Shown here: piece after piece, positions 1-64,000 of the stretch | Layout of the letters: every line of letters starts with the position of its first letter | How positions within the stretch are numbered: the stretch's first letter is position 1 | Source: Catellatospora sp. KI3 | Lineage (GTDB): Bacteria > Actinomycetota > Actinomycetes > Mycobacteriales > Micromonosporaceae | Assembly: GCF_029948125.1 (NCBI RefSeq) | Contig: NZ_JASAMB010000011.1 | Coordinates: 124,001-188,000, forward strand | Reading direction: 5' to 3' | Length of the DNA: 64,000 bases | Position numbers and translations under genes: made by a program | Notes under the pieces: generated by a model | Database searches by the model: none | What the model was told of the DNA's origin: nothing | The model's input: only the letters and a program-made list of their open reading frames with translations

Positions 1-213
1 GATGTGCTGCCGGTACAGGACCTTGCGGATGTATCCGTCCGGCGAACCTGAGCGATGCACCCTGGACCAGTGCAGGGCCAGCTTCGTCAGCGCGACCTGG
101 AGCAGGTCCTCGGCGTCCTGGTGGTGCCCGGTGAGCAGGTAGGCGACGCGGTAAAGCGACCCCTGCCGCAGTGCCACGTACTCCCGGAACTCCCGCTCGG
201 CGAGTTGGTCCAT
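1..213 (-). CDS. SigE-family ECF RNA polymerase sigma factor, N-terminal part
   Basis: The first 71 codons of a minus-strand gene that runs off the left edge. The translation begins MDQLAEREFREYVALRQG and continues with YRVAYLLTGHHQDAEDLLQ, the sigma-70 region 2 helix that binds core polymerase and the -10 element. The LTGHHQDAEDLLQ stretch is typical of the actinobacterial SigE-like ECF group. The ATG at 213 is preceded on the minus strand by GAGGGAGGAGCC, a good ribosome binding site. Region 4 and any anti-sigma gene lie outside the window, so the regulon cannot be inferred. Confidence 0.85.
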   Translation of the reverse strand, partial: MDQLAEREFREYVALRQGSLYRVAYLLTGHHQDAEDLLQVALTKLALHWSRVHRSGSPDGYIRKVLYRQHI

Positions 214-357
214 CAGGCTCCTCCCTCGTGTCTACCCACCTACACGCGGCCGCGGGGGCGCCGCTATGTCGTTGGAGGGAGCCGATTCCGGGATTCGGTG
301 CGCGGTGAGCGGTGATCAGAGTTTCGAGGGCCGAAGTGGTACCGCGGCTACGTCCGA

Positions 358-1119
358 CTACTCCGGTTCCCAGGCGATGAGCTGCTCGAAGACGCGCCGG
401 TCGCCGTCGAAGGGCATCAGGTCCAGCGGAGTGCGGCCGTACATGAAGAGGACCAGTTCGCCGGCCGTGCCGGTGGCCGAGACGTCGGCCTTGTCGGCGT
501 ACGGCTCGGTCAGGTGCGTGACCTGGGCGCCGTCGGCGGACAGGAGCACGCGCCAGGAGCGGCCCTCGGTGGCGTGGTAGTGCACCGTGGCGGGCTCGTG
601 CGGCCAGGGGCTCGTGGTCGCGCAGCAGGTGAACAGGAAGTCCTCGACGCCGTCGAGGGCGACCTCGGCGGGCAGCGGCTGGCTGTCGCCGACGGTGAGC
701 TGCGCGTCGTAGGTGTGGACCGTGACCTCCTGGAGCTGGTGCCGGGCGACCGCACCGCAGGTCTGCGGCGACTGCGAGGTGTCCCACCACGTCCAGCAGG
801 CCCGGTCCGGACCGGCCTCGCGCAGCGCGTCCAGCAGCTGCCGCGTCGAGGCGGCCAGCCAGGCGAGCAGGGCTTCCCGCTCCCTGGGCGCGGCCGATTC
901 GACCTTCACGCGGCCGGTGGCGGCGGGGCCCGCGGCGACGGTGGCGGCCCAGGAGCGCCGGCCCCCGCCCAGATGCTGCGCCAGGTCGAACAGCGTCCAC
1001 TCGGGGCAGGTCGGCACCTGCGCATCGAGGTCGGGCGCGGCGGCGATGGCGGCGCGGAAGGCGGCCGACCGCTCGTCGATCAGCCGCAGGAGGTCGGTGA
1101 ACTGCAGAGTGTTGTGCAC
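358..1119 (-). CDS. Maleylpyruvate isomerase family mycothiol-dependent protein (MDMPI/DinB-like)
   Basis: 253 residues. The N-terminal half, with PTCPEWTLFDLAQHLGGG near residues 37-52, is the DinB/MDMPI four-helix fold found in mycothiol-dependent maleylpyruvate isomerase and many actinobacterial paralogues. The C-terminal half is the MDMPI C-terminal domain and ends in LDLMPFDGDRRVFEQLIAWEPE. Members often carry a metal-binding histidine triad. Here H48 of the AQHLGG motif and the histidine of ARHQLQEVTVHTYDAQ are candidates. The start is a GTG without a clear Shine-Dalgarno. Substrate unknown. A second family member is at 51354-52145. Confidence 0.8.
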   Translation of the reverse strand: MHNTLQFTDLLRLIDERSAAFRAAIAAAPDLDAQVPTCPEWTLFDLAQHLGGGRRSWAATVAAGPAATGRVKVESAAPREREALLAWLAASTRQLLDALREAGPDRACWTWWDTSQSPQTCGAVARHQLQEVTVHTYDAQLTVGDSQPLPAEVALDGVEDFLFTCCATTSPWPHEPATVHYHATEGRSWRVLLSADGAQVTHLTEPYADKADVSATGTAGELVLFMYGRTPLDLMPFDGDRRVFEQLIAWEPE

Positions 1120-1277
1120 CCGGGCTGTCTACCACCATGATCCGGTGAGCGACAGCGATTTCGGCCGCGGCCGGGCCGGGTCGTGTCCGTCGGCGTCTGG
1201 TACGGAAGGGCAGAACAGACGCGGTAGTCTGCTGCGGTGCTGATCGTCATGCGTCCTGCCGTCGCGTCCGGTACGCC

Positions 1278-1781
1278 ATGACGCCGAGCCTGCGCCGGTC
1301 CGTACGCGCGATCATCCTGGATGAGGACGACCGCATCCTGCTGTGCCGGTTCGTCTTTCCGCACCCGGCGGTGCCGAATTCGGCGAAGGTCGTCTGGGCG
1401 GCCCCGGGCGGCGGCATCGAAGCCGGTGAGGACCGGCTGACGGCGCTGCGCCGCGAACTGCGCGAGGAGACCGGTCTGGCGGTCACCGCCGATGTGCCGC
1501 ACGTCTGGCACCAGGAGGTCGTGGCCGTCGACCACGCGCCGGGCTTTGACGGCATCGTCAACGACTACTTCCTCGTCCGCACGAACCACTTCCAGCCCCG
1601 CGGCGAGCTGACCGACGACCAGCTCGCCGCCGAGAACCTGGACGCCTTCCGGTGGTGGCGGCTCTCGGAGATCGCCGGATACACGGGACCTGAGCTGTTC
1701 TCGCCTCGTGACCTCGCGACGCCGCTGACGGCGCTGCTGGCAGCGGGGGCGCCGGACCAGCCGGTCCGACTCGGCCTCTAG
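1278..1781 (+). CDS. Nudix hydrolase
   Basis: 167 residues with an intact Nudix box: [20 protein letters not shown] followed directly by ETGL matches GX5EX7REUXEEXGU (about residues 49-72), which binds the metal and cleaves nucleoside diphosphate-linked substrates. Upstream is a beta strand, [20 protein letters not shown], typical of the fold. An aromatic-rich C-terminal half ([26 protein letters not shown]) resembles the general Nudix proteins of actinomycetes whose substrate cannot be told from sequence. The ATG at 1278 is chosen because it starts just before the first conserved strand. The gene stands alone between oppositely oriented genes. Confidence 0.85.
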
Positions 1782-1801
1782 GCCGCCGCCTGACCGGTGG
1801 T

Positions 1802-2035
1802 CTACCGGGTCGACCCGGCCGGCGCATCCTCGTGCCGTGTCAGCCGTCGCCATCGGGCCCAGGCGACGAGCGACGAGCTCAGCGCGAAGTGGATCCCGAT
1901 CAGACCGCCCGCGGGCGAGGCCGATCGGCTGCCTCTGTCCATGGCGTCTCCGGGCAGGGTCAAGAATGCCGCGATGAGGGCGACGAACGCCAACCCCCAC
2001 AGCGCCGAGGCCCAGCGCGGCACGGCGGTCAGCAT
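1802..2035 (-). CDS. Small two-TM membrane protein (hypothetical)
   Basis: A 77-residue frame starting MLTAVPRWASALWGLAFVAL. It has one hydrophobic segment at about residues 8-28 and a second, GLIGIHFALSSSLVAWARW, at about 43-61, with a basic C-terminus (RWRRLTRHEDAPAGSTR). The frame stays open further upstream into the end of the neighbouring kinase gene, but that extension is low-complexity arginine/proline. I therefore start at the methionine just before the first membrane segment. No good ribosome binding site and no recognisable family. It could be translated from the kinase transcript, whose stop codon is only 70 bases away. Confidence 0.45.
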   Translation of the reverse strand: MLTAVPRWASALWGLAFVALIAAFLTLPGDAMDRGSRSASPAGGLIGIHFALSSSLVAWARWRRLTRHEDAPAGSTR

Positions 2036-2105
2036 GTCCGGCAGGAGGCGAAGGCGCCAGCCCCGCCCGGACCGGGCACGGGACGCACGAGGCGCTGCCC
2101 CGGTT

Positions 2106-3122
2106 TCACGAGCGGGCAGACCACGGCAGCAGGTCGGCGTGGATGCGGGCGAGGGCCGAAGCGTGGCCGGTGCGTCGCAGTGCGACCATGGCCGCACCCA
2201 GCTCGCCCGGTCCGGCCAGGGACACCGCGTATGCCGGTTCGGCTGCGGTGAACCCGGCGGTCACCAGCTCCGCCAGCAGGGTCGGACCGGTGAGGATGCC
2301 GCCGGCGAAGACGAGGGCCTCACCCGGGCTGGGCGCCAGCGCACGCACCGACGCCACGAGGTGGTCGGCGGCTTCCGCGACGATCGTTCGGGCTGTCTCG
2401 TCACCGGCTCGGGCGGCGGCGTCGACGACCGGGCTGAGCGCGGCCAGCGCGGCGGGCGGGGAGCCGTAGACGGCCCGCACCAACCGCTGCGCCAGGGCAT
2501 GCGCCTCGGCGCTGCCCGGTTCGTGGGCGGTGTGCGCGAGCTCGTCCAGCAGCGCAGCGGGCACGGTACGGGTCAGCGCTGTCGTCGGGCCGCGTCCGTC
2601 GAGGGCGTCGAGGACCGCCGTGACCGCCATGCGGCCCAGCCACGTGCCGGAGCCGCGGTCGCCGACCAGCCACCCGTACCCGTCGCAGCGGCGCACCACG
2701 GCCCCGTCGGCGATCCGCCCGGCGATCGCTCCGGTCCCGGCGACCAGGACCAGCCCTTCGGACTCGGGCGTACCGGCGGCGAAGTTCACCACCAGGTCGC
2801 CGACCACCTCCGGCGCTCCGGCCAGCCCGGCCGCCCGCCAGGCGGCGGTGGCCCGCGCCAGCGCGTCGGCGTGCCCGGCCCCACCTGCTCCGGCCAGCCC
2901 GAACACGCCCGCTGCCACCCGGTCCGCGACGCCGGGTTCGGCGGCGGTGGCCTGGGCGACCGCGCCCCGCAGGGCTTCGGCCAGGGCGCCGACGGGGTCA
3001 GGGGAGCTGTTCGGGTTGGCGCCGCCGGCCTCGGCCCGGCCCAGCACCCGGCCATCGGTGTCGACCACCACGCACCGGGTGCGGGTGCCGCCGCCGTCGA
3101 CCCCCACCACGACCGTGTCCAT
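2106..3122 (-). CDS. BadF/BadG/BcrA/BcrD-type ATPase, N-acetylglucosamine kinase-like
   Basis: 338 residues of the ASKHA (actin-like ATPase) fold. The phosphate-1 loop is VVVGVDGGGTRTRCVVVDTD at the N-terminus, and the adenosine/phosphate-2 region is LVLVAGTGAIAGRI near residues 122-135, followed by GYGWLVGDRGSGTWLGR, typical of the GlcNAc kinase (NAGK) branch. Such enzymes phosphorylate amino sugars released from cell walls or chitin. It lies immediately downstream (minus strand) of three secreted proteins, two of them peptidoglycan hydrolases. It may therefore recycle N-acetylglucosamine or a related wall sugar, though hairpins at 3161-3256 suggest separate transcription. ATG at 3122, preceded by GAGAGGAG. 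Confidence 0.85.
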   Translation of the reverse strand: MDTVVVGVDGGGTRTRCVVVDTDGRVLGRAEAGGANPNSSPDPVGALAEALRGAVAQATAAEPGVADRVAAGVFGLAGAGGAGHADALARATAAWRAAGLAGAPEVVGDLVVNFAAGTPESEGLVLVAGTGAIAGRIADGAVVRRCDGYGWLVGDRGSGTWLGRMAVTAVLDALDGRGPTTALTRTVPAALLDELAHTAHEPGSAEAHALAQRLVRAVYGSPPAALAALSPVVDAAARAGDETARTIVAEAADHLVASVRALAPSPGEALVFAGGILTGPTLLAELVTAGFTAAEPAYAVSLAGPGELGAAMVALRRTGHASALARIHADLLPWSARS

Positions 3123-3160
3123 ATCCGGCTCCTCTCGCCGTACCCGGAGAAAGCATGATG

Positions 3161-3190
3161 CCGCAGGCGGGCCTCGTTGCCCGCCTGCGG
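3161..3190 (-). terminator. Hairpin terminator after the DUF4185 gene
   Basis: Perfect 12-bp inverted repeat (3161-3172 with 3179-3190, arm CCGCAGGCGGGC, 6-base loop). It lies in the 167-base gap between the DUF4185 gene and the kinase gene. A second 12-bp inverted repeat (3196-3207 with 3245-3256, arm GATCGCGGTCCG) lies just upstream of it in the direction of minus-strand transcription. Neither is followed by a T run, as is usual in high-GC actinomycetes. Confidence 0.5.
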
Positions 3191-3289
3191 TCTTCGATCG
3201 CGGTCCGCGGTCGGCTCGCGTATTCCGGCCGCGGGTACCGACCCCGGACCGCGATCATGCGGCGGCACCGCCGCCGCACCGGGGTGAAA

Positions 3290-5365
3290 CTAGAAGGTCC
3301 GCTCCCCGGTCAGGCCGAAGAAGTCGTGCCACTTCGCGCCGGCGGTGAAGGAGCTGCCGGTGGAGAGGCCGACGTAGACGTCGTTGGCGGTGCCCTGGGT
3401 GAAGACGAGGATGTCGTCCTTGCCGTCGGCGTTGGCGTCGGCCAGGTACGGGAACTCTCCGGCGGTGCAGAAGAAGTCGTTCCACTTGACCGTGGTGCCG
3501 GTGAAGCCGGAACCGTTCGACAGGGCCACGTAGACGTCGGCGTCGGCGTTGCAGGTGAAGACCACGATGTCGTCGCGGCCGTCGCCGTTGACGTCGCCGA
3601 CGCGCGGCGACTCGCCGGTGACGCCGAAGAAGTCGTGCCACTTCTGGCCCGCGCCGAACGAGGTGCCGTTGGACAGCGCCACGTACACGTCGTTGGTGGT
3701 GCCCTGGGTGAACGTGATCAGGTCGGCCTTGCCGTCGCCGTTGACGTCGCCCAGGGCCGGGAACTCGCCCCAGGGGGCGAAGAACTCGTGCCACCTGGCG
3801 GCGGTGCCGACGAAGGAGGTGCCGTTGGACAGGGCCACGTACACGTCGCCCTCGCCGTCGTGGGTGAAGGTGACGATGTCGTCCCTGCCGTCGCCGTTGA
3901 CGTCGCCGACGGCGGGGATCTCGTTGCCGCCCGCGAACCAGTCGTGCCACTTGACCCCGGCGCCGAAGCCGGAGCCGGTGGACAGGGACACGTAGACGTC
4001 GTTGAGCGGCGAGTGCGTGAACGTGGCGATGTCGTCGCGGTTGTCGCCGTTGAAGTCGCCGGTCAGCGCCGTCTCGTTGAACGGGGCGAACCAGTCGTGC
4101 CACTTGCCGCCCCCGGCGAAGGCGCCGCCGGTGGACGGGGCGACGTACACGTCACCGAGGTCGTTCTGGGTGAAGGTGACGATGTCGGCGCGCCGGTCGC
4201 CGGTGAAGTCGGTGGACGAGCCGCCGAACATGCCGCCGCCGGTGAGCCTGGTCCGCATCAGCCAGACGTTGTACGGGTCCCACTGCGCCATCGTGAAGTA
4301 CAGGTACGGGCTGTCGCTGTCGGCCGACCAGGGGTGGATGAACGCCCCGTACAGCCCCGGATACTGGGCCGTGGTGGCCAGCACCTCCTCGGCGCTCCAC
4401 GGGCCGGTCGGCGTCGGCGCCGTACGCAGCACCAGCGCCCCGCGCGACTCGTTGAGGTAGGTCATCACGAACCGGCCGAGGTAGCGGCTGTGGTACACCG
4501 ACAGCTCGCCGACCGGGCCGGTGGCGACCGGGACGGTGGCCCACTGGTCGGTGGTCCAGGCCGAGCCGTTCCAGTACCGGTAGGCGGTCGGTTCGAGCAG
4601 CGAGCCCTCGGGTACGCGCGACAGCCAGGTGCTGCCGAAGCGGCCGTTCATGGTGCCGTACAGGTAGACGAAGCCGCCCTGCCGCAGCATGGCGCCCATT
4701 TGGAACCGGTTGTCCCAGGCGGGGGTGTTCTGCCACCGGGCGTCGGCGTCCTTGATCCACGTCTGCCCGTTGTCGTCGGAGTACGCGATGCCGCTGTAGT
4801 TGGTGTACCAGCGCCCCGCGTCGCCCCAGTGGTTGACCGACATGTAGTGGATGAACTGCCGGTTGCCCACCGAGATCGCGGCGGTCGGGATGACCGTCAT
4901 CTCGTTGTTGTCGATCTGCTTGCAGGGCAGGATCGTGCCGGCGTGCCCGGCCCGGTCCAGCACCGCGTTGTCGAAGATCATGCCGTCGGCGAGGTTGCGG
5001 TCGGCGCTGCGGACCAGCACGTTGCAGCGCCAGTCGATGGTGGCGCCGTTGCCGACGCCGCCGCCCGGGCCGGTCCAGCCGTTGCCGAACGTGTCGCCGA
5101 AGACGGTCAGCACCTGGCCGCTGCCGTTGTCCCACATGATGCCCAGGTCGGTGGCTTTGAGCTGCCACCTCGTGTCGGTGGCGTTGATGGAGCCGGGACC
5201 CGTCAGCTTGGCGACCTTCTCGGCCGGGCCGGTGACCGCCGCTGCCGCGGCCGGGGCCGCGGCGGGGCCGGAGACCCCGGGCGGGGCGGCCGAAGCCGCC
5301 CCGCCCAGCCCGGCCAGTACGAGCGCCGCGATGCCCGCGGCGATCGGAAGCCGGGTCGTTCTCAC
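3290..5365 (-). CDS. Secreted DUF4185 (GH183-type) glycosidase with six-unit VCBS/FG-GAP propeller
   Basis: 691 residues. A signal peptide (about 1-27, [20 protein letters not shown]) and an alanine-rich linker precede a DUF4185 domain at about residues 45-375. Landmarks are [38 protein letters not shown] and [12 protein letters not shown]4185 is the family classified as GH183, with endo-D-arabinanase activity shown for some members; its role here is inferred. Residues ~380-691 hold six repeats of about 50 residues with the DxNGDGxxD calcium-loop motif and a KWHDWFA blade motif. The GTG start overlaps the stop of the upstream gene by four bases (GTGA) and has GGAGAGG seven bases ahead, so it is translationally coupled as the last gene of a three-gene unit. 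Confidence 0.8.
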
Positions 5366-7473
5366 AGTGTGACCTCTCCGTTCAGGCCGAAGAAGTCGTG
5401 CCACTTGGCGCCGCCGAGGAAGCCGGAGCCGGTGGACAGCCCGACGAACACGTCGTTGGTGGCGCCCTTGGTGAAGACGATGATGTCGTCCTTGCCGTCG
5501 CCGTTGTAGTCGCCCACGTACGGGAACTCGCCGGCGATGCAGAAGAAGTCGTTCCACTTGACGGTGGTGCCGACGAAGCCCGCGCCGTTGGACAGCGCGG
5601 CGTACACGTCGGCGTCGGCGTTGCAGGTGAAGGTGACGATGTCGTCCTTGCCGTCGCCGTTGAAGTCGCCGACGCGCGGCTTCTCCGCGCCCACCGCGAA
5701 CAGGTCGTGCCACTTCTGGCCGGCCCCGAACGAGGAGCCGTTGGACAGCGCCACGTATACGTCGGCGGCGGTGGCCGCACCCTGGGTGAACGTGATGATG
5801 TCGTCCTTGCCGTCGCCGTTGACGTCGCCGACGGCCGGGAACTCCCCGGCGGGGGCGAAGAACTCGTGCCACTTCACGCCCGCGCCGAAGCCGGTGCCGG
5901 TGGACAGGGCCACGTACACGTCGCCCAGGCTGTCGTGGGTGAAGGTGATGATGTCGTCCTTGCCGTCGCCGTTGAAGTCGCCGACTGCCGGGACCTCGGC
6001 GCCGGGGGCGAACCAGTCGTGCCACTTGGCGCCGCCGAGGAAGCCGGTGCCGGTGGACAGGCCGACGTACACGTCGCCGAGCGTGCCGCCGGTGAACGTG
6101 ATGACGTCGTCCTTGCCGTCGCCGTTGAAGTCTCCGGTGAGCAGCTTCTCGCCGTTGAGGCCGAAGAAGTCGTTCCACTTCACCGACGTGCCCGCGAAGG
6201 CCGAGCCGGTCGAGGTCGCCACGTACGCGTCGTTGAGCGAGCCCAGGTTGAACGTGACGATGTCGTCCTTGCCGTCGCCGTTGAAGTCGGTCGGCGAGCC
6301 GCCGGGGGTGACCCCGCCGCCGCCACCGGAGTTCACCAGCGACATGTAGTAGTTCCAGTTCCAGTTCGGGCCCGGGTCGGTGTGGTCGTTGCCCGGCATC
6401 TCGTTGTGGCCCTTGATGTTGGTACGGGACTTCGGCAGGCCCCACTTCTCGCACAGGTAGCGGGTCAGGTTCGCCGACGAGCGGTACATGGCGTCGGTGA
6501 ACCACGCCGGGTTGTCGACGAAGCCCTCGTGCTCGATGCCGATGCCGTACGAGTTGGCCGACCGCGCGTGGTAGGCGGTGTCCTCCTCGCGCACCATCTG
6601 GGTGACCTCGCCGTCGCTGGAGCGCACCACGTAGTGGGCGCTGACGCCCGCCGACGGGTTCTGGAACCAGCTGACCGTGCCCGCGTAGGAGCCCTGGGTC
6701 ACGTGGATGACGACCGTGGTGATCCCCGCCGAGCGGCCGGGGGAGTAGTTGTTGCCGTTGGCGGCGATCCAGCGCGCACCCGGGTACTGCGGGACGGGCG
6801 CGGCCAGGGCGGCGACGCCCTGCGGGGCGGCGGCCGGCTTGGCTGCCGTGGACTGCTCGCCCGCCATCTGGATCTTCGCGAACCGGCCGAGCTCGGGGCG
6901 GACCTTGTCCGGCGCGGCGGTGACGGTGCCGCCCTCGGTGCGGACGGCGACGCCCTGCTGGACGACCTGGTAAACGTAGTCGGCGTACAGCTTGGCGGTG
7001 GCGTCGCTGCCGGCGCCCGCGTACTCGGCGACGGCGGAGAACCAGGCGCCGGTGCGGGCGCGGTCGGCAGCGGTCAGCCCCGCCTTGTCCGCGTACGAGC
7101 GCAGTACCGCGGCCGCGCCCTTGACGTTGGCCCTGGCGTCGCTCTTGAGCACGGCCTCGTCCAGGCCGGTGAGCTGCGACGCCAGTGCCAGGCTGCGGTT
7201 GCGCGGGTTGTCGGCCAGGTGCATGATCCCGTAGCCGTTGTCCTGGCTGGGCAGCCCGTCGTGGTCGATCAGCCGGGTCTCGCCGTAGCCGACGGCCACG
7301 AGCAGGCCCTTGGGCACGCCGTAGGACCTGGCCGCCGCGGTGAACACGGCGTCCATCCCGGCGGCCAGGGCCGGTTTCGCGACGGCGGGTGCCGCCGACA
7401 GCAGCAGTGCGCCGGTGAGGGCGGCGCCGAGCAGGGTCGCTGCCCGGACGCGCCGGTAGGGCAGGGGTGTCAC
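5362..7473 (-). CDS. Secreted peptidoglycan hydrolase: lysozyme-like plus N-acetylmuramoyl-L-alanine amidase, with VCBS propeller
   Basis: 703 residues. Signal peptide about 1-33 ending AAPAVAKPA. Residues ~40-180 look like the lysozyme/transglycosylase-like module that precedes amidases in actinomycetes ([30 protein letters not shown]). Residues ~230-390 are an Amidase_2/PGRP domain with likely zinc ligands in VVIHVTQGS and [17 protein letters not shown], and the YGIGIEHEG strand; it should cut the amide between MurNAc and the stem peptide. A short glycine linker leads to six VCBS repeats (~400-703). A longer start at GTG 7524 overlaps the upstream stop as GTGA. I prefer GTG 7473 because GGAGGA sits four bases ahead and the signal peptide begins there. 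Confidence 0.85.
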
Positions 7474-7520
7474 GGATTCCTCCAGTACGCGAGGGGTGGT
7501 CGCGGATCGGGTGGAGCGGG

Positions 7521-8960
7521 TCACAGCGTGGTCTCGCCGTTGAGGCCGAAGAAGTCGTGCCACTTGGCGCCGCCGAGGAAGCCGGTGCCGGTGGACAGTC
7601 CGACGTAGACGTCGTTGGTGCCCGCCTTGGTGAAGACCACCGCGTCGTCCTTGCCGTCGCCGTTGACGTCGGAGAGGTAGGGGAACTCGCCCGCGGTGCA
7701 GAAGAAGTCGTTCCACTTGACGGTGGTGCCGACGAAGCCCGCGCCGTTGGACAGCGCGGCGTACACGTCGGCGTCGGCGTTGCAGGTGAAGGTGACGATG
7801 TCGGCCTTGCCGTCGCCGTTGACGTCGCCCACGCGTGGCAGCTCGTTGCCGACGGCGAACAGGTCGTGCCACTTCTGGCCCGCCCCGAACGAGGAGCCGT
7901 TGGACAGCGCCACGTACACGTCGGCGGCGGTGGCCGCACCCTGGGTGAACGTGATCAGGTCGGCCCGGCCGTCGCCGTTGACGTCGGCCACGGCCGGGTA
8001 CTCCCAGGCGGGGGCGAAGAACTCGTGCCACTTCACGCCGGGCGCGAAGGAGCTGCCGGTGGAGAGGCTCACGTACACGTCGCCGCGGGCGTCGTGGGTG
8101 AACGTGATGATGTCGTCCCGGCCGTCGCCGTTGACGTCGCCGACGGCCGGGATCTCCGCGCCGGGGGCGAACCAGTCGTTCCACTTGGCGCCGCCGAGGA
8201 AGCCGGAGCCGGTGGACAGGCCGACGTACACGTCGCCGGCGGTGCCGCTGCCGTGGGTGAAGGTGACGATGTCGTCCTTGCCGTCGCCGTTGAAGTCGCC
8301 GGTCAGCGGGGTCTCGCCGCCGACGGCGAAGAAGTCGTTCCACTTCACCGAGGTGCCGGCGAAGGCGCTGCCGGTGGAGGGCGAGACGTACACGTCGGCC
8401 AGGGTGCCCTGGTTGAACGTGACGATGTCGTCCTTGCCGTCGCCGTTGAAGTCGGTCGGCGAGTTGGCGTGGATCTCGGCGGCCCGGCGGGCGGTGGCCA
8501 GCAGGCCGCCAGCGGTGCCCTGGACCTGGTCGTAGCGGTCCGGGAAGCCGGAGCGCTGCACGCACTGGGCGACCTGTCCGGTGGTGTAGCCCGGGTGGTC
8601 CCGGTCGCACACGATGGCGCGCACGAAGTACTGCGTGGCCGAGTAGACCGGGTCCATGATCTGCTCGGGGGTGCCCCAGCCGTAGTCCCAGCGCTGCTGG
8701 AACACGCCCAGGGAGGACTTGTCGCCGCACGGCAGGTTGTTCATGTGCGACTCGACCCAGCCGGTCTCGAAGCCCGAGAGCATGACCTTGTCGTTGACGT
8801 TGTTGGCCTTGCCGACCCGGTAGACGATCACGAGGACCGACGGGTCGGCGGTGGCGGGGATGGAGGTGCAGGCGGCGTTCGCCGGGGAGGCGAAGCCGAC
8901 CGCGGTGAGGACGGGGGCGATCAGTAGGGGGGTGAGGAGGATCGCGAGCTTGCGTCGCAT
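7521..8960 (-). CDS. Secreted lysozyme-like protein with six-unit VCBS propeller
   Basis: 479 residues. Signal peptide [20 protein letters not shown], cut near ASPANA. Residues ~30-155 form a lysozyme-like module common in actinomycete cell-wall hydrolases and phage lysins: [40 protein letters not shown], and [16 protein letters not shown]. The glutamate of GFETGWVE is a candidate acid, and the cysteines could pair. The rest is six VCBS/FG-GAP repeats nearly identical to those of the next two genes. The ATG at 8960 is preferred over an in-frame GTG six bases upstream because AGGAG lies five bases before it. First gene of the leftward unit 8960-3290. Confidence 0.8.
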
Positions 8961-9108
8961 GGCCACTCCTGGTTCGGGGGGAAGCCCGCCACGGTGCGGG
9001 CAGGTTCGGCTGGCCGTCCCGGTAGGACAGCCTGTGACCAGGTGATTCGGGGTTTGCCTAGCGCGTGGACCGACGCGTTCGGTGCAGCGCGTGATGGACG
9101 GCTATGAA

Positions 9109-9151
9109 TTTCGTGCTGGCGAAAATATCAACCACCCGAAAGCGTCGTCAA
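9109..9151 (-). promoter_or_regulatory. Promoter and possible operator of the leftward secreted-hydrolase unit
   Basis: On the minus strand, TTGACG (9146-9151) and TATTTT (9122-9127) are separated by 18 bases in an AT-rich patch unusual for this region. The inverted repeat TTTCG-N6-CGAAA (9109-9124) overlaps the -10. The same pattern recurs upstream of the sugar operon at 13205-13220, so it may be a shared regulator site. The implied 5' leader is about 150 bases. Confidence 0.4.
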
Positions 9152-9168
9152 GTAAATCTTTTTCATAT

Positions 9169-9191
9169 ATCCGGTGACCCGATCACCGGAT
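9169..9191 (-). terminator. Hairpin downstream of lacI
   Basis: Inverted repeat with 9-bp arms ATCCGGTGA / TCACCGGAT and a 5-base loop, 38 bases beyond the lacI-type stop codon on the minus strand. No T run follows. It may be a weak terminator or a protein site lying upstream of the next promoter. Confidence 0.4.
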
Positions 9192-9228
9192 GTCCAAACC
9201 GCGCAGCTCGTCGCGGGTGCGGCCGTCC

Positions 9229-10233
9229 TCAGGCGACGGACGGCCGGTTGGAACTGGCGCGCACCTTCAGCTCGGTACGCAGAGTGACCGTCGACGGCGG
9301 ACGCGACGGCTCGGCGATCCGCTCGGCCAGCAGCAGCGCCGCCGTGCGGCCCAGCTCGTAGGTCGGCTGCGCGACCGTGGTCAGCGACGGCCGCACCAGG
9401 TGCGCCCACGGGATGTCGTCGAAGCCGACCACGCCCATCCGGTCCGGCACGCTGATGCCCCGGTCGGCCAGGCACTCCAGGGCCCCGATGGTCATCAGGT
9501 TGTTCGCCGCGAAGATCGCGTCGGGCCGCTCGCCCTCGTCCAGCAGCGCGGCCATCGCCTGGTAGCCGCCCTCCTGCCGGTAGTCGCCGTGGCGGACCAG
9601 CTCGTCGTCGGCCGGGCGCCGGTGCGCCCGGAGCGCCCGCTGGTAGCCGCGCAGGCGCTGCTGGGCGGTGGGCAGCCTGCGCGGGCCGCCGATGCAGGCG
9701 ATGCGCTCGTACCCGGCCTCGATCAGGTGCTCCACGGCCAGCTCGGCGCCGTGCTCGTTGTCGACCAGCACCGTGTCGACGGCCGCGCCGCGCACCTCGC
9801 GGTCGATCGCGACCACCGGCGTACCGGCCTCGATCAGCCGGTTCACGTTGGCGGCCCTGCCCGCCGACGAGATGATCACGCCCGCCATCTGCTCCTCGAG
9901 CGCCGCGGCCACGTAGCGGGCCTCCTTGGCGGCGTCCTCGTCGCTGTTGCACAGGACCACCGAGTAGCCGGCCCCCTGGGCCACGTCCTCGATGCCGCGC
10001 ACCATGGAGGTGAAGAACGGGTTGCCGATGTCGGAGATGACCACGGCCCAGATGCTGGTCTGGCGGCGGCGCAGGTTGCGGGCCAGCGCGTTGGGGCGGT
10101 AGTCCAGTTCCCGCATGGCCTGCTGCACCCGGGCGGCGAGCGCGGTGTCGACGCTGGCCCGGCCGTTGACGACCCGGGACACGGTGGCGGCGGAGACCCC
10201 GGCCTGCTTGGCCACGTCGTAGATGGTCGCCAT
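9229..10233 (-). CDS. LacI-family transcriptional regulator
   Basis: 334 residues. The N-terminal helix-turn-helix and hinge are unmistakable: MATIYDVAKQAGVSAATVSR, VVNGRASV, then LDYRPNALARNLRRRQT. The periplasmic-binding-protein-like sensor domain follows, with the dimer and ligand landmarks VISDIGNPFF, VVAIDREV, AIFAANNLMTIGAL and GVVGFDDIPWAHLVRPSLTT. It lies divergently from the DUF4185-like gene at 10508 and next to the arabinan-type sugar genes, so the effector is probably an imported sugar or its phosphate. Candidate operators GAAATCGATTTC and variants occur upstream of this gene and at both neighbouring rightward promoters, implying autoregulation. Confidence 0.92.
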   Translation of the reverse strand: MATIYDVAKQAGVSAATVSRVVNGRASVDTALAARVQQAMRELDYRPNALARNLRRRQTSIWAVVISDIGNPFFTSMVRGIEDVAQGAGYSVVLCNSDEDAAKEARYVAAALEEQMAGVIISSAGRAANVNRLIEAGTPVVAIDREVRGAAVDTVLVDNEHGAELAVEHLIEAGYERIACIGGPRRLPTAQQRLRGYQRALRAHRRPADDELVRHGDYRQEGGYQAMAALLDEGERPDAIFAANNLMTIGALECLADRGISVPDRMGVVGFDDIPWAHLVRPSLTTVAQPTYELGRTAALLLAERIAEPSRPPSTVTLRTELKVRASSNRPSVA

Positions 10234-10332
10234 CGTTCCTCGCTCTCGGCCGCGGCCCCGCCTGCTCCGGTCGACATCATCCTCGGTGACGGCGTCGCTG
10301 CGGGTGCCGGGCTGTGCGCGAGCCTAGCAGGA

Positions 10333-10344
10333 GAAATCGAATTC
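10333..10344. promoter_or_regulatory. Candidate LacI operator (lacI side)
   Basis: GAAATCGAATTC is symmetric at 10 of 12 positions and has the same GAAATCGA half-site as the operators at 10421 and 13270. It lies about 100 bases upstream of the lacI start in the divergent intergenic region, a position suited to autoregulation. Confidence 0.5.
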
Positions 10345-10383
10345 CTGGACGCGCGAAGATTTCCGCCACGTTGAAGCGGTGTC

Positions 10384-10432
10384 TTGACGACGATATTCGG
10401 TCGATGTACGTTCCCGGCAAGAAATCGATTGC
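10384..10432 (+). promoter_or_regulatory. Promoter with overlapping LacI-type operator for the 10508 gene
   Basis: TTGACG (10384-10389), 17 bases, TACGTT (10407-10412) form a good vegetative-type promoter. The operator-like GAAATCGATTGC (10421-10432) sits just downstream of the expected transcription start near 10419. A LacI protein bound there would block initiation or clearance. Confidence 0.6.
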
Positions 10433-10507
10433 TCAACCGTGTCTTCTGAACCGTCCTGAGCAGACCTTCGCTTCCGGACGCCGACCAACCGTCCCCGGGA
10501 GGGTGCG

Positions 10508-13099
10508 ATGCGCCTGAAATCCCAGCTCCTGCCGACCGTGCTCGCGGTCGCCCTGGTGGCCGCGAGCGCCGCGGCCGCCTCATCCGCCACCACCGCCGCG
10601 CCGAGGCTGCAGCCCGTCGCCTACACCCCGCCGGCCAGCACCTTCTTCGCCACCACCAGCATCGCCAGCCACGCCACGACCCAGGCCAACGGCGACGGGG
10701 ACCTGTGGGCCAACTGCTGGTCCGACGACGACCACGTCTACGCCGCCCACGGCGACGGCAAGGGCTTCGGCCCGAACTTCTCCGACATCGGCGTCAACCG
10801 GATCACCGGCATGCCGGGCTCGCTGGCCGGCACCACGCTGGCCCTGGGCGACCAGGTCGGGCAGGTCTGGACCGCCAACCACACCCGCAAGCCCACCGGT
10901 ATGGCCTGCGCCGACGGCTCGCTCTACCTGGCCGTGCAGGACCTCGCGCTGGACTTCGACGACGCGCCCGCGGCGACCGTCGCCCGCTCGACCGACCACG
11001 GCCGCACCTGGTCCTGGAACCGGTCGGCGCCGATGTTCGGCAACGGCGTGTTCACCACGATCATGTTCCTGGACTACGGCAAGAACTACGCCAACGCCGT
11101 CGACGGCTACGTCTACGCGTACGGGCTGGACGGCAACTGGCGGGACTCGTTCGCCAACCGGGTGCCCGACCCGGTCGACGTCTACCTGGCCCGGGTGCCC
11201 CGCGCGTCGGTGCAGAACCGGTCCACCTGGCAGTTCGTCTCCGGCTTCGACGCCGGCGGCACGCCGCAGTGGTCGTCGGACATCAACCGCCGCGTGGCGG
11301 TGCTGCACGACGACCGGCGCGTCTACCCCGACGTGTACACCGCCAACCGGGTGCGCAACCTGAGCGTGATCAGCCAGGGCGGCGTGGTCTACGACAAGCC
11401 CCTCAACCGGTACCTCTACACGTCGTGGACCGAGTACACGTTCGAGTTCTACGAGTCGCCGACGCCGTGGGGTCCGTGGAAGCCGTTCGCGACCAAGGAC
11501 TTCGGCGGCTACCCGTGGACCACGGCCAAGCACGGCGGCTACGCCACGACGATCCCGTCGAAGTACATCAGCGCCGACGGGCGGTCGGTGTGGCTGCAGT
11601 CCAACGTCTGCCCGTGCGGCGGCGGCGGGACGGCGGTGTACACGTACTCACTGCGGCCGATGTCGCTGGTGCCGTACACGGCCACCACCGCGGCCAACGC
11701 CTACGACCCGGCGCGCAACCTGGCCCGCGAGCCGGGCACGGTGCCGGTCGAGCGGGTGGCGCACTACGGCAACTACGGGTTCTACAACGACGGCAACCGC
11801 GGCGTCAGCGAGGACGACTGGAACGACGAGCGCAAGGGTGAGAGCTGGTGGGGCTACACGTGGCCGCGCCGGTACGCGATCAACAAGGTCGTGTTCACCA
11901 GCGGCGCGACGTTCGCCGACGGCGGCTGGTTCGCCGCGAATCTGCGGGTGCAGGTGCGGCGCAACCACGTGTGGAGTGACGTGCGCGGGCTGAAGACCGC
12001 GCCGCTGTACCCGTACAGCAACGCCGCGGGGCCGTACAAGACCTACACGCTGGGCTTCGACCCGGTCGACGCCGACGGCGTGCGGATCATCGGGGCGCCG
12101 GGCGGGACCCGGACCTTCACCTCGATCGCCGAGCTGGAGGTGTACTTCGGCACGTACGCCGGAATGCCGCTGGGCGGGTCGTCGACCGATCTGACCGGCG
12201 ACGGCAGGGACGACGCGGTGGTCTTCACCCAGAACGCGCTGGCCGACCTGTACGTGGGCGCCTCGACCGGCAGCTCCTTCGCCGGTGGCGTGAAGTGGCA
12301 CGACATGTTCTCGCTGCCGGGGGAGACGCCGCTGACCGGCGACTTCAACGGCGACGGCAAGGACGACGTGGTCACCTTCACCCGCGGCACCCTCGGCGAC
12401 GTGTACGTGGCCCTGTCCAACGGCGGCGGCCTGGGGGCCGGCACCAAGTGGCACGACTGGTTCGCCCCGGCGGTGGAGACCCCGGCGGTCGGCGACTTCA
12501 ACGGTGACGGCAGGGACGACGTCATGACGTTCGTCCAGGACGGCAACGGCGACGTGTTCGTGGCGCTGTCCAACGGCTCCTCGTTCGGCGCCGGGGTCAA
12601 GTGGCACGAGTTCTTCGCCCCGCCGGGCGAGTTCCCGGCCGTGGCCGACTTCAACGGCGACGGCAGGGACGACATCGTCACCTTCACCCAGGGCGGCGCG
12701 GGCGACGTGTACGTGGCGCTGTCCAACGGCTCCTCGTTCGGGCCGGGCGTGCTGTGGCACGACACCTTCGCCTGGGGCGGGCAGACCCCGCGCGTCGGCG
12801 ACGTGAACGGCGACGGCAGGGCCGACGCGCTCGCGTTCGTGCAGGGCAGCGACGACGTGTACGTGGCCCTGTCCAACGGGTCCTCGTTCGGGGCGGCGCA
12901 GCTGTGGCACAGCGCGTTCGCGCCGCTGGGGCAGTTCCCGTACCTCTCCGACGTCAACGGGGACGGGAAGGCCGATGCCGTCGCGTTCTCCAGTGACGGC
13001 GACGCCGACGCGTGGGTGGCGCTGTCCACCGGCTCGGGCTTCGGCGCCGCGACCAAGTGGAACGACTTCTTCGGCCTGGCCGGAGAGACCGCGTTCTGA
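10508..13099 (+). CDS. Secreted DUF4185-like glycosidase with discoidin-like domain and VCBS propeller
   Basis: 863 residues. Signal peptide about 1-27. Residues ~45-390 form a sialidase-like beta-propeller that I assign to DUF4185 or a close relative: [70 protein letters not shown]. Residues ~400-545 resemble an F5/8 type C (discoidin, CBM32-like) sugar-binding domain ending [10 protein letters not shown]. Residues ~555-863 are six VCBS repeats matching those of the leftward genes. An endo-acting arabinanase is the best guess, weaker than for the protein encoded at 3290-5365. GGGAGG precedes the ATG, and a strong hairpin at 13125-13184 closes the gene, so it is probably monocistronic. Confidence 0.72.
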
Positions 13100-13124
13100 C
13101 CTGAGACGACGGTAGGAACACCGA

Positions 13125-13184
13125 ACACAGCACGCCGGACAGGGCGGATCCGCGGACGCGGCCGCTCTGTCCGGCGTGCCGTGT
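13125..13184 (+). terminator. Hairpin terminator after the 10508 gene
   Basis: Arms 13125-13147 and 13162-13184 pair at 21 of 23 positions (core CACGCCGGACAG / CTGTCCGGCGTG), with a 14-base loop, 25 bases after the stop codon. It separates this gene from the next promoter at 13236. Confidence 0.7.
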
Positions 13185-13204
13185 TTCCGCAGGTCACGGC
13201 GTGA

Positions 13205-13220
13205 TTTCGATTGCTCGAAA
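13205..13220. promoter_or_regulatory. Inverted repeat TTTCG-N6-CGAAA upstream of the sugar operon
   Basis: TTTCGATTGCTCGAAA has perfect 6-bp arms around TTGC and lies 15 bases upstream of the -35 of the sugar-operon promoter. The same TTTCG-N6-CGAAA layout overlaps the -10 of the leftward unit at 9109-9124. Auxiliary operator or activator site (inference). Confidence 0.35.
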
Positions 13221-13235
13221 GTCCGATCTGTCCCG

Positions 13236-13281
13236 TTGACAGGGTCGCGTTCAGAGGCCTAGTTTTCCGGAAATCGATTTC
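13236..13281 (+). promoter_or_regulatory. Promoter and perfect LacI-type operator of the sugar operon
   Basis: A consensus TTGACA (13236-13241) and TAGTTT (13260-13265) with an 18-base spacer predict a start near 13272. The perfect 12-bp palindrome GAAATCGATTTC (13270-13281) lies exactly there. This repeats the promoter/operator geometry at 10384-10432 and is the best candidate site for the adjacent LacI regulator. Confidence 0.7.
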
Positions 13282-13328
13282 TCGTTCTGGGTACCCGCCC
13301 AGGGCAGGCAACCGACGAGAGGACCATC

Positions 13329-14009
13329 GTGACGACGCAATCGGCCGGCGAACCCGGCCAGCACGCGCCGGAACCGGGACGGCTCGCGCCTTCGCGGCCG
13401 CAGGACGCGGGCATGGACGCCGCCCGCGAGACGCTCATCCGCGAGGCGGAGGCGATCTCCGCGCTGGTGGAGCGGCTGGGCGACGAGTTCGGCGCGGTCG
13501 TGGACCTGATCCTGGCCTGCCGGGGCCGGGTCATCGTCTCCGGCCTGGGCAAGTCCGGCCTGATCGGACGCAAGATCGCCGCCACGCTGGCCAGCACCGG
13601 CACCCCCACCCACTTCGTGCACGCGGCCGAGGCGCTGCACGGCGACTCCGGCATGGTCGCCCCGGCCGACGTGCTCATCGCGCTGTCGGCCTCGGGCGAG
13701 ACCGCCGAGGTCTGTGCCTTCGCCCGCATGGTCGCCGTCCGGGGCTGCCAGGTGGTCGCGCTGACCGGCCGGCCCCGATCGACCCTCGGCGCGATCGCCG
13801 GGTTCACCCTCGACGTCACCGTCGACCGCGAGGCCGACCCGCTCAACGTCGCCCCGACCGCGTCCACCACGGCCACCCTGGCCATGGGCGACGCGCTGGC
13901 CTCGGCGCTGATGGTGCGCCGGGGCTTCACCTCGGAGGAGTTCGCCGGATTCCACCCGGGCGGAACGCTCGGCCGGCTGCTGCTCGGCACCACGGAGGAG
14001 GACCGATGA
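13329..14009 (+). CDS. SIS-domain sugar-phosphate isomerase, D-arabinose-5-phosphate isomerase-like
   Basis: 226 residues, matching the SIS domain of the KdsD/GutQ/KpsF family, which interconverts D-arabinose 5-phosphate and D-ribulose 5-phosphate. Visible landmarks: VSGLGKSGLIGRKIAATLAS (about 70-89), STGTPTHFVHAAEALHGD, LSASGETAEV, PTASTTATLAMGDALA and FHPGGTLGRLLL. The lysine of GKSG, the glutamate of AEALHGD and the histidine of HPGG correspond to residues important in that family. The two C-terminal CBS domains of full-length KdsD (about 320 residues) are absent, so this is a SIS-only form. GTG start with AGAGGA ahead. First gene of an operon and overlapped by the kinase gene. A catabolic role is inferred from context; other SIS isomerase activities remain possible. 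Confidence 0.82.
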   Translation: MTTQSAGEPGQHAPEPGRLAPSRPQDAGMDAARETLIREAEAISALVERLGDEFGAVVDLILACRGRVIVSGLGKSGLIGRKIAATLASTGTPTHFVHAAEALHGDSGMVAPADVLIALSASGETAEVCAFARMVAVRGCQVVALTGRPRSTLGAIAGFTLDVTVDREADPLNVAPTASTTATLAMGDALASALMVRRGFTSEEFAGFHPGGTLGRLLLGTTEEDR

Positions 14010-15034
14010 CCGCGGCCGAAGACCGGGCGTACGACGTGTGCGTGCTCGGCAGCTTCATGAAGGACCTGATCGCGCAGGCGCCCCGCAGGCCGGAGACCGG
14101 CGAGACGCTGCGCGGACACGGCTTCTACGAGGCGCTCGGCGGCAAGGGGCTCAACCAGGCCGTGGCCGCGGCCCGCGCCGGAGCGCGCGTCGCCATGGTG
14201 GGGCGCCTGGGCGCCGACCGGTACGGCGAGGAGTTCCTGCTCATGCTGGCCCAGGAGGGCATCGACGCCAGCCAGGTGCACCGCGACGCGGACCTGGGCA
14301 CCGGCGTGGGTCTGCCCGTCGTGGAGCCCACCGGCGCGAACTCGATCATCATCGTGCCGCGCGCCAACGAGGCGGTCACCGCCGCCGACGTCGAGGCCGC
14401 GGCCGGGGTCATCCGGAGCAGCCGGATCCTGCTGGTGCAGCTGGAGCTGCCGGTCGAGGCGGTGGTGGCCGCGCTGCGGCTGGCCCGCGCGGCCGGGGTG
14501 TTCACCGTGCTCAACCCGGCGCCCTACGCCGATCTGCCCGGCGAGATCGCCGACCTGGTCGACGTGATCGTGCCCAACGAGGTGGAGGCCGAGCAGCTCA
14601 CCGGGCTGTCCTGCCGCGGCGACGCGGCCCTGGGCGTGGCGCTGAAGCTGCGCCGGGACTTCGCCGGCACGGGTGCGGTGGTGACGCTGGGCGGCCGGGG
14701 CGTGGTCGTGGTCGACCGCGACACCGACGAGCCCGAACCCGGCTGGCGCATGAACGCCCTCAACGCGTACGACGTCGACGTGGTCGACACCGTGGGCGCC
14801 GGGGACGCCTTCTGCGGCGCGCTGACCGCACGGCTGGCCGCGGGGGACAGCCTGCTGGCGGCGACCGAGTTCGCCTCGGCGGCCGGTGCCCTGGCCGTCA
14901 CCCGGCACGGTTCGGCCCCGGCGATGCCGGCGCTGGACGAGATCACCGCCCTGCTCCACGGGCCGGGCGGGGCCTGGTCATCGCGGCAGCCCGCCGCGGT
15001 GGCGTCCGCATCCGACACCGCGGGTGGTGCCTGA
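14006..15034 (+). CDS. PfkB-family carbohydrate kinase (ribokinase-like)
   Basis: 342 residues. PfkB signature 1 is the GGKGLNQAVAAARAGARV segment (about 47-64), and signature 2 with the catalytic aspartate is VDTVGAGDAFCGAL (about 259-272). VVTLGGRGVVVVD is the nucleotide-site strand. The fold resembles ribokinase, which phosphorylates the 5-OH of pentofuranoses. The ATG overlaps the isomerase stop as ATGA with GGAGGA upstream, so kinase and isomerase are translationally coupled. With an arabinose-5-phosphate isomerase-like partner, the most economical substrate is D-arabinose giving D-arabinose 5-phosphate (inference). D-ribose and D-fructose are alternatives. The C-terminus carries about 20 residues beyond the usual fold. 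Confidence 0.85.
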   Translation: MTAAEDRAYDVCVLGSFMKDLIAQAPRRPETGETLRGHGFYEALGGKGLNQAVAAARAGARVAMVGRLGADRYGEEFLLMLAQEGIDASQVHRDADLGTGVGLPVVEPTGANSIIIVPRANEAVTAADVEAAAGVIRSSRILLVQLELPVEAVVAALRLARAAGVFTVLNPAPYADLPGEIADLVDVIVPNEVEAEQLTGLSCRGDAALGVALKLRRDFAGTGAVVTLGGRGVVVVDRDTDEPEPGWRMNALNAYDVDVVDTVGAGDAFCGALTARLAAGDSLLAATEFASAAGALAVTRHGSAPAMPALDEITALLHGPGGAWSSRQPAAVASASDTAGGA

Positions 15035-15143
15035 CCACTCAGTCAGTACCGGTGCGAACCAGCACAGCCAAGAATCACTCGCGGCGCGGTATCCGTCCCA
15101 CGTCCCCGTCGCGGTTCACCCCTCAATCAGGAGGAATACGAAT

Positions 15144-16508
15144 ATGGCGTACGACAACCAGCCGGGCGCGATCAGCCGCCGCTCCATGCTGCGGGCCGGT
15201 CTGCTCGGTGCGACGCTGCTGGGCTCCGGCGTGCCGCTGCTGTCGGCCTGCGGGTCCGGCGACCAGGGCAGCGGTGACGCCAAGGAGCTGGTGTTCTGGA
15301 ACTTCTACGGCCCGAACCCGGACGGCAACGCCCAGAGCAAGTGGTTCGAGGACCTGGCCGCGAAGTGGAACGCGAACAACGACGTCAAGATCAAACTGCA
15401 CTACCTGCCGGTCTCGGAGTACCTCGGCGGCACCGCGCTGCAGACGGCGTTCTCCTCCGGCGCCGGGCCGGACATCTTCATCATCAGCCCCGGTGACTTC
15501 CTGCGCTACTACAACGGCGGCGTGCTGACCGACCTCACTCCGCACCTGGGCGCGGGCGCCAAGGATGACTTCGTCGACGGGGTGCTGGACACCCGTACCG
15601 TCGAGGGCAAGGTCTTCGGCCTGCCGATGGAGATCGAGCCGCTGGCGATGTACTACAGCACCGACGCGTTCGAGAAGGCGGGCCTGTCCGAGGGCGACCT
15701 TCCGAAGACCTGGGACCAGCTGCTCGACGTCGGCCGGAAGCTGACCGACGACAAGCGCTTCGGCCTGCTGTTCGAGACCGCGCCCGGCTACTACCAGAAC
15801 TTCACCTGGTACCCGTTCATGTGGCAGGGCGGGGCGGCCGCGGTCGGCCCCGACGGCAAGAGCGGCTTCAACAGCGACGCCGTGCACAAGGCGCTGGGCC
15901 TGTGGGGCGACGCGGTGAAGAACGGCATCGCCCCGAAGAAGACCCAGGGCGACGGCGGCGGCAACGCCGTGGCGAACCTGGCCTCGGGCTTCTGCGCCAT
16001 GCAGCAGACCGGCATCTGGTCGGTGTCGCAGCTGGAGACCGACGCCAAGGACTTCAGGTACGGCGTGTTCCCACTGCCCACCCCCACCGGCGGCACCTAC
16101 ACCACCGACATGGGCGGCTGGGCGTTCTGCGCCAACGCCAAGGGCGGCAACCCGCAGGCCGCGGCGAAGTTCATCGCCTGGGCGCTGGGCTCGACCGACG
16201 CCGAGGGCGTCGAGCGGATGCGGCAGTGGAACACCGTCGTCAAGACCAACATGCCCTCGCGCAAGTCGGTCAAGGAGGCGGCGACCAAGGCCGGGGCGTT
16301 CGAGAAGCCGGCGCTGAAGACGTTCATGGAGCAGGTCGTGCCCGGTGGGCGGGCCGAGCCCCGGTACACCCCCGAGGTGTACAAGGCGATCTCCGACGCG
16401 ATCCAGGCGACCATGCTGGGCGGGGCGGTCCCCGCCACGGCCGCCGCGGACGCCGCTGGGAAGATCGACGCCTTCCTGTCCGGGTACAAGGGCGCCGCGA
16501 TCCTCTGA
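15144..16508 (+). CDS. Sugar ABC transporter substrate-binding lipoprotein
   Basis: 454 residues, family 1 extracellular solute-binding protein. The N-terminus combines a twin-arginine motif (SRRSMLRAGLLGATLLG) with a lipobox LLSAC whose cysteine is at about residue 36, so it should be Tat-exported and lipid-anchored. The mature part starts KELVFWNFYGPNPDG and contains GLPMEIEPLAMYYSTDAFEK and MGGWAFCANAKGG, usual in carbohydrate-binding members. Preceded by AGGAGGAATACGAAT, a strong ribosome binding site. The 109-base gap after the kinase shows no terminator, so it belongs to the same operon. Likely ligand: oligo- or disaccharide released by the secreted glycosidases. Confidence 0.92.
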   Translation: MAYDNQPGAISRRSMLRAGLLGATLLGSGVPLLSACGSGDQGSGDAKELVFWNFYGPNPDGNAQSKWFEDLAAKWNANNDVKIKLHYLPVSEYLGGTALQTAFSSGAGPDIFIISPGDFLRYYNGGVLTDLTPHLGAGAKDDFVDGVLDTRTVEGKVFGLPMEIEPLAMYYSTDAFEKAGLSEGDLPKTWDQLLDVGRKLTDDKRFGLLFETAPGYYQNFTWYPFMWQGGAAAVGPDGKSGFNSDAVHKALGLWGDAVKNGIAPKKTQGDGGGNAVANLASGFCAMQQTGIWSVSQLETDAKDFRYGVFPLPTPTGGTYTTDMGGWAFCANAKGGNPQAAAKFIAWALGSTDAEGVERMRQWNTVVKTNMPSRKSVKEAATKAGAFEKPALKTFMEQVVPGGRAEPRYTPEVYKAISDAIQATMLGGAVPATAAADAAGKIDAFLSGYKGAAIL

Positions 16509-16548
16509 TCCGGGCGCGGATCCACGTTACTGAAGAAGCGGAGTCACG

Positions 16549-17538
16549 GTGACAGTCGTACAACGACCGCAGCCGGGCCGCACGAGCCGGCCGGGGTTAC
16601 CGCCCCGGCCGGCCGCGGCGCCTCGGGGGCGGATCAGCACGGGCGCGGCCGGCGCCCGCAGGCGCAAGGAGGCGCTGGCGGCGTACGCCTTCATCGCGCC
16701 CGACCTGCTCGGCCTGCTCGTCTTCGTGGTGCTGCCGATGGTGCTGGCCCTGGGCGTGTCCCTGTACGAGGTGGACGGCTTCGGCGGCTACACCTTCGTC
16801 GGCCTGGACAACTTCCGGCTGCTGGGCAGCGACGACCAGTTCTGGCAGAGCGTCAAGGTGACCGCCACGTACACGGTGGCGTTCGTGCCGCTGTGCTTCC
16901 TGGCCGGGCTCGGCCTGGCCCTGCTGGTGCGCGACCACTTCCCGGGCGTCGGCGCGGTGCGCACCGCCCTGTTCGCCCCGCACGTCATCAGCCTCATCGT
17001 GGTCGGCGTGGTCTGGCAGTTCCTGCTGGTCGACAAGCAGGGCGCGGTGCCCGGCCTGCTACGCCCGCTCGGCGGCGGCGACGTGTCGTTCCTGGGTGAC
17101 CCGGAGCTGGCCCGGTGGACCCTGGTCGGGGTCAGCGTGTGGTTCCTGATGGGCTACCAGATGCTGATCTTCCTGGGCGGGCTCAAGGACATCCCGTCGG
17201 AGTTCACCGACGCGGCCATGATCGACGGCGCGGGGTCGTGGCAGCGGTTCCGCCACATCACCTGGCCGCTGCTCAAGCCGACCAGCTTCTTCGTGGCCGT
17301 CAACTCGACCATCGGCGCGGTCACCGGCCTGCAGGCCTACGACCTCGTGTTCGCCCTGACCAAGGGCGGCCCGGCCGGCCGTACCACCACGGTCGTCTAC
17401 TACATCTACCAGCAGGCGTTCACGTTCAACCACTACGGCTACGCCGCCGCGCTGACCACCGCTGTGGTCGCGTTCCTGGTGCTGGCCACGGGGCTGATGT
17501 TCGCCGCCACCCGGGGAGGCCGGTTCCATGTCGACTGA
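16549..17538 (+). CDS. Sugar ABC transporter permease (MalF/UgpA type)
   Basis: 329 residues with six predicted membrane segments after a basic, proline-rich N-terminal tail. The first is YAFIAPDLLGLLVFVVLPMV. The cytoplasmic EAA loop appears as EFTDAAMIDGAGSWQRFRHI (about 222-241), which contacts the ATPase. GTG start preceded by GGAG. The 3' end overlaps the next permease gene by 11 bases. No ATP-binding gene is present in the operon; in actinobacteria such importers commonly share a genome-wide MsiK-type ATPase. Confidence 0.92.
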   Translation: MTVVQRPQPGRTSRPGLPPRPAAAPRGRISTGAAGARRRKEALAAYAFIAPDLLGLLVFVVLPMVLALGVSLYEVDGFGGYTFVGLDNFRLLGSDDQFWQSVKVTATYTVAFVPLCFLAGLGLALLVRDHFPGVGAVRTALFAPHVISLIVVGVVWQFLLVDKQGAVPGLLRPLGGGDVSFLGDPELARWTLVGVSVWFLMGYQMLIFLGGLKDIPSEFTDAAMIDGAGSWQRFRHITWPLLKPTSFFVAVNSTIGAVTGLQAYDLVFALTKGGPAGRTTTVVYYIYQQAFTFNHYGYAAALTTAVVAFLVLATGLMFAATRGGRFHVD

Positions 17539-18361
17539 GGCGCTCGGACGGACCGGGCCGCGCCGCCGGATCGGGGTACGGGCGGTGGTGGCGTACCTGC
17601 TCGCGCTGCTGACCGTGGCCCCGCTGCTGTGGCTGGTCATCACGGTGTTCAAGCCGTCCGGCGAGGTGTTCGCCGGCGGCCTGCCGACGGAGTTCACCCT
17701 CGACAACATCTGGTACGTGCTGACCGAGGTCCCGTTCGGCCGCTACCTGTTCAACAGCGCGCTGGTGTCGCTGGTGGTGACCGGGGCCGCCCTGATCCTG
17801 CACTCCATGGCCGCGTACGCCCTCGCCCGGCTGCGCTTCCCCGGCCGCGGGATCATCTTCTACGGCATCGTGTCCACGCTGCTGGTCTCGCTGCCGGTGA
17901 TCCTGGTTCCGCTGTTCCTGGTGGTCCGCGAGCTGGGCCTGCTCGACACGTACGCCGGGCTGATCCTGCCCGCGATCTTCCACGCCTTCGGCATCTTCCT
18001 GCTCCGGCAGTACTACCTCAACCTGCCCCGGGAGCTGGAGGAGGCCGCCGACCTGGACGGCTGCGGCTACTTCCACCGCTGGTGGCGCATCGTGCTGCCG
18101 CTGAGCCGACCGGCCCTGGCCTCGCTGAGCGTGCTGTTCTTCCTGGCCAACTGGAACGCGTTCCTGTGGCCGGTCACCGCCACCCGCGACCCGGACCTGC
18201 GCATGGTCCAGGTCGGCATCGCGACCCTGCAGGGCCAGTACGGCTCGGCCTGGAACTACCTGCTCGCCGCGACGGTCATCGCCGCGGTCCCCACCGTCGT
18301 GGCGTTCCTGGCCGGTCAGCGTCGGCTGGTCGAGGCCATCAAGACGTCCGGCCTGAAGTAG
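17528..18361 (+). CDS. Sugar ABC transporter permease (MalG/UgpE type)
   Basis: 277 residues and six membrane segments. The EAA loop ELEEAADLDGCGYFHRWWRI lies at about 172-191 and FFLANWNAFLWPVTAT follows, both standard for the MalG half. It forms the heteromeric channel with the preceding permease, whose gene it overlaps. GGGGAGG precedes the ATG. The C-terminus GQRRLVEAIKTSGLK is the usual end of this family. Twenty-one bases separate it from the GH172 gene, indicating co-transcription. Confidence 0.92.
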   Translation: MSTEALGRTGPRRRIGVRAVVAYLLALLTVAPLLWLVITVFKPSGEVFAGGLPTEFTLDNIWYVLTEVPFGRYLFNSALVSLVVTGAALILHSMAAYALARLRFPGRGIIFYGIVSTLLVSLPVILVPLFLVVRELGLLDTYAGLILPAIFHAFGIFLLRQYYLNLPRELEEAADLDGCGYFHRWWRIVLPLSRPALASLSVLFFLANWNAFLWPVTATRDPDLRMVQVGIATLQGQYGSAWNYLLAATVIAAVPTVVAFLAGQRRLVEAIKTSGLK

Positions 18362-18382
18362 CAAGAGATATAAGGAGAGACC

Positions 18383-19474
18383 ATGAGTTACGGGCGATTC
18401 GGCTCCAGCCTGCGCGACCTGCCGCGGCTGCGGCACAGCAAGCGGCGGCGGGAGTCGAGCTGGGACCGCACCGGCGGCAACGACGACCGGCTGACCATCG
18501 CGCCGGGCGCCACGGCGGTGCTCGCCGACATCACCGGCCCCGGTTCGATCAACCACATCTGGTGTACGGTCGCCCTGCCCGGCAAGGACGTGCCCGACCA
18601 GACCGAGACCGACTACCTGCGGCGGCTGGTCCTGCGCATCACCTGGGACGACTCCGACGCCCCGAGCGTGCTGGCGCCGCTGGGCGACTTCTTCGGCATC
18701 GGCCACGGCAAGACCCGCAACTTCACGTCGGCTCCGCTGCAGATGAGCCCGCAGGACGGCAAGTCGTTCAACAGCTGGTTCCACATGCCGTTCGCGGGCC
18801 GGGCCAAGGTCGAGCTGATCAGCGACATGGCCGACCAGCCGGTCTTCTTCTACTACTACGTGGACTACGAGCTGTACGAGCCCGGCGCGGCCGAGGACAT
18901 CGTCAGCGAGCTGGGCTACTTCCACGCCCAGTGGCGCTGCGAGCGGCCCACCGACGGGATCCCGCAGGGCACCGCCAGCCACCGCGCGCACCAGGTGGAG
19001 GGCGAGAACCTGACCGGGGACGGCAACTACGTCATCCTCGACGCGGTCGGCCGGGGCCACTACGTCGGCTGCGTGCTCAACATCCGCAACCTGCGCCAGA
19101 CCAGCGACTGGAACTGGTACGGCGAGGGCGATGACATGATCTTCATCGACGGGGAGCAGTGGCCGCCGAGCCTGCACGGGACCGGCACCGAGGACTACTT
19201 CGGCACCGCGTGGTGCCCCACCCAGGAGCACCACGCGCCGTACCACGGCATCACCCTGCCGGGCGGGGAGAACTGGAGCGGCGACATCTCGCTCTACCGG
19301 TTCCACATCGAGGACCCGGTGACGTTCACCGAGTCGATCCGGGTGACCATCGAGCACGGGCACGCCAACAAGCGCTCCGACGACTTCTCGTCCACGGCGT
19401 ACTGGTACCAGACCCTGCCGCACCGCCCGTTCGACCTGCCCCCCGTCGCCCAGCGGGCCGCCGTCCTCGGCTGA
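18383..19474 (+). CDS. Cytoplasmic DUF2961/GH172 glycosidase
   Basis: 363 residues, a stand-alone DUF2961 domain. Family landmarks: GPGSINHIWCTVALP near the N-terminus, LRITWDDSDAPSVLAPLGDF, FNSWFHMPF, and the catalytic region DWNWYGEGDDMIFIDGEQ followed by HGTGTEDYFGTAW (about 236-275). Its glutamates match the positions used as nucleophile and acid/base in GH172. Members include exo-acting D-arabinofuranosidases and a difructose-anhydride enzyme. There is no signal peptide and no VCBS domain, unlike the paralogue at 21188-24445. It should therefore act on an imported oligosaccharide. AGGAG lies before the ATG, and it is the last gene of the operon that starts at 13329. A palindromic element follows the stop codon. 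Confidence 0.85.
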   Translation: MSYGRFGSSLRDLPRLRHSKRRRESSWDRTGGNDDRLTIAPGATAVLADITGPGSINHIWCTVALPGKDVPDQTETDYLRRLVLRITWDDSDAPSVLAPLGDFFGIGHGKTRNFTSAPLQMSPQDGKSFNSWFHMPFAGRAKVELISDMADQPVFFYYYVDYELYEPGAAEDIVSELGYFHAQWRCERPTDGIPQGTASHRAHQVEGENLTGDGNYVILDAVGRGHYVGCVLNIRNLRQTSDWNWYGEGDDMIFIDGEQWPPSLHGTGTEDYFGTAWCPTQEHHAPYHGITLPGGENWSGDISLYRFHIEDPVTFTESIRVTIEHGHANKRSDDFSSTAYWYQTLPHRPFDLPPVAQRAAVLG

Positions 19475-19488
19475 GCGCGGACCTGACA

Positions 19489-19550
19489 TGCAGTTTCGGG
19501 GAAAGAGCGGGAATCGGGCCCGAGATTCGTGCACTTTCCCCGAAACTGCA
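19489..19550. repeat. Palindromic element, family B, copy 1
   Basis: 62 bases with perfect 17-bp arms (TGCAGTTTCGGGGAAAG at 19489-19505 and its complement at 19534-19550) around a 28-base loop. A second 62-base copy with even longer arms lies at 21045-21106. It stands 14 bases after the GH172 stop codon and may also serve as terminator. Confidence 0.75.
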
Positions 19551-19684
19551 AGATCGCGCGGAACGGTCACCGGCTCCACGTCAGCAAGCCGCCGCTGCCT
19601 AGGATCAGCCCGAGCCTGCACGGCGTGCTCGGATGCCTCTCGCGAACTCTTCCGGGGGTCGTGACCACCGGAGAGGATCAGGAC

Positions 19685-20326
19685 GTGAAGAAGTATGTGC
19701 TCTTCGACCATGACGGTGTGCTGGTGGACACCGAGTACTGGTACTACCGGGCCGGGGAGCGCGCACTGGCCGACATCGGGCTGACGCTGGACAAGGCGCG
19801 GTACCTGCGGGACATGAGCGCGGGTGCGGGCACCTGGGCCCAGGCCCGGGCGGCAGGCGTCGACGAGCCGACCATCAACCGGCTGCGCGAGGTCCGCAAC
19901 GGTTACTACCAGCAGTATCTGCGCACGGAGGCCATTGAGATCGAAGGCGTCGTCGAAACGCTCGCCGAACTGTCGAGACACGTCCGCATGGCCATCGTGA
20001 CGACGGCGAAGCGCGCGGATTTCGAGCTCATCCACGAGCGGCGCCAGATCCGGCGGTTCATGGACTTCGTGCTCGTCCGCGAGGACTACCGGCTCGCCAA
20101 GCCGCATCCGGAGCCGTACCTGACCGGCTTGCAGCGTTTCGGAGCCGTCAAAGCGGAGGCGCTGGTGGTGGAGGATTCAGCCAGGGGGCTGAACTCGGCG
20201 GTGGCGGCGGGTGTCGACTGCGTCGTCGTCCATAACGCGTTCACGGCAGGGCAGGACCTCTCGCGGGCGAGCTGCCGGATCGGGACGCTGGCGGAGTTGA
20301 GGGGCGTCATCCTGGGCGACGTCTGA
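19685..20326 (+). CDS. HAD-superfamily phosphatase/phosphoglucomutase-like hydrolase
   Basis: 213 residues. Motif I with the nucleophile aspartate is VLFDHDGVLVDTEYWYY at the N-terminus. Motif II is VTTAKR, motif III the lysine of RLAKPHPEPYL, and motif IV VEDSARGLNSAVAAG. The cap domain between residues 15 and 85 is alpha-helical as in beta-phosphoglucomutase/phosphoglycolate phosphatase relatives. GTG start with GAGAGGA upstream. It follows the sugar operon after a palindromic element and so is probably transcribed separately. Dephosphorylation of sugar phosphates is possible but not shown. Confidence 0.82.
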   Translation: MKKYVLFDHDGVLVDTEYWYYRAGERALADIGLTLDKARYLRDMSAGAGTWAQARAAGVDEPTINRLREVRNGYYQQYLRTEAIEIEGVVETLAELSRHVRMAIVTTAKRADFELIHERRQIRRFMDFVLVREDYRLAKPHPEPYLTGLQRFGAVKAEALVVEDSARGLNSAVAAGVDCVVVHNAFTAGQDLSRASCRIGTLAELRGVILGDV

Positions 20327-20336
20327 TGATGTCGGA

Positions 20337-20744
20337 TCATTCGTCTTCGGTGCGGGTGGCCTGGGACCACACGCAGCGCCATCGCCCGGATCGCTCGTCG
20401 TGCCGGTAGCAGTCCAGGTGCCACGCGTTCAGTGACACGTACTCGCCACGGTCGACGGCGATCTCGATCGCGGACCGGTACCGCACGACCGCGACGCCGT
20501 CGCCGGCGAGCACCTGTATCGCCGTCACCGCCTCGAATCTCCGGTAGTCGATCGATCCGTCGGTGACACCGCCGAGGTAGAACGCCCTGTCCCACACGCC
20601 GCCGCCCGGATTGACCAGGATGAAGTCGTCGGCGTGCAGCTCGTCCAGCAGCGCGGTGTCCGCTGCCACCAGGGCGGCCAGCCGCAGCAGTTCCTGTTCC
20701 GCGAGTCGGCCTGTGTCGGCTGTGCTTCCCGTGGTGTCATCCAT
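20337..20744 (-). CDS. NTF2-like (DUF4440/SnoaL-type) protein
   Basis: 135 residues with the cone-shaped alpha+beta-barrel pattern of the NTF2 superfamily: an N-terminal helix (EQELLRLAALVAADTALLDE), then LHADDFILVNPGGGVWDRAF, and strands GVAVVRYRSAI and WHLDCYRHDERSGRWRCVWS. Related proteins are ketosteroid-isomerase-like or of unknown function. It converges on the HAD gene with only 10 bases between stops, leaving no room for a separate terminator. Confidence 0.75.
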   Translation of the reverse strand: MDDTTGSTADTGRLAEQELLRLAALVAADTALLDELHADDFILVNPGGGVWDRAFYLGGVTDGSIDYRRFEAVTAIQVLAGDGVAVVRYRSAIEIAVDRGEYVSLNAWHLDCYRHDERSGRWRCVWSQATRTEDE

Positions 20745-21044
20745 CCGGCCACCCTAGGACATGAGCGGCCGGCACCACGTCCGTCACCGTCTGTTGAAGT
20801 CTATCTCGGGTGGTCCGGCGTTGATCGCCGTCGCGGGTCAGTGCACCGCCTGAACCGGGCCGTTCTGGCCGCCGACGGCGATCAACGCGGGTCGGGTCTT
20901 CGAAGATCACGGCTGGCGGTCATGCTCCGGGCGCCGTCCAAGGCCGATTCCAGGATCCGGACCGCTGGCGGCGATCATGCCGAGGGCCCGGCGCGCAAGA
21001 TCGCCACTAGCGGTCATTCACCGGGCGAGAACGCGGACCCGATC

Positions 21045-21106
21045 TGCAGTTTCGGGGAAAGTGCAGGAATCCGGCCCAAGATTCGTGCACTTTCCCCGAA
21101 ACTGCA
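21045..21106. repeat. Palindromic element, family B, copy 2
   Basis: 62 bases with perfect 21-bp arms (left 21045-21065, starting TGCAGTTTCGGGGAAAG; right 21086-21106) around a 20-base loop. Same length and outer arms as the copy at 19489-19550. Confidence 0.75.
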
Positions 21107-21134
21107 CCGACGCCCGACGCCCGACGCCGACGCG

Positions 21135-21180
21135 CATGCGGAAGGGGCGGCTCCCGTGCGGGAGCCGCCCCTTCCGCATG
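21135..21180 (-). terminator. Strong hairpin terminator of the secreted GH172 gene
   Basis: Perfect 22-bp inverted repeat (21135-21156 with 21159-21180, arm starting CATGCGGAAGGGGCGG) with a 2-base loop, eight bases beyond the stop codon on the minus strand. No T run follows. Confidence 0.7.
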
Positions 21181-21187
21181 CCCTCGA

Positions 21188-24100
21188 TCAGGGCTGGTAG
21201 AGGCTCGGGCGGGGGAGGTCGGTGTCGGGGGTGAGCTGGTCGGACCACTTCCAGCCGGACTGGACGTACTTCGTGCCGTCGGACAGGGACACGAATACGT
21301 CGGCGGTGGTGCCGCCGGTGTAGGTGGCCACGTCGGACCGGCCGTCGCCGTTGAAGTCCCCGACGCCGGGCGTCTCGGCGTTGATCGCGAACCCGTCGTG
21401 CCACTTCACCGCGTTGGCGAAGCCGCTACCGCCGGAGCGGTAGACGTACACGTCGGCGGTGCTGCCCCGGGTGAAGGTGATGACGTCGTCGCGGCCGTCG
21501 CCGTCGGCGTCGCCGACGCCGGGCAGGTCGGTGCCGGGCGCGATGCTGTCGTGCCACTTCCAGGCGTCCTGCACGAACCGCGAGCCGTCGGACAGGGACG
21601 CGTACACGTCCGCGCCGCCGCCCCGGGTGAAGGTCAGGATGTCGTCGCGGCCGTCGCCGTCGACGTCGCCCACGGCGGGCAGTTCGGTGCCGTAGCCGAA
21701 GTTGTCGTGCCATTTAACGCCCGCCCCGAACGAGGAGCCGGTGGACAGGGCCACGTACACGTCGCCGGTGGAGCCGAGGGTGAAGGTGATGATGTCGTCG
21801 CGGCCGTCGCCGTCGACGTCGCCGACGGCCGGGGTCTCGGTGCCCGCCGCGAACCAGTCGTGCCACTTCGCGCCGCCGCCGAACGCGGTGCCGGTGGACA
21901 GGGCCACGTACACGTCGGCGGTGCTGCCCCGGGTGAACGTGGCGATGTCGTCGCGGCCGTCGCCGTTGAAGTCGCCGGTCAGCGGGATCTCGGTGTCCAC
22001 GGCGAAGAAGTCGTTCCACTTCGCGGCCGCGCCGAACGCGCTGCCGGTGGACAGGCCCGTGTACACGTCGGCCAGGGTGCCCCGGGTGAAGTCGACGACG
22101 TCGTCGCGGCCGTCGCCGTTGACGTCGCTGACCGTGCGGGCCCTGGTGGTGCCGCCCGCGACCGCCGAGGCCGGACCGGTGTTGCCCGCCCCGTCGACGG
22201 CGACGATCCGGTAGTACCAGGTCTGCCCGGCGCGCAGCGGGCCGTGCCGCCAGGCCGGGGCGGTGACCGTGGCGCGCAGGTTGCCGGAGGTGAGGGGCAC
22301 GTCGGAGGTCTGCGCCGCGTACACCCGGTAGCCGGCGATGCCGGTGTTGTCGACCGGCTCGTTCCAGCTCAGCGCCAGCGCGTGCACCCGCGAGCCGCCG
22401 ACGGTCAGCCCGGTGACCGCGCCGGGGGTGCCGACGTCGGTGAAGCCGGGCAGCAGGCTGAGCGCGGTGTAGCGGCTCGCCGTCCAGGCCGGTGCCCCGG
22501 CCGCCGGGGTGAGTGTGACGGTGATGCCGCTCTTGCCCGCGGTCAGCGCCGGGGGCAGCGGGAACTCGTCGTCGAGCCAGCGCTGCCGGTCGTTGCCCAG
22601 CGGCTGCGACCAGGTGCCCGCGCCGGATCCGTCGACGCCCACGGTCGCCTGCTGGTAGGCCTGCGCCTGGTCGCCGCTGCGGCGCAGCCGTACCCCCTGG
22701 TTGTTCGGGTCGATCGCGAGCCGGAACGAGATCGGGCCGCTGCCCGCGCGCACCGCGCCGCTGACCGTGGTGACGTCGTCGTCGCCCTCGTAGACCGAGG
22801 TCAGCGTCGACTGGGTGCCGCTGTCGCTGTAGGAGTGCGCCGTGCGGCTGGCCGCGTCGCCGGTGAGCACCGTGTCGCTGCGGGCGCTGCCGTAGGTCGG
22901 CTGGGTGTAGAGGAAGGCGGTGGAGCTGTACTCGGCGGGCATGTCGGCGAACGGGCCGTGCTCGATGCCGAACCGGAAGGCCGAGGTGTACGCCATCGAG
23001 TCGCCGATCATCAGCCGGTACGTCGCGTCGCACTCGTCGGCGCAGGTGCCGCTGCGCAGCAGGTGGCCGGGGTTGCCGGTGAACACGCCGCTGTAGGCGC
23101 CCCGGTTGAAGTACCACCCGGACTCGTAGAAGTCCTCGGTGCCGGTGCCGTACCAGGCGGGGCTGGCCGCGCCGTCGACGTAGGCCCGCTCGTCGCCCTC
23201 GAGGTAGTTGCGGGTGTTGCCGCTGGTGATGTGGCCGCGCATGGTGTGCGAGACGCCGACGAACCGGCCCCGGCCCGCCGCGTCGGCGAAGATCCAGTCC
23301 TTGCCGTTGACGGTCTCGGCGCGCCGCGACTGCGTGGTGAAGTAGCCCGCGCCGCCGGTGGCGGCCAGCAGGTCGGTCCAGGTGCTGTCGGGTGCCGAGG
23401 TGATCTCGGCCTGCACGCCGGAGACGGCACCGCCGGTGCTGGCCAGGCTGACCGTGGCCGAGGAGCGGAACGGCATCGGCCACCACGCGCTGTACCAGCC
23501 GCCGGTGGCGGTGTCCATCGCCGACATCAGCGAGCGCACCTGCCGCTCGCCCAGGCCGGAGCCGAAGAACTCGCCGACCGGCGCGTCCACGGTCTGCCGC
23601 CCGTCGAAGGTGATCCGCACCCGCAGCGAGTTGAGGATCGCCTCGGTGGCGGTGCCGTCCGGCACGCGCAGGCGCAGCGCGCTGATGGCGCGGGGCCCGG
23701 TCAGGGTGGCCAGCGTCGCCGAGCCCAGCGCGGGCACGTTGACCGTGGTCGCGGCGGTGGTGGCGCCGGCCGCGGCGGGCTTGGGGTCGCGGGTGCCCGC
23801 CGCGCGCAGCAGGGTCAGCACGTCCTGGGCCTGGTCGGCCGGGTTGAAGGTGCTGACGCCGCTCGCGTCGGCGAACTCGCGGTAGCCGACGTGGTGGAAC
23901 AGCGGGTTGTTCTGGGTGGTGATGCGCATCGACTGCCGGTAGGGCATCGGCACCTTGACGGTGACGCCGCCGGAGGTCTGCGTGGCGTTGGTGACCAGCG
24001 GGAACGCGAACGGTGCGCCGAGGCCGCCGTTGACGAGGTGCTGCAGGCCGGTGTTGACGACGGTGACGCCGTCGAGTTCGATGCGGATCCAGCCGGTGGC

Positions 24101-24445
24101 GCTGACGTCGCCGCCGTCGCGGGTGAACCAGATCGACTGGATCTCGCCGGGGCCGGTGTCCTCGGCGATGACGCAGCCGCCGGACTGGCGCAGGCAGGAC
24201 CAGTCGCCGCCGAAGCCGTCGTTGTTGGAGCCGCCGCGGTCGAAGCTGGAGAACTGCCGCGTCTGGCTGCCGGCGGCCAGGTAGGGGAGCCGGTCGAGGC
24301 GGCGGTAGACGTCCCAGCCGACCGGACCCTTGTCCGCGGCGGCTGCGGCCGCGTCGGCGCGGCCGGGTGCCAGCGGGTTCGCGGTGATCGAGACGGCGGC
24401 GACCAGGGTCGCGGCCAGTAGTGAGCGCAGGGTGGTGGCGCGCAT
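21188..24445 (-). CDS. Secreted DUF2961/GH172 glycosidase with fibronectin-III-like domain and VCBS propeller
   Basis: 1,085 residues. Signal peptide about 1-32. GH172 domain about 45-470: [64 protein letters not shown], and the catalytic segment [13 protein letters not shown] followed by [15 protein letters not shown] beta-rich middle part leads to a fibronectin type III-like domain at about 680-770 ([20 protein letters not shown]). Six VCBS repeats of about 50 residues finish the protein. It likely trims arabinan (or another furanoside polymer) outside the cell, complementing the cytoplasmic paralogue at 18383. ATG with GAGGGG ahead. Transcribed alone toward the sugar operon. Confidence 0.85.
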
Positions 24446-24483
24446 GGCGTCCCCTCGGGGGGTATGGGTGGACCTTGCGCGCG

Positions 24484-24513
24484 ACCGTACTGTGCGATGA
24501 CCGTGAATGTCAA
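24484..24513 (-). promoter_or_regulatory. Promoter of the secreted GH172 gene
   Basis: On the minus strand a consensus TTGACA (24508-24513) and TACGGT (24484-24489) are separated by 18 bases, about 40 bases from the start codon. No copy of the GAAATCGATTTC palindrome is visible here, so control by the neighbouring LacI protein is not supported for this gene. Confidence 0.55.
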
Positions 24514-24719
24514 TAAATTCCGATCATTCTATCTGTACTGGAGATTGTCTTCACTTGATCCACCTCCGGTTGCTCCGTCGTCACCTTCCGTGTTTGACGG
24601 ATCTCCGTCCCGCCGACGTTCGCGCAGGTGGCACGGCCGCTGTCGGTTTGCCGACGTTGCCGCTGCTCAATGGCCGTGCTTCTAATCAAGCGCTGGTCCG
24701 GACGGGTGTCGGAGGTCAC

Positions 24720-27700
24720 ATGGAGTCGAAGCAGGTGGGCACCGTACCGGCCGCCCCCGCGCCGCGTGAGCACGCGGCCCCGGCCGGGCCGTCGCTGCCG
24801 CCGCTGCCGACCGCCCCCGCGATCAGCATGCCCAAGGGCGGCGGCGCCATCCGGGGCATGGGCGAGAAGTTCGCCGCCAACCCCGCCACCGGCACCGGCT
24901 CGTTCACCGTCCCGCTGCCGCTGAGCCCCGGCCGCGACGGCTTCGGCCCCAGCCTGGCACTGGCCTACGACAGCGGGCACGGCAACGGCCCGTTCGGATT
25001 CGGCTGGGGCCTGTCGGTCCCGTCGATCACCCGCAAGACCGACAAGGGCCTGCCCACCTATACCGACGAGGACGTCTTCCTCCTCTCCGACGCCGAGGAC
25101 CTGGTCCCGGTGCACGACCCGGACGCGGACTGGGCGCGCACCACGCGGACGGAGGCGGGGTGGACCGTCGACCGGTTCCGGCCCCGGATCGAGGGCCTGT
25201 TCGCCCGGATCGAGCGGTGGACCGCCGACTCCGGGGACGTGCACTGGCGCAGCACCACCCGCGACAACATCACCACCGTGTACGGCCTGGACAGCGCCTC
25301 CCGGGTGCACGACCCCGCCGACCCGTCCCGGGTGTACTCCTGGCTGATCTGCCAGACCTGGGACGCCAAGGGCAACGCGGCGGTCTGGTCGTACCTGCCC
25401 GAGGACGGCACCGGCGCGCCCGTCGGGCAGGTGCACGAGCGGCACCGCACCGGGGCCGGGCGGGGCGCGCACCGGCACCTCAAGAGCGTCCGCTACGGCA
25501 ACCGCGTGTCCACGCTGGTCCAGCCGGACCTGTCCGCCCAGGACTGGCTGTTCGAGGTGGTCTTCGACTACGGCGAGCACGACGCCGACCGGCCCACCCC
25601 GGGCGACACCGGCGACTGGACCTGCCGCCACGACCCGTTCTCCAGCTACCGGCCCGGCTTCGAGGTGCGCCAGTACCGGCTGTGCCGCCGGGTGCTGATG
25701 TTCCACCACTTCCCCGACGAGCCCGGCGTCGGGCGCGACTGCCTGGTCCGCTCGGTCGAGCTGACGTACCAGGGCCCGGCCGGGACCGCCGCGCCCGCCG
25801 ACGCGGCCACCCGGGGCGCCCCGCTGGGCACGTTCCTGGCGCGGGCCACGCAGCACGGGCACCGCCGCGAGGGGACCGGCTACCTCACCCGCTCGCTGCC
25901 GCCGGTGACCCTCGGCTACAGCCAGGCCGTGCTGGACGCGCCGATCCGCGAGGCCGACCCCGACAGCCTCGCCGGGGTCCCGGCCGCGCCGGAGCAGGCC
26001 GGGCTGCGCTGGGCCGACCTGGACGGCGAGGGCCTGTCCGGGCTGCTGGCCGAGGCGCCGGGCGGCTGGTGGTACAAGCACAACCTCGGCGGCGGCCGCT
26101 TCGACCGGCCGGTGCCGGTGGCGACCCTGCCCAGCCCGGCCGGGCTGGGCACCAGGCGGCTGCTCGACCTGGCCGGGGACGGCACCCAGGACGTGGTCGA
26201 GTTCGGCGGGCCCACGCCCGGGTTCTTCGAGCGCGAAGGCGGCGGCTGGGCCGCCTGGCGGCCGTTCGCCCGGCTGCCCCGGGTGGACTGGAACGACCCG
26301 AACCTGCGCTTCGTCGACCTCGACGGCGACGGCCGCGCCGACGTGCTGATCACCGACGCCGACGTGTACACGTGGTATCCGGCCGAGGGGGAGGACGGGT
26401 TCGGGGCGGCGCGGCGGGCGTACACGGCGCCGGACGAGGACCGGGGTCCGCGGGTGGTGTTCGCCGACCGTACCCAGCAGGTGCTGCTGGCCGACATGTC
26501 CGGCGACGGCCTCACCGACCTGGTCCGCGTCCGCAACGGCGAGGTCAGCTACTGGCCCAACCTCGGCTACGGCCGCTTCGGCGCCCGCGTGGTCATGGAC
26601 GGCTCGCCGCTGCTGGACCACCCCGACCTGTTCGACCACCGCCGGGTACGGCTGGCCGACGTCGACGGCTCCGGCGTCACCGACCTGCTCTACCTGGGCC
26701 GCGACGGCGTGACGGTGCACCTCAACGAGTGCGGCAACGGCTTCGCCCCGGCCCGGAAGCTCACCGCCCTGCCGGTCGCCGACGGCGCGCTGGCGGACGT
26801 GGCCGCGATGGACCTGCTCGGCACCGGCACCGCCTGCCTGGTGTGGACCTCGGCGCTGCCCGCCGACGCGCGGCGCCCGCTGCGCTACCTCGACCTGACC
26901 GGCGGCGTGAAGCCGCACCTGCTGGTCGAGATGGCCAACGGCACCGGCGCGGTCACCCGGGTGCACTACACCGCCTCGACCGCCTTCTACCTCGCCGACC
27001 GGCTCGCCGGACGCCCGTGGGTCACCCGGCTGCCCTTCCCGGTCCAGGTCGTCGACCGGGTCGAGGTGCACGATCTCATCGGCAGGCAGGTCTTCACCAA
27101 CCGCTACGCCTACCACCACGGCCACTTCGACGGCGCCGAGCGCGAGTTCCGGGGCTTCGGCATGGTCGAGCAGTGGGACACCGAGGGCTCGTCCGCGACC
27201 GTGGTCGCCGCCGACGGGCTGCCGCTGGTGGCGCCGCCGCCGGTGTACACGCGGACCTGGTACCACACCGGCTGCTGGACCGAGGGCGAGACCGTGTCGG
27301 CGCAGTTCGCGCACGAGTACTGGCGCGAGGGCGACCCCGGCGAGCCGGACGCGCCCGGCCAGCCCGACGACCGGTTCGCCGCGCTGCTGCTGCCCGACAC
27401 CGTGCTCGCGGGCGGGGTGCTGCACCCCGGCGGCGCCCGGACCGCCCGCACCTGGACCACCGGCGAGACGCGGGAGGCGTGCCGGGCGCTGAAGGGCTCG
27501 CTGCTGCGGCAGGAGGTGTACGCCCTCGACGGCACCGCCGCGCAGGACCGGCCGTACACCGTCTCCGAGCGGGACTACACCGTCGAGCTGCTGCAGCCGG
27601 TGCTGCCCGGCACCCGCCACGCCGTGCTGCTGGCGCACGCGCGCGAGGCGGTCACCTTCCACTACGAGCGCGCGCTGTACCCGGTGGCGCAGGGCGCGCA

Positions 27701-30700
27701 GACTGTGCTGCGCGCGGACCCGCGCGTGGCGCACGAGCTGACGCTGGCCGTGGACGGGTTCGGCAACGTGCTGCGCAGCGCCGCCGTGGCCTACCCGCGC
27801 CGCTACCGCGCCCCGGAGCCGCCGGCCGGTGGCGCGGCGCTGCCCGAGCACGCCCGCGCCGCGCTGCGCGACGAGCAGGCCCGGGTGCACGTCAACGCGG
27901 TCGAGCAGCAGCTCACCGACCCGGTGGACTCACCGGCCGCGTGGCGTGGCCCGGTCGGCTACCAGGTGCGCAGCTACGAGATCGGCAACGCCGTCCCGGC
28001 CGCCGCCGGGGCGCACGTGACGAACCTGTTCCGCTTCGACGAGCTGGCCGCGCTGCTGGCCGCCGTCGGCGACGGCGCGCACGACCTGCCGCTGACCGAC
28101 GTGGACGGGGCCGGGGCGGCCCCGGGCGTGCCGTGGCGGCGGCTGGTCGAGCACAGCCGCCTCCTGTACCGCACCGACGACTTCACCGCGCCGCTGCCGC
28201 TGGGGAAGGCGGGCGTGCTGGCGCTGCCGTACGAGGCGTACAAGCTGGCCCTCACCGACGCCCTGCTCGACGACGTGTACCGCCGCGAGCGCCCCGGCGG
28301 CGCGGTCGAGCAGCTGGTGCCGACCGACCCGGCCGCGCGGGCCGCGCTGCTGTCGGCCGAGGCCGGTTACGTGCGCGGCGCCGACCGGGTCGCCGCCGGC
28401 CTGTTCCCGGCCACCGACCCGGCCGGGCTGTGGTGGTCGCCGTCGGGGCACATCGGCTACAGCCCCGCCGCGACCGACACCCCGGCGCAGGAGCTGGCGT
28501 ACGCGAAGTCGCACTTCTTCCGGCCGCCCCGGTTCACCGACCCGTTCGGCAACCCGCACTCCGTCTCGTACGACGGCTACAGCCTGCTGCTGCGCCAGAC
28601 CGAGGACGCGCTCGGCAACCGGGTGACCGCGGGCGTGCGCGCCCCCGACGACACGCTGACCGGGACCGGCCTGGACTACCGCACCCTGCTGCCGGTGCTG
28701 CTGATGGACGCCAACCGCAACCGCAGCGCCGCCCTGTACGACGCGCTCGGCCTGGTCACCGCCGTCGCCGCGATGGGCAAGCCGGAGACCGCCGAGGGCG
28801 ACAGTCTCACCGGGCTGGTCGCCGACCCGCCGCCCGCGCAGATCCTGGCGCACCTGACCGACCCGTTCGCCGACCCGCACGCCCTGCTCGGCGACGCCAC
28901 CAGCCGCTTCCTGTACGACACCGGCGCCTTCGCCCGCACCGCCGCCGACCCGCAGCCGCAGCCCTCGGTGGCGTGCACCATCGTCCGCCAGACGCACACC
29001 TCCGAGCTGGCCCCGGGCGAGCAGAGCCCGGTGCGCCAGTCGCTGGCGTATACCGACGGGCTGGGCCGGGCGATCCAGTCCAAGGGCCAGGCCGAGGCCG
29101 GTCCGGTCGGCCCGGACGCGGTCTACTCGACCCGCCGCTGGACCGGCACCGGCTGGGCGATCCTGAACCAGAAGGGCCTGGCCGTCCGCGAGTACGAGCC
29201 GTTCTTCAGCACCCACCACCGGTTCGAGTACGCCCCGGTCACCGGGGTCAGCCATGTGCTGTGCCACGACCCGCTGGGGCGAGTCACCGCACGGCTGCAC
29301 CCGCACGCGGCGTACGAGAAGGTGGTCTTCGACCCGTGGCGCAGCGCCACCTGGGACGGCAACGACACGGTGCTGCTCGACCCGCGCACCGACCCCGACA
29401 CCGCCGGAGTGCTCGGGCCGTACCTGGCCGCGGTGCCCGGCTGGCAGACCTGGCACGCCCGCCGCGCCGCCGGTGCCCTGGGCACCCGCGCGCAGGCCGC
29501 GGCGGTGCAGACCGAACAGCACGCGGCCACTCCGGCCGTGGCGCACCTGGACCCGCTGGGCCGCGCCTTCCTGTCGGTCACCCACAACCGGTACACCAGG
29601 CCTGACGCGTCCACCGCCGAGGAGCTGCACCCGGTGCGGACCGTCTTCGACGGCGACGGCAACCGCCGGGCGGTCATCGACCCGCTCGGCCGGACCGTGG
29701 TCCGCCGCCGCTTCGACCTGCACGCCAGCGTGCTGCGGGTGGCCAGCGCCGAGGCGGGCGAGACGCTGAGCGTGCTGGCCTGCGACGGCAAGGCGCTGCG
29801 CGGCTGGGACGACCGCGACCACGCCGTCACCAGGACCTACGACGCGCTGCGCCGCCCGCTCGCGGTGTACACGGCCACCGGCGGCGGGCCGCGCGCGCTG
29901 TCCGAGCTGACCGTCTACGGCGAGCACCACCCGCAGGCCCGCGAGCGCAACCTGCGCACCCGCTGGCACCTGCACCTGGACCAGGCCGGGATGGTGGTGG
30001 GGGAGCGCAACGACTTCAGCGGCTCGGCGCTGCGGGCCACCCGGCGGCTGGTCGCCGACCACCGGGCCGAACCCGACTGGACGCCCGTGCTGGGGCTGGT
30101 CACGGCCGAGCAGGTGGAGGCGGTCGCCGCGCTGACCGCCGACCGGTTCACCACCGTCACCGCGTACGACGCGCTGGACCGGCCGACCGCGATCGCGTCG
30201 TTCACCGCCACCAGCACCGTCGACGTGCCCGCCACCGCCGACACGGTGCGGCTGCGCTACAACGAGGCGAACCTGCTCGACCGGGTCGACGTGCGGCTGC
30301 GCGGCGAGTCCGACGGCGGCGGGCCGGTGTGGACCCCGTTCGTCACCGACGTCGAGTACGACGCCAAGGGCCACCGCACCCGCATCGCCTACGGCAACGG
30401 CGCCCGCACCGACTACCGGTACGACCCGGACACGTTCCTGCTGTCCGAGCTGGTCACGACCCGTTCCGCCGGGGCCTATCCGGGTGACTGGGCGGCGCCG
30501 CCGACCCCGCCCGGCGGGGTGCAGAACCTCAGCTACACGCACGACCCGTCGGGCAACATCACCGACGTGCGCGACGACGCCCAGCAGCGCGTCTTCTTCA
30601 ACAACACGGTCAGCGACCCGCACACCGCCTACGTCTTCGACGCGGCGTACCGGCTGGTCCGGGCCACCGGCCGCGAGCATGTCGGCCAGGCGGCCGAGCC

Positions 30701-32711
30701 GTGGACCACGCGCACCGACGCCCCGCGCACCGGGCTGCCGCACCCGCACGACGGCCAGGCGATGCGGCCCTACACCGAGACCTACACCTACGACGAGGCC
30801 GGGAACCTGACCTCGCTGATCCACCGGGCCTCCGGCGGGGACTGGACGCGCACGTTCGAGCACGGCCACGCGAGCCTGCTCGACCCGGCCGCCGACGGCA
30901 ACCGGCTGTCGGCCACGGTCACCGGCGGGCGGCCGCCCGAGACGTACGCCTACGACCCGCACGGCAACCTGCTGTCCCTGCTCGGCCTCCCGACCCTGGG
31001 CTGGGACCACGCCGACCGGCTGCGCAAGGTGGTCCGCGACGGCGGCGACACGATCTGGTACGCCTACGACGCCAACGGCCAGCGGGTCCGCAAGGTCGTC
31101 GAGCGCCCGGACGGCAGCAGGTCCGCGGAGCGGGTGTACGCGGGCGTGCTCGACGTCTACCGCGAGTACGCCGCCGCGACCGGCGCGGTCACCCTGGAAC
31201 GGCAGACGCTGCAGGTCATGGACGACCGGCGGCGCATCGCGCTGGTCGAGCAGCGCACCGTCGGCGCGGGCGGGGGCGAGCCCCAGCGGCTGCTGCGCTA
31301 CCAGTTCGACAACCACCTCGGCAGCGGCTGCCTCGAACTCGACGACCGCGCCCGCGTCATCTCGTACGAGGAGTTCCATCCGTACGGGTCGACGTCGTAC
31401 CAGGGGGTGCGCAGCGGGCTGGAGGCGCCCAAGCGGTACCGGTACACCGGCAAGGAGCGCGACGAGGAGACCGGGTTCGCCTACCACGGGGCCCGCTACT
31501 ACGCGCCGTGGCTGGGCCGGTGGCTGTCGGCAGACCCGGCCGGGCTGGCCGACGGCGTGAACGTGTACGCGTACGGCCGCGGCAATCCGATCGTGAACTC
31601 CGACCCGACCGGGCACCTGAGCTGGGGGCAGTGGGCCGGCATCGCCGCCGCCGTGGTGGTGGGCACGGTCGTCACCGTGGCCACGGCCGGGCTGGCCGGG
31701 CCGGTGGTCGGCACGGTCGCGGCAGGCATCATCGGCGGCATCGTCGGCGGCGCCGCCGGCGGCGCGGTCGGCGAGATCGTCGAGGCCAAGGTGGACAACC
31801 GGCCCGTCACCGCGGGCAACGTGCTGAAAGCCGCCGCGATCGGCGCCGTCGTCGGCGGGGTGTTCGCGGGTGCGGGCGCCGCCGCCGGGGCGATCGCTAA
31901 GAGCGCCTTCGGCAAGGCCGTCGGCAGCGCCATCGCAGGCAAGGTCGGCTCCACCGTCGTCGGGCAGACCGTGGCCGCGATCGGCAAGCGCATCGCCTCG
32001 TCCGGGGCCGCCAAGGTGGCGCAGAAGGCGCACCAGGCGATCCGGGAACCGGCCGAGCGCCTCGGGCAGAAGATCTCCGAGAAGCTCGGCGTCGGGCCCG
32101 GCGCGAAGATGGCCCTGGAGGCGCAGGAGCGCGCCGCCGCGACCCAGCTGAACGTCCAGGGTGCCGAGGGCGTCACCCGGGAGACCGCGTCGGCGGCGTC
32201 AGGCGACACGTTCAACCACAGCGTCGGCTGGCGCGGTACGCCGCTGGGGCCGGGCGTGACCGGTGCCCAGGTGGAGGCGGGGGCCAACCTGCGCGTCACC
32301 CCGGGCGGCATCAGCGGCCAGTGGGGCGAGGGCGCGTACGCGTTCGGCGGCGAGCTGCCGGCCGGGTCGACCGGGTCGCAGTTCCAGTTCAAGGTGCCGC
32401 CGCAGACGGCCGTCGAGGTCATCACCGTGCCCGGCAGCGCCAAGCCCATCATCCGGCTGGTGCCGCCGCCGGGGCAGACGTCGGTGCCGATCAGCATCAC
32501 CGGCAACAACTTCCCGGCCGGGCAGCTGCAGCAGGGCGCCAAGCTGCTGCCGCCGAAGTTCTACGACCCGCGCAGCTTCTTCGGCTACCCGGGCGTGTCC
32601 GCCGACGTCACCGGCCTGGTCGGCGGCGCATCGGGCTCGCTGGGCGTGGTCGCACCGGACAGCGACGACAAGATCACCCCTACGCCGATGGTCACCGTCG
32701 GCACCTTCTGA
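24720..32711 (+). CDS. Tc toxin TcB-TcC fusion protein (SpvB/RHS) with C-terminal payload
   Basis: 2,663 residues. An SpvB-type N-terminal domain (about 45-330: GSFTVPLPLSPGRDGFGPSL, GFGWGLSVP) is followed by the FG-GAP-like TcB propeller (DLDGDGRADVLITDADVYTW near 535; ADMSGDGLTDLVRVRNGEVS near 590). TcB middle domains and RHS/YD repeats to about 2240 come next. The RHS core YTGKERDEETGFAYHGARYY, GRWLSADPAG ends in PIVNSDPTG (about 2291), which fits the PxxxxDPxG autocleavage pattern. The last ~365 residues are a glycine-zipper hydrophobic stretch plus an unassigned domain, the presumed toxin enclosed in the TcB-TcC cocoon. ATG at 24720 chosen for GGAGGTCAC just ahead; the open frame further upstream is not protein-like. 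Followed after 24 bases by tcA-type genes. Confidence 0.9.
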   Translation: MESKQVGTVPAAPAPREHAAPAGPSLPPLPTAPAISMPKGGGAIRGMGEKFAANPATGTGSFTVPLPLSPGRDGFGPSLALAYDSGHGNGPFGFGWGLSVPSITRKTDKGLPTYTDEDVFLLSDAEDLVPVHDPDADWARTTRTEAGWTVDRFRPRIEGLFARIERWTADSGDVHWRSTTRDNITTVYGLDSASRVHDPADPSRVYSWLICQTWDAKGNAAVWSYLPEDGTGAPVGQVHERHRTGAGRGAHRHLKSVRYGNRVSTLVQPDLSAQDWLFEVVFDYGEHDADRPTPGDTGDWTCRHDPFSSYRPGFEVRQYRLCRRVLMFHHFPDEPGVGRDCLVRSVELTYQGPAGTAAPADAATRGAPLGTFLARATQHGHRREGTGYLTRSLPPVTLGYSQAVLDAPIREADPDSLAGVPAAPEQAGLRWADLDGEGLSGLLAEAPGGWWYKHNLGGGRFDRPVPVATLPSPAGLGTRRLLDLAGDGTQDVVEFGGPTPGFFEREGGGWAAWRPFARLPRVDWNDPNLRFVDLDGDGRADVLITDADVYTWYPAEGEDGFGAARRAYTAPDEDRGPRVVFADRTQQVLLADMSGDGLTDLVRVRNGEVSYWPNLGYGRFGARVVMDGSPLLDHPDLFDHRRVRLADVDGSGVTDLLYLGRDGVTVHLNECGNGFAPARKLTALPVADGALADVAAMDLLGTGTACLVWTSALPADARRPLRYLDLTGGVKPHLLVEMANGTGAVTRVHYTASTAFYLADRLAGRPWVTRLPFPVQVVDRVEVHDLIGRQVFTNRYAYHHGHFDGAEREFRGFGMVEQWDTEGSSATVVAADGLPLVAPPPVYTRTWYHTGCWTEGETVSAQFAHEYWREGDPGEPDAPGQPDDRFAALLLPDTVLAGGVLHPGGARTARTWTTGETREACRALKGSLLRQEVYALDGTAAQDRPYTVSERDYTVELLQPVLPGTRHAVLLAHAREAVTFHYERALYPVAQGAQTVLRADPRVAHELTLAVDGFGNVLRSAAVAYPRRYRAPEPPAGGAALPEHARAALRDEQARVHVNAVEQQLTDPVDSPAAWRGPVGYQVRSYEIGNAVPAAAGAHVTNLFRFDELAALLAAVGDGAHDLPLTDVDGAGAAPGVPWRRLVEHSRLLYRTDDFTAPLPLGKAGVLALPYEAYKLALTDALLDDVYRRERPGGAVEQLVPTDPAARAALLSAEAGYVRGADRVAAGLFPATDPAGLWWSPSGHIGYSPAATDTPAQELAYAKSHFFRPPRFTDPFGNPHSVSYDGYSLLLRQTEDALGNRVTAGVRAPDDTLTGTGLDYRTLLPVLLMDANRNRSAALYDALGLVTAVAAMGKPETAEGDSLTGLVADPPPAQILAHLTDPFADPHALLGDATSRFLYDTGAFARTAADPQPQPSVACTIVRQTHTSELAPGEQSPVRQSLAYTDGLGRAIQSKGQAEAGPVGPDAVYSTRRWTGTGWAILNQKGLAVREYEPFFSTHHRFEYAPVTGVSHVLCHDPLGRVTARLHPHAAYEKVVFDPWRSATWDGNDTVLLDPRTDPDTAGVLGPYLAAVPGWQTWHARRAAGALGTRAQAAAVQTEQHAATPAVAHLDPLGRAFLSVTHNRYTRPDASTAEELHPVRTVFDGDGNRRAVIDPLGRTVVRRRFDLHASVLRVASAEAGETLSVLACDGKALRGWDDRDHAVTRTYDALRRPLAVYTATGGGPRALSELTVYGEHHPQARERNLRTRWHLHLDQAGMVVGERNDFSGSALRATRRLVADHRAEPDWTPVLGLVTAEQVEAVAALTADRFTTVTAYDALDRPTAIASFTATSTVDVPATADTVRLRYNEANLLDRVDVRLRGESDGGGPVWTPFVTDVEYDAKGHRTRIAYGNGARTDYRYDPDTFLLSELVTTRSAGAYPGDWAAPPTPPGGVQNLSYTHDPSGNITDVRDDAQQRVFFNNTVSDPHTAYVFDAAYRLVRATGREHVGQAAEPWTTRTDAPRTGLPHPHDGQAMRPYTETYTYDEAGNLTSLIHRASGGDWTRTFEHGHASLLDPAADGNRLSATVTGGRPPETYAYDPHGNLLSLLGLPTLGWDHADRLRKVVRDGGDTIWYAYDANGQRVRKVVERPDGSRSAERVYAGVLDVYREYAAATGAVTLERQTLQVMDDRRRIALVEQRTVGAGGGEPQRLLRYQFDNHLGSGCLELDDRARVISYEEFHPYGSTSYQGVRSGLEAPKRYRYTGKERDEETGFAYHGARYYAPWLGRWLSADPAGLADGVNVYAYGRGNPIVNSDPTGHLSWGQWAGIAAAVVVGTVVTVATAGLAGPVVGTVAAGIIGGIVGGAAGGAVGEIVEAKVDNRPVTAGNVLKAAAIGAVVGGVFAGAGAAAGAIAKSAFGKAVGSAIAGKVGSTVVGQTVAAIGKRIASSGAAKVAQKAHQAIREPAERLGQKISEKLGVGPGAKMALEAQERAAATQLNVQGAEGVTRETASAASGDTFNHSVGWRGTPLGPGVTGAQVEAGANLRVTPGGISGQWGEGAYAFGGELPAGSTGSQFQFKVPPQTAVEVITVPGSAKPIIRLVPPPGQTSVPISITGNNFPAGQLQQGAKLLPPKFYDPRSFFGYPGVSADVTGLVGGASGSLGVVAPDSDDKITPTPMVTVGTF

Positions 32712-32735
32712 CCGAAACCGAGCACGGGAGCTTCG

Positions 32736-35700
32736 ATGGACCACCAGCAGGGCAGCGGCCCCGACGACGCCGCGCGGGCGCGCGCCCAGCGGATCCCCGA
32801 GCACGAACCGACCGTCGTGCTCGGGGAGGAGCCGACCCTGATGCTGCCCCTGCAGCCGGACATCGTGCGGACGACCACGGTGCCGCCGGTCGGCGCGGTG
32901 CGCGTGCCGCCCGTGCGCGAGGGCGCGCAGATCCCGCCGAAGGTGCCCGCCCAGCCCTCGGGCAGGGGTGAGGAGCCCGGCTCGTACCGGGTGTACGGCA
33001 CGGTCACCACCGACGAGCAGCGGGCGCTGCCCGGCGTACGGGTGCTGGTCTACGGCGTCGCCGTCGGCCGCGACACCGTCCTGGCCGAGGCGGTCACCGA
33101 CCGGCGCGGCGACTACGCCGCCGGGTTCGAGCCGGCGCTGCGCGCCGGAGACGCCCCGGACGTACTGGTCCGCGTGCTGCCCGCCAAGGGCGACACGGTG
33201 CTGGCCGCCTCGGACGTGCGCTACAACATCGGTGCGGAGCTGCGCGTCGACGTGACCGTCGCCGCCGCCGCTCTCGGCCGCGCCGACGAGCACGGCCGCC
33301 TCACCAGCGTCCTGGACGCGCACCTGGCCGGGCTCGACCTGTCCGAGCTGCGCGAGGACGACGAGCGCACCGACCTGACCTACCTGGCGAACAAGACCGG
33401 GTGGGACGCGCGCCTGGTCGCGATGGCCTCGACCGCGCAGCGGCTCAGCCGCGGCACCGAGGTGCCCGCCCCGCTGTACTACGCGCTGTTCCGGGCCGGG
33501 GTGCCCACCACCGGCGCGGCCGTCGGGCGGCTGTCGGAGCGGCAGCTGACCGGCGTGTGGGAGCAGGCCGCCCGGACCGGCGTGATCGAACCGGAACTGG
33601 CCCGGATGATCCCCGACGCCGTCGGCCGCATCCGCGACCTGGGCGCGCGCGAGCTGCTCGACGACGACTCCTACCCCGGCCCGTCCACGCTGGCCGAGCT
33701 GCTGCGGGTGTCCGGGCTGGAGGGTGAGCAGCAGCTCGCCTACGCCCGGCTGCTGCAGGAGCACCAGTCGTCGCCGAAGGCGTTCTGGCGGCAGGCCGCC
33801 GAGGTGTTCGGCAAGGACACCGCGGCCCGGCTGCGGGTCGACAGCCAGCTCGCCGACCTGACCGTGAACAACGCCGAGCTGGTCGCCCGGGTGCGCGAGA
33901 CGGTCGCCCCGTCGTCGACGGCCGACCTGGTCCAGGCCGGGCTGTACCGGGCCGAGGGCTGGGCGAAGGTCGCGGGCAAGGACCTGGCGGTGCCCGAGGG
34001 CATCCCGGGCGGCGACGCCGCCGCCAGGCGCGCCAACTACCTGGACCTGCTCGCGGGCCAGGTGCGGCTCAGCCACCCCACCGCCGTAGTGGCCGACCTG
34101 GTCCGGCGCGAGGAGATCCCAGTCCCCGAGCGGGCGCGCGGGGGCGTGCAGGAGTTCCTGGCCGCCAACGCGGGCGCCTTCGAGATCGGCGTCCACCCGG
34201 TCGACGGCTGGCTCGCCCGGACCGGCACCCGGGTCGAGGAGCCGGTGCGCGACGGGCTGCGCACGCTGCAGCGGGTCTACCAGATCAGCCCGTCCGACGA
34301 GGCCATGGCGCACCTGCTGCGCAACGACATCGACGCCGCCTACACCGTCACGCAGTACGACGAGGGCGAGTTCGTCGACGCGTTCGCCGAAGGGGTGGGC
34401 GGGGCGCGGGCCGCGAAGCTGGTCTACGCCAAGGCGCAGCAGGTCCGCCACGCGGTGCTCAACGTGACCACGCAGTACCTCTCCTGGCAGAGCAGCGCCG
34501 CGCTGACCGTGCTGCCGACCTCCTCGGCGCCGGAGACCGCCGTCACCGCGTTCGCCGCCGTGGCGGCCGCCCCGCCGGACCCGAACGCCGCCGACCTGAT
34601 CGTGCAGCCGACGCTGGAGCAGCTGTTCGGCGAGATGGACTTCTGCTCCTGCGACCACTGCCGCTCGGTGCTCAGCCCCGCGGCGTACCTGGTGGACCTG
34701 CTGCAGTTCCTGGACCTGCGCCGCTACAACGCGGCCGGGGTCGAGCTGCCGAAGAACTACACCGGGGACAACCCGCTCGACGTGCTGCTCTCGCGCCGCC
34801 CGGACCTGGCCGAGATCGACCTGACCTGTGAGAACACCAACACGGCGCTGCCGTACATCGATCTGGTGAACGAGGTGCTGGAGCACTACGCCGTCGCCGG
34901 GTCGCTGACCGGGTTCACCGGGTTCAACATCGACGCCGACACCACCACCCCGCAGCTGCTGGCCGCACCGCGGCACCTGGACGAGGCGGCGTACGCCCCG
35001 CTCAAGGACGCGGTGTTCCCGATGACCATGCCGTTCCACCGGCCCCTGGCGGCGCTGCGGCGGCACCTGACCGCGTTCGAGACGCCGCTGCACCAGGCGA
35101 TGGCGTCGCTGCGCCGGTCCGAGGCGCTGACCCCGCCCGGCGGCAGCCCGGCGGGCGCCTACGGGTGGCGCGACATCCTGATCGAGCGGCTGGGCCTGAC
35201 CCGCAGGGCGTACCAGGTGCTCACCGACGGGTCGCTGAGCCTGTCCGATCTGTACGGCTCGACCGCCACCGGCGCCGCGCTGATCGCCGAGCTGAGCAAC
35301 GCCAAGACGCTGTCCCGGCGGCTCGACCTGACCTACCAGGAGCTCATCGACCTGCTGCGCACCGACGCGGTCAACCCGGCCGCCCGGCTGCTGCCGTACG
35401 TGGAGGCGCTGCACGTCGGGTTCGGCGCGATCGAGGCGCTGCACGGCGGCACCATGACCCCGGCCGCGTTCACCGCGCTGCTGCCCGACGACCTCGACGC
35501 GGCCGACTACGGCGGGAACGTGCCCGGCTGGGTGCAGGCCAACCACGCCGAGATCATGTCGCTGCTGGTGCTGGTCGACCCCGACGGCGGCACCGACTCC
35601 TGCGCATTCGACCAGCTGGAGGTGCGCCACGCCCCGGCCGACATGGCCACCAACCGGATGACCGAACCGGACCTGCACCGGCTGCACCGGTTCGTGCGGC

Positions 35701-38700
35701 TGCGCCGGGCACTGGGCTGGACCGCCGCCCAGACCGACAAGGCGTACGCGGCGCTGTACCCGGCCGCCCAGCTGCCGCTGCCCGCCGACGCGCCCGCCGC
35801 CGCGCTGGCGAAGCTGGACCAGGGCTGGGCCACGCTGCTGGAACGGCTCGCACACGTGGTGGCGCTGTCGGCCGAGCTGCCCGCCGCGCCGAAGAAGGAG
35901 CTGACCAAGCTGCTGGCCTGCGTCGCCCCCATCGGCACCCGGGGCGCGGACTCGCTGTACCGGCAGCTGTTCCTCAGCCCCGGCATCCTCAACCTGGACC
36001 CGGCGTTCAAGCCCGGCCCGACCGGCGCGGTGCTCACCGACGCGACCGCGAAGCTGGCCGACCACGCCGTGGGCGTCACCGCCGCCGTCGGCGTCACGCC
36101 GGGGGAGTACGCGGCGATCACGGCCGCGCTCGGCTACACCGCCGCCACCCCGCTGACGCTGGACACGGTGTCGGCGGTGTACCGGTACGCCTACCTGGCC
36201 CGCAAGCTGAAGCTCAGCATCGCCGAGCTGGTGACCCTGCGCGACCTGTCCGGCATCGACCCGTTCGGCCCGCTGACCGCGGTCGACCCGCCGCTGCCCC
36301 GGTTCGTCGCGCTGGCCCGGCTGGTCGCCGAGGCGGGCGTGAAGCTGCCCCGGCTGGCGTACTTCCTGCGGCACGAGGACCCGACCGGCAAGTCGTCGCC
36401 GACCCCGGCCGACGTGCTCGCCTTCGCCCGGCGGCTGCGCGCCGACCTCAGCCAGGTCGAGCGGGACCACGCCGTGGGCGAGGACCCGACCGGCGAGGTC
36501 GCCAAGTCGAAGTTCGCCCTGGTGTACGGCGCCCCGACGGCCGACACGTTCTTCGGGCTGCTCACCGGCGCGGCGGCGGTGTCGGTGCCGTACGACAACG
36601 GCGGTGACCTGCCCGCCGCCACGACGGCACTGGCCCCCGCGCTGTCCTACGACGACTTCGCCAAGACGCTCACATACCGCGGCCTGATGACCGACGCCGC
36701 GCACACCGCGCTGCTGGCCGCGCCGGGCCTGCCCGCCGGGTTCGACGCGGCCGCCACCGCCCTGCGCGACGCCACCCGCGCCGGGTACGCGACGTTCTTT
36801 GCCCGCTACCCGGACCTGCGCCCGCTCTACGACACGTTCGCCGACGCGACCACCGCGCTGCCCGACCGGTTCGCGGCGCTGACCGCCTCGTTCCTGCCCA
36901 CGCTGCGGCGGGAGCTGAAGCTGCGCCAGGTCCGGCAGACGATCGCCACGCTGGCCGAGACCACCCCGGCCGCCGCCCGCGCCCTGCTGGAGGACGCGGC
37001 GCTGCTGCACGGCGCCGCCGGCACCGGCCCGGCCGTGGACGACCTGCTCGGCGTCGAGCAGCCCGGCACCGCGGCCGCGCTGGCGCCGGGCACGCACCGC
37101 TGGCACCTGGACCCGCCCGCGTCCGGCTTCTACCACCTGCTGGTGCAGACCGCGGGCACGGTCACGCTGACCGTCGGCGGGGCGCCGGTGGCGGTCACCC
37201 AGACCGCCGGGGTGTGGCGCAACACCCAGCCGATCGAGCTGACCGCGGGCCTGCTCACCGAGGTCGCGGTCACCGTCGCCTCGGCCGACCCGACGGTACG
37301 GGCCACCGTCCGCTGGGAGAGCCCCGGCCTGGCCCGCGACGTCATCCCCGGCCCGGCCCTGTTCCCGGCCGCGCAGCTGGACCGGTTCTCCCGCACCTAC
37401 CTGCGCCTGCTGAAGGTGTTCGGGCTGGCCGAGCTGCTGCGGCTGAGCCCCGCCGAGCTGCGCCACTTCGCCCTGGCGGGCGGCCCGAGCTGGCTGCCGG
37501 ACGTGCCGGTGGCCGTGCAGTCCGGCCCGGCCGGGCTGGCCGCCGCACAGGCCCTGTTCCCGGCCGTGCGGCGGGTGCTGGTGTTCGGTGCCCTGCGCAC
37601 CGAGCTGAAGGTGCGCGACGACTCGCTGGTCAGCGTGCTCGCCGACCCGGGCGTGACGGCCGCCGACGGCACGCTGCTGCGTACCCGGGTGACCGGCTGG
37701 GACGAGGGGGCGCTGGCGGCGGTGCTGACGCATCTGGGCCTGACCACCGCGTCGCTGTCGGACGTGGCCGCGTTCGCGCGGGTGCGGGAGGTGTTCGCGA
37801 CCGCCGCGGCGCTGCGGCTGCCGCCCCAGCCGCTGCTGGCCGCGATCACCAACGAGCCCACCGGCCAGCACGTGCGCGACCTGCAGGGCGCCCTGCGCGC
37901 CCAGTACGACGACGCCGCCTGGTACGAGGTGCTGCGCCCCATCAACGACGACCTGCGCGACCAGCAGCGCGACGCGCTGGTGGCGCTGATCCTGGACCGG
38001 ATGCGCCGGTCGCCGCTGACCGACCACATCGACACCCCGGACCGGCTGTTCGAGTTCTTCCTGCTCGACGTCGAGATGGAGCCGTGCATGCAGACCTCGC
38101 GGATCCGGCTGGCGCTGTCGGCGGTGCAGCTGTTCGTGCAGCGCTGCCTGCTGAACCTGGAGAGCCGGGTCGCGGTCTCGTCGATCAAGGCCAAGCGCTG
38201 GGACTGGATGAAGCGATACCGGGTGTGGGAGGCCAACCGCAAGGTCTACCTGTGGCCGGAGAACTGGCTCGACCCGGTGCTGCGCGACGACAAGTCGCCG
38301 TTCTTCAAGGAGCTGGAGAGCGAGCTGCTGCAGTCCGACCTGACCGAGGAGACCGCCGCCGAGTCGCTGCACCACTACCTGGAGAAGCTCGGCGAGGTCG
38401 CCCGCCTGGAGATCGTCGGCATGTACGTCGAGGAGGCCGAGTCCGGCACCCGCGCCGACGACGTCGTGCACGTCATCGGCCGCACCGCCGGGACCCGGCG
38501 CAAGTACTTCTACCGCCGCCAGGCCAACCTCACCTGGTCGGCGTGGGAGCGCATCGGCCTGGACATCGAGGACGCCCCGGTGCTGCCGGTGGTCTGGCAG
38601 GGCCGGCTGCTGCTGTTCTGGACCTCGGTCGCCCAGCGGCAGGTGGAGCAGGCCGCGCCGTCGACGGCCGCACCGGCCACCACGCTGGCCGACATGCCGG

Positions 38701-39536
38701 TGAGCACCCTGGTCACCGTCGCCAAGACGCCGGTCGGCGCGCAGCTCTACTGGAGTGAGTACTGGGGCGGCAAGTGGCAGGCGCCGCGCAGCTCGAACCC
38801 GGAGGAGCCGCTGTCGCTGGGCACCCACCCGGCCGGGCTGTTCGACCGGGCCAAGCTCGAACTCAGCTCCTGGGAGAAGGGCGGCTCGCTGCTGGTGCGG
38901 GTGCACTACGACAGCAGCTGGGGCGGCTACTTCAAGCTCTACCAGCCGCGGAGCATGCCGGTACGCAGCAGCGAGGACCCCGAGCCGCTGACCACGAGCG
39001 ACTACCTGATGGACTACGTGCTGCGCCAGCGGGAGGTCAAGGTCGTCTCCGGCAGATTGAAGGCGTCCTACTGGGATCCGATGCACCTGTCCAAGGGGTA
39101 CGACTCCGACGAGCACACGGTGCTGAACCGCTCGCCGCTGGCGGGCGTGGTGCAGCCGATGCAGCACGGCATGACCGAGCCGTACCAGGCGCCGTTCTTC
39201 GTACAGGACCGCCGGCACGTGTTCTACGTGACGCCGCAGGAGTCGTGGGTGCCGCTGGAGAAGAAGGCCCCGCACGGCCGGTTCGAGCGGCCGGACCGGT
39301 TCCGCGAGATCCCGAACCTCAAGCTCAAGCCCGACCCGCGCTACGAGGTGATCCCGGAGTTCACCCTGCCCCGGCCGCCGGAGCCGCTGGAGGGGCCGCT
39401 GAAGCTGCGCACCGACGTGCTGCAGGAGCACACCATCCGCACCGGCCTGCTGGACAAGTCCACCGTCATGTTCAACGGCCGCGCCGTCGGCGCCGCCAAC
39501 TCCATCGGCGCCCAGCAGGCGCCCGGGCTGCGCTGA
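32736..39536 (+). CDS. Tc toxin TcA component, N-terminal subunit
   Basis: 2,266 residues. A proline-rich tail (1-80) leads to a transthyretin/carboxypeptidase-regulatory-like domain at about 88-180 (YRVYGTVTTDEQRALPGVRV, DRRGDYAAGF). Alpha-helical shell segments follow, with the VRP1 region DFCSCDHCRSVLSPAAYLVD at about 634-653 and NPLDVLLSRRPDLAEIDLTC. A PA14-like beta domain lies near 1455-1540 (TVTLTVGGAPVAVT). The neuraminidase-like region is at about 1820-1960 (KRYRVWEANRKVYLWPENWL, VLPVVWQGRLLLFWTS). TcA forms the pentameric bell-shaped translocation channel. This is the larger part of a split TcA; the remainder is the next gene. GGGAG precedes the ATG. Confidence 0.87.
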   Translation: MDHQQGSGPDDAARARAQRIPEHEPTVVLGEEPTLMLPLQPDIVRTTTVPPVGAVRVPPVREGAQIPPKVPAQPSGRGEEPGSYRVYGTVTTDEQRALPGVRVLVYGVAVGRDTVLAEAVTDRRGDYAAGFEPALRAGDAPDVLVRVLPAKGDTVLAASDVRYNIGAELRVDVTVAAAALGRADEHGRLTSVLDAHLAGLDLSELREDDERTDLTYLANKTGWDARLVAMASTAQRLSRGTEVPAPLYYALFRAGVPTTGAAVGRLSERQLTGVWEQAARTGVIEPELARMIPDAVGRIRDLGARELLDDDSYPGPSTLAELLRVSGLEGEQQLAYARLLQEHQSSPKAFWRQAAEVFGKDTAARLRVDSQLADLTVNNAELVARVRETVAPSSTADLVQAGLYRAEGWAKVAGKDLAVPEGIPGGDAAARRANYLDLLAGQVRLSHPTAVVADLVRREEIPVPERARGGVQEFLAANAGAFEIGVHPVDGWLARTGTRVEEPVRDGLRTLQRVYQISPSDEAMAHLLRNDIDAAYTVTQYDEGEFVDAFAEGVGGARAAKLVYAKAQQVRHAVLNVTTQYLSWQSSAALTVLPTSSAPETAVTAFAAVAAAPPDPNAADLIVQPTLEQLFGEMDFCSCDHCRSVLSPAAYLVDLLQFLDLRRYNAAGVELPKNYTGDNPLDVLLSRRPDLAEIDLTCENTNTALPYIDLVNEVLEHYAVAGSLTGFTGFNIDADTTTPQLLAAPRHLDEAAYAPLKDAVFPMTMPFHRPLAALRRHLTAFETPLHQAMASLRRSEALTPPGGSPAGAYGWRDILIERLGLTRRAYQVLTDGSLSLSDLYGSTATGAALIAELSNAKTLSRRLDLTYQELIDLLRTDAVNPAARLLPYVEALHVGFGAIEALHGGTMTPAAFTALLPDDLDAADYGGNVPGWVQANHAEIMSLLVLVDPDGGTDSCAFDQLEVRHAPADMATNRMTEPDLHRLHRFVRLRRALGWTAAQTDKAYAALYPAAQLPLPADAPAAALAKLDQGWATLLERLAHVVALSAELPAAPKKELTKLLACVAPIGTRGADSLYRQLFLSPGILNLDPAFKPGPTGAVLTDATAKLADHAVGVTAAVGVTPGEYAAITAALGYTAATPLTLDTVSAVYRYAYLARKLKLSIAELVTLRDLSGIDPFGPLTAVDPPLPRFVALARLVAEAGVKLPRLAYFLRHEDPTGKSSPTPADVLAFARRLRADLSQVERDHAVGEDPTGEVAKSKFALVYGAPTADTFFGLLTGAAAVSVPYDNGGDLPAATTALAPALSYDDFAKTLTYRGLMTDAAHTALLAAPGLPAGFDAAATALRDATRAGYATFFARYPDLRPLYDTFADATTALPDRFAALTASFLPTLRRELKLRQVRQTIATLAETTPAAARALLEDAALLHGAAGTGPAVDDLLGVEQPGTAAALAPGTHRWHLDPPASGFYHLLVQTAGTVTLTVGGAPVAVTQTAGVWRNTQPIELTAGLLTEVAVTVASADPTVRATVRWESPGLARDVIPGPALFPAAQLDRFSRTYLRLLKVFGLAELLRLSPAELRHFALAGGPSWLPDVPVAVQSGPAGLAAAQALFPAVRRVLVFGALRTELKVRDDSLVSVLADPGVTAADGTLLRTRVTGWDEGALAAVLTHLGLTTASLSDVAAFARVREVFATAAALRLPPQPLLAAITNEPTGQHVRDLQGALRAQYDDAAWYEVLRPINDDLRDQQRDALVALILDRMRRSPLTDHIDTPDRLFEFFLLDVEMEPCMQTSRIRLALSAVQLFVQRCLLNLESRVAVSSIKAKRWDWMKRYRVWEANRKVYLWPENWLDPVLRDDKSPFFKELESELLQSDLTEETAAESLHHYLEKLGEVARLEIVGMYVEEAESGTRADDVVHVIGRTAGTRRKYFYRRQANLTWSAWERIGLDIEDAPVLPVVWQGRLLLFWTSVAQRQVEQAAPSTAAPATTLADMPVSTLVTVAKTPVGAQLYWSEYWGGKWQAPRSSNPEEPLSLGTHPAGLFDRAKLELSSWEKGGSLLVRVHYDSSWGGYFKLYQPRSMPVRSSEDPEPLTTSDYLMDYVLRQREVKVVSGRLKASYWDPMHLSKGYDSDEHTVLNRSPLAGVVQPMQHGMTEPYQAPFFVQDRRHVFYVTPQESWVPLEKKAPHGRFERPDRFREIPNLKLKPDPRYEVIPEFTLPRPPEPLEGPLKLRTDVLQEHTIRTGLLDKSTVMFNGRAVGAANSIGAQQAPGLR

Positions 39537-39546
39537 GGAGCGGGCG

Positions 39547-42500
39547 ATGGCCAAGTACACCGATGTCGGCTTCCACGACCACCTGACGACCAAGGCCGTC
39601 AAGGCGATCGAGGTGCTGCTGGCGCAGGAGATGCGGATCTCCTACGACTTCGACAACCACTTCCACCCGTACGTCGACAAGCTGGTGGAGCTGCTGAACC
39701 AGGGCTCCACCGCCGGGATGCTCGACGTCAAGGCGCACGAGGCGCTGCACGAGTCGTTCTTCGCGGCCACGTACGCGCCGGTGGTCAGCGACAACACCGT
39801 CCGGGTGTCGTACCACGACAAGAACCTCGACGTGGCCGAGAGCGGGTCGTACGCCAACTACAACTGGGAGCTGTTCTTCCACGTACCGACGCTGATCGCG
39901 GCGCACCTGTCGTCGGTCGGCCGGTACCCGGAGGCGCAGCGCTGGTTCCACTTCGTGTTCGACCCGACCACCGACGACGTGTCCAAGCCCGCGCCCGAGC
40001 GGTATTGGCGGTTCCTGCGGTTCCGGCAGGGCGTCGGCGGCAAGCAGATCGAGGAGCTGCTGGAGCTGCTCGGCAAGCCCGCCGACCAGTGCACGCCCGC
40101 CGAGAAGGCCGAGAAGGAGCTGATCCTCGCCGGGTACGAGGCGGTGCGCAAGAACCCGTTCCAGCCGCACGCGGTCGCCCGCACCCGCCCGATGGCCTAC
40201 GAGTACTGGGTCGTCATGCGCTACCTGGACAACCTGATCGCCTGGGGCGACAGCCTGTTCCAGCAGGACACCGTCGAGACCATCAACGAGGCGACGCAGC
40301 TCTACGTGCTGGCCGCGAACATCCTCGGGCCCCGGCCGCAGCGGGTGCCGCCGCGCGGCGTGGCCCGGCCGCGCAACTACCGGCAGCTCAAGGCCGCCAA
40401 GCTGGACCCGTTCAGCAACGCGCAGGTGACCCTGGAGGGCACCTTCCCGTTCAACCTGGTGCTGCCGTCGGGGTCCGGCGGCGGCGAGGCGTCCGGGCCG
40501 CTGTTCGGCCTCGGCACCACGCCGTACTTCTGCGTGCCGCACAACGACAAGCTGATGACGTACTGGGACACTGTCGCCGATCGGCTGTTCAAGATCCGCA
40601 ACTGCATGAACATCGCCGGGGTGGTGCGCCAGCTCGCCCTGTTCGACCCGCCGCTGGACCCGGGCATGCTGGTCAAGGCCGCCGCCGCGGGCATCGACAT
40701 CGGCTCGCTGGTCGCGGGCCTGCACCAGCCGCTGTCGCCGGTGCGCGCCACGCTGATGCTGCAGAAGTCCCTGGAGCTGGCCGGCGAGGTGCGCTCGCTG
40801 GGCGGCACGCTGCTGTCGGCGCTGGAGAAGAAGGACGCCGAGGCGCTGACCCGGCTGCGCCAGACCCAGGACATCGCGGTGCAGGAGCGGCTGCGCGACG
40901 TCAAGTTCCTGCAGTGGAAGGACGCCGAGGAGCCCGCCGCCGGGCTGCTGCGGTCCCGGGCGGCGATCTTCGACCGGTACCGCCACTTCCAGCTGCTGCT
41001 CGGCGGCGACGCCCAGGCCCTGGAGCAGCTGCGCACGGTCACCCTGACCCGGTCGGAGCTGACCGAGGAGAACTTCGACGAGGTGTACGGCAACCTCGTC
41101 GAGACCTACGACAAGGACGTGGCGCTGGCCGAGGACAACCCGCCGCCCCTGTTCGGCAACGCCGACCCGAAGTCCGACACCGGCGCGACCGGGGCCGGGC
41201 GGCTGCGCCTGATCGCCAACGAGCACACCGAGCTCAACGTCCACCAGCCCGCCGCGCGGGCCAAGCAGAAGTCGGCCACCGACAAGGACGAGCTGTTCGG
41301 CGTCCTGGGCATGCTGCCCAACCTCGGCGTCGACTTCGCGTTCTGGGGCATGGGCGGGCACCTGGAGTTCGGCGGCCCGGCCCTGGCCGCCGTCGGCCGG
41401 ATCCTGGCCGGCAAGGACCGGGCCGAGGGCGACGCCGAGACCTACCAGGGCAACCGGGTCGCCCGCATCGCCGGGTACGAGCGGCGCGTGGGCGACTGGA
41501 TCCAGCAGTCCAACGCCGCCGCCCACGAGCTGATGCAGAACGGCCGCCAGCTCGTCGGCGCACTGCTGCGCGAGCAGATCACCCGCCACGAGTACGAGAC
41601 CCACAAGGCGCAGATCGACAACGCCAAGGCCGTCGACGCGTTCCTGGCCGACAAGTTCACCGGCACCGACCTGTACCACTGGATGCAGGGCGAGCTGTCG
41701 CGCCGCTACTTCGACGCGTACCGGATGGCCTCGGACCTGGCCCGCAAGGCCGAGCAGACGATGAAGCGCGAGCTGATGCGCCCCGAACTCGACGGGCAGT
41801 CGTTCGTCCGGTTCGACTACTGGGACGGCGGCCGCAAGGGCCTGCTGTCGGGCGAGGCGCTCTACCTCGACGTCAAGCGGATGGAGCTGGCCTACCACGA
41901 GCACAACAAGCGCGAGTACGAGCTGACCAAGCACGTGTCGCTGGCCCAGCTCGACCCGGTCGCGCTGCTGCGCCTGCGCGCCACCGGCAGCTGCGAGTTC
42001 ACCGTCCCCGAGTGGCTGTACGACCTGGACACCCCCGGCCACTACCTGCGCCGCATCAAGAGCGTCGGCGTCACCGTCCCGGCGGTGACCGGGCCGTACA
42101 CCAGCGTGCACTGCACCGCGTCGCTGCTGCGCAGCTCGGTGCGCACCTCGGCGCTGCTGAGCGAGGGCGAGTACGCGCGCCAGTCCGGGGAGGACGGCCG
42201 GTTCCTCGACTACGAGGGCACCGTGCAGTCGGTGGTGACCAGCGGCGCCAGCGCCGACAGCGGCCTGTTCGAGACCAACCTGCGCGACGAGCGGTTCCTG
42301 CCGTTCGAGGGCTGCGGCGCGGTCGGCACCTGGCGCCTCGAACTACCCGCGAAGTACCGCCAGTTCGACTACGGCACCATCTCCGACGTCGTGCTGACGG
42401 TGCGCTACACCGCCCGCGACGGCGGCGCGCAGCTGCGCGGCAAGGCCGTCGACCGGGTCGAGGAGCTGGTCACCGAAGCGTCGACCTCCGGCCTGGTCCG

Positions 42501-42825
42501 CCTGCTGAGCCTGCGGCAGGACTTCCCGGCCCAGTGGCACGCCTTCACCACCGGCGAGGCCGACTTCACCGCCGACCTGACCGCCGTCCACCTGCCCTAC
42601 TTCGCCAAGGACGAGACGGTCCAGATCGACAAGGTCGAGCTGTACGCCGTCGACGGCACCGACCTGCTGGCCGCCCAGGCCCCGGCCGGCCTGGCCGCCG
42701 CCCTCACCGACGGCCTCGCCGACGACCCGGCCACCGCCGTCATCACCCTGCCCGCCGACGACGACGTGGTCCGCCGCGACCCCACCGCCGACGTCTACGT
42801 CCTGCTCCGCTACTCCTTCGCCTGA
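39547..42825 (+). CDS. Tc toxin TcA component, C-terminal (pore and TcB-binding) subunit
   Basis: 1,092 residues corresponding to the C-terminal third of single-chain TcA. It contains the conserved NWELFFHVPTLIAAHLSSVG and AQRWFHFVFDPTTDD region. A long coiled helical stretch rich in Lys/Glu/Arg (about 385-520) and the putative channel/linker segment (FGVLGMLPNLGVDFAFWG) follow. The C-terminal beta domain resembles the TcA TcB-binding domain (KSVGVTVPAVTGPYTSVHCT, FEGCGAVGTWRLELPAKYRQ). It starts 10 bases after the first TcA gene with GAGGAG upstream, so the two should be made in equal amounts. Split TcA pairs are known from TccA/TccB-type loci. A palindromic element 7 bases past the stop may terminate the operon. 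Confidence 0.87.
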   Translation: MAKYTDVGFHDHLTTKAVKAIEVLLAQEMRISYDFDNHFHPYVDKLVELLNQGSTAGMLDVKAHEALHESFFAATYAPVVSDNTVRVSYHDKNLDVAESGSYANYNWELFFHVPTLIAAHLSSVGRYPEAQRWFHFVFDPTTDDVSKPAPERYWRFLRFRQGVGGKQIEELLELLGKPADQCTPAEKAEKELILAGYEAVRKNPFQPHAVARTRPMAYEYWVVMRYLDNLIAWGDSLFQQDTVETINEATQLYVLAANILGPRPQRVPPRGVARPRNYRQLKAAKLDPFSNAQVTLEGTFPFNLVLPSGSGGGEASGPLFGLGTTPYFCVPHNDKLMTYWDTVADRLFKIRNCMNIAGVVRQLALFDPPLDPGMLVKAAAAGIDIGSLVAGLHQPLSPVRATLMLQKSLELAGEVRSLGGTLLSALEKKDAEALTRLRQTQDIAVQERLRDVKFLQWKDAEEPAAGLLRSRAAIFDRYRHFQLLLGGDAQALEQLRTVTLTRSELTEENFDEVYGNLVETYDKDVALAEDNPPPLFGNADPKSDTGATGAGRLRLIANEHTELNVHQPAARAKQKSATDKDELFGVLGMLPNLGVDFAFWGMGGHLEFGGPALAAVGRILAGKDRAEGDAETYQGNRVARIAGYERRVGDWIQQSNAAAHELMQNGRQLVGALLREQITRHEYETHKAQIDNAKAVDAFLADKFTGTDLYHWMQGELSRRYFDAYRMASDLARKAEQTMKRELMRPELDGQSFVRFDYWDGGRKGLLSGEALYLDVKRMELAYHEHNKREYELTKHVSLAQLDPVALLRLRATGSCEFTVPEWLYDLDTPGHYLRRIKSVGVTVPAVTGPYTSVHCTASLLRSSVRTSALLSEGEYARQSGEDGRFLDYEGTVQSVVTSGASADSGLFETNLRDERFLPFEGCGAVGTWRLELPAKYRQFDYGTISDVVLTVRYTARDGGAQLRGKAVDRVEELVTEASTSGLVRLLSLRQDFPAQWHAFTTGEADFTADLTAVHLPYFAKDETVQIDKVELYAVDGTDLLAAQAPAGLAAALTDGLADDPATAVITLPADDDVVRRDPTADVYVLLRYSFA

Positions 42826-42831
42826 CCCGAG

Positions 42832-42885
42832 GTAAGGAAGGGCCCCTTCTCATCGCATTGCGTAGTAGAAGGGGCCCTTCTTAAC
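42832..42885. repeat. Palindromic element, family A, copy 1
   Basis: 54 bases beginning GTAAGGAAGGGCCCCTTCT and ending AGAAGGGGCCCTTCTTAAC. Each arm is itself nearly palindromic (GAAGGGGCCCTTC type) and the arms pair with each other. Related copies are at 57791-57844 and 59201-59254, each starting at or just after a stop codon. Here it follows the last Tc gene. Confidence 0.8.
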
Positions 42886-42923
42886 GACGCGCGTTCGCTG
42901 ACCGGAACCGCTACCCTCCGTCC

Positions 42924-43670
42924 ATGGTGAGGGTCACGAACCGGCCGATAATCGGCTGCTACCAGGGCGTCCGCGTCACCGTGGACGTCGAGCCCGCTGC
43001 CGAGAGCAGCCTCACCGTCGCCGACGACTTCCTCGACGCCCGCGGTCCCCACGAGGAGTCCCTGCGGGAGGACCTCGCCAACTCGAATTGGGTCGCCGAG
43101 TTGACCCGCGGGGCGCTCAAGGGTGCTCGCCACACCCTGGCCCACGAGGAGTACCGCACCGGGCCGCTGCGCGTCGTGCTGGTCAAGCACTACCTGCACA
43201 TCGTCGACTCGGGCTGGGGCGCGATGCAGGCCGCGACCAGCCGGGCGATCCGCGAGGCGATCGACCAGCTGCCGCACCGCATGGTCGCCGAGTGGGTGAC
43301 CTTCACCGAGACCGGTCCGGTGGTGCGGCTCAGCAACCCGGTGTCCAGCGACGGCTGGGCCGAGGTGGAGGTGACCATTGAGGTCACCCCCGCCGCAGCG
43401 CGTCACGTCGCCCTGGCCGACGGCTTCGCCAACGCCAGCCTGGCGCCGAGGCTGTCCCCGGCCGAGTCCGACGCCATCCCGGCGATCGCGCTTGCCGCTG
43501 CGCACAAGGCGCTCGACGAGTATGAGGCCCGGGTCGGCCCGCTCCAGGTCACGCTGCTCGGCCACGCCAGCGGCGACCTCCACCCGCGCGCGATGGACCA
43601 CTACGAGTACGCCGTCGACGCGGCTGTGCGGATGGCCGTCGAGCAGCTTGAGTTCGCGCTGGCCGACTGA
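42924..43670 (+). CDS. Hypothetical protein with two EF-G domain IV-like modules
   Basis: 248 residues, not assigned to a named family by me. It is an internal duplication. Residues ~15-116 and ~146-242 align, each ending in a matching strand-helix block: GPLRVVLVKHYLHIVDSG then AATSRAIREAIDQL, versus GPLQVTLLGHASGDLHPRAM then DHYEYAVDAAVRMAVEQL. That block resembles elongation factor G domain IV, where a V-x-V-x-L strand is followed by a loop and the AFKIAGSMAFKEA-type helix. No GTPase domain or signal peptide. The ATG has no Shine-Dalgarno and a -10-like TACCCT ends 6 bases before it, so the transcript may be leaderless. Function unknown; a ribosome-related or fold-only resemblance are both possible. 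Confidence 0.65.
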   Translation: MVRVTNRPIIGCYQGVRVTVDVEPAAESSLTVADDFLDARGPHEESLREDLANSNWVAELTRGALKGARHTLAHEEYRTGPLRVVLVKHYLHIVDSGWGAMQAATSRAIREAIDQLPHRMVAEWVTFTETGPVVRLSNPVSSDGWAEVEVTIEVTPAAARHVALADGFANASLAPRLSPAESDAIPAIALAAAHKALDEYEARVGPLQVTLLGHASGDLHPRAMDHYEYAVDAAVRMAVEQLEFALAD

Positions 43671-43694
43671 CAGACGCCACCATCGGTCCACGAC

Positions 43695-43734
43695 CTACAC
43701 CGCATATGGTGTGGCCACACCATATGCGGTGTAG
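43695..43734. terminator. Perfect 40-base palindrome between convergent genes
   Basis: 20-bp arms (CTACACCGCATATGGTGTGG and its exact complement) with no loop, 24 bases after the stop of the EF-G-like gene. It probably acts as a bidirectional terminator with the hairpin at 43754-43801. Confidence 0.55.
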
Positions 43735-43753
43735 CCCAAATCAGATGAGGTCC

Positions 43754-43801
43754 ATGAGGCGAGATCTCGGCCGGAACGTGGTGACCGGGATCTCGCCTCA
43801 T
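43754..43801 (-). terminator. Hairpin terminator after the PhoD gene
   Basis: Perfect 13-bp arms (ATGAGGCGAGATC at 43754-43766 and complement at 43789-43801) with a 22-base loop, eight bases beyond the phoD-type stop on the minus strand. Confidence 0.6.
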
Positions 43802-43809
43802 CAGCGCAG

Positions 43810-45342
43810 CTACGGGTTGCGGCGGTACTGGGCGGCGGAGCCCTTCGTCGCCGGGTCCTCGTAGGCGCCGGCCCGGCCGCGGTCGACGTGCCAGCTGGTC
43901 AGGGTGGTGACGGCGGCGCTGGGGTTGGTGCGGTCGGCGACCATGCGCTGGCGGGTGGTCCAGCGCAGCGGGGTGACCTCGTACAGGTCGTAGCCGTAGC
44001 GGTTGCCCTCGAAGTACTGCAGGTGCGGGTTGACCTGGCCCAGGCGCGGGCCGTTGGTCGCGTTCCAGCTCGCCGAGTAGCCGCTGGACGTGGTCGAGTG
44101 CGCCACGAACTCGGTGCCGATCACGGGCGCGGCCAGGTTGTCGAAGTCGGGGCGTACGTCCTGGACGAAGGCGCTGTGCCAGTCGCCGGTGATGGTGACG
44201 AAGTCGGCGATGCCCGCCTGCTGGGCGTAGGTCAGCACCTCTTTGCGCTCCGCGAGGAACCCGTCCCACTGGTCGGTGAACAGGTACCCGCCGTCGGGGT
44301 TCCTCTGCTGGCTCAGGAAGATCGAGTTGACCCAGCAGTGCCAGCCGCCGCTGCGGCCGCTGATCCGGCTCTTGAGCCACTGCTTCTGCGCCGCGCCGAG
44401 GATGGTGCCCCCGGTGACGTTCTGCTCCGACCGGTACTGCCGCAGGTCCAGGATGACCAGCTCCAGCAGGTCGCCCCACTGGCGGTACCGGTACAGCTGC
44501 GGGTCGGGCAGCGCGGAGTCGGCGCCGTCGATGCGCAGCGGCAGGTGCTCGTACCAGCCCTGGTAGGCGGCGGCGCGGCGGGCGACGAAGGTGGCCGCCC
44601 CGCGCGAGCCGGAGTAGTCGTTGACGACCTCATGATCGTCCCAGGTCAGGTAGAACGGGTGGGCGGCGTGCAGGTCGCGCAGCAGCGGGTCGCCCTTGTA
44701 GAGGGCGTGCAGCTTGCGGTAGTCGGCCAGGGTGTAGGCGGTGCCGAGTTCCGAGCCCTCGTACACGTAGTCGCCGAGGTGGACGACGAAGTCCAGGTTG
44801 GTGTCGGCGGCCAGGTCGCGCAGGCCGGGGTACTCGCCGGACTGGTAGTGCTGGCAGTTCAGCGACGCGAACCGGACCGAGGCGACCGAGCCGGCCGGGG
44901 CGGTCCTGGTCCGACCGGTCCGGCTGTACTGCCCGAGCGCGCGGAACCGGTACCAGTAGCGCCGTCCCGGGGTGAGGCCGTCGACGGCCACGTGCACGCT
45001 GTGCCCCAGCGTCACCGACGCCGGGACCGAGCCGGACGCGACGATCGCGGACATGCCCGAGTCCGTGGCCACCTGCCAGTCGACCTGCACGATGTCGGGC
45101 AGCGGCTGTACGTCGGCCAGCGGATCGGGGGCGAGCCGGGTCCACAGCACCACGCTGGTGGGCAGCGGGTCGCCCGAGCCGACGCCGACGGTGAACGGGG
45201 CGGCGTCCCAGCTGGCGCCGAGCGCGGCTGCCGCGGCGTACGCGGCCTGCGGCCCGAGCTGCTCGAACAGCGGCCAGGCGGTGGTCAGCGCACCCGCGCC
45301 CAGCGCGGCCTGCAGCAGGGTGCGGCGGTCGAGCGTGGGCAT
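43810..45342 (-). CDS. phoD: PhoD-type alkaline phosphatase/phosphodiesterase
   Basis: 510 residues. A Tat signal (MPTLDRRTLLQAALGAGALT) is followed by a PhoD N-terminal beta-sandwich (about 45-145, VGVGSGDPLPTSVVLWTRLA) and the metallophosphatase domain. Active-site landmarks: FASLNCQHYQSGEYPG, VVHLGDYVYEG, LTWDDHEVVNDY, VTITGDWHSAFV and GTEFVAHSTTS. These bind calcium/iron in PhoD enzymes, which hydrolyse phosphate mono- and diesters including teichoic acid outside the cell. The start codon shares one base with the upstream stop (TGATG), so it is coupled to the preceding gene. Phosphate control is likely for the family, but no Pho box could be recognised. Confidence 0.92.
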   Translation of the reverse strand: MPTLDRRTLLQAALGAGALTTAWPLFEQLGPQAAYAAAAALGASWDAAPFTVGVGSGDPLPTSVVLWTRLAPDPLADVQPLPDIVQVDWQVATDSGMSAIVASGSVPASVTLGHSVHVAVDGLTPGRRYWYRFRALGQYSRTGRTRTAPAGSVASVRFASLNCQHYQSGEYPGLRDLAADTNLDFVVHLGDYVYEGSELGTAYTLADYRKLHALYKGDPLLRDLHAAHPFYLTWDDHEVVNDYSGSRGAATFVARRAAAYQGWYEHLPLRIDGADSALPDPQLYRYRQWGDLLELVILDLRQYRSEQNVTGGTILGAAQKQWLKSRISGRSGGWHCWVNSIFLSQQRNPDGGYLFTDQWDGFLAERKEVLTYAQQAGIADFVTITGDWHSAFVQDVRPDFDNLAAPVIGTEFVAHSTTSSGYSASWNATNGPRLGQVNPHLQYFEGNRYGYDLYEVTPLRWTTRQRMVADRTNPSAAVTTLTSWHVDRGRAGAYEDPATKGSAAQYRRNP

Positions 45343-46460
45343 CAGGCACCTCCGGGGGTGACGGTCAGGGACAGGGAGTCGGCGTAGCCGTCGTTGGAGG
45401 TGCCGCCGGCACGGGTGAACAGCAGCTCCACCTGCGCGGTGCGGCTGCCGACGGGCACGGTGCCGGTGGCGGTGCGCTGCAGCAGCGCGGTGGCGTTGCC
45501 GCGCTGGGCGGCGGTGACCGGGCCGAGCACGACCGTCGCCAGGGTGGTCCCGGCCGCGTTGCGGAACGCGACGGACAGCTGGGCGGTGTCGGTCTGGTCG
45601 AGGTATCCGCCGAGCCAGGCGGCGGCGTCGTAGCGGGTGGTGCCCGCGTCGATCGCGGCCGGGTCGGGCAGGCTCACGGTCTGGCCGAGGCGGCTGCGGG
45701 CGGAGTTGCCGCCGCCGAAGAAGTTCGCGCCCCGGTCGCTCGGGCCGGGGGTGCCGCTGGTGGGGTAGCCGCCGCCGGTGGCGTACGCGATGACGGCCGC
45801 GCCGCCTTCGAGGTGGGTCCAGCCGGGGACGGTGGCCGTGGGCGCGCCGGTGCCGCCGGGTCCGGCGTCGCCGCCGGGGTTGGCGATCAGGTTGGCGCTG
45901 GGCTGCGCGGCGGTCGACAGGGTGAGCCACAGGCTGTCGGCGTAGCCGTCGTTGGCGGTGCCGCCGTCGCGGGTGAACAGCAGCAGCACCCGGGCGGTAC
46001 GGCTGCCCGGCGGCACGGTGCCGGTCTGGCCGCGCCGCAGCAGGCCGGTGGCGCTGCCCCGCTCGGCGGCGGTGACCGGGCCGAGCACGACCAGGGCCAG
46101 GGGCTGCCCGGTGGCGGACAGGAACTCCACCGACAGCCGTACGCCGTCGTCCTGCGCGGCGTAGCCGCCCAGCCAGCCGCCGGTGTCGAACCGGACCGCG
46201 CCCGCGTCGATCTGCGCCGTCAGCGGCAGCGTGACCGTCTGGCTGAGCCGGGTGCGGGCGGAGTTGCCGCCGCTGAGGAGGTTCGCCCCCCGGTCGGCCG
46301 GTCCGGGGCCGGTCGGGGTCGGATAACCGCTCGTGCCGTACGCGACGACCGCCGCGGCACCCTCCACTGTGGTCCAGCCGCTGACCGGGCCGGGGGTTCC
46401 GGTGCCGCCGCTCGTGGCGTCGGCACCGGGGTTGACGATGAGGTTCGCTGTCTGCTGCAT
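45342..46460 (-). CDS. Hypothetical protein with two tandem jelly-roll-like domains, PhoD partner
   Basis: 372 residues made of two clearly homologous halves of about 180 residues. Each begins ANLI(V/A)NPG(A/G)DA, passes through GW..LEG or TVEGAAAVVAYG and DRGAN..GGGNSARSRLGQTV, and ends TRxGGTxNDGYADSLxLT. The pattern suggests two carbohydrate-binding-like beta sandwiches. No signal peptide is visible, which is odd beside a Tat-exported phosphatase; the protein could ride with PhoD or act in the cytoplasm. ATG 46460 is preferred over the adjacent GTG because of the spacing to GGAGG. First gene of the two-gene phoD unit. Confidence 0.7.
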   Translation of the reverse strand: MQQTANLIVNPGADATSGGTGTPGPVSGWTTVEGAAAVVAYGTSGYPTPTGPGPADRGANLLSGGNSARTRLSQTVTLPLTAQIDAGAVRFDTGGWLGGYAAQDDGVRLSVEFLSATGQPLALVVLGPVTAAERGSATGLLRRGQTGTVPPGSRTARVLLLFTRDGGTANDGYADSLWLTLSTAAQPSANLIANPGGDAGPGGTGAPTATVPGWTHLEGGAAVIAYATGGGYPTSGTPGPSDRGANFFGGGNSARSRLGQTVSLPDPAAIDAGTTRYDAAAWLGGYLDQTDTAQLSVAFRNAAGTTLATVVLGPVTAAQRGNATALLQRTATGTVPVGSRTAQVELLFTRAGGTSNDGYADSLSLTVTPGGA

Positions 46461-46634
46461 CACGCCTCCTGGCAGGATCGACAGCAGCGTGGAGGCACTC
46501 GCTGTCCGGGCGGGGACAGCGGTATGACGCCGTGGTGAAGCACGGAGGACCAGTCGGCGTGGAACGCTGCTCGGAGCAGGCTATCGGCCCCGAACTGTGA
46601 CGTCCATCGATGTTACTTTCGAAACTCTCCCGGG

Positions 46635-49600
46635 TCAGCCCGCCAGGTGGCCCCAGCGGTCCTCGAGCTCGGCCCAGGTGCCCTGCGCCATCGGGCGGCC
46701 GCCGTGCAGCACCACCACCCGGTCGGCCTGGGCCAGTGCCGCCCGCTTGGACGTCGAACCGACCACGGTCACGCCGGAGCCGCGCAGCGCCGCCCACAGT
46801 GCCAGCTCTGTGGTCACGTCCAGGGCCGAGGAGACGTCGTCGGCCAGCAGCAGCTCCGTACCGGGCGCCAGGGCCCGGGCCAGCGCGAGCCGCTGCAGCT
46901 GCCCGCCGGACAGCCGCGTGCCCTTGTGCCCGATGAGCAGCTCCAGTCCGCTGCCCGCCGCCGCCAGGTCGTGCTCCAGCTGCGCCGTCGAGACCGCGGC
47001 GGCCGCGTCGACCTCGTGGCCCAGCCGGATGTTCTCGCTGACCGTGCCGGACAGCACCCGCGGCAGCTGCGCCACGTAGCCGACCTGGTTGGGGCGCAGG
47101 AACAGCTCCGGCTCGGTGACCCGGTCGCCGTTCCAGGACAGCGCCCCGCGGTGGTGCACGATCCCGGCCAGCGCCCGCAGCAGCGACGACTTGCCCGACC
47201 CGACCGGGCCCACGACCAGCACCAGCTCGCCCCGGCGCACGGTCAGGTCGACGTCGCTGACGCCGACCGTGCCGTCCTCGTGCACGGCGGTGAACCCGGT
47301 CAGGTCCAGCTGCCGCAGCGGATGCCGGGGCACGGCGTCCGGGCCGGGCGCCGTGCCCGCCGAGAGGTCCACGCCGGGCACGGACGCGGAGTACGCGCCG
47401 GTGCCCGCCATGGCCACGGTCCGTCCCGTCCAGACCCGGGCCGAGGGCAGCTGCGACAGCAGTGAGGCGGTGGTCCAGGCGAACCAGCGCGCCGCGCCCA
47501 GCGTCGACACCACGATCAGCGTGGTGGCGGCGGGGACCTGCCCGGCCATGTACAGCGCCCAGGCGCCGATCGGCAGCAGGCCGCTGAGGATCGCCGGGGT
47601 CGAGCGCGACCACACCTGGGTGGCGATCTCGCGGCGCTGCCTGTCGCTGCGTACCGTGTCCAGGTCGGCCAGGCGGGCCAGCACCGGCCGGGTCGCCCCG
47701 GCGAGCTTGACCGTGCGCGCCGACGACAGCGACGACACCAGGAACGTGGCGAACGTGGCCCGCGCCGCTACGGTCTTGGCCGCCGACCGTTTAAGCACCG
47801 GGCCGAACAGGGCCGCGGTCAGGCCGGACACCACCATCGTGCCCGCGAAGAACAGGCCCGGGATGTAGGAGCCGGACACCAGCGTCATCGCGGCGATCGC
47901 GATCAGGCAGATGAACTGGTCGATCAGGTTGTCGGCCAGGATCACCACCCGCTCGTTGTCGCCGCCCTGGGCCACGACCTCGGCCGGGGTGTGCGCGCTG
48001 ACGCGGCGGGGGCCGGTCTGGCCGTGCACCAGCCGCAGGTTGATGCGCAGCATCTGGCGCACCCACCACTCCGGGAACCAGATCGCGGTGTAGTACGTGG
48101 TGGGGACGGTGAGCACCAGCGCCGCGGCGATGCCGAGCGCGGGCCACCAGGGGCTGCCCGTGCCGTCGACCAGGTCGGCCCAGAACCAGGGCAGGATCGC
48201 ACCGTCGAGGCCGAGCAGGACCATGACCAGGAACAGCAGCACCGAGCCGAGGCCGAAGCGCGGGTCGTTGACCATCAGGCGGTAGATCTCGCGCAGGGTG
48301 CGTACGCGCGGGGCGGGTGGCAGCGGCGGCGGGTCGGCCTTCGGCGGCGGGGTGGCGGCCACCTCGTCGACCAGGGCCGCGGGGGAGTCGGGCGCGACGA
48401 CCTCGTCGTCGAGCACGGCGGTCGCGGCCCGCGGGCCGTCCAGGCCGTACTCGGTGGCCAGCACCAGCCCGCCACCGGTCTGGGCGGGCACGACGGCGGC
48501 CTCGACCGGGTCGGCCAGGCCGATGCGGCTGCTGGCCAGCAGCTGCGCGAAGCGGCGCGACTCGCGCAGCGGTCCGGACTCGACCACCTCGCCGTCGGCC
48601 AGCACCACGACCTCGTCGCAGGCGCGCACCGACGACAGGCGGTGGGCGATGACGATGCCGATGCGCCCGCGCATCACCCGTTCGGCGGCGCGCTGCACCT
48701 GGCCCTCGGTTACCGGGTCGAGCCGGGCGGTGGCCTCGTCGAGGATGAGCACGCGCGGGTCGCGTACCAGCACCCGGGCGAAGGCGACCAGCTGCTCCTG
48801 CCCGGCCGACAGCACGTGGCCGCCCTCGCCGAGGCGGGTCTGCAGCCCGTCGGGCAGGGTGGCCACCCACGCGGTCAGGCCCAGCTCCTCGACGGCGCGC
48901 TCGGCGGCGCCGGTCAGGGCCGGGTCGAACAGGGCGATGTTCTCGGCCAGGGTGCCGGCCAGGATCTCGGTGCGCTGCGGCACCACGGCGATCCAGCGGC
49001 GCAGCGCCTCCAGGTCCAGGTCGAGCAGGTCGACGCCGCCGAGGGTGACCGTGCCGCGCGGCACGTCGACGGCCCGGGTGAGGATCTTGGCCAGGGTGGA
49101 CTTGCCTGATCCGGTCCGGCCGACCAGCGCGTACGACCGCCCCGGCGCGAACGTCAGGTCGACCTCCCGCAGCGCGGGCCGGTGGGAGTCGGCGGCGTAC
49201 CGGAAGGTCAGCCCGCGTACCGCGATCTCGCCCGTGCTGGGCGGGGCGCCGCCGGCCGGCTCCTGCGCCACATCGCGCAGCAGCTGCACCCGGGCCCAGG
49301 CGCCCAGCGCGTACTGCAGCTCGGGCAGCATGCGGCTGACCTGCTCGACGGTGCCGCCGAAGGCCAGCGCCAGCAGCCAGACCCCGGTCAGCTGGGCGGT
49401 GTCGACGCGGCCGGTGGTCAGCGCCCACACCCCGGCGAGCACCACGGCGCCGATGCCGGCCCGGGTCGCCCCCGAGGCGATGGTGTTGACCTTGGAGGAG
49501 AGGCGCCACACCCGGCGGCCGCGGGTGAGCACCTCGGCGGCGCGGCGGGCGTACAGGCGCAGCACGTAGGGGCGGCCGAGGCTGGTGCGCACGTCGTCCT

Positions 49601-50180
49601 GCCCGTGCACGGACTCCTCCATCACCGCGGCCAGGTCGGACCAGGCCTCCTCCTCGTCCATGCGGGCGGGGGCGATGCGGCGGGCGGGTTCGCGCAGCGA
49701 GTAGCCGAGCGCGGCGGTGAGCGCGAGCATCGCCACCCCGGCGGGCCACCACACGAACAGCGCGGTCACCGTCGACAGCAGGCCGACGCAGCCCGCCTGC
49801 GCGATGCGGATGCCGCTGCTGCGCAGCTGGGAGGCGACCTGGTAGACGTCGCCGTCGATCCGGTCCAGCAGCTCCCCGACGGGCGTGACCTCGAGCGTGG
49901 GCAGGCTCTGCCCGAACGCGACCCGGCACAGGCGGCGGCGCACGTCGGCGGCCCAGTCCGCGGTCAGCCTCGCCATGATCAGGCCGACCACGAGGTCACC
50001 GAGCACGACGACGGCGAGCGACACCGACAGTGCGGCGAAGGCCAGCGGGGAGCGGTCGACCAGCACCGGCCCGGCCAGGGCCGAGGCGAGCGCGGCGCAG
50101 GCGGCACCGGCCACGATCAGCACCGCCACCACCAGGGTGCGGCGGGGCGAGGTGGCCCATAGGTCACGAAGAAGTCGCAT
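46635..50180 (-). CDS. Double-length ABC exporter (two TMD-NBD halves in one chain)
   Basis: 1,181 residues containing two complete ABC exporter halves. Half 1: six-helix membrane domain (about 1-290) and NBD with Walker A VGRTGSGKSTLAKIL (~355), signature LSAGQEQLVAFARVL and Walker B VLILDEATARLD. Half 2 begins after an alanine/proline linker near 600, with Walker A VGPVGSGKSSLLRAL (~993), signature LSGGQLQRLALARAL and ELLLADDVSSALDV. The second Walker B ends in aspartate-aspartate rather than aspartate-glutamate, so that site may be catalytically weak. Asymmetric exporters with one consensus site are common in this class. Substrate unknown. It is transcribed alone, 174 bases from the phoD unit. 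Confidence 0.9.
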   Translation of the reverse strand: MRLLRDLWATSPRRTLVVAVLIVAGAACAALASALAGPVLVDRSPLAFAALSVSLAVVVLGDLVVGLIMARLTADWAADVRRRLCRVAFGQSLPTLEVTPVGELLDRIDGDVYQVASQLRSSGIRIAQAGCVGLLSTVTALFVWWPAGVAMLALTAALGYSLREPARRIAPARMDEEEAWSDLAAVMEESVHGQDDVRTSLGRPYVLRLYARRAAEVLTRGRRVWRLSSKVNTIASGATRAGIGAVVLAGVWALTTGRVDTAQLTGVWLLALAFGGTVEQVSRMLPELQYALGAWARVQLLRDVAQEPAGGAPPSTGEIAVRGLTFRYAADSHRPALREVDLTFAPGRSYALVGRTGSGKSTLAKILTRAVDVPRGTVTLGGVDLLDLDLEALRRWIAVVPQRTEILAGTLAENIALFDPALTGAAERAVEELGLTAWVATLPDGLQTRLGEGGHVLSAGQEQLVAFARVLVRDPRVLILDEATARLDPVTEGQVQRAAERVMRGRIGIVIAHRLSSVRACDEVVVLADGEVVESGPLRESRRFAQLLASSRIGLADPVEAAVVPAQTGGGLVLATEYGLDGPRAATAVLDDEVVAPDSPAALVDEVAATPPPKADPPPLPPAPRVRTLREIYRLMVNDPRFGLGSVLLFLVMVLLGLDGAILPWFWADLVDGTGSPWWPALGIAAALVLTVPTTYYTAIWFPEWWVRQMLRINLRLVHGQTGPRRVSAHTPAEVVAQGGDNERVVILADNLIDQFICLIAIAAMTLVSGSYIPGLFFAGTMVVSGLTAALFGPVLKRSAAKTVAARATFATFLVSSLSSARTVKLAGATRPVLARLADLDTVRSDRQRREIATQVWSRSTPAILSGLLPIGAWALYMAGQVPAATTLIVVSTLGAARWFAWTTASLLSQLPSARVWTGRTVAMAGTGAYSASVPGVDLSAGTAPGPDAVPRHPLRQLDLTGFTAVHEDGTVGVSDVDLTVRRGELVLVVGPVGSGKSSLLRALAGIVHHRGALSWNGDRVTEPELFLRPNQVGYVAQLPRVLSGTVSENIRLGHEVDAAAAVSTAQLEHDLAAAGSGLELLIGHKGTRLSGGQLQRLALARALAPGTELLLADDVSSALDVTTELALWAALRGSGVTVVGSTSKRAALAQADRVVVLHGGRPMAQGTWAELEDRWGHLAG

Positions 50181-50327
50181 GAAGGGCCCCCAGCCGAGTC
50201 TGTGCTGGCCCCAGCATGCGATGGCCGCCCGACCGGTTTCAAATCAATTACGGTGAACCCGCCGACCGGCCTGGGGCACGTCGATTCCGCAGCTCATGTC
50301 AACCTGAGCATTGCCCGGGCGGACCCC

Positions 50328-50358
50328 TTGCGCCACAACGCCATCCGGGGCGTATAGT
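50328..50358 (+). promoter_or_regulatory. Promoter of the candidate hairpin RNA
   Basis: TTGCGC (50328-50333) and TATAGT (50353-50358) with a 19-base spacer. TATAGT is one of the best -10 matches in the window. The predicted start is near 50365, immediately before a hairpin with a T-rich tail. Confidence 0.5.
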
Positions 50359-50364
50359 GAAGGC

Positions 50365-50413
50365 ACGCTCGTCGGACGACTTCCCCCGTGGTCGCCCGAC
50401 GAGCCTTTTCTTT
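50365..50413 (+). ncRNA. Candidate ~50-nt hairpin RNA with intrinsic terminator
   Basis: Directly after the promoter, a stem of 14 positions with one A/C mismatch (50367-50380 with 50391-50404, outer arm GCTCGTCGG) encloses a 10-base loop, TTCCCCCGTG, and is followed by CTTTTCTTT (50405-50413). This is a rare true intrinsic terminator in this GC-rich DNA. A promoter feeding straight into a terminator implies a very short transcript: a small RNA, or an attenuator in front of the gene at 50560. Its C-rich loop could pair with Shine-Dalgarno sequences (inference). Confidence 0.45.
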
Positions 50414-50523
50414 GCGCCGCCCGACACACCCGTACCCCACCGTCGCGTCTGGACGCGGCAGCCGGTCGGCCATCGTCGGACCGGCTGATCGGGTGGTTCG
50501 CCAATCTGTAACGCTCTACGGTG

Positions 50524-50552
50524 TTGGCACCGGCGCCAGTCGCACCTAGCCT
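50524..50552 (+). promoter_or_regulatory. Promoter giving a leaderless transcript
   Basis: TTGGCA (50524-50529), 17 bases, TAGCCT (50547-50552), then 7 bases to the ATG at 50560. Transcription would begin at or next to the A of the start codon, consistent with the absence of any ribosome binding site. Confidence 0.5.
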
Positions 50553-50559
50553 CGCCCGC

Positions 50560-50925
50560 ATGGACCAGCCTCGCCGCATCGATCGCGACCTGCCCGAAGC
50601 AGAGCTGGCACGCTTCGTGCTCGACCGCTACGCCCGCCGCCTCGGCGACGCGGGCCGGGCCGCAGCCGCCCGCGACGCCGGGCTGCGCGCCCTGCTCGAC
50701 CAGCTCACCGCCCGGGTCGGGGACCTGCTCGCCCCCGACGACCGCCAGCCCACCCTCGACGAGCTCGCCAGCTACGCCGACGGCCTCGTCGACGCCGCCA
50801 GCGGGCTCGGCTGGACTCTGCCCGAGGGCGAGGACGTGCTCTGGCGCTACGCCGACGAGATCACCTGGCGGCTGGTGGCCGTCTGCGAACTGGCCTCGTC
50901 CAGGGTCGAGGGCGCCGACGTCTGA
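50560..50925 (+). CDS. Hypothetical small acidic helical protein
   Basis: 121 residues, almost entirely helix-forming, rich in Asp/Arg/Leu/Ala, with no membrane segment. It starts MDQPRRIDRDLPEAELARFV and ends AVCELASSRVEGADV. I do not recognise a family. ATG 50560 is chosen over an in-frame GTG at 50521 because a promoter fits a leaderless start at the ATG. It converges with the DUF6582-like gene, eight bases apart. Confidence 0.6.
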   Translation: MDQPRRIDRDLPEAELARFVLDRYARRLGDAGRAAAARDAGLRALLDQLTARVGDLLAPDDRQPTLDELASYADGLVDAASGLGWTLPEGEDVLWRYADEITWRLVAVCELASSRVEGADV

Positions 50926-50932
50926 CGCGCCC

Positions 50933-51238
50933 TCAGCGGTTCGCGGGATCGGCGGTGTGCGGCTCGCGACCGAGCTGCCGCCAGCTCGTCTCGGCGACGT
51001 CCACGTCGTAGTGCCTCGCCGCGGCCAGGATGTTGGCGAAGGCCAGGTCCCGATCGTCGTCGTTCACGTCCTTAAGCTGGTCGAACCGCGCCAGCGCGTT
51101 GCGGACGTGCTCGGCGTCGGTGAGCGGCAGCTTCCGCTTGTCCGGTATCGCGAACACGTGCTCGGGCAGGTCGTTGCGTTCGGCGGTGGTCAGCTCGCCC
51201 TCGCGCTCGTGCGCCCGCCAGGTCGGTCTGGTGCTCAT
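50933..51238 (-). CDS. Small DUF6582-like protein
   Basis: 101 residues with the pattern LPEHVFAIPDKRKLPLTDAE, HVRNALARFDQL, then a short helix and VAETSWRQLGRE. This is typical of small actinobacterial proteins annotated DUF6582 and related to phage-type helical proteins. The FAIPDKRKLPLTDAEHVRNA core is the best-conserved part of the family. Cytosolic, function unknown. No good Shine-Dalgarno was identified before the ATG at 51238, and no operon partner. Confidence 0.7.
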   Translation of the reverse strand: MSTRPTWRAHEREGELTTAERNDLPEHVFAIPDKRKLPLTDAEHVRNALARFDQLKDVNDDDRDLAFANILAAARHYDVDVAETSWRQLGREPHTADPANR

Positions 51239-51353
51239 TCTCGTTGGATACCCGCTGCGGCGTCCCGGGCAAACCCGGCGGCCGGGGCGGAATGCCGCGC
51301 GCCGACCGCGGGTTGGTGCGTTGCGTAAGCGTGACCGAACGAGGGAGAACCTG

Positions 51354-52145
51354 ATGACCAGTAACGCCGACGCGGCGATCGCCGCGCTGCGGTCCGGCTA
51401 CGACCACCTCGCTCCGCTCGTGGCCGGGCTGGACGAGGACGGCCTGGCCGGACCGTCCGGGTCCGCCGAATGGGACGTGTCGCAGGTGCTGAGCCACCTG
51501 GGCAGCGGCGCCGAGATCCACCTGGCCACCCTGGAGGCGGCGCTGGCGGGCGAGCCCAACAAGGGGATCGAGTTCAACCGGGGCGTGTGGGCGCGCTGGG
51601 ACGCCATGTCGCGCACCGAGCGGGCAACGGCGTACGTGACCGCCAACGAGAAGATGCTGCGCCGGTACGAGGAGCTCGACCCTGCCACCCGCAAGGAGCT
51701 GCGGGTCGACCTGGGCTTCCTGCCCGCCCCGGTCGACGTGGCCACCTCGGCCGGGCTGCGGTTGAGCGAGTTCACCTTCCACTCGTGGGACGTACGCGTC
51801 GGCACCGATCCGGCGGCCGTGCTGCACCCCGAGGCGGTGCCGCTGCTGCTCGGCTTCACCGGCGGCATGTTCGCCTGGCTGGCCAAGCCCGCCGCGCTGG
51901 AGGGCCGCGAGGCGAAGGTGCGGGTGGAGCTGACCGAACCGCACCGCGTACTGGGCCTGCACCTGGCCGACCCCGTGGTGCTCGGCGACGTGCCCGAGCA
52001 GCCGGACGGCGTGCTGCACCTCCCGGCCGAGGCGTGGCTGCGCCTGGTCGTCGGGCGCCTGTCGCCCGAGCACACCCCGGCCGGGGTCGCGGTCGAGGGC
52101 GCAGCCGACCTGGACCTGCTCCGCCGGGTGTTCAAGGGCTTCTGA
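51354..52145 (+). CDS. Maleylpyruvate isomerase family mycothiol-dependent protein
   Basis: 263 residues. N-terminal DinB/MDMPI helical domain with SGSAEWDVSQVLSHLGSGAEIH (the histidines are candidate metal ligands) and LSEFTFHSWDVRVG near 140-153, where the third histidine lies. The C-terminal half resembles the MDMPI C-terminal/SCP2-like domain (VRVELTEPHRVLGLHLADPV, LHLPAEAWLRLVVGRL). Substrate unknown. GAGGGAG lies before the ATG. A perfect 40-base palindrome 9 bases beyond the stop is its terminator. Confidence 0.82.
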   Translation: MTSNADAAIAALRSGYDHLAPLVAGLDEDGLAGPSGSAEWDVSQVLSHLGSGAEIHLATLEAALAGEPNKGIEFNRGVWARWDAMSRTERATAYVTANEKMLRRYEELDPATRKELRVDLGFLPAPVDVATSAGLRLSEFTFHSWDVRVGTDPAAVLHPEAVPLLLGFTGGMFAWLAKPAALEGREAKVRVELTEPHRVLGLHLADPVVLGDVPEQPDGVLHLPAEAWLRLVVGRLSPEHTPAGVAVEGAADLDLLRRVFKGF

Positions 52146-52154
52146 TCCGGCGGC

Positions 52155-52194
52155 GCGCACGGGTGGGGTCGTCCGGACGACCCCACCCGTGCGC
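52155..52194. terminator. Perfect 40-base palindrome between convergent genes
   Basis: 20-bp arms (GCGCACGGGTGGGGTCGTCC and exact complement) meeting without a loop, between the plus-strand MDMPI-like gene (stop 52145) and the minus-strand HEAT-repeat gene (stop 52201). Probably a bidirectional terminator. Confidence 0.65.
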
Positions 52195-52200
52195 ACACTG

Positions 52201-53660
52201 TCATCGGGAGGTGCGGTCGCCGACCCGGGCCATGAAGCGCAGCAGGTCCGTGTGCTGGCGCCCGACGACCGGCTCGGCCCGGTCCAGGGCCGCCGCGATC
52301 TCCGCCCGTACCTCGTCGGACGGGTGCCGCAGCCGGGCGCCGTCGGGCCACTGCCGCACGGCTGCCCTGGCGAGCTCGCGGATCCGGTCGTCAGGGTCGG
52401 TGAGCGAGTCCAGCGCGGTGCGGAGGGTCCACCACGGATCACGTCCGGTCCAGGGCCCGCAGCGCCGTGATCCGGTGGGCGGACGGCCGACCGGGGGCGG
52501 CCAGGTCCCGCAGCGGTTGCCAGCCTGCGCTCGGCTGCTCGGCGATGGTCCGCACGGCCAGGCGCAGCACCGCCCCGGACTGATCGTCCAGCAGCGGCCG
52601 CAGCAGCTCACCCGGGACCGGACCGAGCCGCCGCAGGCCGCGCAGCGCCGTCAGCCGTCCCCTGGCGTACGGGTGGGCCAGGTTCGCGCGGAGCAGCTCG
52701 GCGTCGTCCGGTGTGCCGGTCTCGCCGATACCGGCCAGCACCGGGACGGGCAGCGGCTGCCCGACCGCCAGCCGGCGGTAGTGGTCGACCGGGTCGCCGC
52801 CCGCCCGCCGTACGGCGGCCTGGGCGACCTCGCGGACCAGCGGATACCGGTCGGTCAGCGCGGCATCGGCGTCGAACTCCCCGAGCCGCGCCAGCAGCCG
52901 GACGGCCTCGGCGCGGACCAGGGCACTGCGGCTGTCGCGCAGGCGGCGCAGCACGGGCAGGTCCGTCGCGGCCCGGGCCAGCACGGCGTGGGCGCAGGTG
53001 CGCCGCACCATCGTGTCCCGGTCGCGCCCGGCCGCCGTGAGCAGCTGCTCGACCCCGATCCGGTCCAGACCGGCCGTGTAAGCAAGTCGGCGCACCCGGT
53101 CCGGTCCGGCCGCCAGCAGCGGCTGGAGCTGCTCGGGGGACAGCCCGGCCAGCAGGTCCGCGACCTGGCCGCGCAGCCAGCCGCCGTGCAGGCGGCCGTC
53201 CAGCGCCACCGCCAGGTCGACGGTGAGCACCAGCAGCGGGCCGTCGTCGGCGACCCCGGTGAGCACGGACGTGAGGGCGTGCTGAGCGGCGGCGCGCACC
53301 TGGTGCGCCCAGTCGCAGGTGCGCAGCATGAGCACGGCCGCGCTCGCGGGGCGGCGGTGCCCGGCGAGCCGGATCGCGGCGGCCTCGCGCAGCCGCCCGT
53401 CGGGGTGGCAGCCCGCCAGCACCAGGTCGAGTGCGTCGGCGGTGCCCTGGAGCAGCTTGCCGGGCAGCCTGTTGCGTCGCCCCGCTCGGCGGGCGGCGTC
53501 GGCGGCCGCGCGCAGCTCCGGTTCGAACCGCAGCCACCAGGCGGCGTCGCGCCCGTCCAGGGCCGTCAGGGTCGCGGCGCGGGTGTCGTCGTCTTGCGGC
53601 AGGTCCAGCAGGGACCGGGCCGTGTCGTCCAGGCCGTCGCCGGTCGTGCCGGGCTCCGAC
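52201..53660 (-). pseudogene. HEAT-repeat-like protein gene, frame-broken
   Basis: The main readable frame is 52439-53422 (GTG start, 327 codons), a series of helical repeats such as DGRLREAAAIRLAGHR and RDSRSALVRAEAVRLLARLG, typical of HEAT/PBS-lyase repeats. Repeat-like sequence continues in the same frame upstream to about 53660 (TLTALDGRDAAWWLRFEPEL) without any start codon. Downstream, after the stop at 52439, it resumes in another frame, DPWWTLRTALDSLTDPDD onwards to 52201. Two frame interruptions in one coherent repeat protein point to a decaying gene or to sequencing errors. If functional, only the central 327-residue piece is expressed. No Shine-Dalgarno precedes GTG 53422. Confidence 0.55.
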
Positions 53661-53768
53661 TCACCCGGCAGCGTCGGTGCGGTACCGGTCGGACAGCTGC
53701 TGGGCCAGCCGGTAGGTCAGATCGTCGGATCCGTTGAGGACGAAGTGGTGCGACTGCGGGGACGGCAT
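53661..53768 (-). pseudogene. 35-codon N-terminal fragment resembling a NAD-binding TrkA-type protein
   Basis: MPSPQSHHFVLNGSDDLTYR then LAQQLSDRYRTDAAG and a stop. The HHFVLNGSDDLTYRLAQQL part looks like the first strand and helix of a TrkA-N/Rossmann NAD-binding domain (VVxGxDxLxxRLxxxL), with nothing of the rest of the domain. It sits directly before the start-less HEAT frame. Either a deletion fused two genes, or a frameshift hides the true N-terminus of the HEAT protein. Family assignment is tentative. Confidence 0.35.
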
Positions 53769-53813
53769 CCGCGGATGGTATCGACGGATGCCTAACTCCG
53801 GGTTAACGCGCGG

Positions 53814-54344
53814 CTACCGGCTAGGCCACACGCCGAGCTGCGCCCCCGCCTCGTCGATCGCCACGTACTGGTCGCGGATGACGTTCAGGGCCTGCTCGGC
53901 GTGCGCCTTGACGGTCCGGTCGCTGCCGTAGTTCCGCTCCTGGCTGATGTCCTTCATGCTGTTGCCCGTCGCGGCCCGCTGCGTCCGCAGCCACAGCCAG
54001 TCGAACGGCGCCCCGGCGGTAGCCTGCTTCAGCTCGGCGGCGACGGCCTGCTGGTTCTCGGTCATCTCGCCGGGCAGCTTCACCCCCGCCCGGTCGGCCA
54101 CCGCGGTGAGGTCGGCGTCGAGCTTGGCGTACTCGTCGTGGAACCGGTTGCCCAGGTCCTTGACCTGCGCCGCGGTGCCGCGCTGCGCGGCCAGGTCCGC
54201 GGCGGCCATCCCGGCCAGATAGGCCTGGTGCGCCGAGATCATGTAGGTGAGGTCGTTCGGGGAGGGCTGGGCGGCGGCGGGCGTGGCGACGGCCACCGCG
54301 ACCGCCGCCGCGACGACGATGAACAGTCCTCTGATCGGGTTCAT
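53814..54344 (-). CDS. Secreted DUF4142 protein
   Basis: 176 residues. Signal peptide MNPIRGLFIVVAAAVAVAVA ending near ATPAAAQ, followed by a four-helix ferritin-like DUF4142 domain: DLTYMISAHQAYLAGMAAAD, QVKDLGNRFHDEYAKLDADL, GVKLPGEMTENQQAVAAEL. Family members are exported proteins of unknown biochemical role. An in-frame start 72 bases further upstream would put a proline-rich tail before the signal peptide, so I take ATG 54344 with GAAGGG ahead. It is the last gene of a leftward pair with the NmrA-type gene. Confidence 0.82.
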   Translation of the reverse strand: MNPIRGLFIVVAAAVAVAVATPAAAQPSPNDLTYMISAHQAYLAGMAAADLAAQRGTAAQVKDLGNRFHDEYAKLDADLTAVADRAGVKLPGEMTENQQAVAAELKQATAGAPFDWLWLRTQRAATGNSMKDISQERNYGSDRTVKAHAEQALNVIRDQYVAIDEAGAQLGVWPSR

Positions 54345-54423
54345 GGCGGTGCCCTTCGTCGGGGCCGGTGCCGGCACCGGCCACCCGGGGACGTACCCCC
54401 GATGGGCGCGCGGCATGCCACTG

Positions 54424-55086
54424 TCAGTCGGCGATGCCGACGGCCTGCCCGATGGTCTCGGGCCGGTTCAGCGCGTCGAGCATGGCGTGGGCGACGTTCG
54501 CCCTGCTGGCGAAGGCGCCGGGCGCGTTGCGGCCCAGGGCGAGCTGGTAGCGGCCGGTGAGCGGCTTGTCGGTGAGCCTGGGCGGCCGGAACGAGGTCCA
54601 CGCCAGCCCGCTGGCCCGCAGGGCGTCCTCCATCAGGGCCAGGTCGGCGTAGTGCTCGCGCAGGATCGCCTTGATCAGCGGCCCGCCGAGGTACTTGACG
54701 AAGAAGCTGTCGCCGGGGTCATGCCGCGGCGGGTGAGGGTTGCCGGGCGAGGCGACGGTGGCCACGGGCGCGGCGCTGACCACCACGATGCGGCGTACGC
54801 CGGTGGCCTGCATGGCGGCGATGACGGCGCGGGTGCCCGGGGCGGTCACGTCGGAGTCGGCACGGCGCCGTGGCCCGAGGCCCGACAGCACCGCATCGGC
54901 GCCGTCCACGGCCCCGGCGAGGGCGTGCGCGTCGGGTGCGCTGAGGTCGGCGCGCACGGCTCGTACGCCCGGCGGCAGCTTCGACGGGTCGCGGACGACC
55001 GCGGTGACCTCGTGACCTGCGGCGGTGGCCTGCTCCAGGATGTGGCGGCCGATGCCGCCGGTGGCGGCGAATAGGGTGAGTCGCAC
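54424..55086 (-). CDS. NAD(P)-binding NmrA/SDR-type protein
   Basis: 220 residues of an atypical short-chain dehydrogenase fold. The dinucleotide loop is FAATGGIGRHILEQATAAGH at the N-terminus (GxxGxxG-like), then VTAVVRDPSKLPPGVRAVRA and VVSAAPVATVA. It resembles NAD(P)H-binding reductases of the YwnB/BVR-B type. The catalytic Tyr-x-x-x-Lys of true SDRs is not evident. Start GTG 55086 because GGAGAGGAA lies just ahead and the Rossmann strand begins immediately. Divergent from a MarR regulator with a shared 93-base control region, so probably its target. Confidence 0.82.
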   Translation of the reverse strand: MRLTLFAATGGIGRHILEQATAAGHEVTAVVRDPSKLPPGVRAVRADLSAPDAHALAGAVDGADAVLSGLGPRRRADSDVTAPGTRAVIAAMQATGVRRIVVVSAAPVATVASPGNPHPPRHDPGDSFFVKYLGGPLIKAILREHYADLALMEDALRASGLAWTSFRPPRLTDKPLTGRYQLALGRNAPGAFASRANVAHAMLDALNRPETIGQAVGIAD

Positions 55087-55130
55087 GGTGCTTCCTCTCC
55101 GGCGCGAAGCGTCGCGCCGTGGACGGCTCA

Positions 55131-55183
55131 GTTCGTACAATATGAGAATCGTATTATCTGAGTTCGAGGTTCATACAATATGA
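55131..55183. promoter_or_regulatory. Divergent control region of the NmrA/MarR pair
   Basis: A 15-base direct repeat, GTTCGTACAATATGA (55131-55145) and GTTCATACAATATGA (55169-55183), differs at one position and is spaced by 38 bases from start to start. The second copy spans the MarR-gene ATG. Between them lies TATTAT (55152-55157), a likely plus-strand -10. The AT-rich repeats are good candidates for MarR binding and autoregulation. Confidence 0.5.
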
Positions 55184-55662
55184 CTTCCGTAACAGGTGCG
55201 GATCGCGACCGGCGCCGGTTGACGGCGGGTATCAAGCGCACCCTGCGCGACCTGCGCAATCAGCTCTCCATCCTCAACCGGCAGGTCGGGGGGCGGCTCG
55301 AACTGAGGGACGTCGACCTGGACTGCCTCGACGTGATCAGCCGCCATGCGCCGATCAGCCCGAGCGCGCTGGCCCGCCAGGCCGGCCTGCACCCGGCCAC
55401 GCTCACCGGCATCCTCGACCGGTTGGAGCGGGCGGGGTGGATCGTGCGCGACCGGCACCCCAGCGACCGGCGCGCGGTCACCCTGCGGCCCGTGACCGAC
55501 CGCGGCGCCGAGATCTTCGGCCTGTACGCGGGCATGAACGCCTCCCTCGACCAGATCTGCGCCGGTTACGACGAGGAGCAGCTGCGCCTCATCGCCGACT
55601 TCCTCGACCGGGCCAACACGGCCGGCCGCGACGCGGCGACGCGGCTGGCCGAGGGTGATTAG
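55180..55662 (+). CDS. MarR-family transcriptional regulator
   Basis: 160 residues. The winged helix is clear: DVDLDCLDVISRHAPISPSA, LARQAGLHPATLTGILDRLE (recognition helix), then the wing DRHPSDRRAVTLRPVTDRG. N- and C-terminal helices (RRRLTAGIKRTLRDLRNQLS; LDQICAGYDEEQLRLIADFL) would form the dimer. No ribosome binding site before the ATG, which lies within one of the direct repeats at 55131-55183. It probably represses itself and the divergent NAD(P)-binding protein in response to a small molecule. Confidence 0.88.
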   Translation: MTSVTGADRDRRRLTAGIKRTLRDLRNQLSILNRQVGGRLELRDVDLDCLDVISRHAPISPSALARQAGLHPATLTGILDRLERAGWIVRDRHPSDRRAVTLRPVTDRGAEIFGLYAGMNASLDQICAGYDEEQLRLIADFLDRANTAGRDAATRLAEGD

Positions 55663-55721
55663 TCGGGACGCCATCCTTTAAAGACGGTGGTATTGACACC
55701 CGGGGGTCTTCATACGACGCT

Positions 55722-55735
55722 TGGGAGCGCTTCCA
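55722..55735. promoter_or_regulatory. CebR-like operator
   Basis: TGGGAGCGCTTCCA differs at one base from TGGGAGCGCTCCCA, the operator of CebR, the cello-oligosaccharide-responsive LacI-type repressor of streptomycetes. It lies 29 bases upstream of the start of a secreted enzyme with a cellulose-binding module, and a TTGACA hexamer is at 55693-55698. No cebR-type gene lies nearby, so a distant regulator is implied. Confidence 0.6.
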
Positions 55736-55764
55736 TTCATCGCTCCCGATAAGGACGCAACCGT

Positions 55765-57783
55765 ATGAGACCACGGACCTCGCTGCTGGCGTTCGCGCTG
55801 GTAGCCACCACCCTGGCCATCCCGCCCGCCCAGGCGCAGGCCGACCCCGCCGTCACCGTCTCCGTCAACGCCCGCGCCGGGCTGGAGAGCGTCAGCGACG
55901 CCGCGATCGGCGTCAACCACGCCGTCTGGGACGCCGAACTCGGCACCAACGCCGTCGCCGACCTGATGAAGAACGCCGGGGTGCAGGCCATGCGCTACCC
56001 CGGCGGGTCGTACTCCGACATCTACCACTGGCGCGACAACACCGCACCCGGCGGCTACGTCGCGCCCAACACCGACTTCGACCACTTCATGGCCGGAGTG
56101 CGGCGCGCGGGCTCGCAGGCGGTGGTGATCGCCAACTACGGCACCGGCACCCCGCAGGAGGCCGCCGACTGGGTGCGCTACGCCAACATCGAGAAGAACT
56201 ACGGCGTGAAGTACTGGGAGATCGGCAACGAGCTCTACGGCAACGGGCACTACGGCTCGGCGTGGGAGGCGGACGACCACGCGGACAAGAGCCCGGCCGC
56301 GTACGCGGAGAACGTCAAGCAGTTCGCCCAGGCCATGAAGGCCGTCGACCCGACGATCAAGATCGGGGCGGTGCTGACCACGCCCGGTAACTGGCCCGAC
56401 GGCATCGTCGCGGGCGGCGACGCCGGGACCTGGAACCAGGTCGTGCTGTCGATCGCCGGTCCCTCGGTCGACTTCGTGATCCTGCACTGGTACCCGGGCG
56501 GCTCCGGCGCGGCCGACGCGCTGTCCAAGACCGCGCACGTCACCGACGCGGTCTGGCTGGTGCGCAACCAGATCACCAAGTACGCGCACAAGGACCTGGG
56601 CATCTCGCTCACCGAGGTCAACGCCGGCTACGGCCAGAACACCCAGCCCGGGGCCCTGTTCGCCGCCGACGCGTACGCCTCGCTGATCGCGGCCGGGGTC
56701 TTCACCATCGACTGGTGGAACGTCCACAACGGCATCGGCACCACCTCCACCGTCGAGGGCCAGCCCGACTACGGCGACTTCGGCCTGCTGTCCAGCGGCG
56801 GCTGCACCACCGACGGCAGCGTCTGCGAACCCCCGATGAACACGCCGTTCGCGCCGTACCACGCGCTGGCGATGCTGTCGAAGTTCGCCCGGCCCGGCGA
56901 CCAGCTGGTCAAGGCCGCCGCCTCCGACCCGCTGGTCAAGGCGCACGCCGCCCGGCGTGCCAACGGCGACCTGGCCGTCCTGCTGGTCAACGAGGATCCG
57001 GCCGCCGCCAAGCCGGTGACCCTGAGCTACACGGGCTACTCCCCGGCGGCCACCGCGCAGGTGTTCACCCACGGCAACGGCGCGACCGCCATCACCACCA
57101 CGACCGGCAGCGCCACCTCGGTCACCCTCGCGCCGTACTCGCTGACCACCCTGGTCCTGCGCCCGACCGGCGCCGTCACCGGCCCGGCCCGCCCCGGCCG
57201 CCCCGCGGCCGGCGCGGTCACCGCCACCGACGCCACCCTGACCTGGGCCCCGTCGGCCGGCACCGGCCTGAAGTACGAGATCCACCGGCAGAACGGCACC
57301 ATCACCGAGCAGTGGGGCGAGACCACGGCCACCACGTTCACGGCGCACAACCTGCGGCCCGGCACCCGCTACACCGTCAACGTGATCGCGCGCGACGGCT
57401 CCGGCAAGGTCTCCTGGGCCTCGCCGCCGGTCATCTTCCAGACCGGCACCCCGGCCGCCTCCTCCTGCGCGGTGACGTTCGCCGACGTCAACGACTGGGG
57501 CAACGGGTACGTCGGCAGCATCGACATCACCAACACCGGCACCAACCCGATCGACACGTGGAACCTCGCGTTCTCCTGGCCGACCGCCTGGCAGCAGTTC
57601 AACAGCGGCTGGAACGGCACCTGGACCTCGACCGGCTCCTCGGTCCTGGCCAGCAACGCCGACTTCAACAAGGTGATCGCCCCCGGAGCCACCGTCAACA
57701 TCGGCCTGGTCGGCGGCTACTCCGGCCCCAACGTCCCACCCGCCCTCTTCACCCTCAACGGCACCCTCTGCACCACCCGCTAG
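55765..57783 (+). CDS. Secreted GH51/clan GH-A-like glycosidase with FN3 and CBM2
   Basis: 672 residues. Signal peptide about 1-27 ending PPAQAQA. Catalytic TIM-barrel about 30-370: MRYPGGSYSDIYHWRDN, the acid/base glutamate in KYWEIGNELYGNGHYGS, the likely nucleophile in LGISLTEVNAGYG. It resembles alpha-L-arabinofuranosidase-type GH51 enzymes. A small beta-domain runs to ~470, then a fibronectin III domain at about 477-563 (ATDATLTWAPSAGTGLKYEI). A C-terminal family 2 cellulose-binding module (about 567-672, SCAVTFADVNDWGNGYVGSI, ending LNGTLC) has the usual terminal cysteine pair. Probably removes arabinose side chains from plant cell wall polymers. A CebR-like operator lies upstream and a family A palindrome downstream. 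Confidence 0.8.
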   Translation: MRPRTSLLAFALVATTLAIPPAQAQADPAVTVSVNARAGLESVSDAAIGVNHAVWDAELGTNAVADLMKNAGVQAMRYPGGSYSDIYHWRDNTAPGGYVAPNTDFDHFMAGVRRAGSQAVVIANYGTGTPQEAADWVRYANIEKNYGVKYWEIGNELYGNGHYGSAWEADDHADKSPAAYAENVKQFAQAMKAVDPTIKIGAVLTTPGNWPDGIVAGGDAGTWNQVVLSIAGPSVDFVILHWYPGGSGAADALSKTAHVTDAVWLVRNQITKYAHKDLGISLTEVNAGYGQNTQPGALFAADAYASLIAAGVFTIDWWNVHNGIGTTSTVEGQPDYGDFGLLSSGGCTTDGSVCEPPMNTPFAPYHALAMLSKFARPGDQLVKAAASDPLVKAHAARRANGDLAVLLVNEDPAAAKPVTLSYTGYSPAATAQVFTHGNGATAITTTTGSATSVTLAPYSLTTLVLRPTGAVTGPARPGRPAAGAVTATDATLTWAPSAGTGLKYEIHRQNGTITEQWGETTATTFTAHNLRPGTRYTVNVIARDGSGKVSWASPPVIFQTGTPAASSCAVTFADVNDWGNGYVGSIDITNTGTNPIDTWNLAFSWPTAWQQFNSGWNGTWTSTGSSVLASNADFNKVIAPGATVNIGLVGGYSGPNVPPALFTLNGTLCTTR

Positions 57784-57790
57784 CCCTGAA

Positions 57791-57844
57791 GTAAGGAAGG
57801 GGCCCTTCTTATCGGAATCCGATGTGGAAGGGTCCCTTCCTAAC
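57791..57844. repeat. Palindromic element, family A, copy 2
   Basis: 54 bases beginning GTAAGGAAGGGGCCCTTCTT and ending GAAGGGTCCCTTCCTAAC, with a central ATCGGAATCCGAT palindrome. It starts 8 bases after the stop of the glycosidase gene. Confidence 0.8.
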
Positions 57845-57950
57845 CGCCGGAGGCGCGGCGGGTGGCGGCGTGGAGTGGCCGGTAAGCCTTGCTCAGGTCG
57901 TCAGCACTTACTAGTGTTCCTCGGGCAGCCCAGCGCCTGGAGGAGCGACC

Positions 57951-59204
57951 ATGGAACCCGTACGGCTCGCGCTGATCGGTGCCGGAGACCGGGGCACCGG
58001 GTACGCCCGGTGGGCACTGGCGCACCCCGACCGGGCCCGCGTCGTCGCCGTGGCCGAAGCCGACCCGGACCGGCGCGAGCGCCTCGCCGCCGCGCACGGC
58101 ATCGCCGAGCAGCACCGGTACCCGGACTGGCGGGAACTGCTCGCGGCCCGGCCGGACGCCGACGCGGTCGTCATCGCCACCCAGGACTCCGGGCACGTCG
58201 AGCCCGCCCTGGCCGCCGCCGCTGCCGGGCTGCACATCATGCTGGAGAAGCCGATGGCGCCCACCCCGGCCGACTGCGTACGCGTGGTCGACGCCGTCCG
58301 TGAGGCGGGGGTGCTGCTCGCGGTGTGCCATGTGCTGCGGTACGCGCCGTACACCCGGATGGTCAAGCACCTGGTCGACTCGGGCGCGATCGGCGAGATC
58401 GTGTCGGTGCAGCACCACGAGCCGGTCGGCTTCTGGCACCAGGCCCACTCGTTCGTGCGCGGCAACTGGCGCCGCCAGGACCTGTCCAGCTTCATGCTGC
58501 TGGCCAAGTCCTGCCACGACCTCGACTGGCTGCAGCACATCGTCGGGCGCGACATCGCCAAGGTGTCCAGCTTCGGCGGCCTGCGGCACTTCCGCCCCGA
58601 GCACCGGCCCGAGGGCGCCGCCGACCGCTGCCTGGACTGCGCCGTCGAGCCTGCCTGCCCGTACTCGGCGAAGCGGCTCTACGGCGGGCGGCTCGCGCAG
58701 GGGCAGCACTCCTGGCCGCTGAGCGTGGTCACGCCGGTGTTCACCGAGGAGGCGCTGCTCGCGGCGCTGCGCGAGGGGCCGTACGGGCGCTGCGTGTACG
58801 CCTGCGACAACGACGTGGTCGACCACCAGGTGGTCGCGATGGAGTTCGACGGCGGCGCCAGCGCGGTGTTCACCATGAACGCGTTCAACACCGGCGGCCA
58901 CCGGCGGACCAGGCTGTTCGGCACCCGCGGCGAGCTGGTCTGCGAAGGCGACGACATCACCGTGTACGACTTCGTCAGCGGCGCGACGACCCGCCACGAC
59001 CCCAGCACCGTCGGCGGGGCCGACGCGGCGGGCGGCCACGGCGGCGGTGACGCTGGTCTGATGGACGCCTTCGTCGCCGCCGTGGCCACCGGCGACGCCG
59101 GGCATATCCTGTCGGGCCCTGCTCAGACGCTGAACTCGCACCTGGCCACCTTCGCCGCCGAGCAGGCCCGCCTCGACGGCACCGTCGTCACCGTCCAGAG
59201 GTAA
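57951..59204 (+). CDS. Gfo/Idh/MocA-family oxidoreductase
   Basis: 417 residues. The N-terminal Rossmann domain has LALIGAGDRGTGYARWAL (GxGxxG-like), DADAVVIATQDSGHVEPALA and the family signature LEKPMAPTPADC near 101-112. The C-terminal alpha/beta domain contains SCHDLDWLQHIVG, which carries the usual catalytic-site residues, and an inserted cysteine motif DRCLDCAVEPACPYSAKRLY (CxxCxxxxxC, possibly metal-binding). Such enzymes oxidise sugars, inositols or their derivatives with NAD(P). Its stop codon TAA lies inside the third copy of the family A palindrome. Substrate not evident. Confidence 0.88.
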   Translation: MEPVRLALIGAGDRGTGYARWALAHPDRARVVAVAEADPDRRERLAAAHGIAEQHRYPDWRELLAARPDADAVVIATQDSGHVEPALAAAAAGLHIMLEKPMAPTPADCVRVVDAVREAGVLLAVCHVLRYAPYTRMVKHLVDSGAIGEIVSVQHHEPVGFWHQAHSFVRGNWRRQDLSSFMLLAKSCHDLDWLQHIVGRDIAKVSSFGGLRHFRPEHRPEGAADRCLDCAVEPACPYSAKRLYGGRLAQGQHSWPLSVVTPVFTEEALLAALREGPYGRCVYACDNDVVDHQVVAMEFDGGASAVFTMNAFNTGGHRRTRLFGTRGELVCEGDDITVYDFVSGATTRHDPSTVGGADAAGGHGGGDAGLMDAFVAAVATGDAGHILSGPAQTLNSHLATFAAEQARLDGTVVTVQR

Positions 59205-59254
59205 GGAAGGGACCCTTCTTATCGCTTTCCGATGTAGAAGGGCCCCTTCCAAAC
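59201..59254. repeat. Palindromic element, family A, copy 3
   Basis: 54 bases beginning GTAAGGAAGGGACCCTTCTT and ending GAAGGGCCCCTTCCAAAC. The element's TAA (59202-59204) is the stop codon of the oxidoreductase, so the insertion or its ancestor defined the 3' end of that gene. Confidence 0.8.
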
Positions 59255-59267
59255 GTGGTGGCGGTGC

Positions 59268-59555
59268 TCATGCGGCGGGTGGGCCGGGGCATTCGGGGTT
59301 GGTGTGGCGCAGGCGGTGGATCAGGTCCGACCGCAGGTCGGCGATGCCCTGCACCTCCGGCGCCCGGAGCAGCACCGCCCCGTTCCCGGCGTAGCCGATG
59401 AGGATGGACCGCGGGAGCGGGCCTGCCTTCTCCGCGCCGGGCGGGTCGCCGAGCTCGAACCAGCTGGTGACCTCGTCCCAGCGCGGTACGGCCGCCGCGG
59501 CGGGCCGGACACGTGAAAGGGCTGCCCGGCGCGCCGCGCCGAACAGCCCTTTCAC
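59268..59555 (-). CDS. Hypothetical short protein
   Basis: A 95-codon frame whose second half (PRWDEVTSWFELGDPPGAEK, SILIGYAGNGAVLLRAPE) reads like a folded protein, ending RHTNPECPGPPAA. The only start is a GTG at 59555 inside the terminator hairpin of the protease gene and without a ribosome binding site. It may be a remnant of a larger gene or translated by read-through. No family recognised. Confidence 0.3.
   Translation of the reverse strand: MKGLFGAARRAALSRVRPAAAAVPRWDEVTSWFELGDPPGAEKAGPLPRSILIGYAGNGAVLLRAPEVQGIADLRSDLIHRLRHTNPECPGPPAA
59513..59555 (-). terminator. Hairpin terminator of the protease gene
   Basis: Perfect 12-bp outer arms (GTGAAAGGGCTG at 59513-59524 and complement at 59544-59555) with an inner GC-rich stem in the loop, 51 bases beyond the protease stop codon on the minus strand. 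Confidence 0.6.
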
Positions 59556-59605
59556 GCCCCCGATCGCGGCACCCCACCCTCGCACCGGGTGGCGCGCCAC
59601 GCCGG

Positions 59606-61048
59606 TCAGTAGGCGAGCTTGATGATGCCGGGCAGCGACTTCTCCGCCAGGTAGATCTCGGAGAAGTAGTCGTAGCAGTTGCCGCTGGTGTTGGTGCTGC
59701 CGCCGCTGAGCACGCCCTTGGCCGCGACGCTGCCGTCGCTCTTGATCGTGTAGATCGGGGCGCCGGAGTCGCCGCCCCGGGTGCAGTTGCCGTACCGGTA
59801 CGCCTCGGTGGCGTTGCGCAGCATGGCGCCGTCCGAGTAGCGCACGTTCACCAGCCGGTTGATCACCCGGAAGCCGCACATCTCGCCGGTGACCTGGCCG
59901 CTCACGCAGTACTGGTCGCCCAGGCCCGACAGGGTGGTCCACTTCGAGGTGACCTTGCGTGACGAGGACGAATTGCTGCCGCCCCGGTACACGTTGCCCC
60001 AGGAGAACAGGTTGGTGCCCATCTTGATCGTGGACACGTCGCCGGCGTAGTAGCTCTGCCCGTACACCCTCACCGAGCCGGTGGTGTTGTTCCAGTTGTC
60101 GGCGGTGACGGTGCCCATCTTGCCGGTGGTCGGGTTGTACGCGCTGCCGTTGAGGCTGGTGCAGTGCCCCGCGGTGAGGATGTACGAGGCACCCTGGTGC
60201 GTCCAGGCGAACGCGGTGCTGCAGCTGCCCACCGAGGTGGAGAAGTAGGCGCCGCCGTAGAACGGGCTGGTGTCCGACTGGCGGGTCGCCTTTCCGCTCA
60301 GCGTCGGGAAGCCCGGCACCAGCCACAGCGCGATCCGGTCGGCGCCGTAGCGGGTGGCCAGCGCCTCGCGCAGCGGCTGGGTCACGGCGGCCGCCTTGAC
60401 CACCACCCGGTTCGTCTCCGCGTCGACGAACGCGGTGCGCAGCGCGCCGCTGTCGGGCAGGTCGGTCAGGGCGAGCACCTCGTCGCGCGGGCCGATCAGC
60501 GCGTTCAGGCTGTACTTGACGGTCTTCTTCGTCGGGTACAGCGAGGTGCCGCCCACCACCTGCGGCGTCGCCAGCGCCCTGCCGGCCGACCGGAGCAGGG
60601 TGTCGTCGCCGGAGTTCGGGTCGGACTCGACGTTGGGCGGCTTGACCTCGGCGTACGGGTCGTCGACCGGCTCGATGGCCTCGGCGCCGTCCCCGGCCGT
60701 GCTCGGCGGCTGGGTGGAGGTGTAGACGGTGATCGAGTTGCCGGCCAGCGACGACACGGTGGTGCTCGCCGCGGCGGTGACGGTCGAGTACAGCACGCCG
60801 TCGGCCAGGTACGGCATCGACAGCTCGTCGGGGTAGGCCTCGGCGCGGGCCATGGCGGTGGCGTACGCGTCCTGCGCCGTCGTACCGGCCCACTCGTTGG
60901 CGCCCGGGTCGGCGGTGATGACGGCGACCGCGGTGCTCGTCGCCGGTTGCGCGGTGGTGATGTCGGCGTGGGCCGCGCCCGGCGCGGCCACGATCGACAC
61001 GGCCGCGGCCGTGGCGAGCACGGTCAACCGTCCGAGATGTTGTCTCAC
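59606..61048 (-). CDS. Secreted trypsin-like serine protease (S1) with pro-region
   Basis: 480 residues. Signal peptide MRQHLGRLTVLATAAAVSIV ending AAHA. A pro-region of about 225 residues precedes the chymotrypsin-fold domain (about 265-480). The catalytic triad is visible: His in YILTAGHCTS, Asp in YYAGDVSTIKMG, Ser in NCTRGGDSGAPIY. Paired cysteines flank the histidine and serine loops as in streptogrisin/alpha-lytic-type bacterial proteases. The long pro-region probably acts as folding chaperone and is removed on maturation. GTG start with only a weak ribosome binding site. Divergent from the BTAD regulator with 175 bases between them. Confidence 0.87.
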   Translation of the reverse strand: MRQHLGRLTVLATAAAVSIVAAPGAAHADITTAQPATSTAVAVITADPGANEWAGTTAQDAYATAMARAEAYPDELSMPYLADGVLYSTVTAAASTTVSSLAGNSITVYTSTQPPSTAGDGAEAIEPVDDPYAEVKPPNVESDPNSGDDTLLRSAGRALATPQVVGGTSLYPTKKTVKYSLNALIGPRDEVLALTDLPDSGALRTAFVDAETNRVVVKAAAVTQPLREALATRYGADRIALWLVPGFPTLSGKATRQSDTSPFYGGAYFSTSVGSCSTAFAWTHQGASYILTAGHCTSLNGSAYNPTTGKMGTVTADNWNNTTGSVRVYGQSYYAGDVSTIKMGTNLFSWGNVYRGGSNSSSSRKVTSKWTTLSGLGDQYCVSGQVTGEMCGFRVINRLVNVRYSDGAMLRNATEAYRYGNCTRGGDSGAPIYTIKSDGSVAAKGVLSGGSTNTSGNCYDYFSEIYLAEKSLPGIIKLAY

Positions 61049-61223
61049 AGGGCATCCGATCTGTCTGCGATCCGGATTGGATCATCGGGAGCCTAGGATC
61101 GTCGGGCCTCGGCCCGTCCTCGTTTCATCCTCACCGTGCCGCGGTCGCGTACGGCTGAAGGAATCACCGCCGACCGATGTGATCTGATGTGGACATGTAC
61201 GGCGCAAGGGAAGACGGCGGATA

Positions 61224-63989
61224 TTGACGACTATCTGGTTCGGTGTGCTCGGCCCGCTGGAGGTCCGCGCGGACGGATGCCGGATCGGTCTCAACGGCCC
61301 CCGTCAGGAGCGGGCGCTGGCCGCGCTGCTGCTCGGCGCGGGCGCCGTGGTCACCTTCGACGAGCTGGTGGACGCCGTCTGGGAACGCCCGCCGGCCACC
61401 GCCCGCCGCCAGGTGCAGGACCTGGTCGGCCGACTGCGCCGGGACCTGGCCGGCGCGGGCGCCGCCGCCGACCTCATCACCACCCGCGGCTCCGGCTACC
61501 TGCTGCGGCCGGAGTCGGCCGAGATCGACGCGTACGGCTTCGAGCAGCTGCTCGCCCAGGCCCGGCAGGAACCGGACCCGCTCGCGGCGGCGAAGGTCTA
61601 CCGCGAGGCGCTGCGCCTGTGGCGCGGTGAGCCGCTGGCCGGGCTGGGCAGCCCCCGGCTCGAACGCTCCGCCCGGATCTGGCAGGAGCGGCACCTGCTG
61701 GCCTGGGAGGAGTGCCTGGAGGCGGAGCTGTCGCTGCCGGGCGCCCGCGACGTGACGGCCGAGCTGGCGGCGCTGGCCGACCGGCATCCGTTCCGGGAAC
61801 CGCTGGTGGACCTGCTGATGCGGGCGCTGGACGGGGCCGGTCGGCGGCCGGAGGCGCTCGCCGCGTACCACCGGCTGCGCCTTCGCCTCTCCGAGGAGCT
61901 GGGCCTGGACCCCGGACCGAGGCTGCAGGACCGGTACGCCGCGATGCTGCACAGCGATCCCGCCCCACCCCGATCCGCGACTCCGGCAGTCCCGGCCCCG
62001 GCGCAACTGCCCCTGGCCGGGCACGGGTTCGCCGGACGCGGCGTCGAGTTGGCCCGCCTGCACGCGCTGCTGCCCGACGACCCGGACGGCGCCACGACGG
62101 TGGTGGCGGTGGTGGGCACCGGCGGCGTCGGCAAGACCACGCTGGCGGTCCACTTCGCGCACCGGGTGGCCCGCCGCTTCCCGGACGGCCAGCTGTACGT
62201 GAACCTGCGCGGCTTCGACCCGGGCGGCACGGCGCTGGCGACGGCCGACGCGGTACGCGGATTCCTCGGCGCCCTCGGCGTGCCCGCCGACCGGGTGCCG
62301 GCCGACGAGCAGGCCGGCGTCGCGCTGTACCGCAGCCTGCTGGCGGGGCGCCGGATGCTGGTGCTGCTGGACAACGCCCGCGACGCGACCCAGGTGCGGC
62401 CGCTGCTGCCCGGCTCGGCGGGCACCATGGTGCTGGTCACCAGCCGCGACCGGCTGGCGGGCCTGGTCGTGGCCGAGGGCGCCCACCCGGTGACCCTCGG
62501 CGTGCTGACGGCGGCGGAGTCGCGGGAGGTGCTGGCCAGGCGGCTGGGCCCGCTGCGGCTGGCGGCCGAGCCGGACGCCGTCGCCGAGATCGTCGCCCGG
62601 TGTGCCGGGCTGCCGCTGGCGCTGCGGGTCGTCGCCGCGCGTGCCGCGCTGCAGCCGGACTTCCCGCTCCGGCGGATCGCCGGTGACCTGGGCGAGGGCG
62701 AGGTGCTGGACGCGCTCGGAGCCGACGACAGCGCCACCGATCCGCGCAGCGTGCTGTCGTGGTCGTACCGGCTGCTGAGCGCGCCCGCCGCGCGGCTGTT
62801 CCGGCTCCTGGGCCTGCATCCGGGACCGGACTGGACGCTGGACGCGGCGGCCGCGGCCGCCGGGGTGCCGGTCGACCAGGCGCGGCGGTCGACCGCCGAG
62901 CTGGTCGGTGCGCATCTGGTCGTCCAGCATCAGCCCGGGCGCTACACCTGCCACGACCTGCTCCGGGCGTACGCGGCCGAGCTGGCGACGACCGAGCCGG
63001 ACGACCGGCGGCAGGCGGCACGGCAGCGGCTGCTCGACCACTACCTGCACACGGCGTTCGCCGCCGACCGGCTGCTGCTGGCCGGGCGGCGCCCGATCGA
63101 GCTCGCGTCGCCCGGAGCCGGGGTGCCCGTGCGCTCGTTCGACGACATCGAGCAGGCCCAGGCGTGGCTCGACGCCGAGCACGCCGTGCTGGTCGGCGCG
63201 GTGGCGGCCGCCGAGTCCTGGGGCTGCGACGTGCACGTCCGCCAGCTGGCCTGGTCGCTGGCGACGTACCTGCAGCGGCGGGGGCACTGGCGCGACTGGA
63301 CCGCCACGCAGGAGGCGGCGGTGCGCGCCGCGCGGCGCCTGGGCGACCGGGCCGGGCAGGCCGACACGCATCGCGGCCTGGGCCGGGCGCTGGCGCTGCT
63401 CGGGCGCCACGACGGGGCGATGGCGCAGCTGGATGCGGCGCTGGCGCTGTTCGTCGAGCTGGCGGACCCCGTGGGCCAGACCGACACCCATCTGGGTATG
63501 AGCTGGGTCCGCGAGCGGCAGACGCGGCTGCCCGAGGCGGTGTCGCACGCCCGGCAGGCGCTGGCGCTGTCCACGGCCGACGGTTACGTCCGCGGCCAGG
63601 CGAGCGCGCTCAACAGCCTCGGCTGGTACCACACCGTGCTCGGCGACCATGAGCAGGCACTGTCCTGCTGCGAGCAGTCCCTGGCGCTGCACCGGCGCGG
63701 GGGCGACCTGCGCGGGCAGGCCGAGGCGCTGGACAGCGCGGGCTACGCGCACCTGCGTCTGGGCCGCCACGAACGGGCCGTGGACTGCTACGGGCAGGCG
63801 CTGGAGCTGTTCCGGCGGCTCGGGGACCGGTACCTGGAGGCGTACATGCTGGACCGGATCGGCGACGGGCACGCCGAGGCGGGCGCGGCGGTCGAGGCGG
63901 CGCGCTGCTGGCGCGCGGCGGTGGTCATCCTCGCCGAGCTGGGTCACCCGGACGAGGCCGAGACCAGGCGGAAGCTCGATCCGGACTGA
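61224..63989 (+). CDS. AfsR/SARP-type regulator: wHTH-BTAD, NB-ARC ATPase and TPR domains
   Basis: 921 residues. An OmpR-like winged helix (about 1-95: FGVLGPLEVRADGCRIGLNG, FDELVDAVWERPPATARRQV) is followed by the BTAD domain (about 97-242, ending SEELGLDPGPRLQ). The NB-ARC ATPase has P-loop VVAVVGTGGVGKTTLAVHFA near 290-309 and RRMLVLLDNARDATQVRPLL. C-terminal tetratricopeptide repeats lie at about 690-921 (GQADTHRGLGRALALLGRHD, ALNSLGWYHTVLGDHEQALS). Proteins of this layout activate secondary-metabolism or stress genes upon ATP-dependent oligomerisation. The first in-frame start is TTG 61224; GTG 61245 is an alternative that would still leave the winged helix nearly intact. Targets unknown; the divergent protease is the closest candidate. 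The gene is complete, ending 11 bases before the window edge. Confidence 0.88.
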   Translation: MTTIWFGVLGPLEVRADGCRIGLNGPRQERALAALLLGAGAVVTFDELVDAVWERPPATARRQVQDLVGRLRRDLAGAGAAADLITTRGSGYLLRPESAEIDAYGFEQLLAQARQEPDPLAAAKVYREALRLWRGEPLAGLGSPRLERSARIWQERHLLAWEECLEAELSLPGARDVTAELAALADRHPFREPLVDLLMRALDGAGRRPEALAAYHRLRLRLSEELGLDPGPRLQDRYAAMLHSDPAPPRSATPAVPAPAQLPLAGHGFAGRGVELARLHALLPDDPDGATTVVAVVGTGGVGKTTLAVHFAHRVARRFPDGQLYVNLRGFDPGGTALATADAVRGFLGALGVPADRVPADEQAGVALYRSLLAGRRMLVLLDNARDATQVRPLLPGSAGTMVLVTSRDRLAGLVVAEGAHPVTLGVLTAAESREVLARRLGPLRLAAEPDAVAEIVARCAGLPLALRVVAARAALQPDFPLRRIAGDLGEGEVLDALGADDSATDPRSVLSWSYRLLSAPAARLFRLLGLHPGPDWTLDAAAAAAGVPVDQARRSTAELVGAHLVVQHQPGRYTCHDLLRAYAAELATTEPDDRRQAARQRLLDHYLHTAFAADRLLLAGRRPIELASPGAGVPVRSFDDIEQAQAWLDAEHAVLVGAVAAAESWGCDVHVRQLAWSLATYLQRRGHWRDWTATQEAAVRAARRLGDRAGQADTHRGLGRALALLGRHDGAMAQLDAALALFVELADPVGQTDTHLGMSWVRERQTRLPEAVSHARQALALSTADGYVRGQASALNSLGWYHTVLGDHEQALSCCEQSLALHRRGGDLRGQAEALDSAGYAHLRLGRHERAVDCYGQALELFRRLGDRYLEAYMLDRIGDGHAEAGAAVEAARCWRAAVVILAELGHPDEAETRRKLDPD

Positions 63990-64000
63990 CCGGTGCGCGG

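What the first reader, a model, noticed from the sequence alone, without database searches (positions are those of the whole stretch)
3290..24445. A predicted D-arabinan utilisation locus in an actinomycete
Seen: one DUF4185 protein and one DUF4185-like protein, two DUF2961 proteins, a LacI regulator, a sugar ABC importer, a PfkB kinase and a KdsD/GutQ-like isomerase within 21 kb. Known: DUF2961 = GH172 (includes exo-D-arabinofuranosidases), DUF4185 = GH183 (endo-D-arabinanases), and KdsD-type enzymes act on D-arabinose 5-phosphate. Inference: the genes form a full route from extracellular D-arabinan to the pentose phosphate pathway. Each part is known alone, but I am not aware of this complete assembly being described.
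Basis: partly seen in the sequence, partly recalled or inferred. Interest (0 to 1): 0.9.

Follow-up and report, generated by a model that had tools for sequence, protein, structure and literature searches.

The report
Locus for digesting mycobacterial-type cell walls
An actinomycete carries a gene set that looks built to cut up the walls of mycobacterium-like bacteria, both their unusual D-arabinose polymer and their peptidoglycan, and to use the D-arabinose as food by a route not usually linked to it.

Summary
In detail: GH183, a GH183-like protein, two GH172s, LacI, a sugar importer, a PfkB kinase and a SIS-type arabinose-5-phosphate isomerase lie where stated, with catalytic residues of GH183 and GH172 conserved. 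D-arabinan use is well supported, but a comparable actinobacterial locus was published in 2023 (Microbacterium), and no GH116 was found in this genome.

GH183 is the last of three minus-strand genes whose frames overlap; the other two encode a muramidase-like protein and an N-acetylmuramoyl-L-alanine amidase. All five secreted enzymes share one FG-GAP tail, found at 65% identity or more on two other proteins of the genome, one an M23 peptidase. Sites with at most 2 mismatches to the presumed LacI operator (GAGAAATCGATTTCTC) number three in 8.2 Mb: two here, the third 44 bases before that M23 gene.

Of 80 GH172 loci, 8 carry the isomerase/kinase pair, 27 carry fucose-isomerase-type and/or FGGY kinase genes, none both. 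The likely route is D-arabinose, arabinose 5-phosphate, ribulose 5-phosphate.

Best reading: a LacI-controlled set that digests mycolata walls (arabinan plus peptidoglycan) for food. New variant of a known kind; no activity was tested.

The parts
3290..5365 (-). Secreted GH183 (DUF4185) endo-D-arabinanase candidate with FG-GAP tail
   Evidence: DUF4185 385 bits; EndoMA1 8hhv E 4e-103, Asp33 and Asp51 aligned; these two Asp (D73, D91) invariant in 17 homologues
5362..7524 (-). Secreted N-acetylmuramoyl-L-alanine amidase with FG-GAP tail; frame overlaps both neighbours by 4 bases; an alternative start at 7473 follows a GGAGG and would leave no overlap with gC
   Evidence: Amidase_2 113.9 bits; phage endolysin and amidase families; overlaps and start context
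7521..8966 (-). gC: secreted muramidase-like protein with FG-GAP tail
   Evidence: no Pfam family for the N-terminal domain; profile of 4 homologues matches solved chains 8b2h (E 4.4e-11) and 8b2e, named Muramidase (E 6.2e-7); PHROG tape measure (E 4.2e-20) and endolysin (E 9e-12) families; AF2 model poor, no significant fold match
9229..10233 (-). LacI-family regulator
   Evidence: LacI and Peripla_BP_3
10331..10346 (.). Operator-like palindrome between lacI and gD, 3 mismatches
10419..10434 (.). Operator-like palindrome between lacI and gD, 2 mismatches
10508..13099 (+). gD: secreted GH183-like protein, weak F5/8C-type match, FG-GAP tail
   Evidence: FG-GAP and F5_F8_type_C_2 (18.5 bits, under cut-off); profile-profile match to GH183; fold match; two invariant Asp 18 apart in 12 homologues, as in GH183
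13268..13283 (.). Operator-like palindrome before SIS, 2 mismatches
13329..14009 (+). SIS-domain arabinose-5-phosphate isomerase candidate without CBS domains
   Evidence: GutQ 220 bits, KpsF/GutQ 201.7 bits, both under cut-off; PDB 2xhz E 4.5e-44; invariant K75, E127, E168, H209
14006..15034 (+). Ribokinase-like PfkB kinase, D-arabinose 5-kinase candidate
   Evidence: PfkB 196.3 bits; TIGR02152 279.2 bits, under cut-off 299.65; PDB ribokinases, best E 2e-55
15144..16508 (+). Solute-binding lipoprotein of the sugar importer
   Evidence: SBP_bac_1 140.6 bits
16549..17538 (+). ABC importer permease 1
   Evidence: BPD_transp_1 53.4 bits
17528..18361 (+). ABC importer permease 2; no ATPase gene seen beside it
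   Evidence: BPD_transp_1 56.9 bits; gene list
18383..19474 (+). GH172i: GH172 without an evident signal peptide, exo-alpha-D-arabinofuranosidase candidate
   Evidence: DUF2961 281.8 bits; alphaFFase1 E 3.4e-79, D. gadei chain 8ah3 E 2.7e-70, ExoMA1 E 1.9e-27; Glu pair aligned with E233/E254 of 8ah3
19685..20326 (+). HAD-type phosphatase, membership in the locus unproven
   Evidence: HAD_2 99.4 bits
21188..24445 (-). GH172s: secreted GH172 with FG-GAP tail; fn3 match under cut-off
   Evidence: DUF2961 211.9 bits; Glu pair in the alignments

Best explanation
A LacI-controlled gene set for digesting and eating the walls of mycolata (mycobacteria and relatives). Secreted enzymes with one kind of FG-GAP tail attack two layers: GH183, gD and the secreted GH172 cut D-arabinan; a muramidase-like protein, an amidase and, from a distant place in the genome, an M23 peptidase cut peptidoglycan. 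The importer takes up arabino-oligosaccharides and the cytoplasmic GH172 releases D-arabinose. PfkB makes D-arabinose 5-phosphate and the SIS isomerase turns it into D-ribulose 5-phosphate for the pentose phosphate pathway. Shown here: domain identity, conserved catalytic residues, gene order, recurrence in relatives, palindromes before the genes. Inferred: substrates, product flow, that LacI binds the palindromes, surface binding by the tail, and mycolata walls as the food.
For: GH183 and GH172 identity with catalytic residues conserved. Amidase, muramidase-like gC and GH183 in overlapping frames. Tail at 65% identity or more on only 2 proteins outside the locus, one M23 and one Polysacc_lyase. 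Palindrome: 3 sites with at most 2 mismatches in 8.2 Mb, two here and one 44 bases before the predicted M23 start; reversed control 0; same site before M23 in C. bangladeshensis (L003) and, with 3 mismatches, in G118 and G137. Amidase homologues of 66% identity or more: 10 of 20 places within 10 kb of a strong DUF4185 match, against 0 of 29 places of lower identity. Isomerase/kinase: SIS in 8 of 80 GH172 loci, PfkB beside it in 8 of 8; fucose-isomerase-type or FGGY genes in 27 of 80; both in 0 of 80. No Emb arabinosyltransferase and no KDO8P synthase found in the genome.
Against: No site with up to 3 mismatches lies directly before gC in the window, so control of that gene group is not shown; it could be read through from lacI. 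Of 9 sites with up to 3 mismatches in the genome, 5 lie elsewhere and were not examined. The M23 gene lacks a site in 3 of 7 genomes. The gC-amidase pair stands without an arabinan gene in the stretch seen in 4 of 17 cases. The tail also sits on a polysaccharide-lyase-like protein, and its similarity to solved lectins is weak. Three of the 4 other SIS-PfkB pairs found in the class lie outside arabinan loci. The cytoplasmic GH172 is closest to a fructofuranosidase that also cleaves pNP-D-Araf (PMC10115798). No GH116 found. Counts are not corrected for shared ancestry.
Confidence: 0.65

Rival explanations
1. Plain D-arabinan utilisation locus as in Microbacterium; the peptidoglycan hydrolases are general autolysins or scavenging enzymes that sit nearby.
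For: Published precedent without peptidoglycan enzymes named in the parts I saw (PMC10509167); the gC-amidase pair also occurs away from arabinan genes in the stretches seen of G100, G125, G009 and G109, the last at a contig end; no operator directly before gC in the window.
Against: Overlapping frames with GH183, shared tail, operator before the M23 gene, proximity of tailed amidases to GH183 against none for their less similar relatives, tailed M23 inside an arabinan cluster in G001 (L125).
Confidence: 0.22
2. The locus serves fructans or other furanosides; GH172i is an alpha-D-fructofuranosidase.
For: GH172i is closest to alphaFFase1 among solved structures; PfkB kinases include fructokinases.
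Against: GH183 with catalytic Asp conserved; recurrent GH183 and GH116 near GH172i (18 and 12 of 80 loci); kinase closest to ribokinases; A5P-isomerase residues in SIS.
Confidence: 0.08
3. The enzymes remodel or recycle the organism's own wall.
For: Mycobacteria keep GH183 enzymes, suggested to act on their own walls (PMC10115798, abstract).
Against: No Emb arabinosyltransferase family match in this genome, with C. glutamicum as positive control; importer and sugar-type regulator fit feeding; SIS branch in only 9 of 200 family genomes.
Confidence: 0.05

Closest known systems
D-arabinan PUL of Microbacterium arabinogalactanolyticum and related actinobacterial clusters (Shimokawa 2023, PMC10509167)
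   Same: Secreted GH183, GH172 without signal sequence, ABC importer, an isomerase and a kinase leading to ribulose 5-phosphate
   Different: Here no GH116 found in the genome; a GH183-like gD and a secreted tailed GH172; kinase and isomerase of PfkB and SIS families; peptidoglycan hydrolases with a shared tail
Dysgonomonas gadei D-arabinan degraders (Al-Jourani 2023, PMC10115798)
   Same: GH183 plus GH172; GH172i resembles the solved D. gadei chain 8ah3
   Different: Bacteroidetes; no peptidoglycan hydrolase is named in what I saw of the paper, and the word amidase does not occur in it
Lysis cassettes of actinobacteriophages that carry DUF4185 (PMC10115798, passage)
   Same: D-arabinanase joined with lysis genes
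   Different: Phage exit or entry, no importer or catabolism; cassette content not examined here
Umbrella toxin UmbA propeller lectins (PMC11062931, PMC13274773, passages)
   Same: Best PDB sequence matches of the tail (9oee E 1.8e-10, 8w20 E 4.2e-9); UmbA4 propeller binds wall polymers of target bacteria
   Different: The tail is joined to hydrolases, not a trypsin-like domain; the match is weak and may be generic to FG-GAP repeats; UmbB/UmbC were not looked for; that 9oee is an Umb structure was not checked
KdsD/GutQ arabinose-5-phosphate isomerases
   Same: SIS domain, active-site positions
   Different: No CBS domains; sits with a kinase and importer; no KDO8P synthase found in the genome

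Membership tests
GH183 (3290-5365) | DUF4185 domain above Pfam cut-off | tested here: met
   385 against 39.5 bits
GH183 (3290-5365) | Two catalytic Asp (EndoMA1 D33, D51; passage) | tested here: met
   aligned, invariant in 17
GH183 (3290-5365) | Endo-D-arabinanase activity | not testable with these tools
   needs enzyme assay
GH183 (gD, 10508-13099) | DUF4185 above Pfam cut-off | tested here: not met
   35.2 bits; the match in relative G016 at the place of its gD reaches 40.3 bits
GH183 (gD, 10508-13099) | Catalytic Asp pair | tested here: inconclusive
   D58 aligns with the second Asp; D40 lies 18 residues earlier, the GH183 spacing, but just outside the aligned stretch; both invariant in 12
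GH172 (two proteins) | DUF2961 above cut-off and two catalytic Glu (E233, E254 in DgGH172c) | tested here: met
GH172 (two proteins) | alpha-D-Araf specificity | not testable with these tools
   sequence places GH172i nearer alphaFFase1 than ExoMA1
KpsF/GutQ A5P isomerase | NCBIfam cut-off | tested here: not met
   TIGR00393 201.7 against 203.7 bits; GutQ 220.1 against 481; only the SIS half is present
KpsF/GutQ A5P isomerase | Active-site positions recalled for E. coli KdsD as K59, E111, E152, H193 | tested here: met
   ungapped offset of 16 to 2xhz over 29-199 (the last position lies beyond that chain and is carried by the same offset); K75, E127, E168, H209 invariant in 9; residue roles recalled, from no call
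Microbacterium-type D-arabinan PUL | GH116 exo-beta-D-arabinofuranosidase | tested here: not met
   no match in the genome; control positive in 3 of 14 genomes
Microbacterium-type D-arabinan PUL | GH183, GH172, sugar importer, isomerase and kinase | tested here: met
   isomerase and kinase families of the published PUL were not compared
N-acetylmuramoyl-L-alanine amidase | Amidase_2 above cut-off | tested here: met
   113.9 against 26 bits; catalytic residues not examined
Muramidase (gC) | Homology to a known muramidase | tested here: met
   8b2e, named Muramidase, E 6.2e-7; endolysin family E 9e-12
Muramidase (gC) | Matching predicted fold | tested here: inconclusive
   pLDDT 57.4; best Foldseek match MltE E 1.8

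The most novel reading that the evidence does not exclude
One D-arabinose-responsive LacI regulator couples D-arabinan catabolism to peptidoglycan lysis, also in trans, making a dedicated regulon for eating whole mycolata cells (predation or feeding on the dead) with a shared surface-binding tail; and D-arabinose is used kinase-first through arabinose 5-phosphate, giving a KdsD-type enzyme a natural catabolic role outside LPS synthesis.
Probability: 0.42. Interest if true: 0.78.

Novelty: new variant of a known kind. Interest (0 to 1): 0.6.

Why it matters
If true, arabinan and peptidoglycan breakdown of mycobacterium-type walls are parts of one regulon, feeding on mycolata is a regulated habit of some actinomycetes, the tailed enzymes are tools for taking such walls apart, and a SIS-only arabinose-5-phosphate isomerase has a natural catabolic role. 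Each claim can be tested with a few recombinant proteins and one regulator deletion.

Tried and rejected
Considered and rejected or left open: KDO synthesis as the reason for the isomerase (no KDO8P synthase match); synthesis of arabinan by the organism itself through Emb enzymes (no match); gD standing in for GH116 (12 loci each of 80, 2 with both, L036 and L051; about what chance gives). The HAD phosphatase and the DUF4440 gene were not shown to belong. The fold search of the gC model gave nothing usable; homology searches did instead. The tail as a proven lectin: weak PDB similarity only. Statistics ignore shared ancestry: nominal P 0.03 for the absence of overlap over 80 loci, 0.007 over the 35 with both permeases or GH183 (7 with SIS, 16 with the other genes, 12 with neither). 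Thresholds: ISO 40%, FGGY and PfkB 45% identity; L072, which has ISO/FGGY, also has a 42% PfkB match that was not counted, and a 24% ISO match in L004 was not counted. 22 of 80 loci are shorter than 21 kb, so absences there are uncertain. My first greedy ORF calls missed true genes in high-GC loci; gene content was counted by tblastn instead.
Full report
What is there. The window lies in an 8.2 Mb genome. The listed genes are confirmed. No call names the organism; the nearest named relative by the cytoplasmic GH172 is Catellatospora bangladeshensis (90% identity). The frames of three minus-strand genes, 7521-8966, 5362-7524 and 3290-5365, overlap by 4 bases at each junction, which suggests translational coupling; a second possible amidase start at 7473 behind a GGAGG would leave no overlap with gC. 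They encode a muramidase-like protein (gC), an Amidase_2 protein and GH183.

Arabinan enzymes. GH183: best PDB match EndoMA1 (8hhv, E 4e-103), both catalytic Asp aligned and invariant in 17 homologues. gD (10508-13099) misses the Pfam cut-off but matches a GH183 profile (99.1%, E 1.5e-18); its model (pLDDT 81.8) has EndoMA1 as first Foldseek match (E 4.4e-19, TM-score 0.42-0.46), followed by sialidases and GH43 enzymes. gD homologues occur in 12 of 80 GH172 loci. GH172: both proteins keep the catalytic Glu pair. The cytoplasmic one is nearer to alphaFFase1 and the D. gadei chain 8ah3 than to ExoMA1, so sequence alone does not exclude fructofuranosides; the company of GH183 (18 of 80 loci) and GH116 (12 of 80, Pfam identity) argues for arabinan. 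No GH116 was found in this genome, so removal of beta-linked caps is an open gap; whether gD fills it is unknown.

Peptidoglycan enzymes and the tail. The amidase is clear (113.9 bits). gC's N-terminal domain has no Pfam family, but a profile of four homologues finds solved chains, one named Muramidase, and gC matches phage tape-measure and endolysin families. The five secreted proteins of the locus end in the same FG-GAP tail (six repeats by my count), 50-86% identical in pairs among the seven tailed proteins of the genome. A genome search with the GH183 tail gives 12 matches: six pieces on the five proteins here, one M23 peptidase (70%), one protein with a Polysacc_lyase domain (65%), and four weak ones at 30-34%. 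The best PDB matches of the tail are two chains called Secreted esterase; 8W20 is a deposit of the umbrella toxin paper (PMC11062931, passages), and propellers of UmbA proteins act as lectins on wall polymers (PMC13274773, passages). The match is weak, so surface binding is inference.

Regulation. Palindromes close to GAGAAATCGATTTCTC lie between lacI and gD and before SIS. Similar sites stand before the corresponding genes of relatives, with a perfect copy in Spongiactinospora rosea (L009), and also in loci of the other catabolic type (L005, L006, L020, L035); several loci, such as L041 and L135, have none. In the own genome there are 9 sites with up to 3 mismatches and 3 with up to 2: two of these three are in this locus and one ends 44 bases before the predicted ATG of the M23 gene; the reversed control finds none. 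Of the six with 3 mismatches one is in this locus and five lie elsewhere and were not examined. Among seven genomes in which I saw a tailed M23 gene, four have a site with up to 3 mismatches within 400 bases upstream (own, C. bangladeshensis, G118, and G137, where it lies between M23 and a divergent secreted GH172); G009, G164 and G001 have none with up to 5. In G118 another site lies near the start of a second amidase gene, and in G061 sites lie before lacI, between lacI and gC, and before the secreted GH172 (gene positions). In the window no site lies directly before gC. That LacI binds these sites is inference.

Conservation of the wall-digesting set. Of 200 genomes of the family, 42 have an amidase relative at E up to 1e-60, at 49 places. 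Of 20 places with 66% identity or more, 10 have a strong DUF4185 match within 10 kb on the same contig; of 29 with lower identity, none. I viewed 19 of the 20 regions (and the window): 17 have gC beside the amidase, and 14 hold GH183 or GH172 (13 of the 17 with gC). The five without are G100, G125, G009, G109 (contig end) and the second G118 copy. Of the 29 lower-identity places I viewed 4; none held an arabinan gene. In G001 a tailed M23 gene lies inside an arabinan cluster with GH183, importer, GH116, FGGY kinase and GH172 (L125).

Downstream route. Among 80 GH172 loci (the best 80 of 223), 8 carry SIS, with PfkB beside it in 8 of 8 (gap between matches at most 95 bases); 27 carry fucose-isomerase-type and/or FGGY genes; none has both; 45 have neither in reach. 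In the family, 9 of 200 genomes have SIS at E up to 1e-20. Of the 8 besides this one, the 6 close homologues all have PfkB and LacI near them and GH172 or GH183 in the fetched stretch; the 2 distant ones (34% and 39%) have none of these. In the class, 5 of 394 genomes have SIS at E up to 1e-25; the 4 others all have PfkB adjacent, but only G557 lies in an arabinan locus. One of the other three (G312) has, by my reading of the translations, a ribose-type ABC importer nearby, and a 48% LacI, which fits uptake of a free pentose; the remaining two (G507, seen with little sequence on one side, and G561) show no such genes by eye. SIS keeps the four positions that I recall as the A5P isomerase active site. 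The genome has no KDO8P synthase match, and a Fucose_iso_C match only under cut-off (21.6 bits). In one FGGY locus of the family (G100, L122) the protein beside the kinase matches Fucose_iso weakly, under cut-off. So two alternative ends of one pathway are likely: isomerase first, or kinase first as here.

Literature. Shimokawa 2023 (PMC10509167; parts 1 and 4 of 8 and passages) describes the Microbacterium PUL and proposes that D-arabinose is converted to ribulose 5-phosphate by an isomerase and a kinase. Al-Jourani 2023 (PMC10115798; part 1 of 9 and passages) reports DUF4185 in lysis cassettes of actinobacteriophages and in a predator of acid-fast bacteria; the word amidase does not occur in it. 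Searches for D-arabinan with arabinose 5-phosphate isomerase (0 papers), D-arabinose with arabinose 5-phosphate, catabolism and kinase (3 papers; one seen in passages, a synthetic pathway), D-arabinose with KdsD (27 papers, 15 listed, no others opened) and wall or amidase terms (44 papers, 15 listed, 4 papers) showed me no description of the kinase-first route for D-arabinan or of a joint arabinan-peptidoglycan regulon. The library lacks most subscription papers, and I opened few of these, so this is no proof of novelty.

Verdict. Known in its arabinan enzymes, new in the coupling: overlapping genes, a common tail and a shared operator-like site tie peptidoglycan hydrolases to D-arabinan catabolism, and the isomerase/kinase pair recurs across genera. 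Function is predicted, not shown.

Noticed in passing
24507-42825 (+): Three large genes resembling a Tc-type toxin complex: SpvB/TcdB-like (24507-32711), ABC_toxin_N/neuraminidase-like (32736-39536) and TcA C-terminal TcB-binding domain (39547-42825). Described only.
   Followed up: no
46635-50180 (-): 1181-residue protein with two ABC_tran stretches and one ABC membrane region.
   Followed up: no
55765-57783 (+): Protein with a weak GH79 N-terminal match, fn3 and CBM2 domains.
   Followed up: no
L099:9364-11073 (-), elsewhere in the own genome: Polysacc_lyase-domain protein with the same FG-GAP tail as the locus enzymes, a LacI gene about 2 kb away; substrate unknown.
   Followed up: partly
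L100:9245-10363 (+), elsewhere in the own genome: A further DUF4185 protein without FG-GAP tail (235 bits).
   Followed up: partly
L139:11.9-12.3k (G133) and L130:8.8-11.4k (G051): GH183 or amidase matches of two relatives are partial or in pieces, as if genes were damaged or misassembled. Not examined further.
   Followed up: no
20337-20744 (-): DUF4440 protein between the HAD gene and secreted GH172; kept in relative G118.
   Followed up: no
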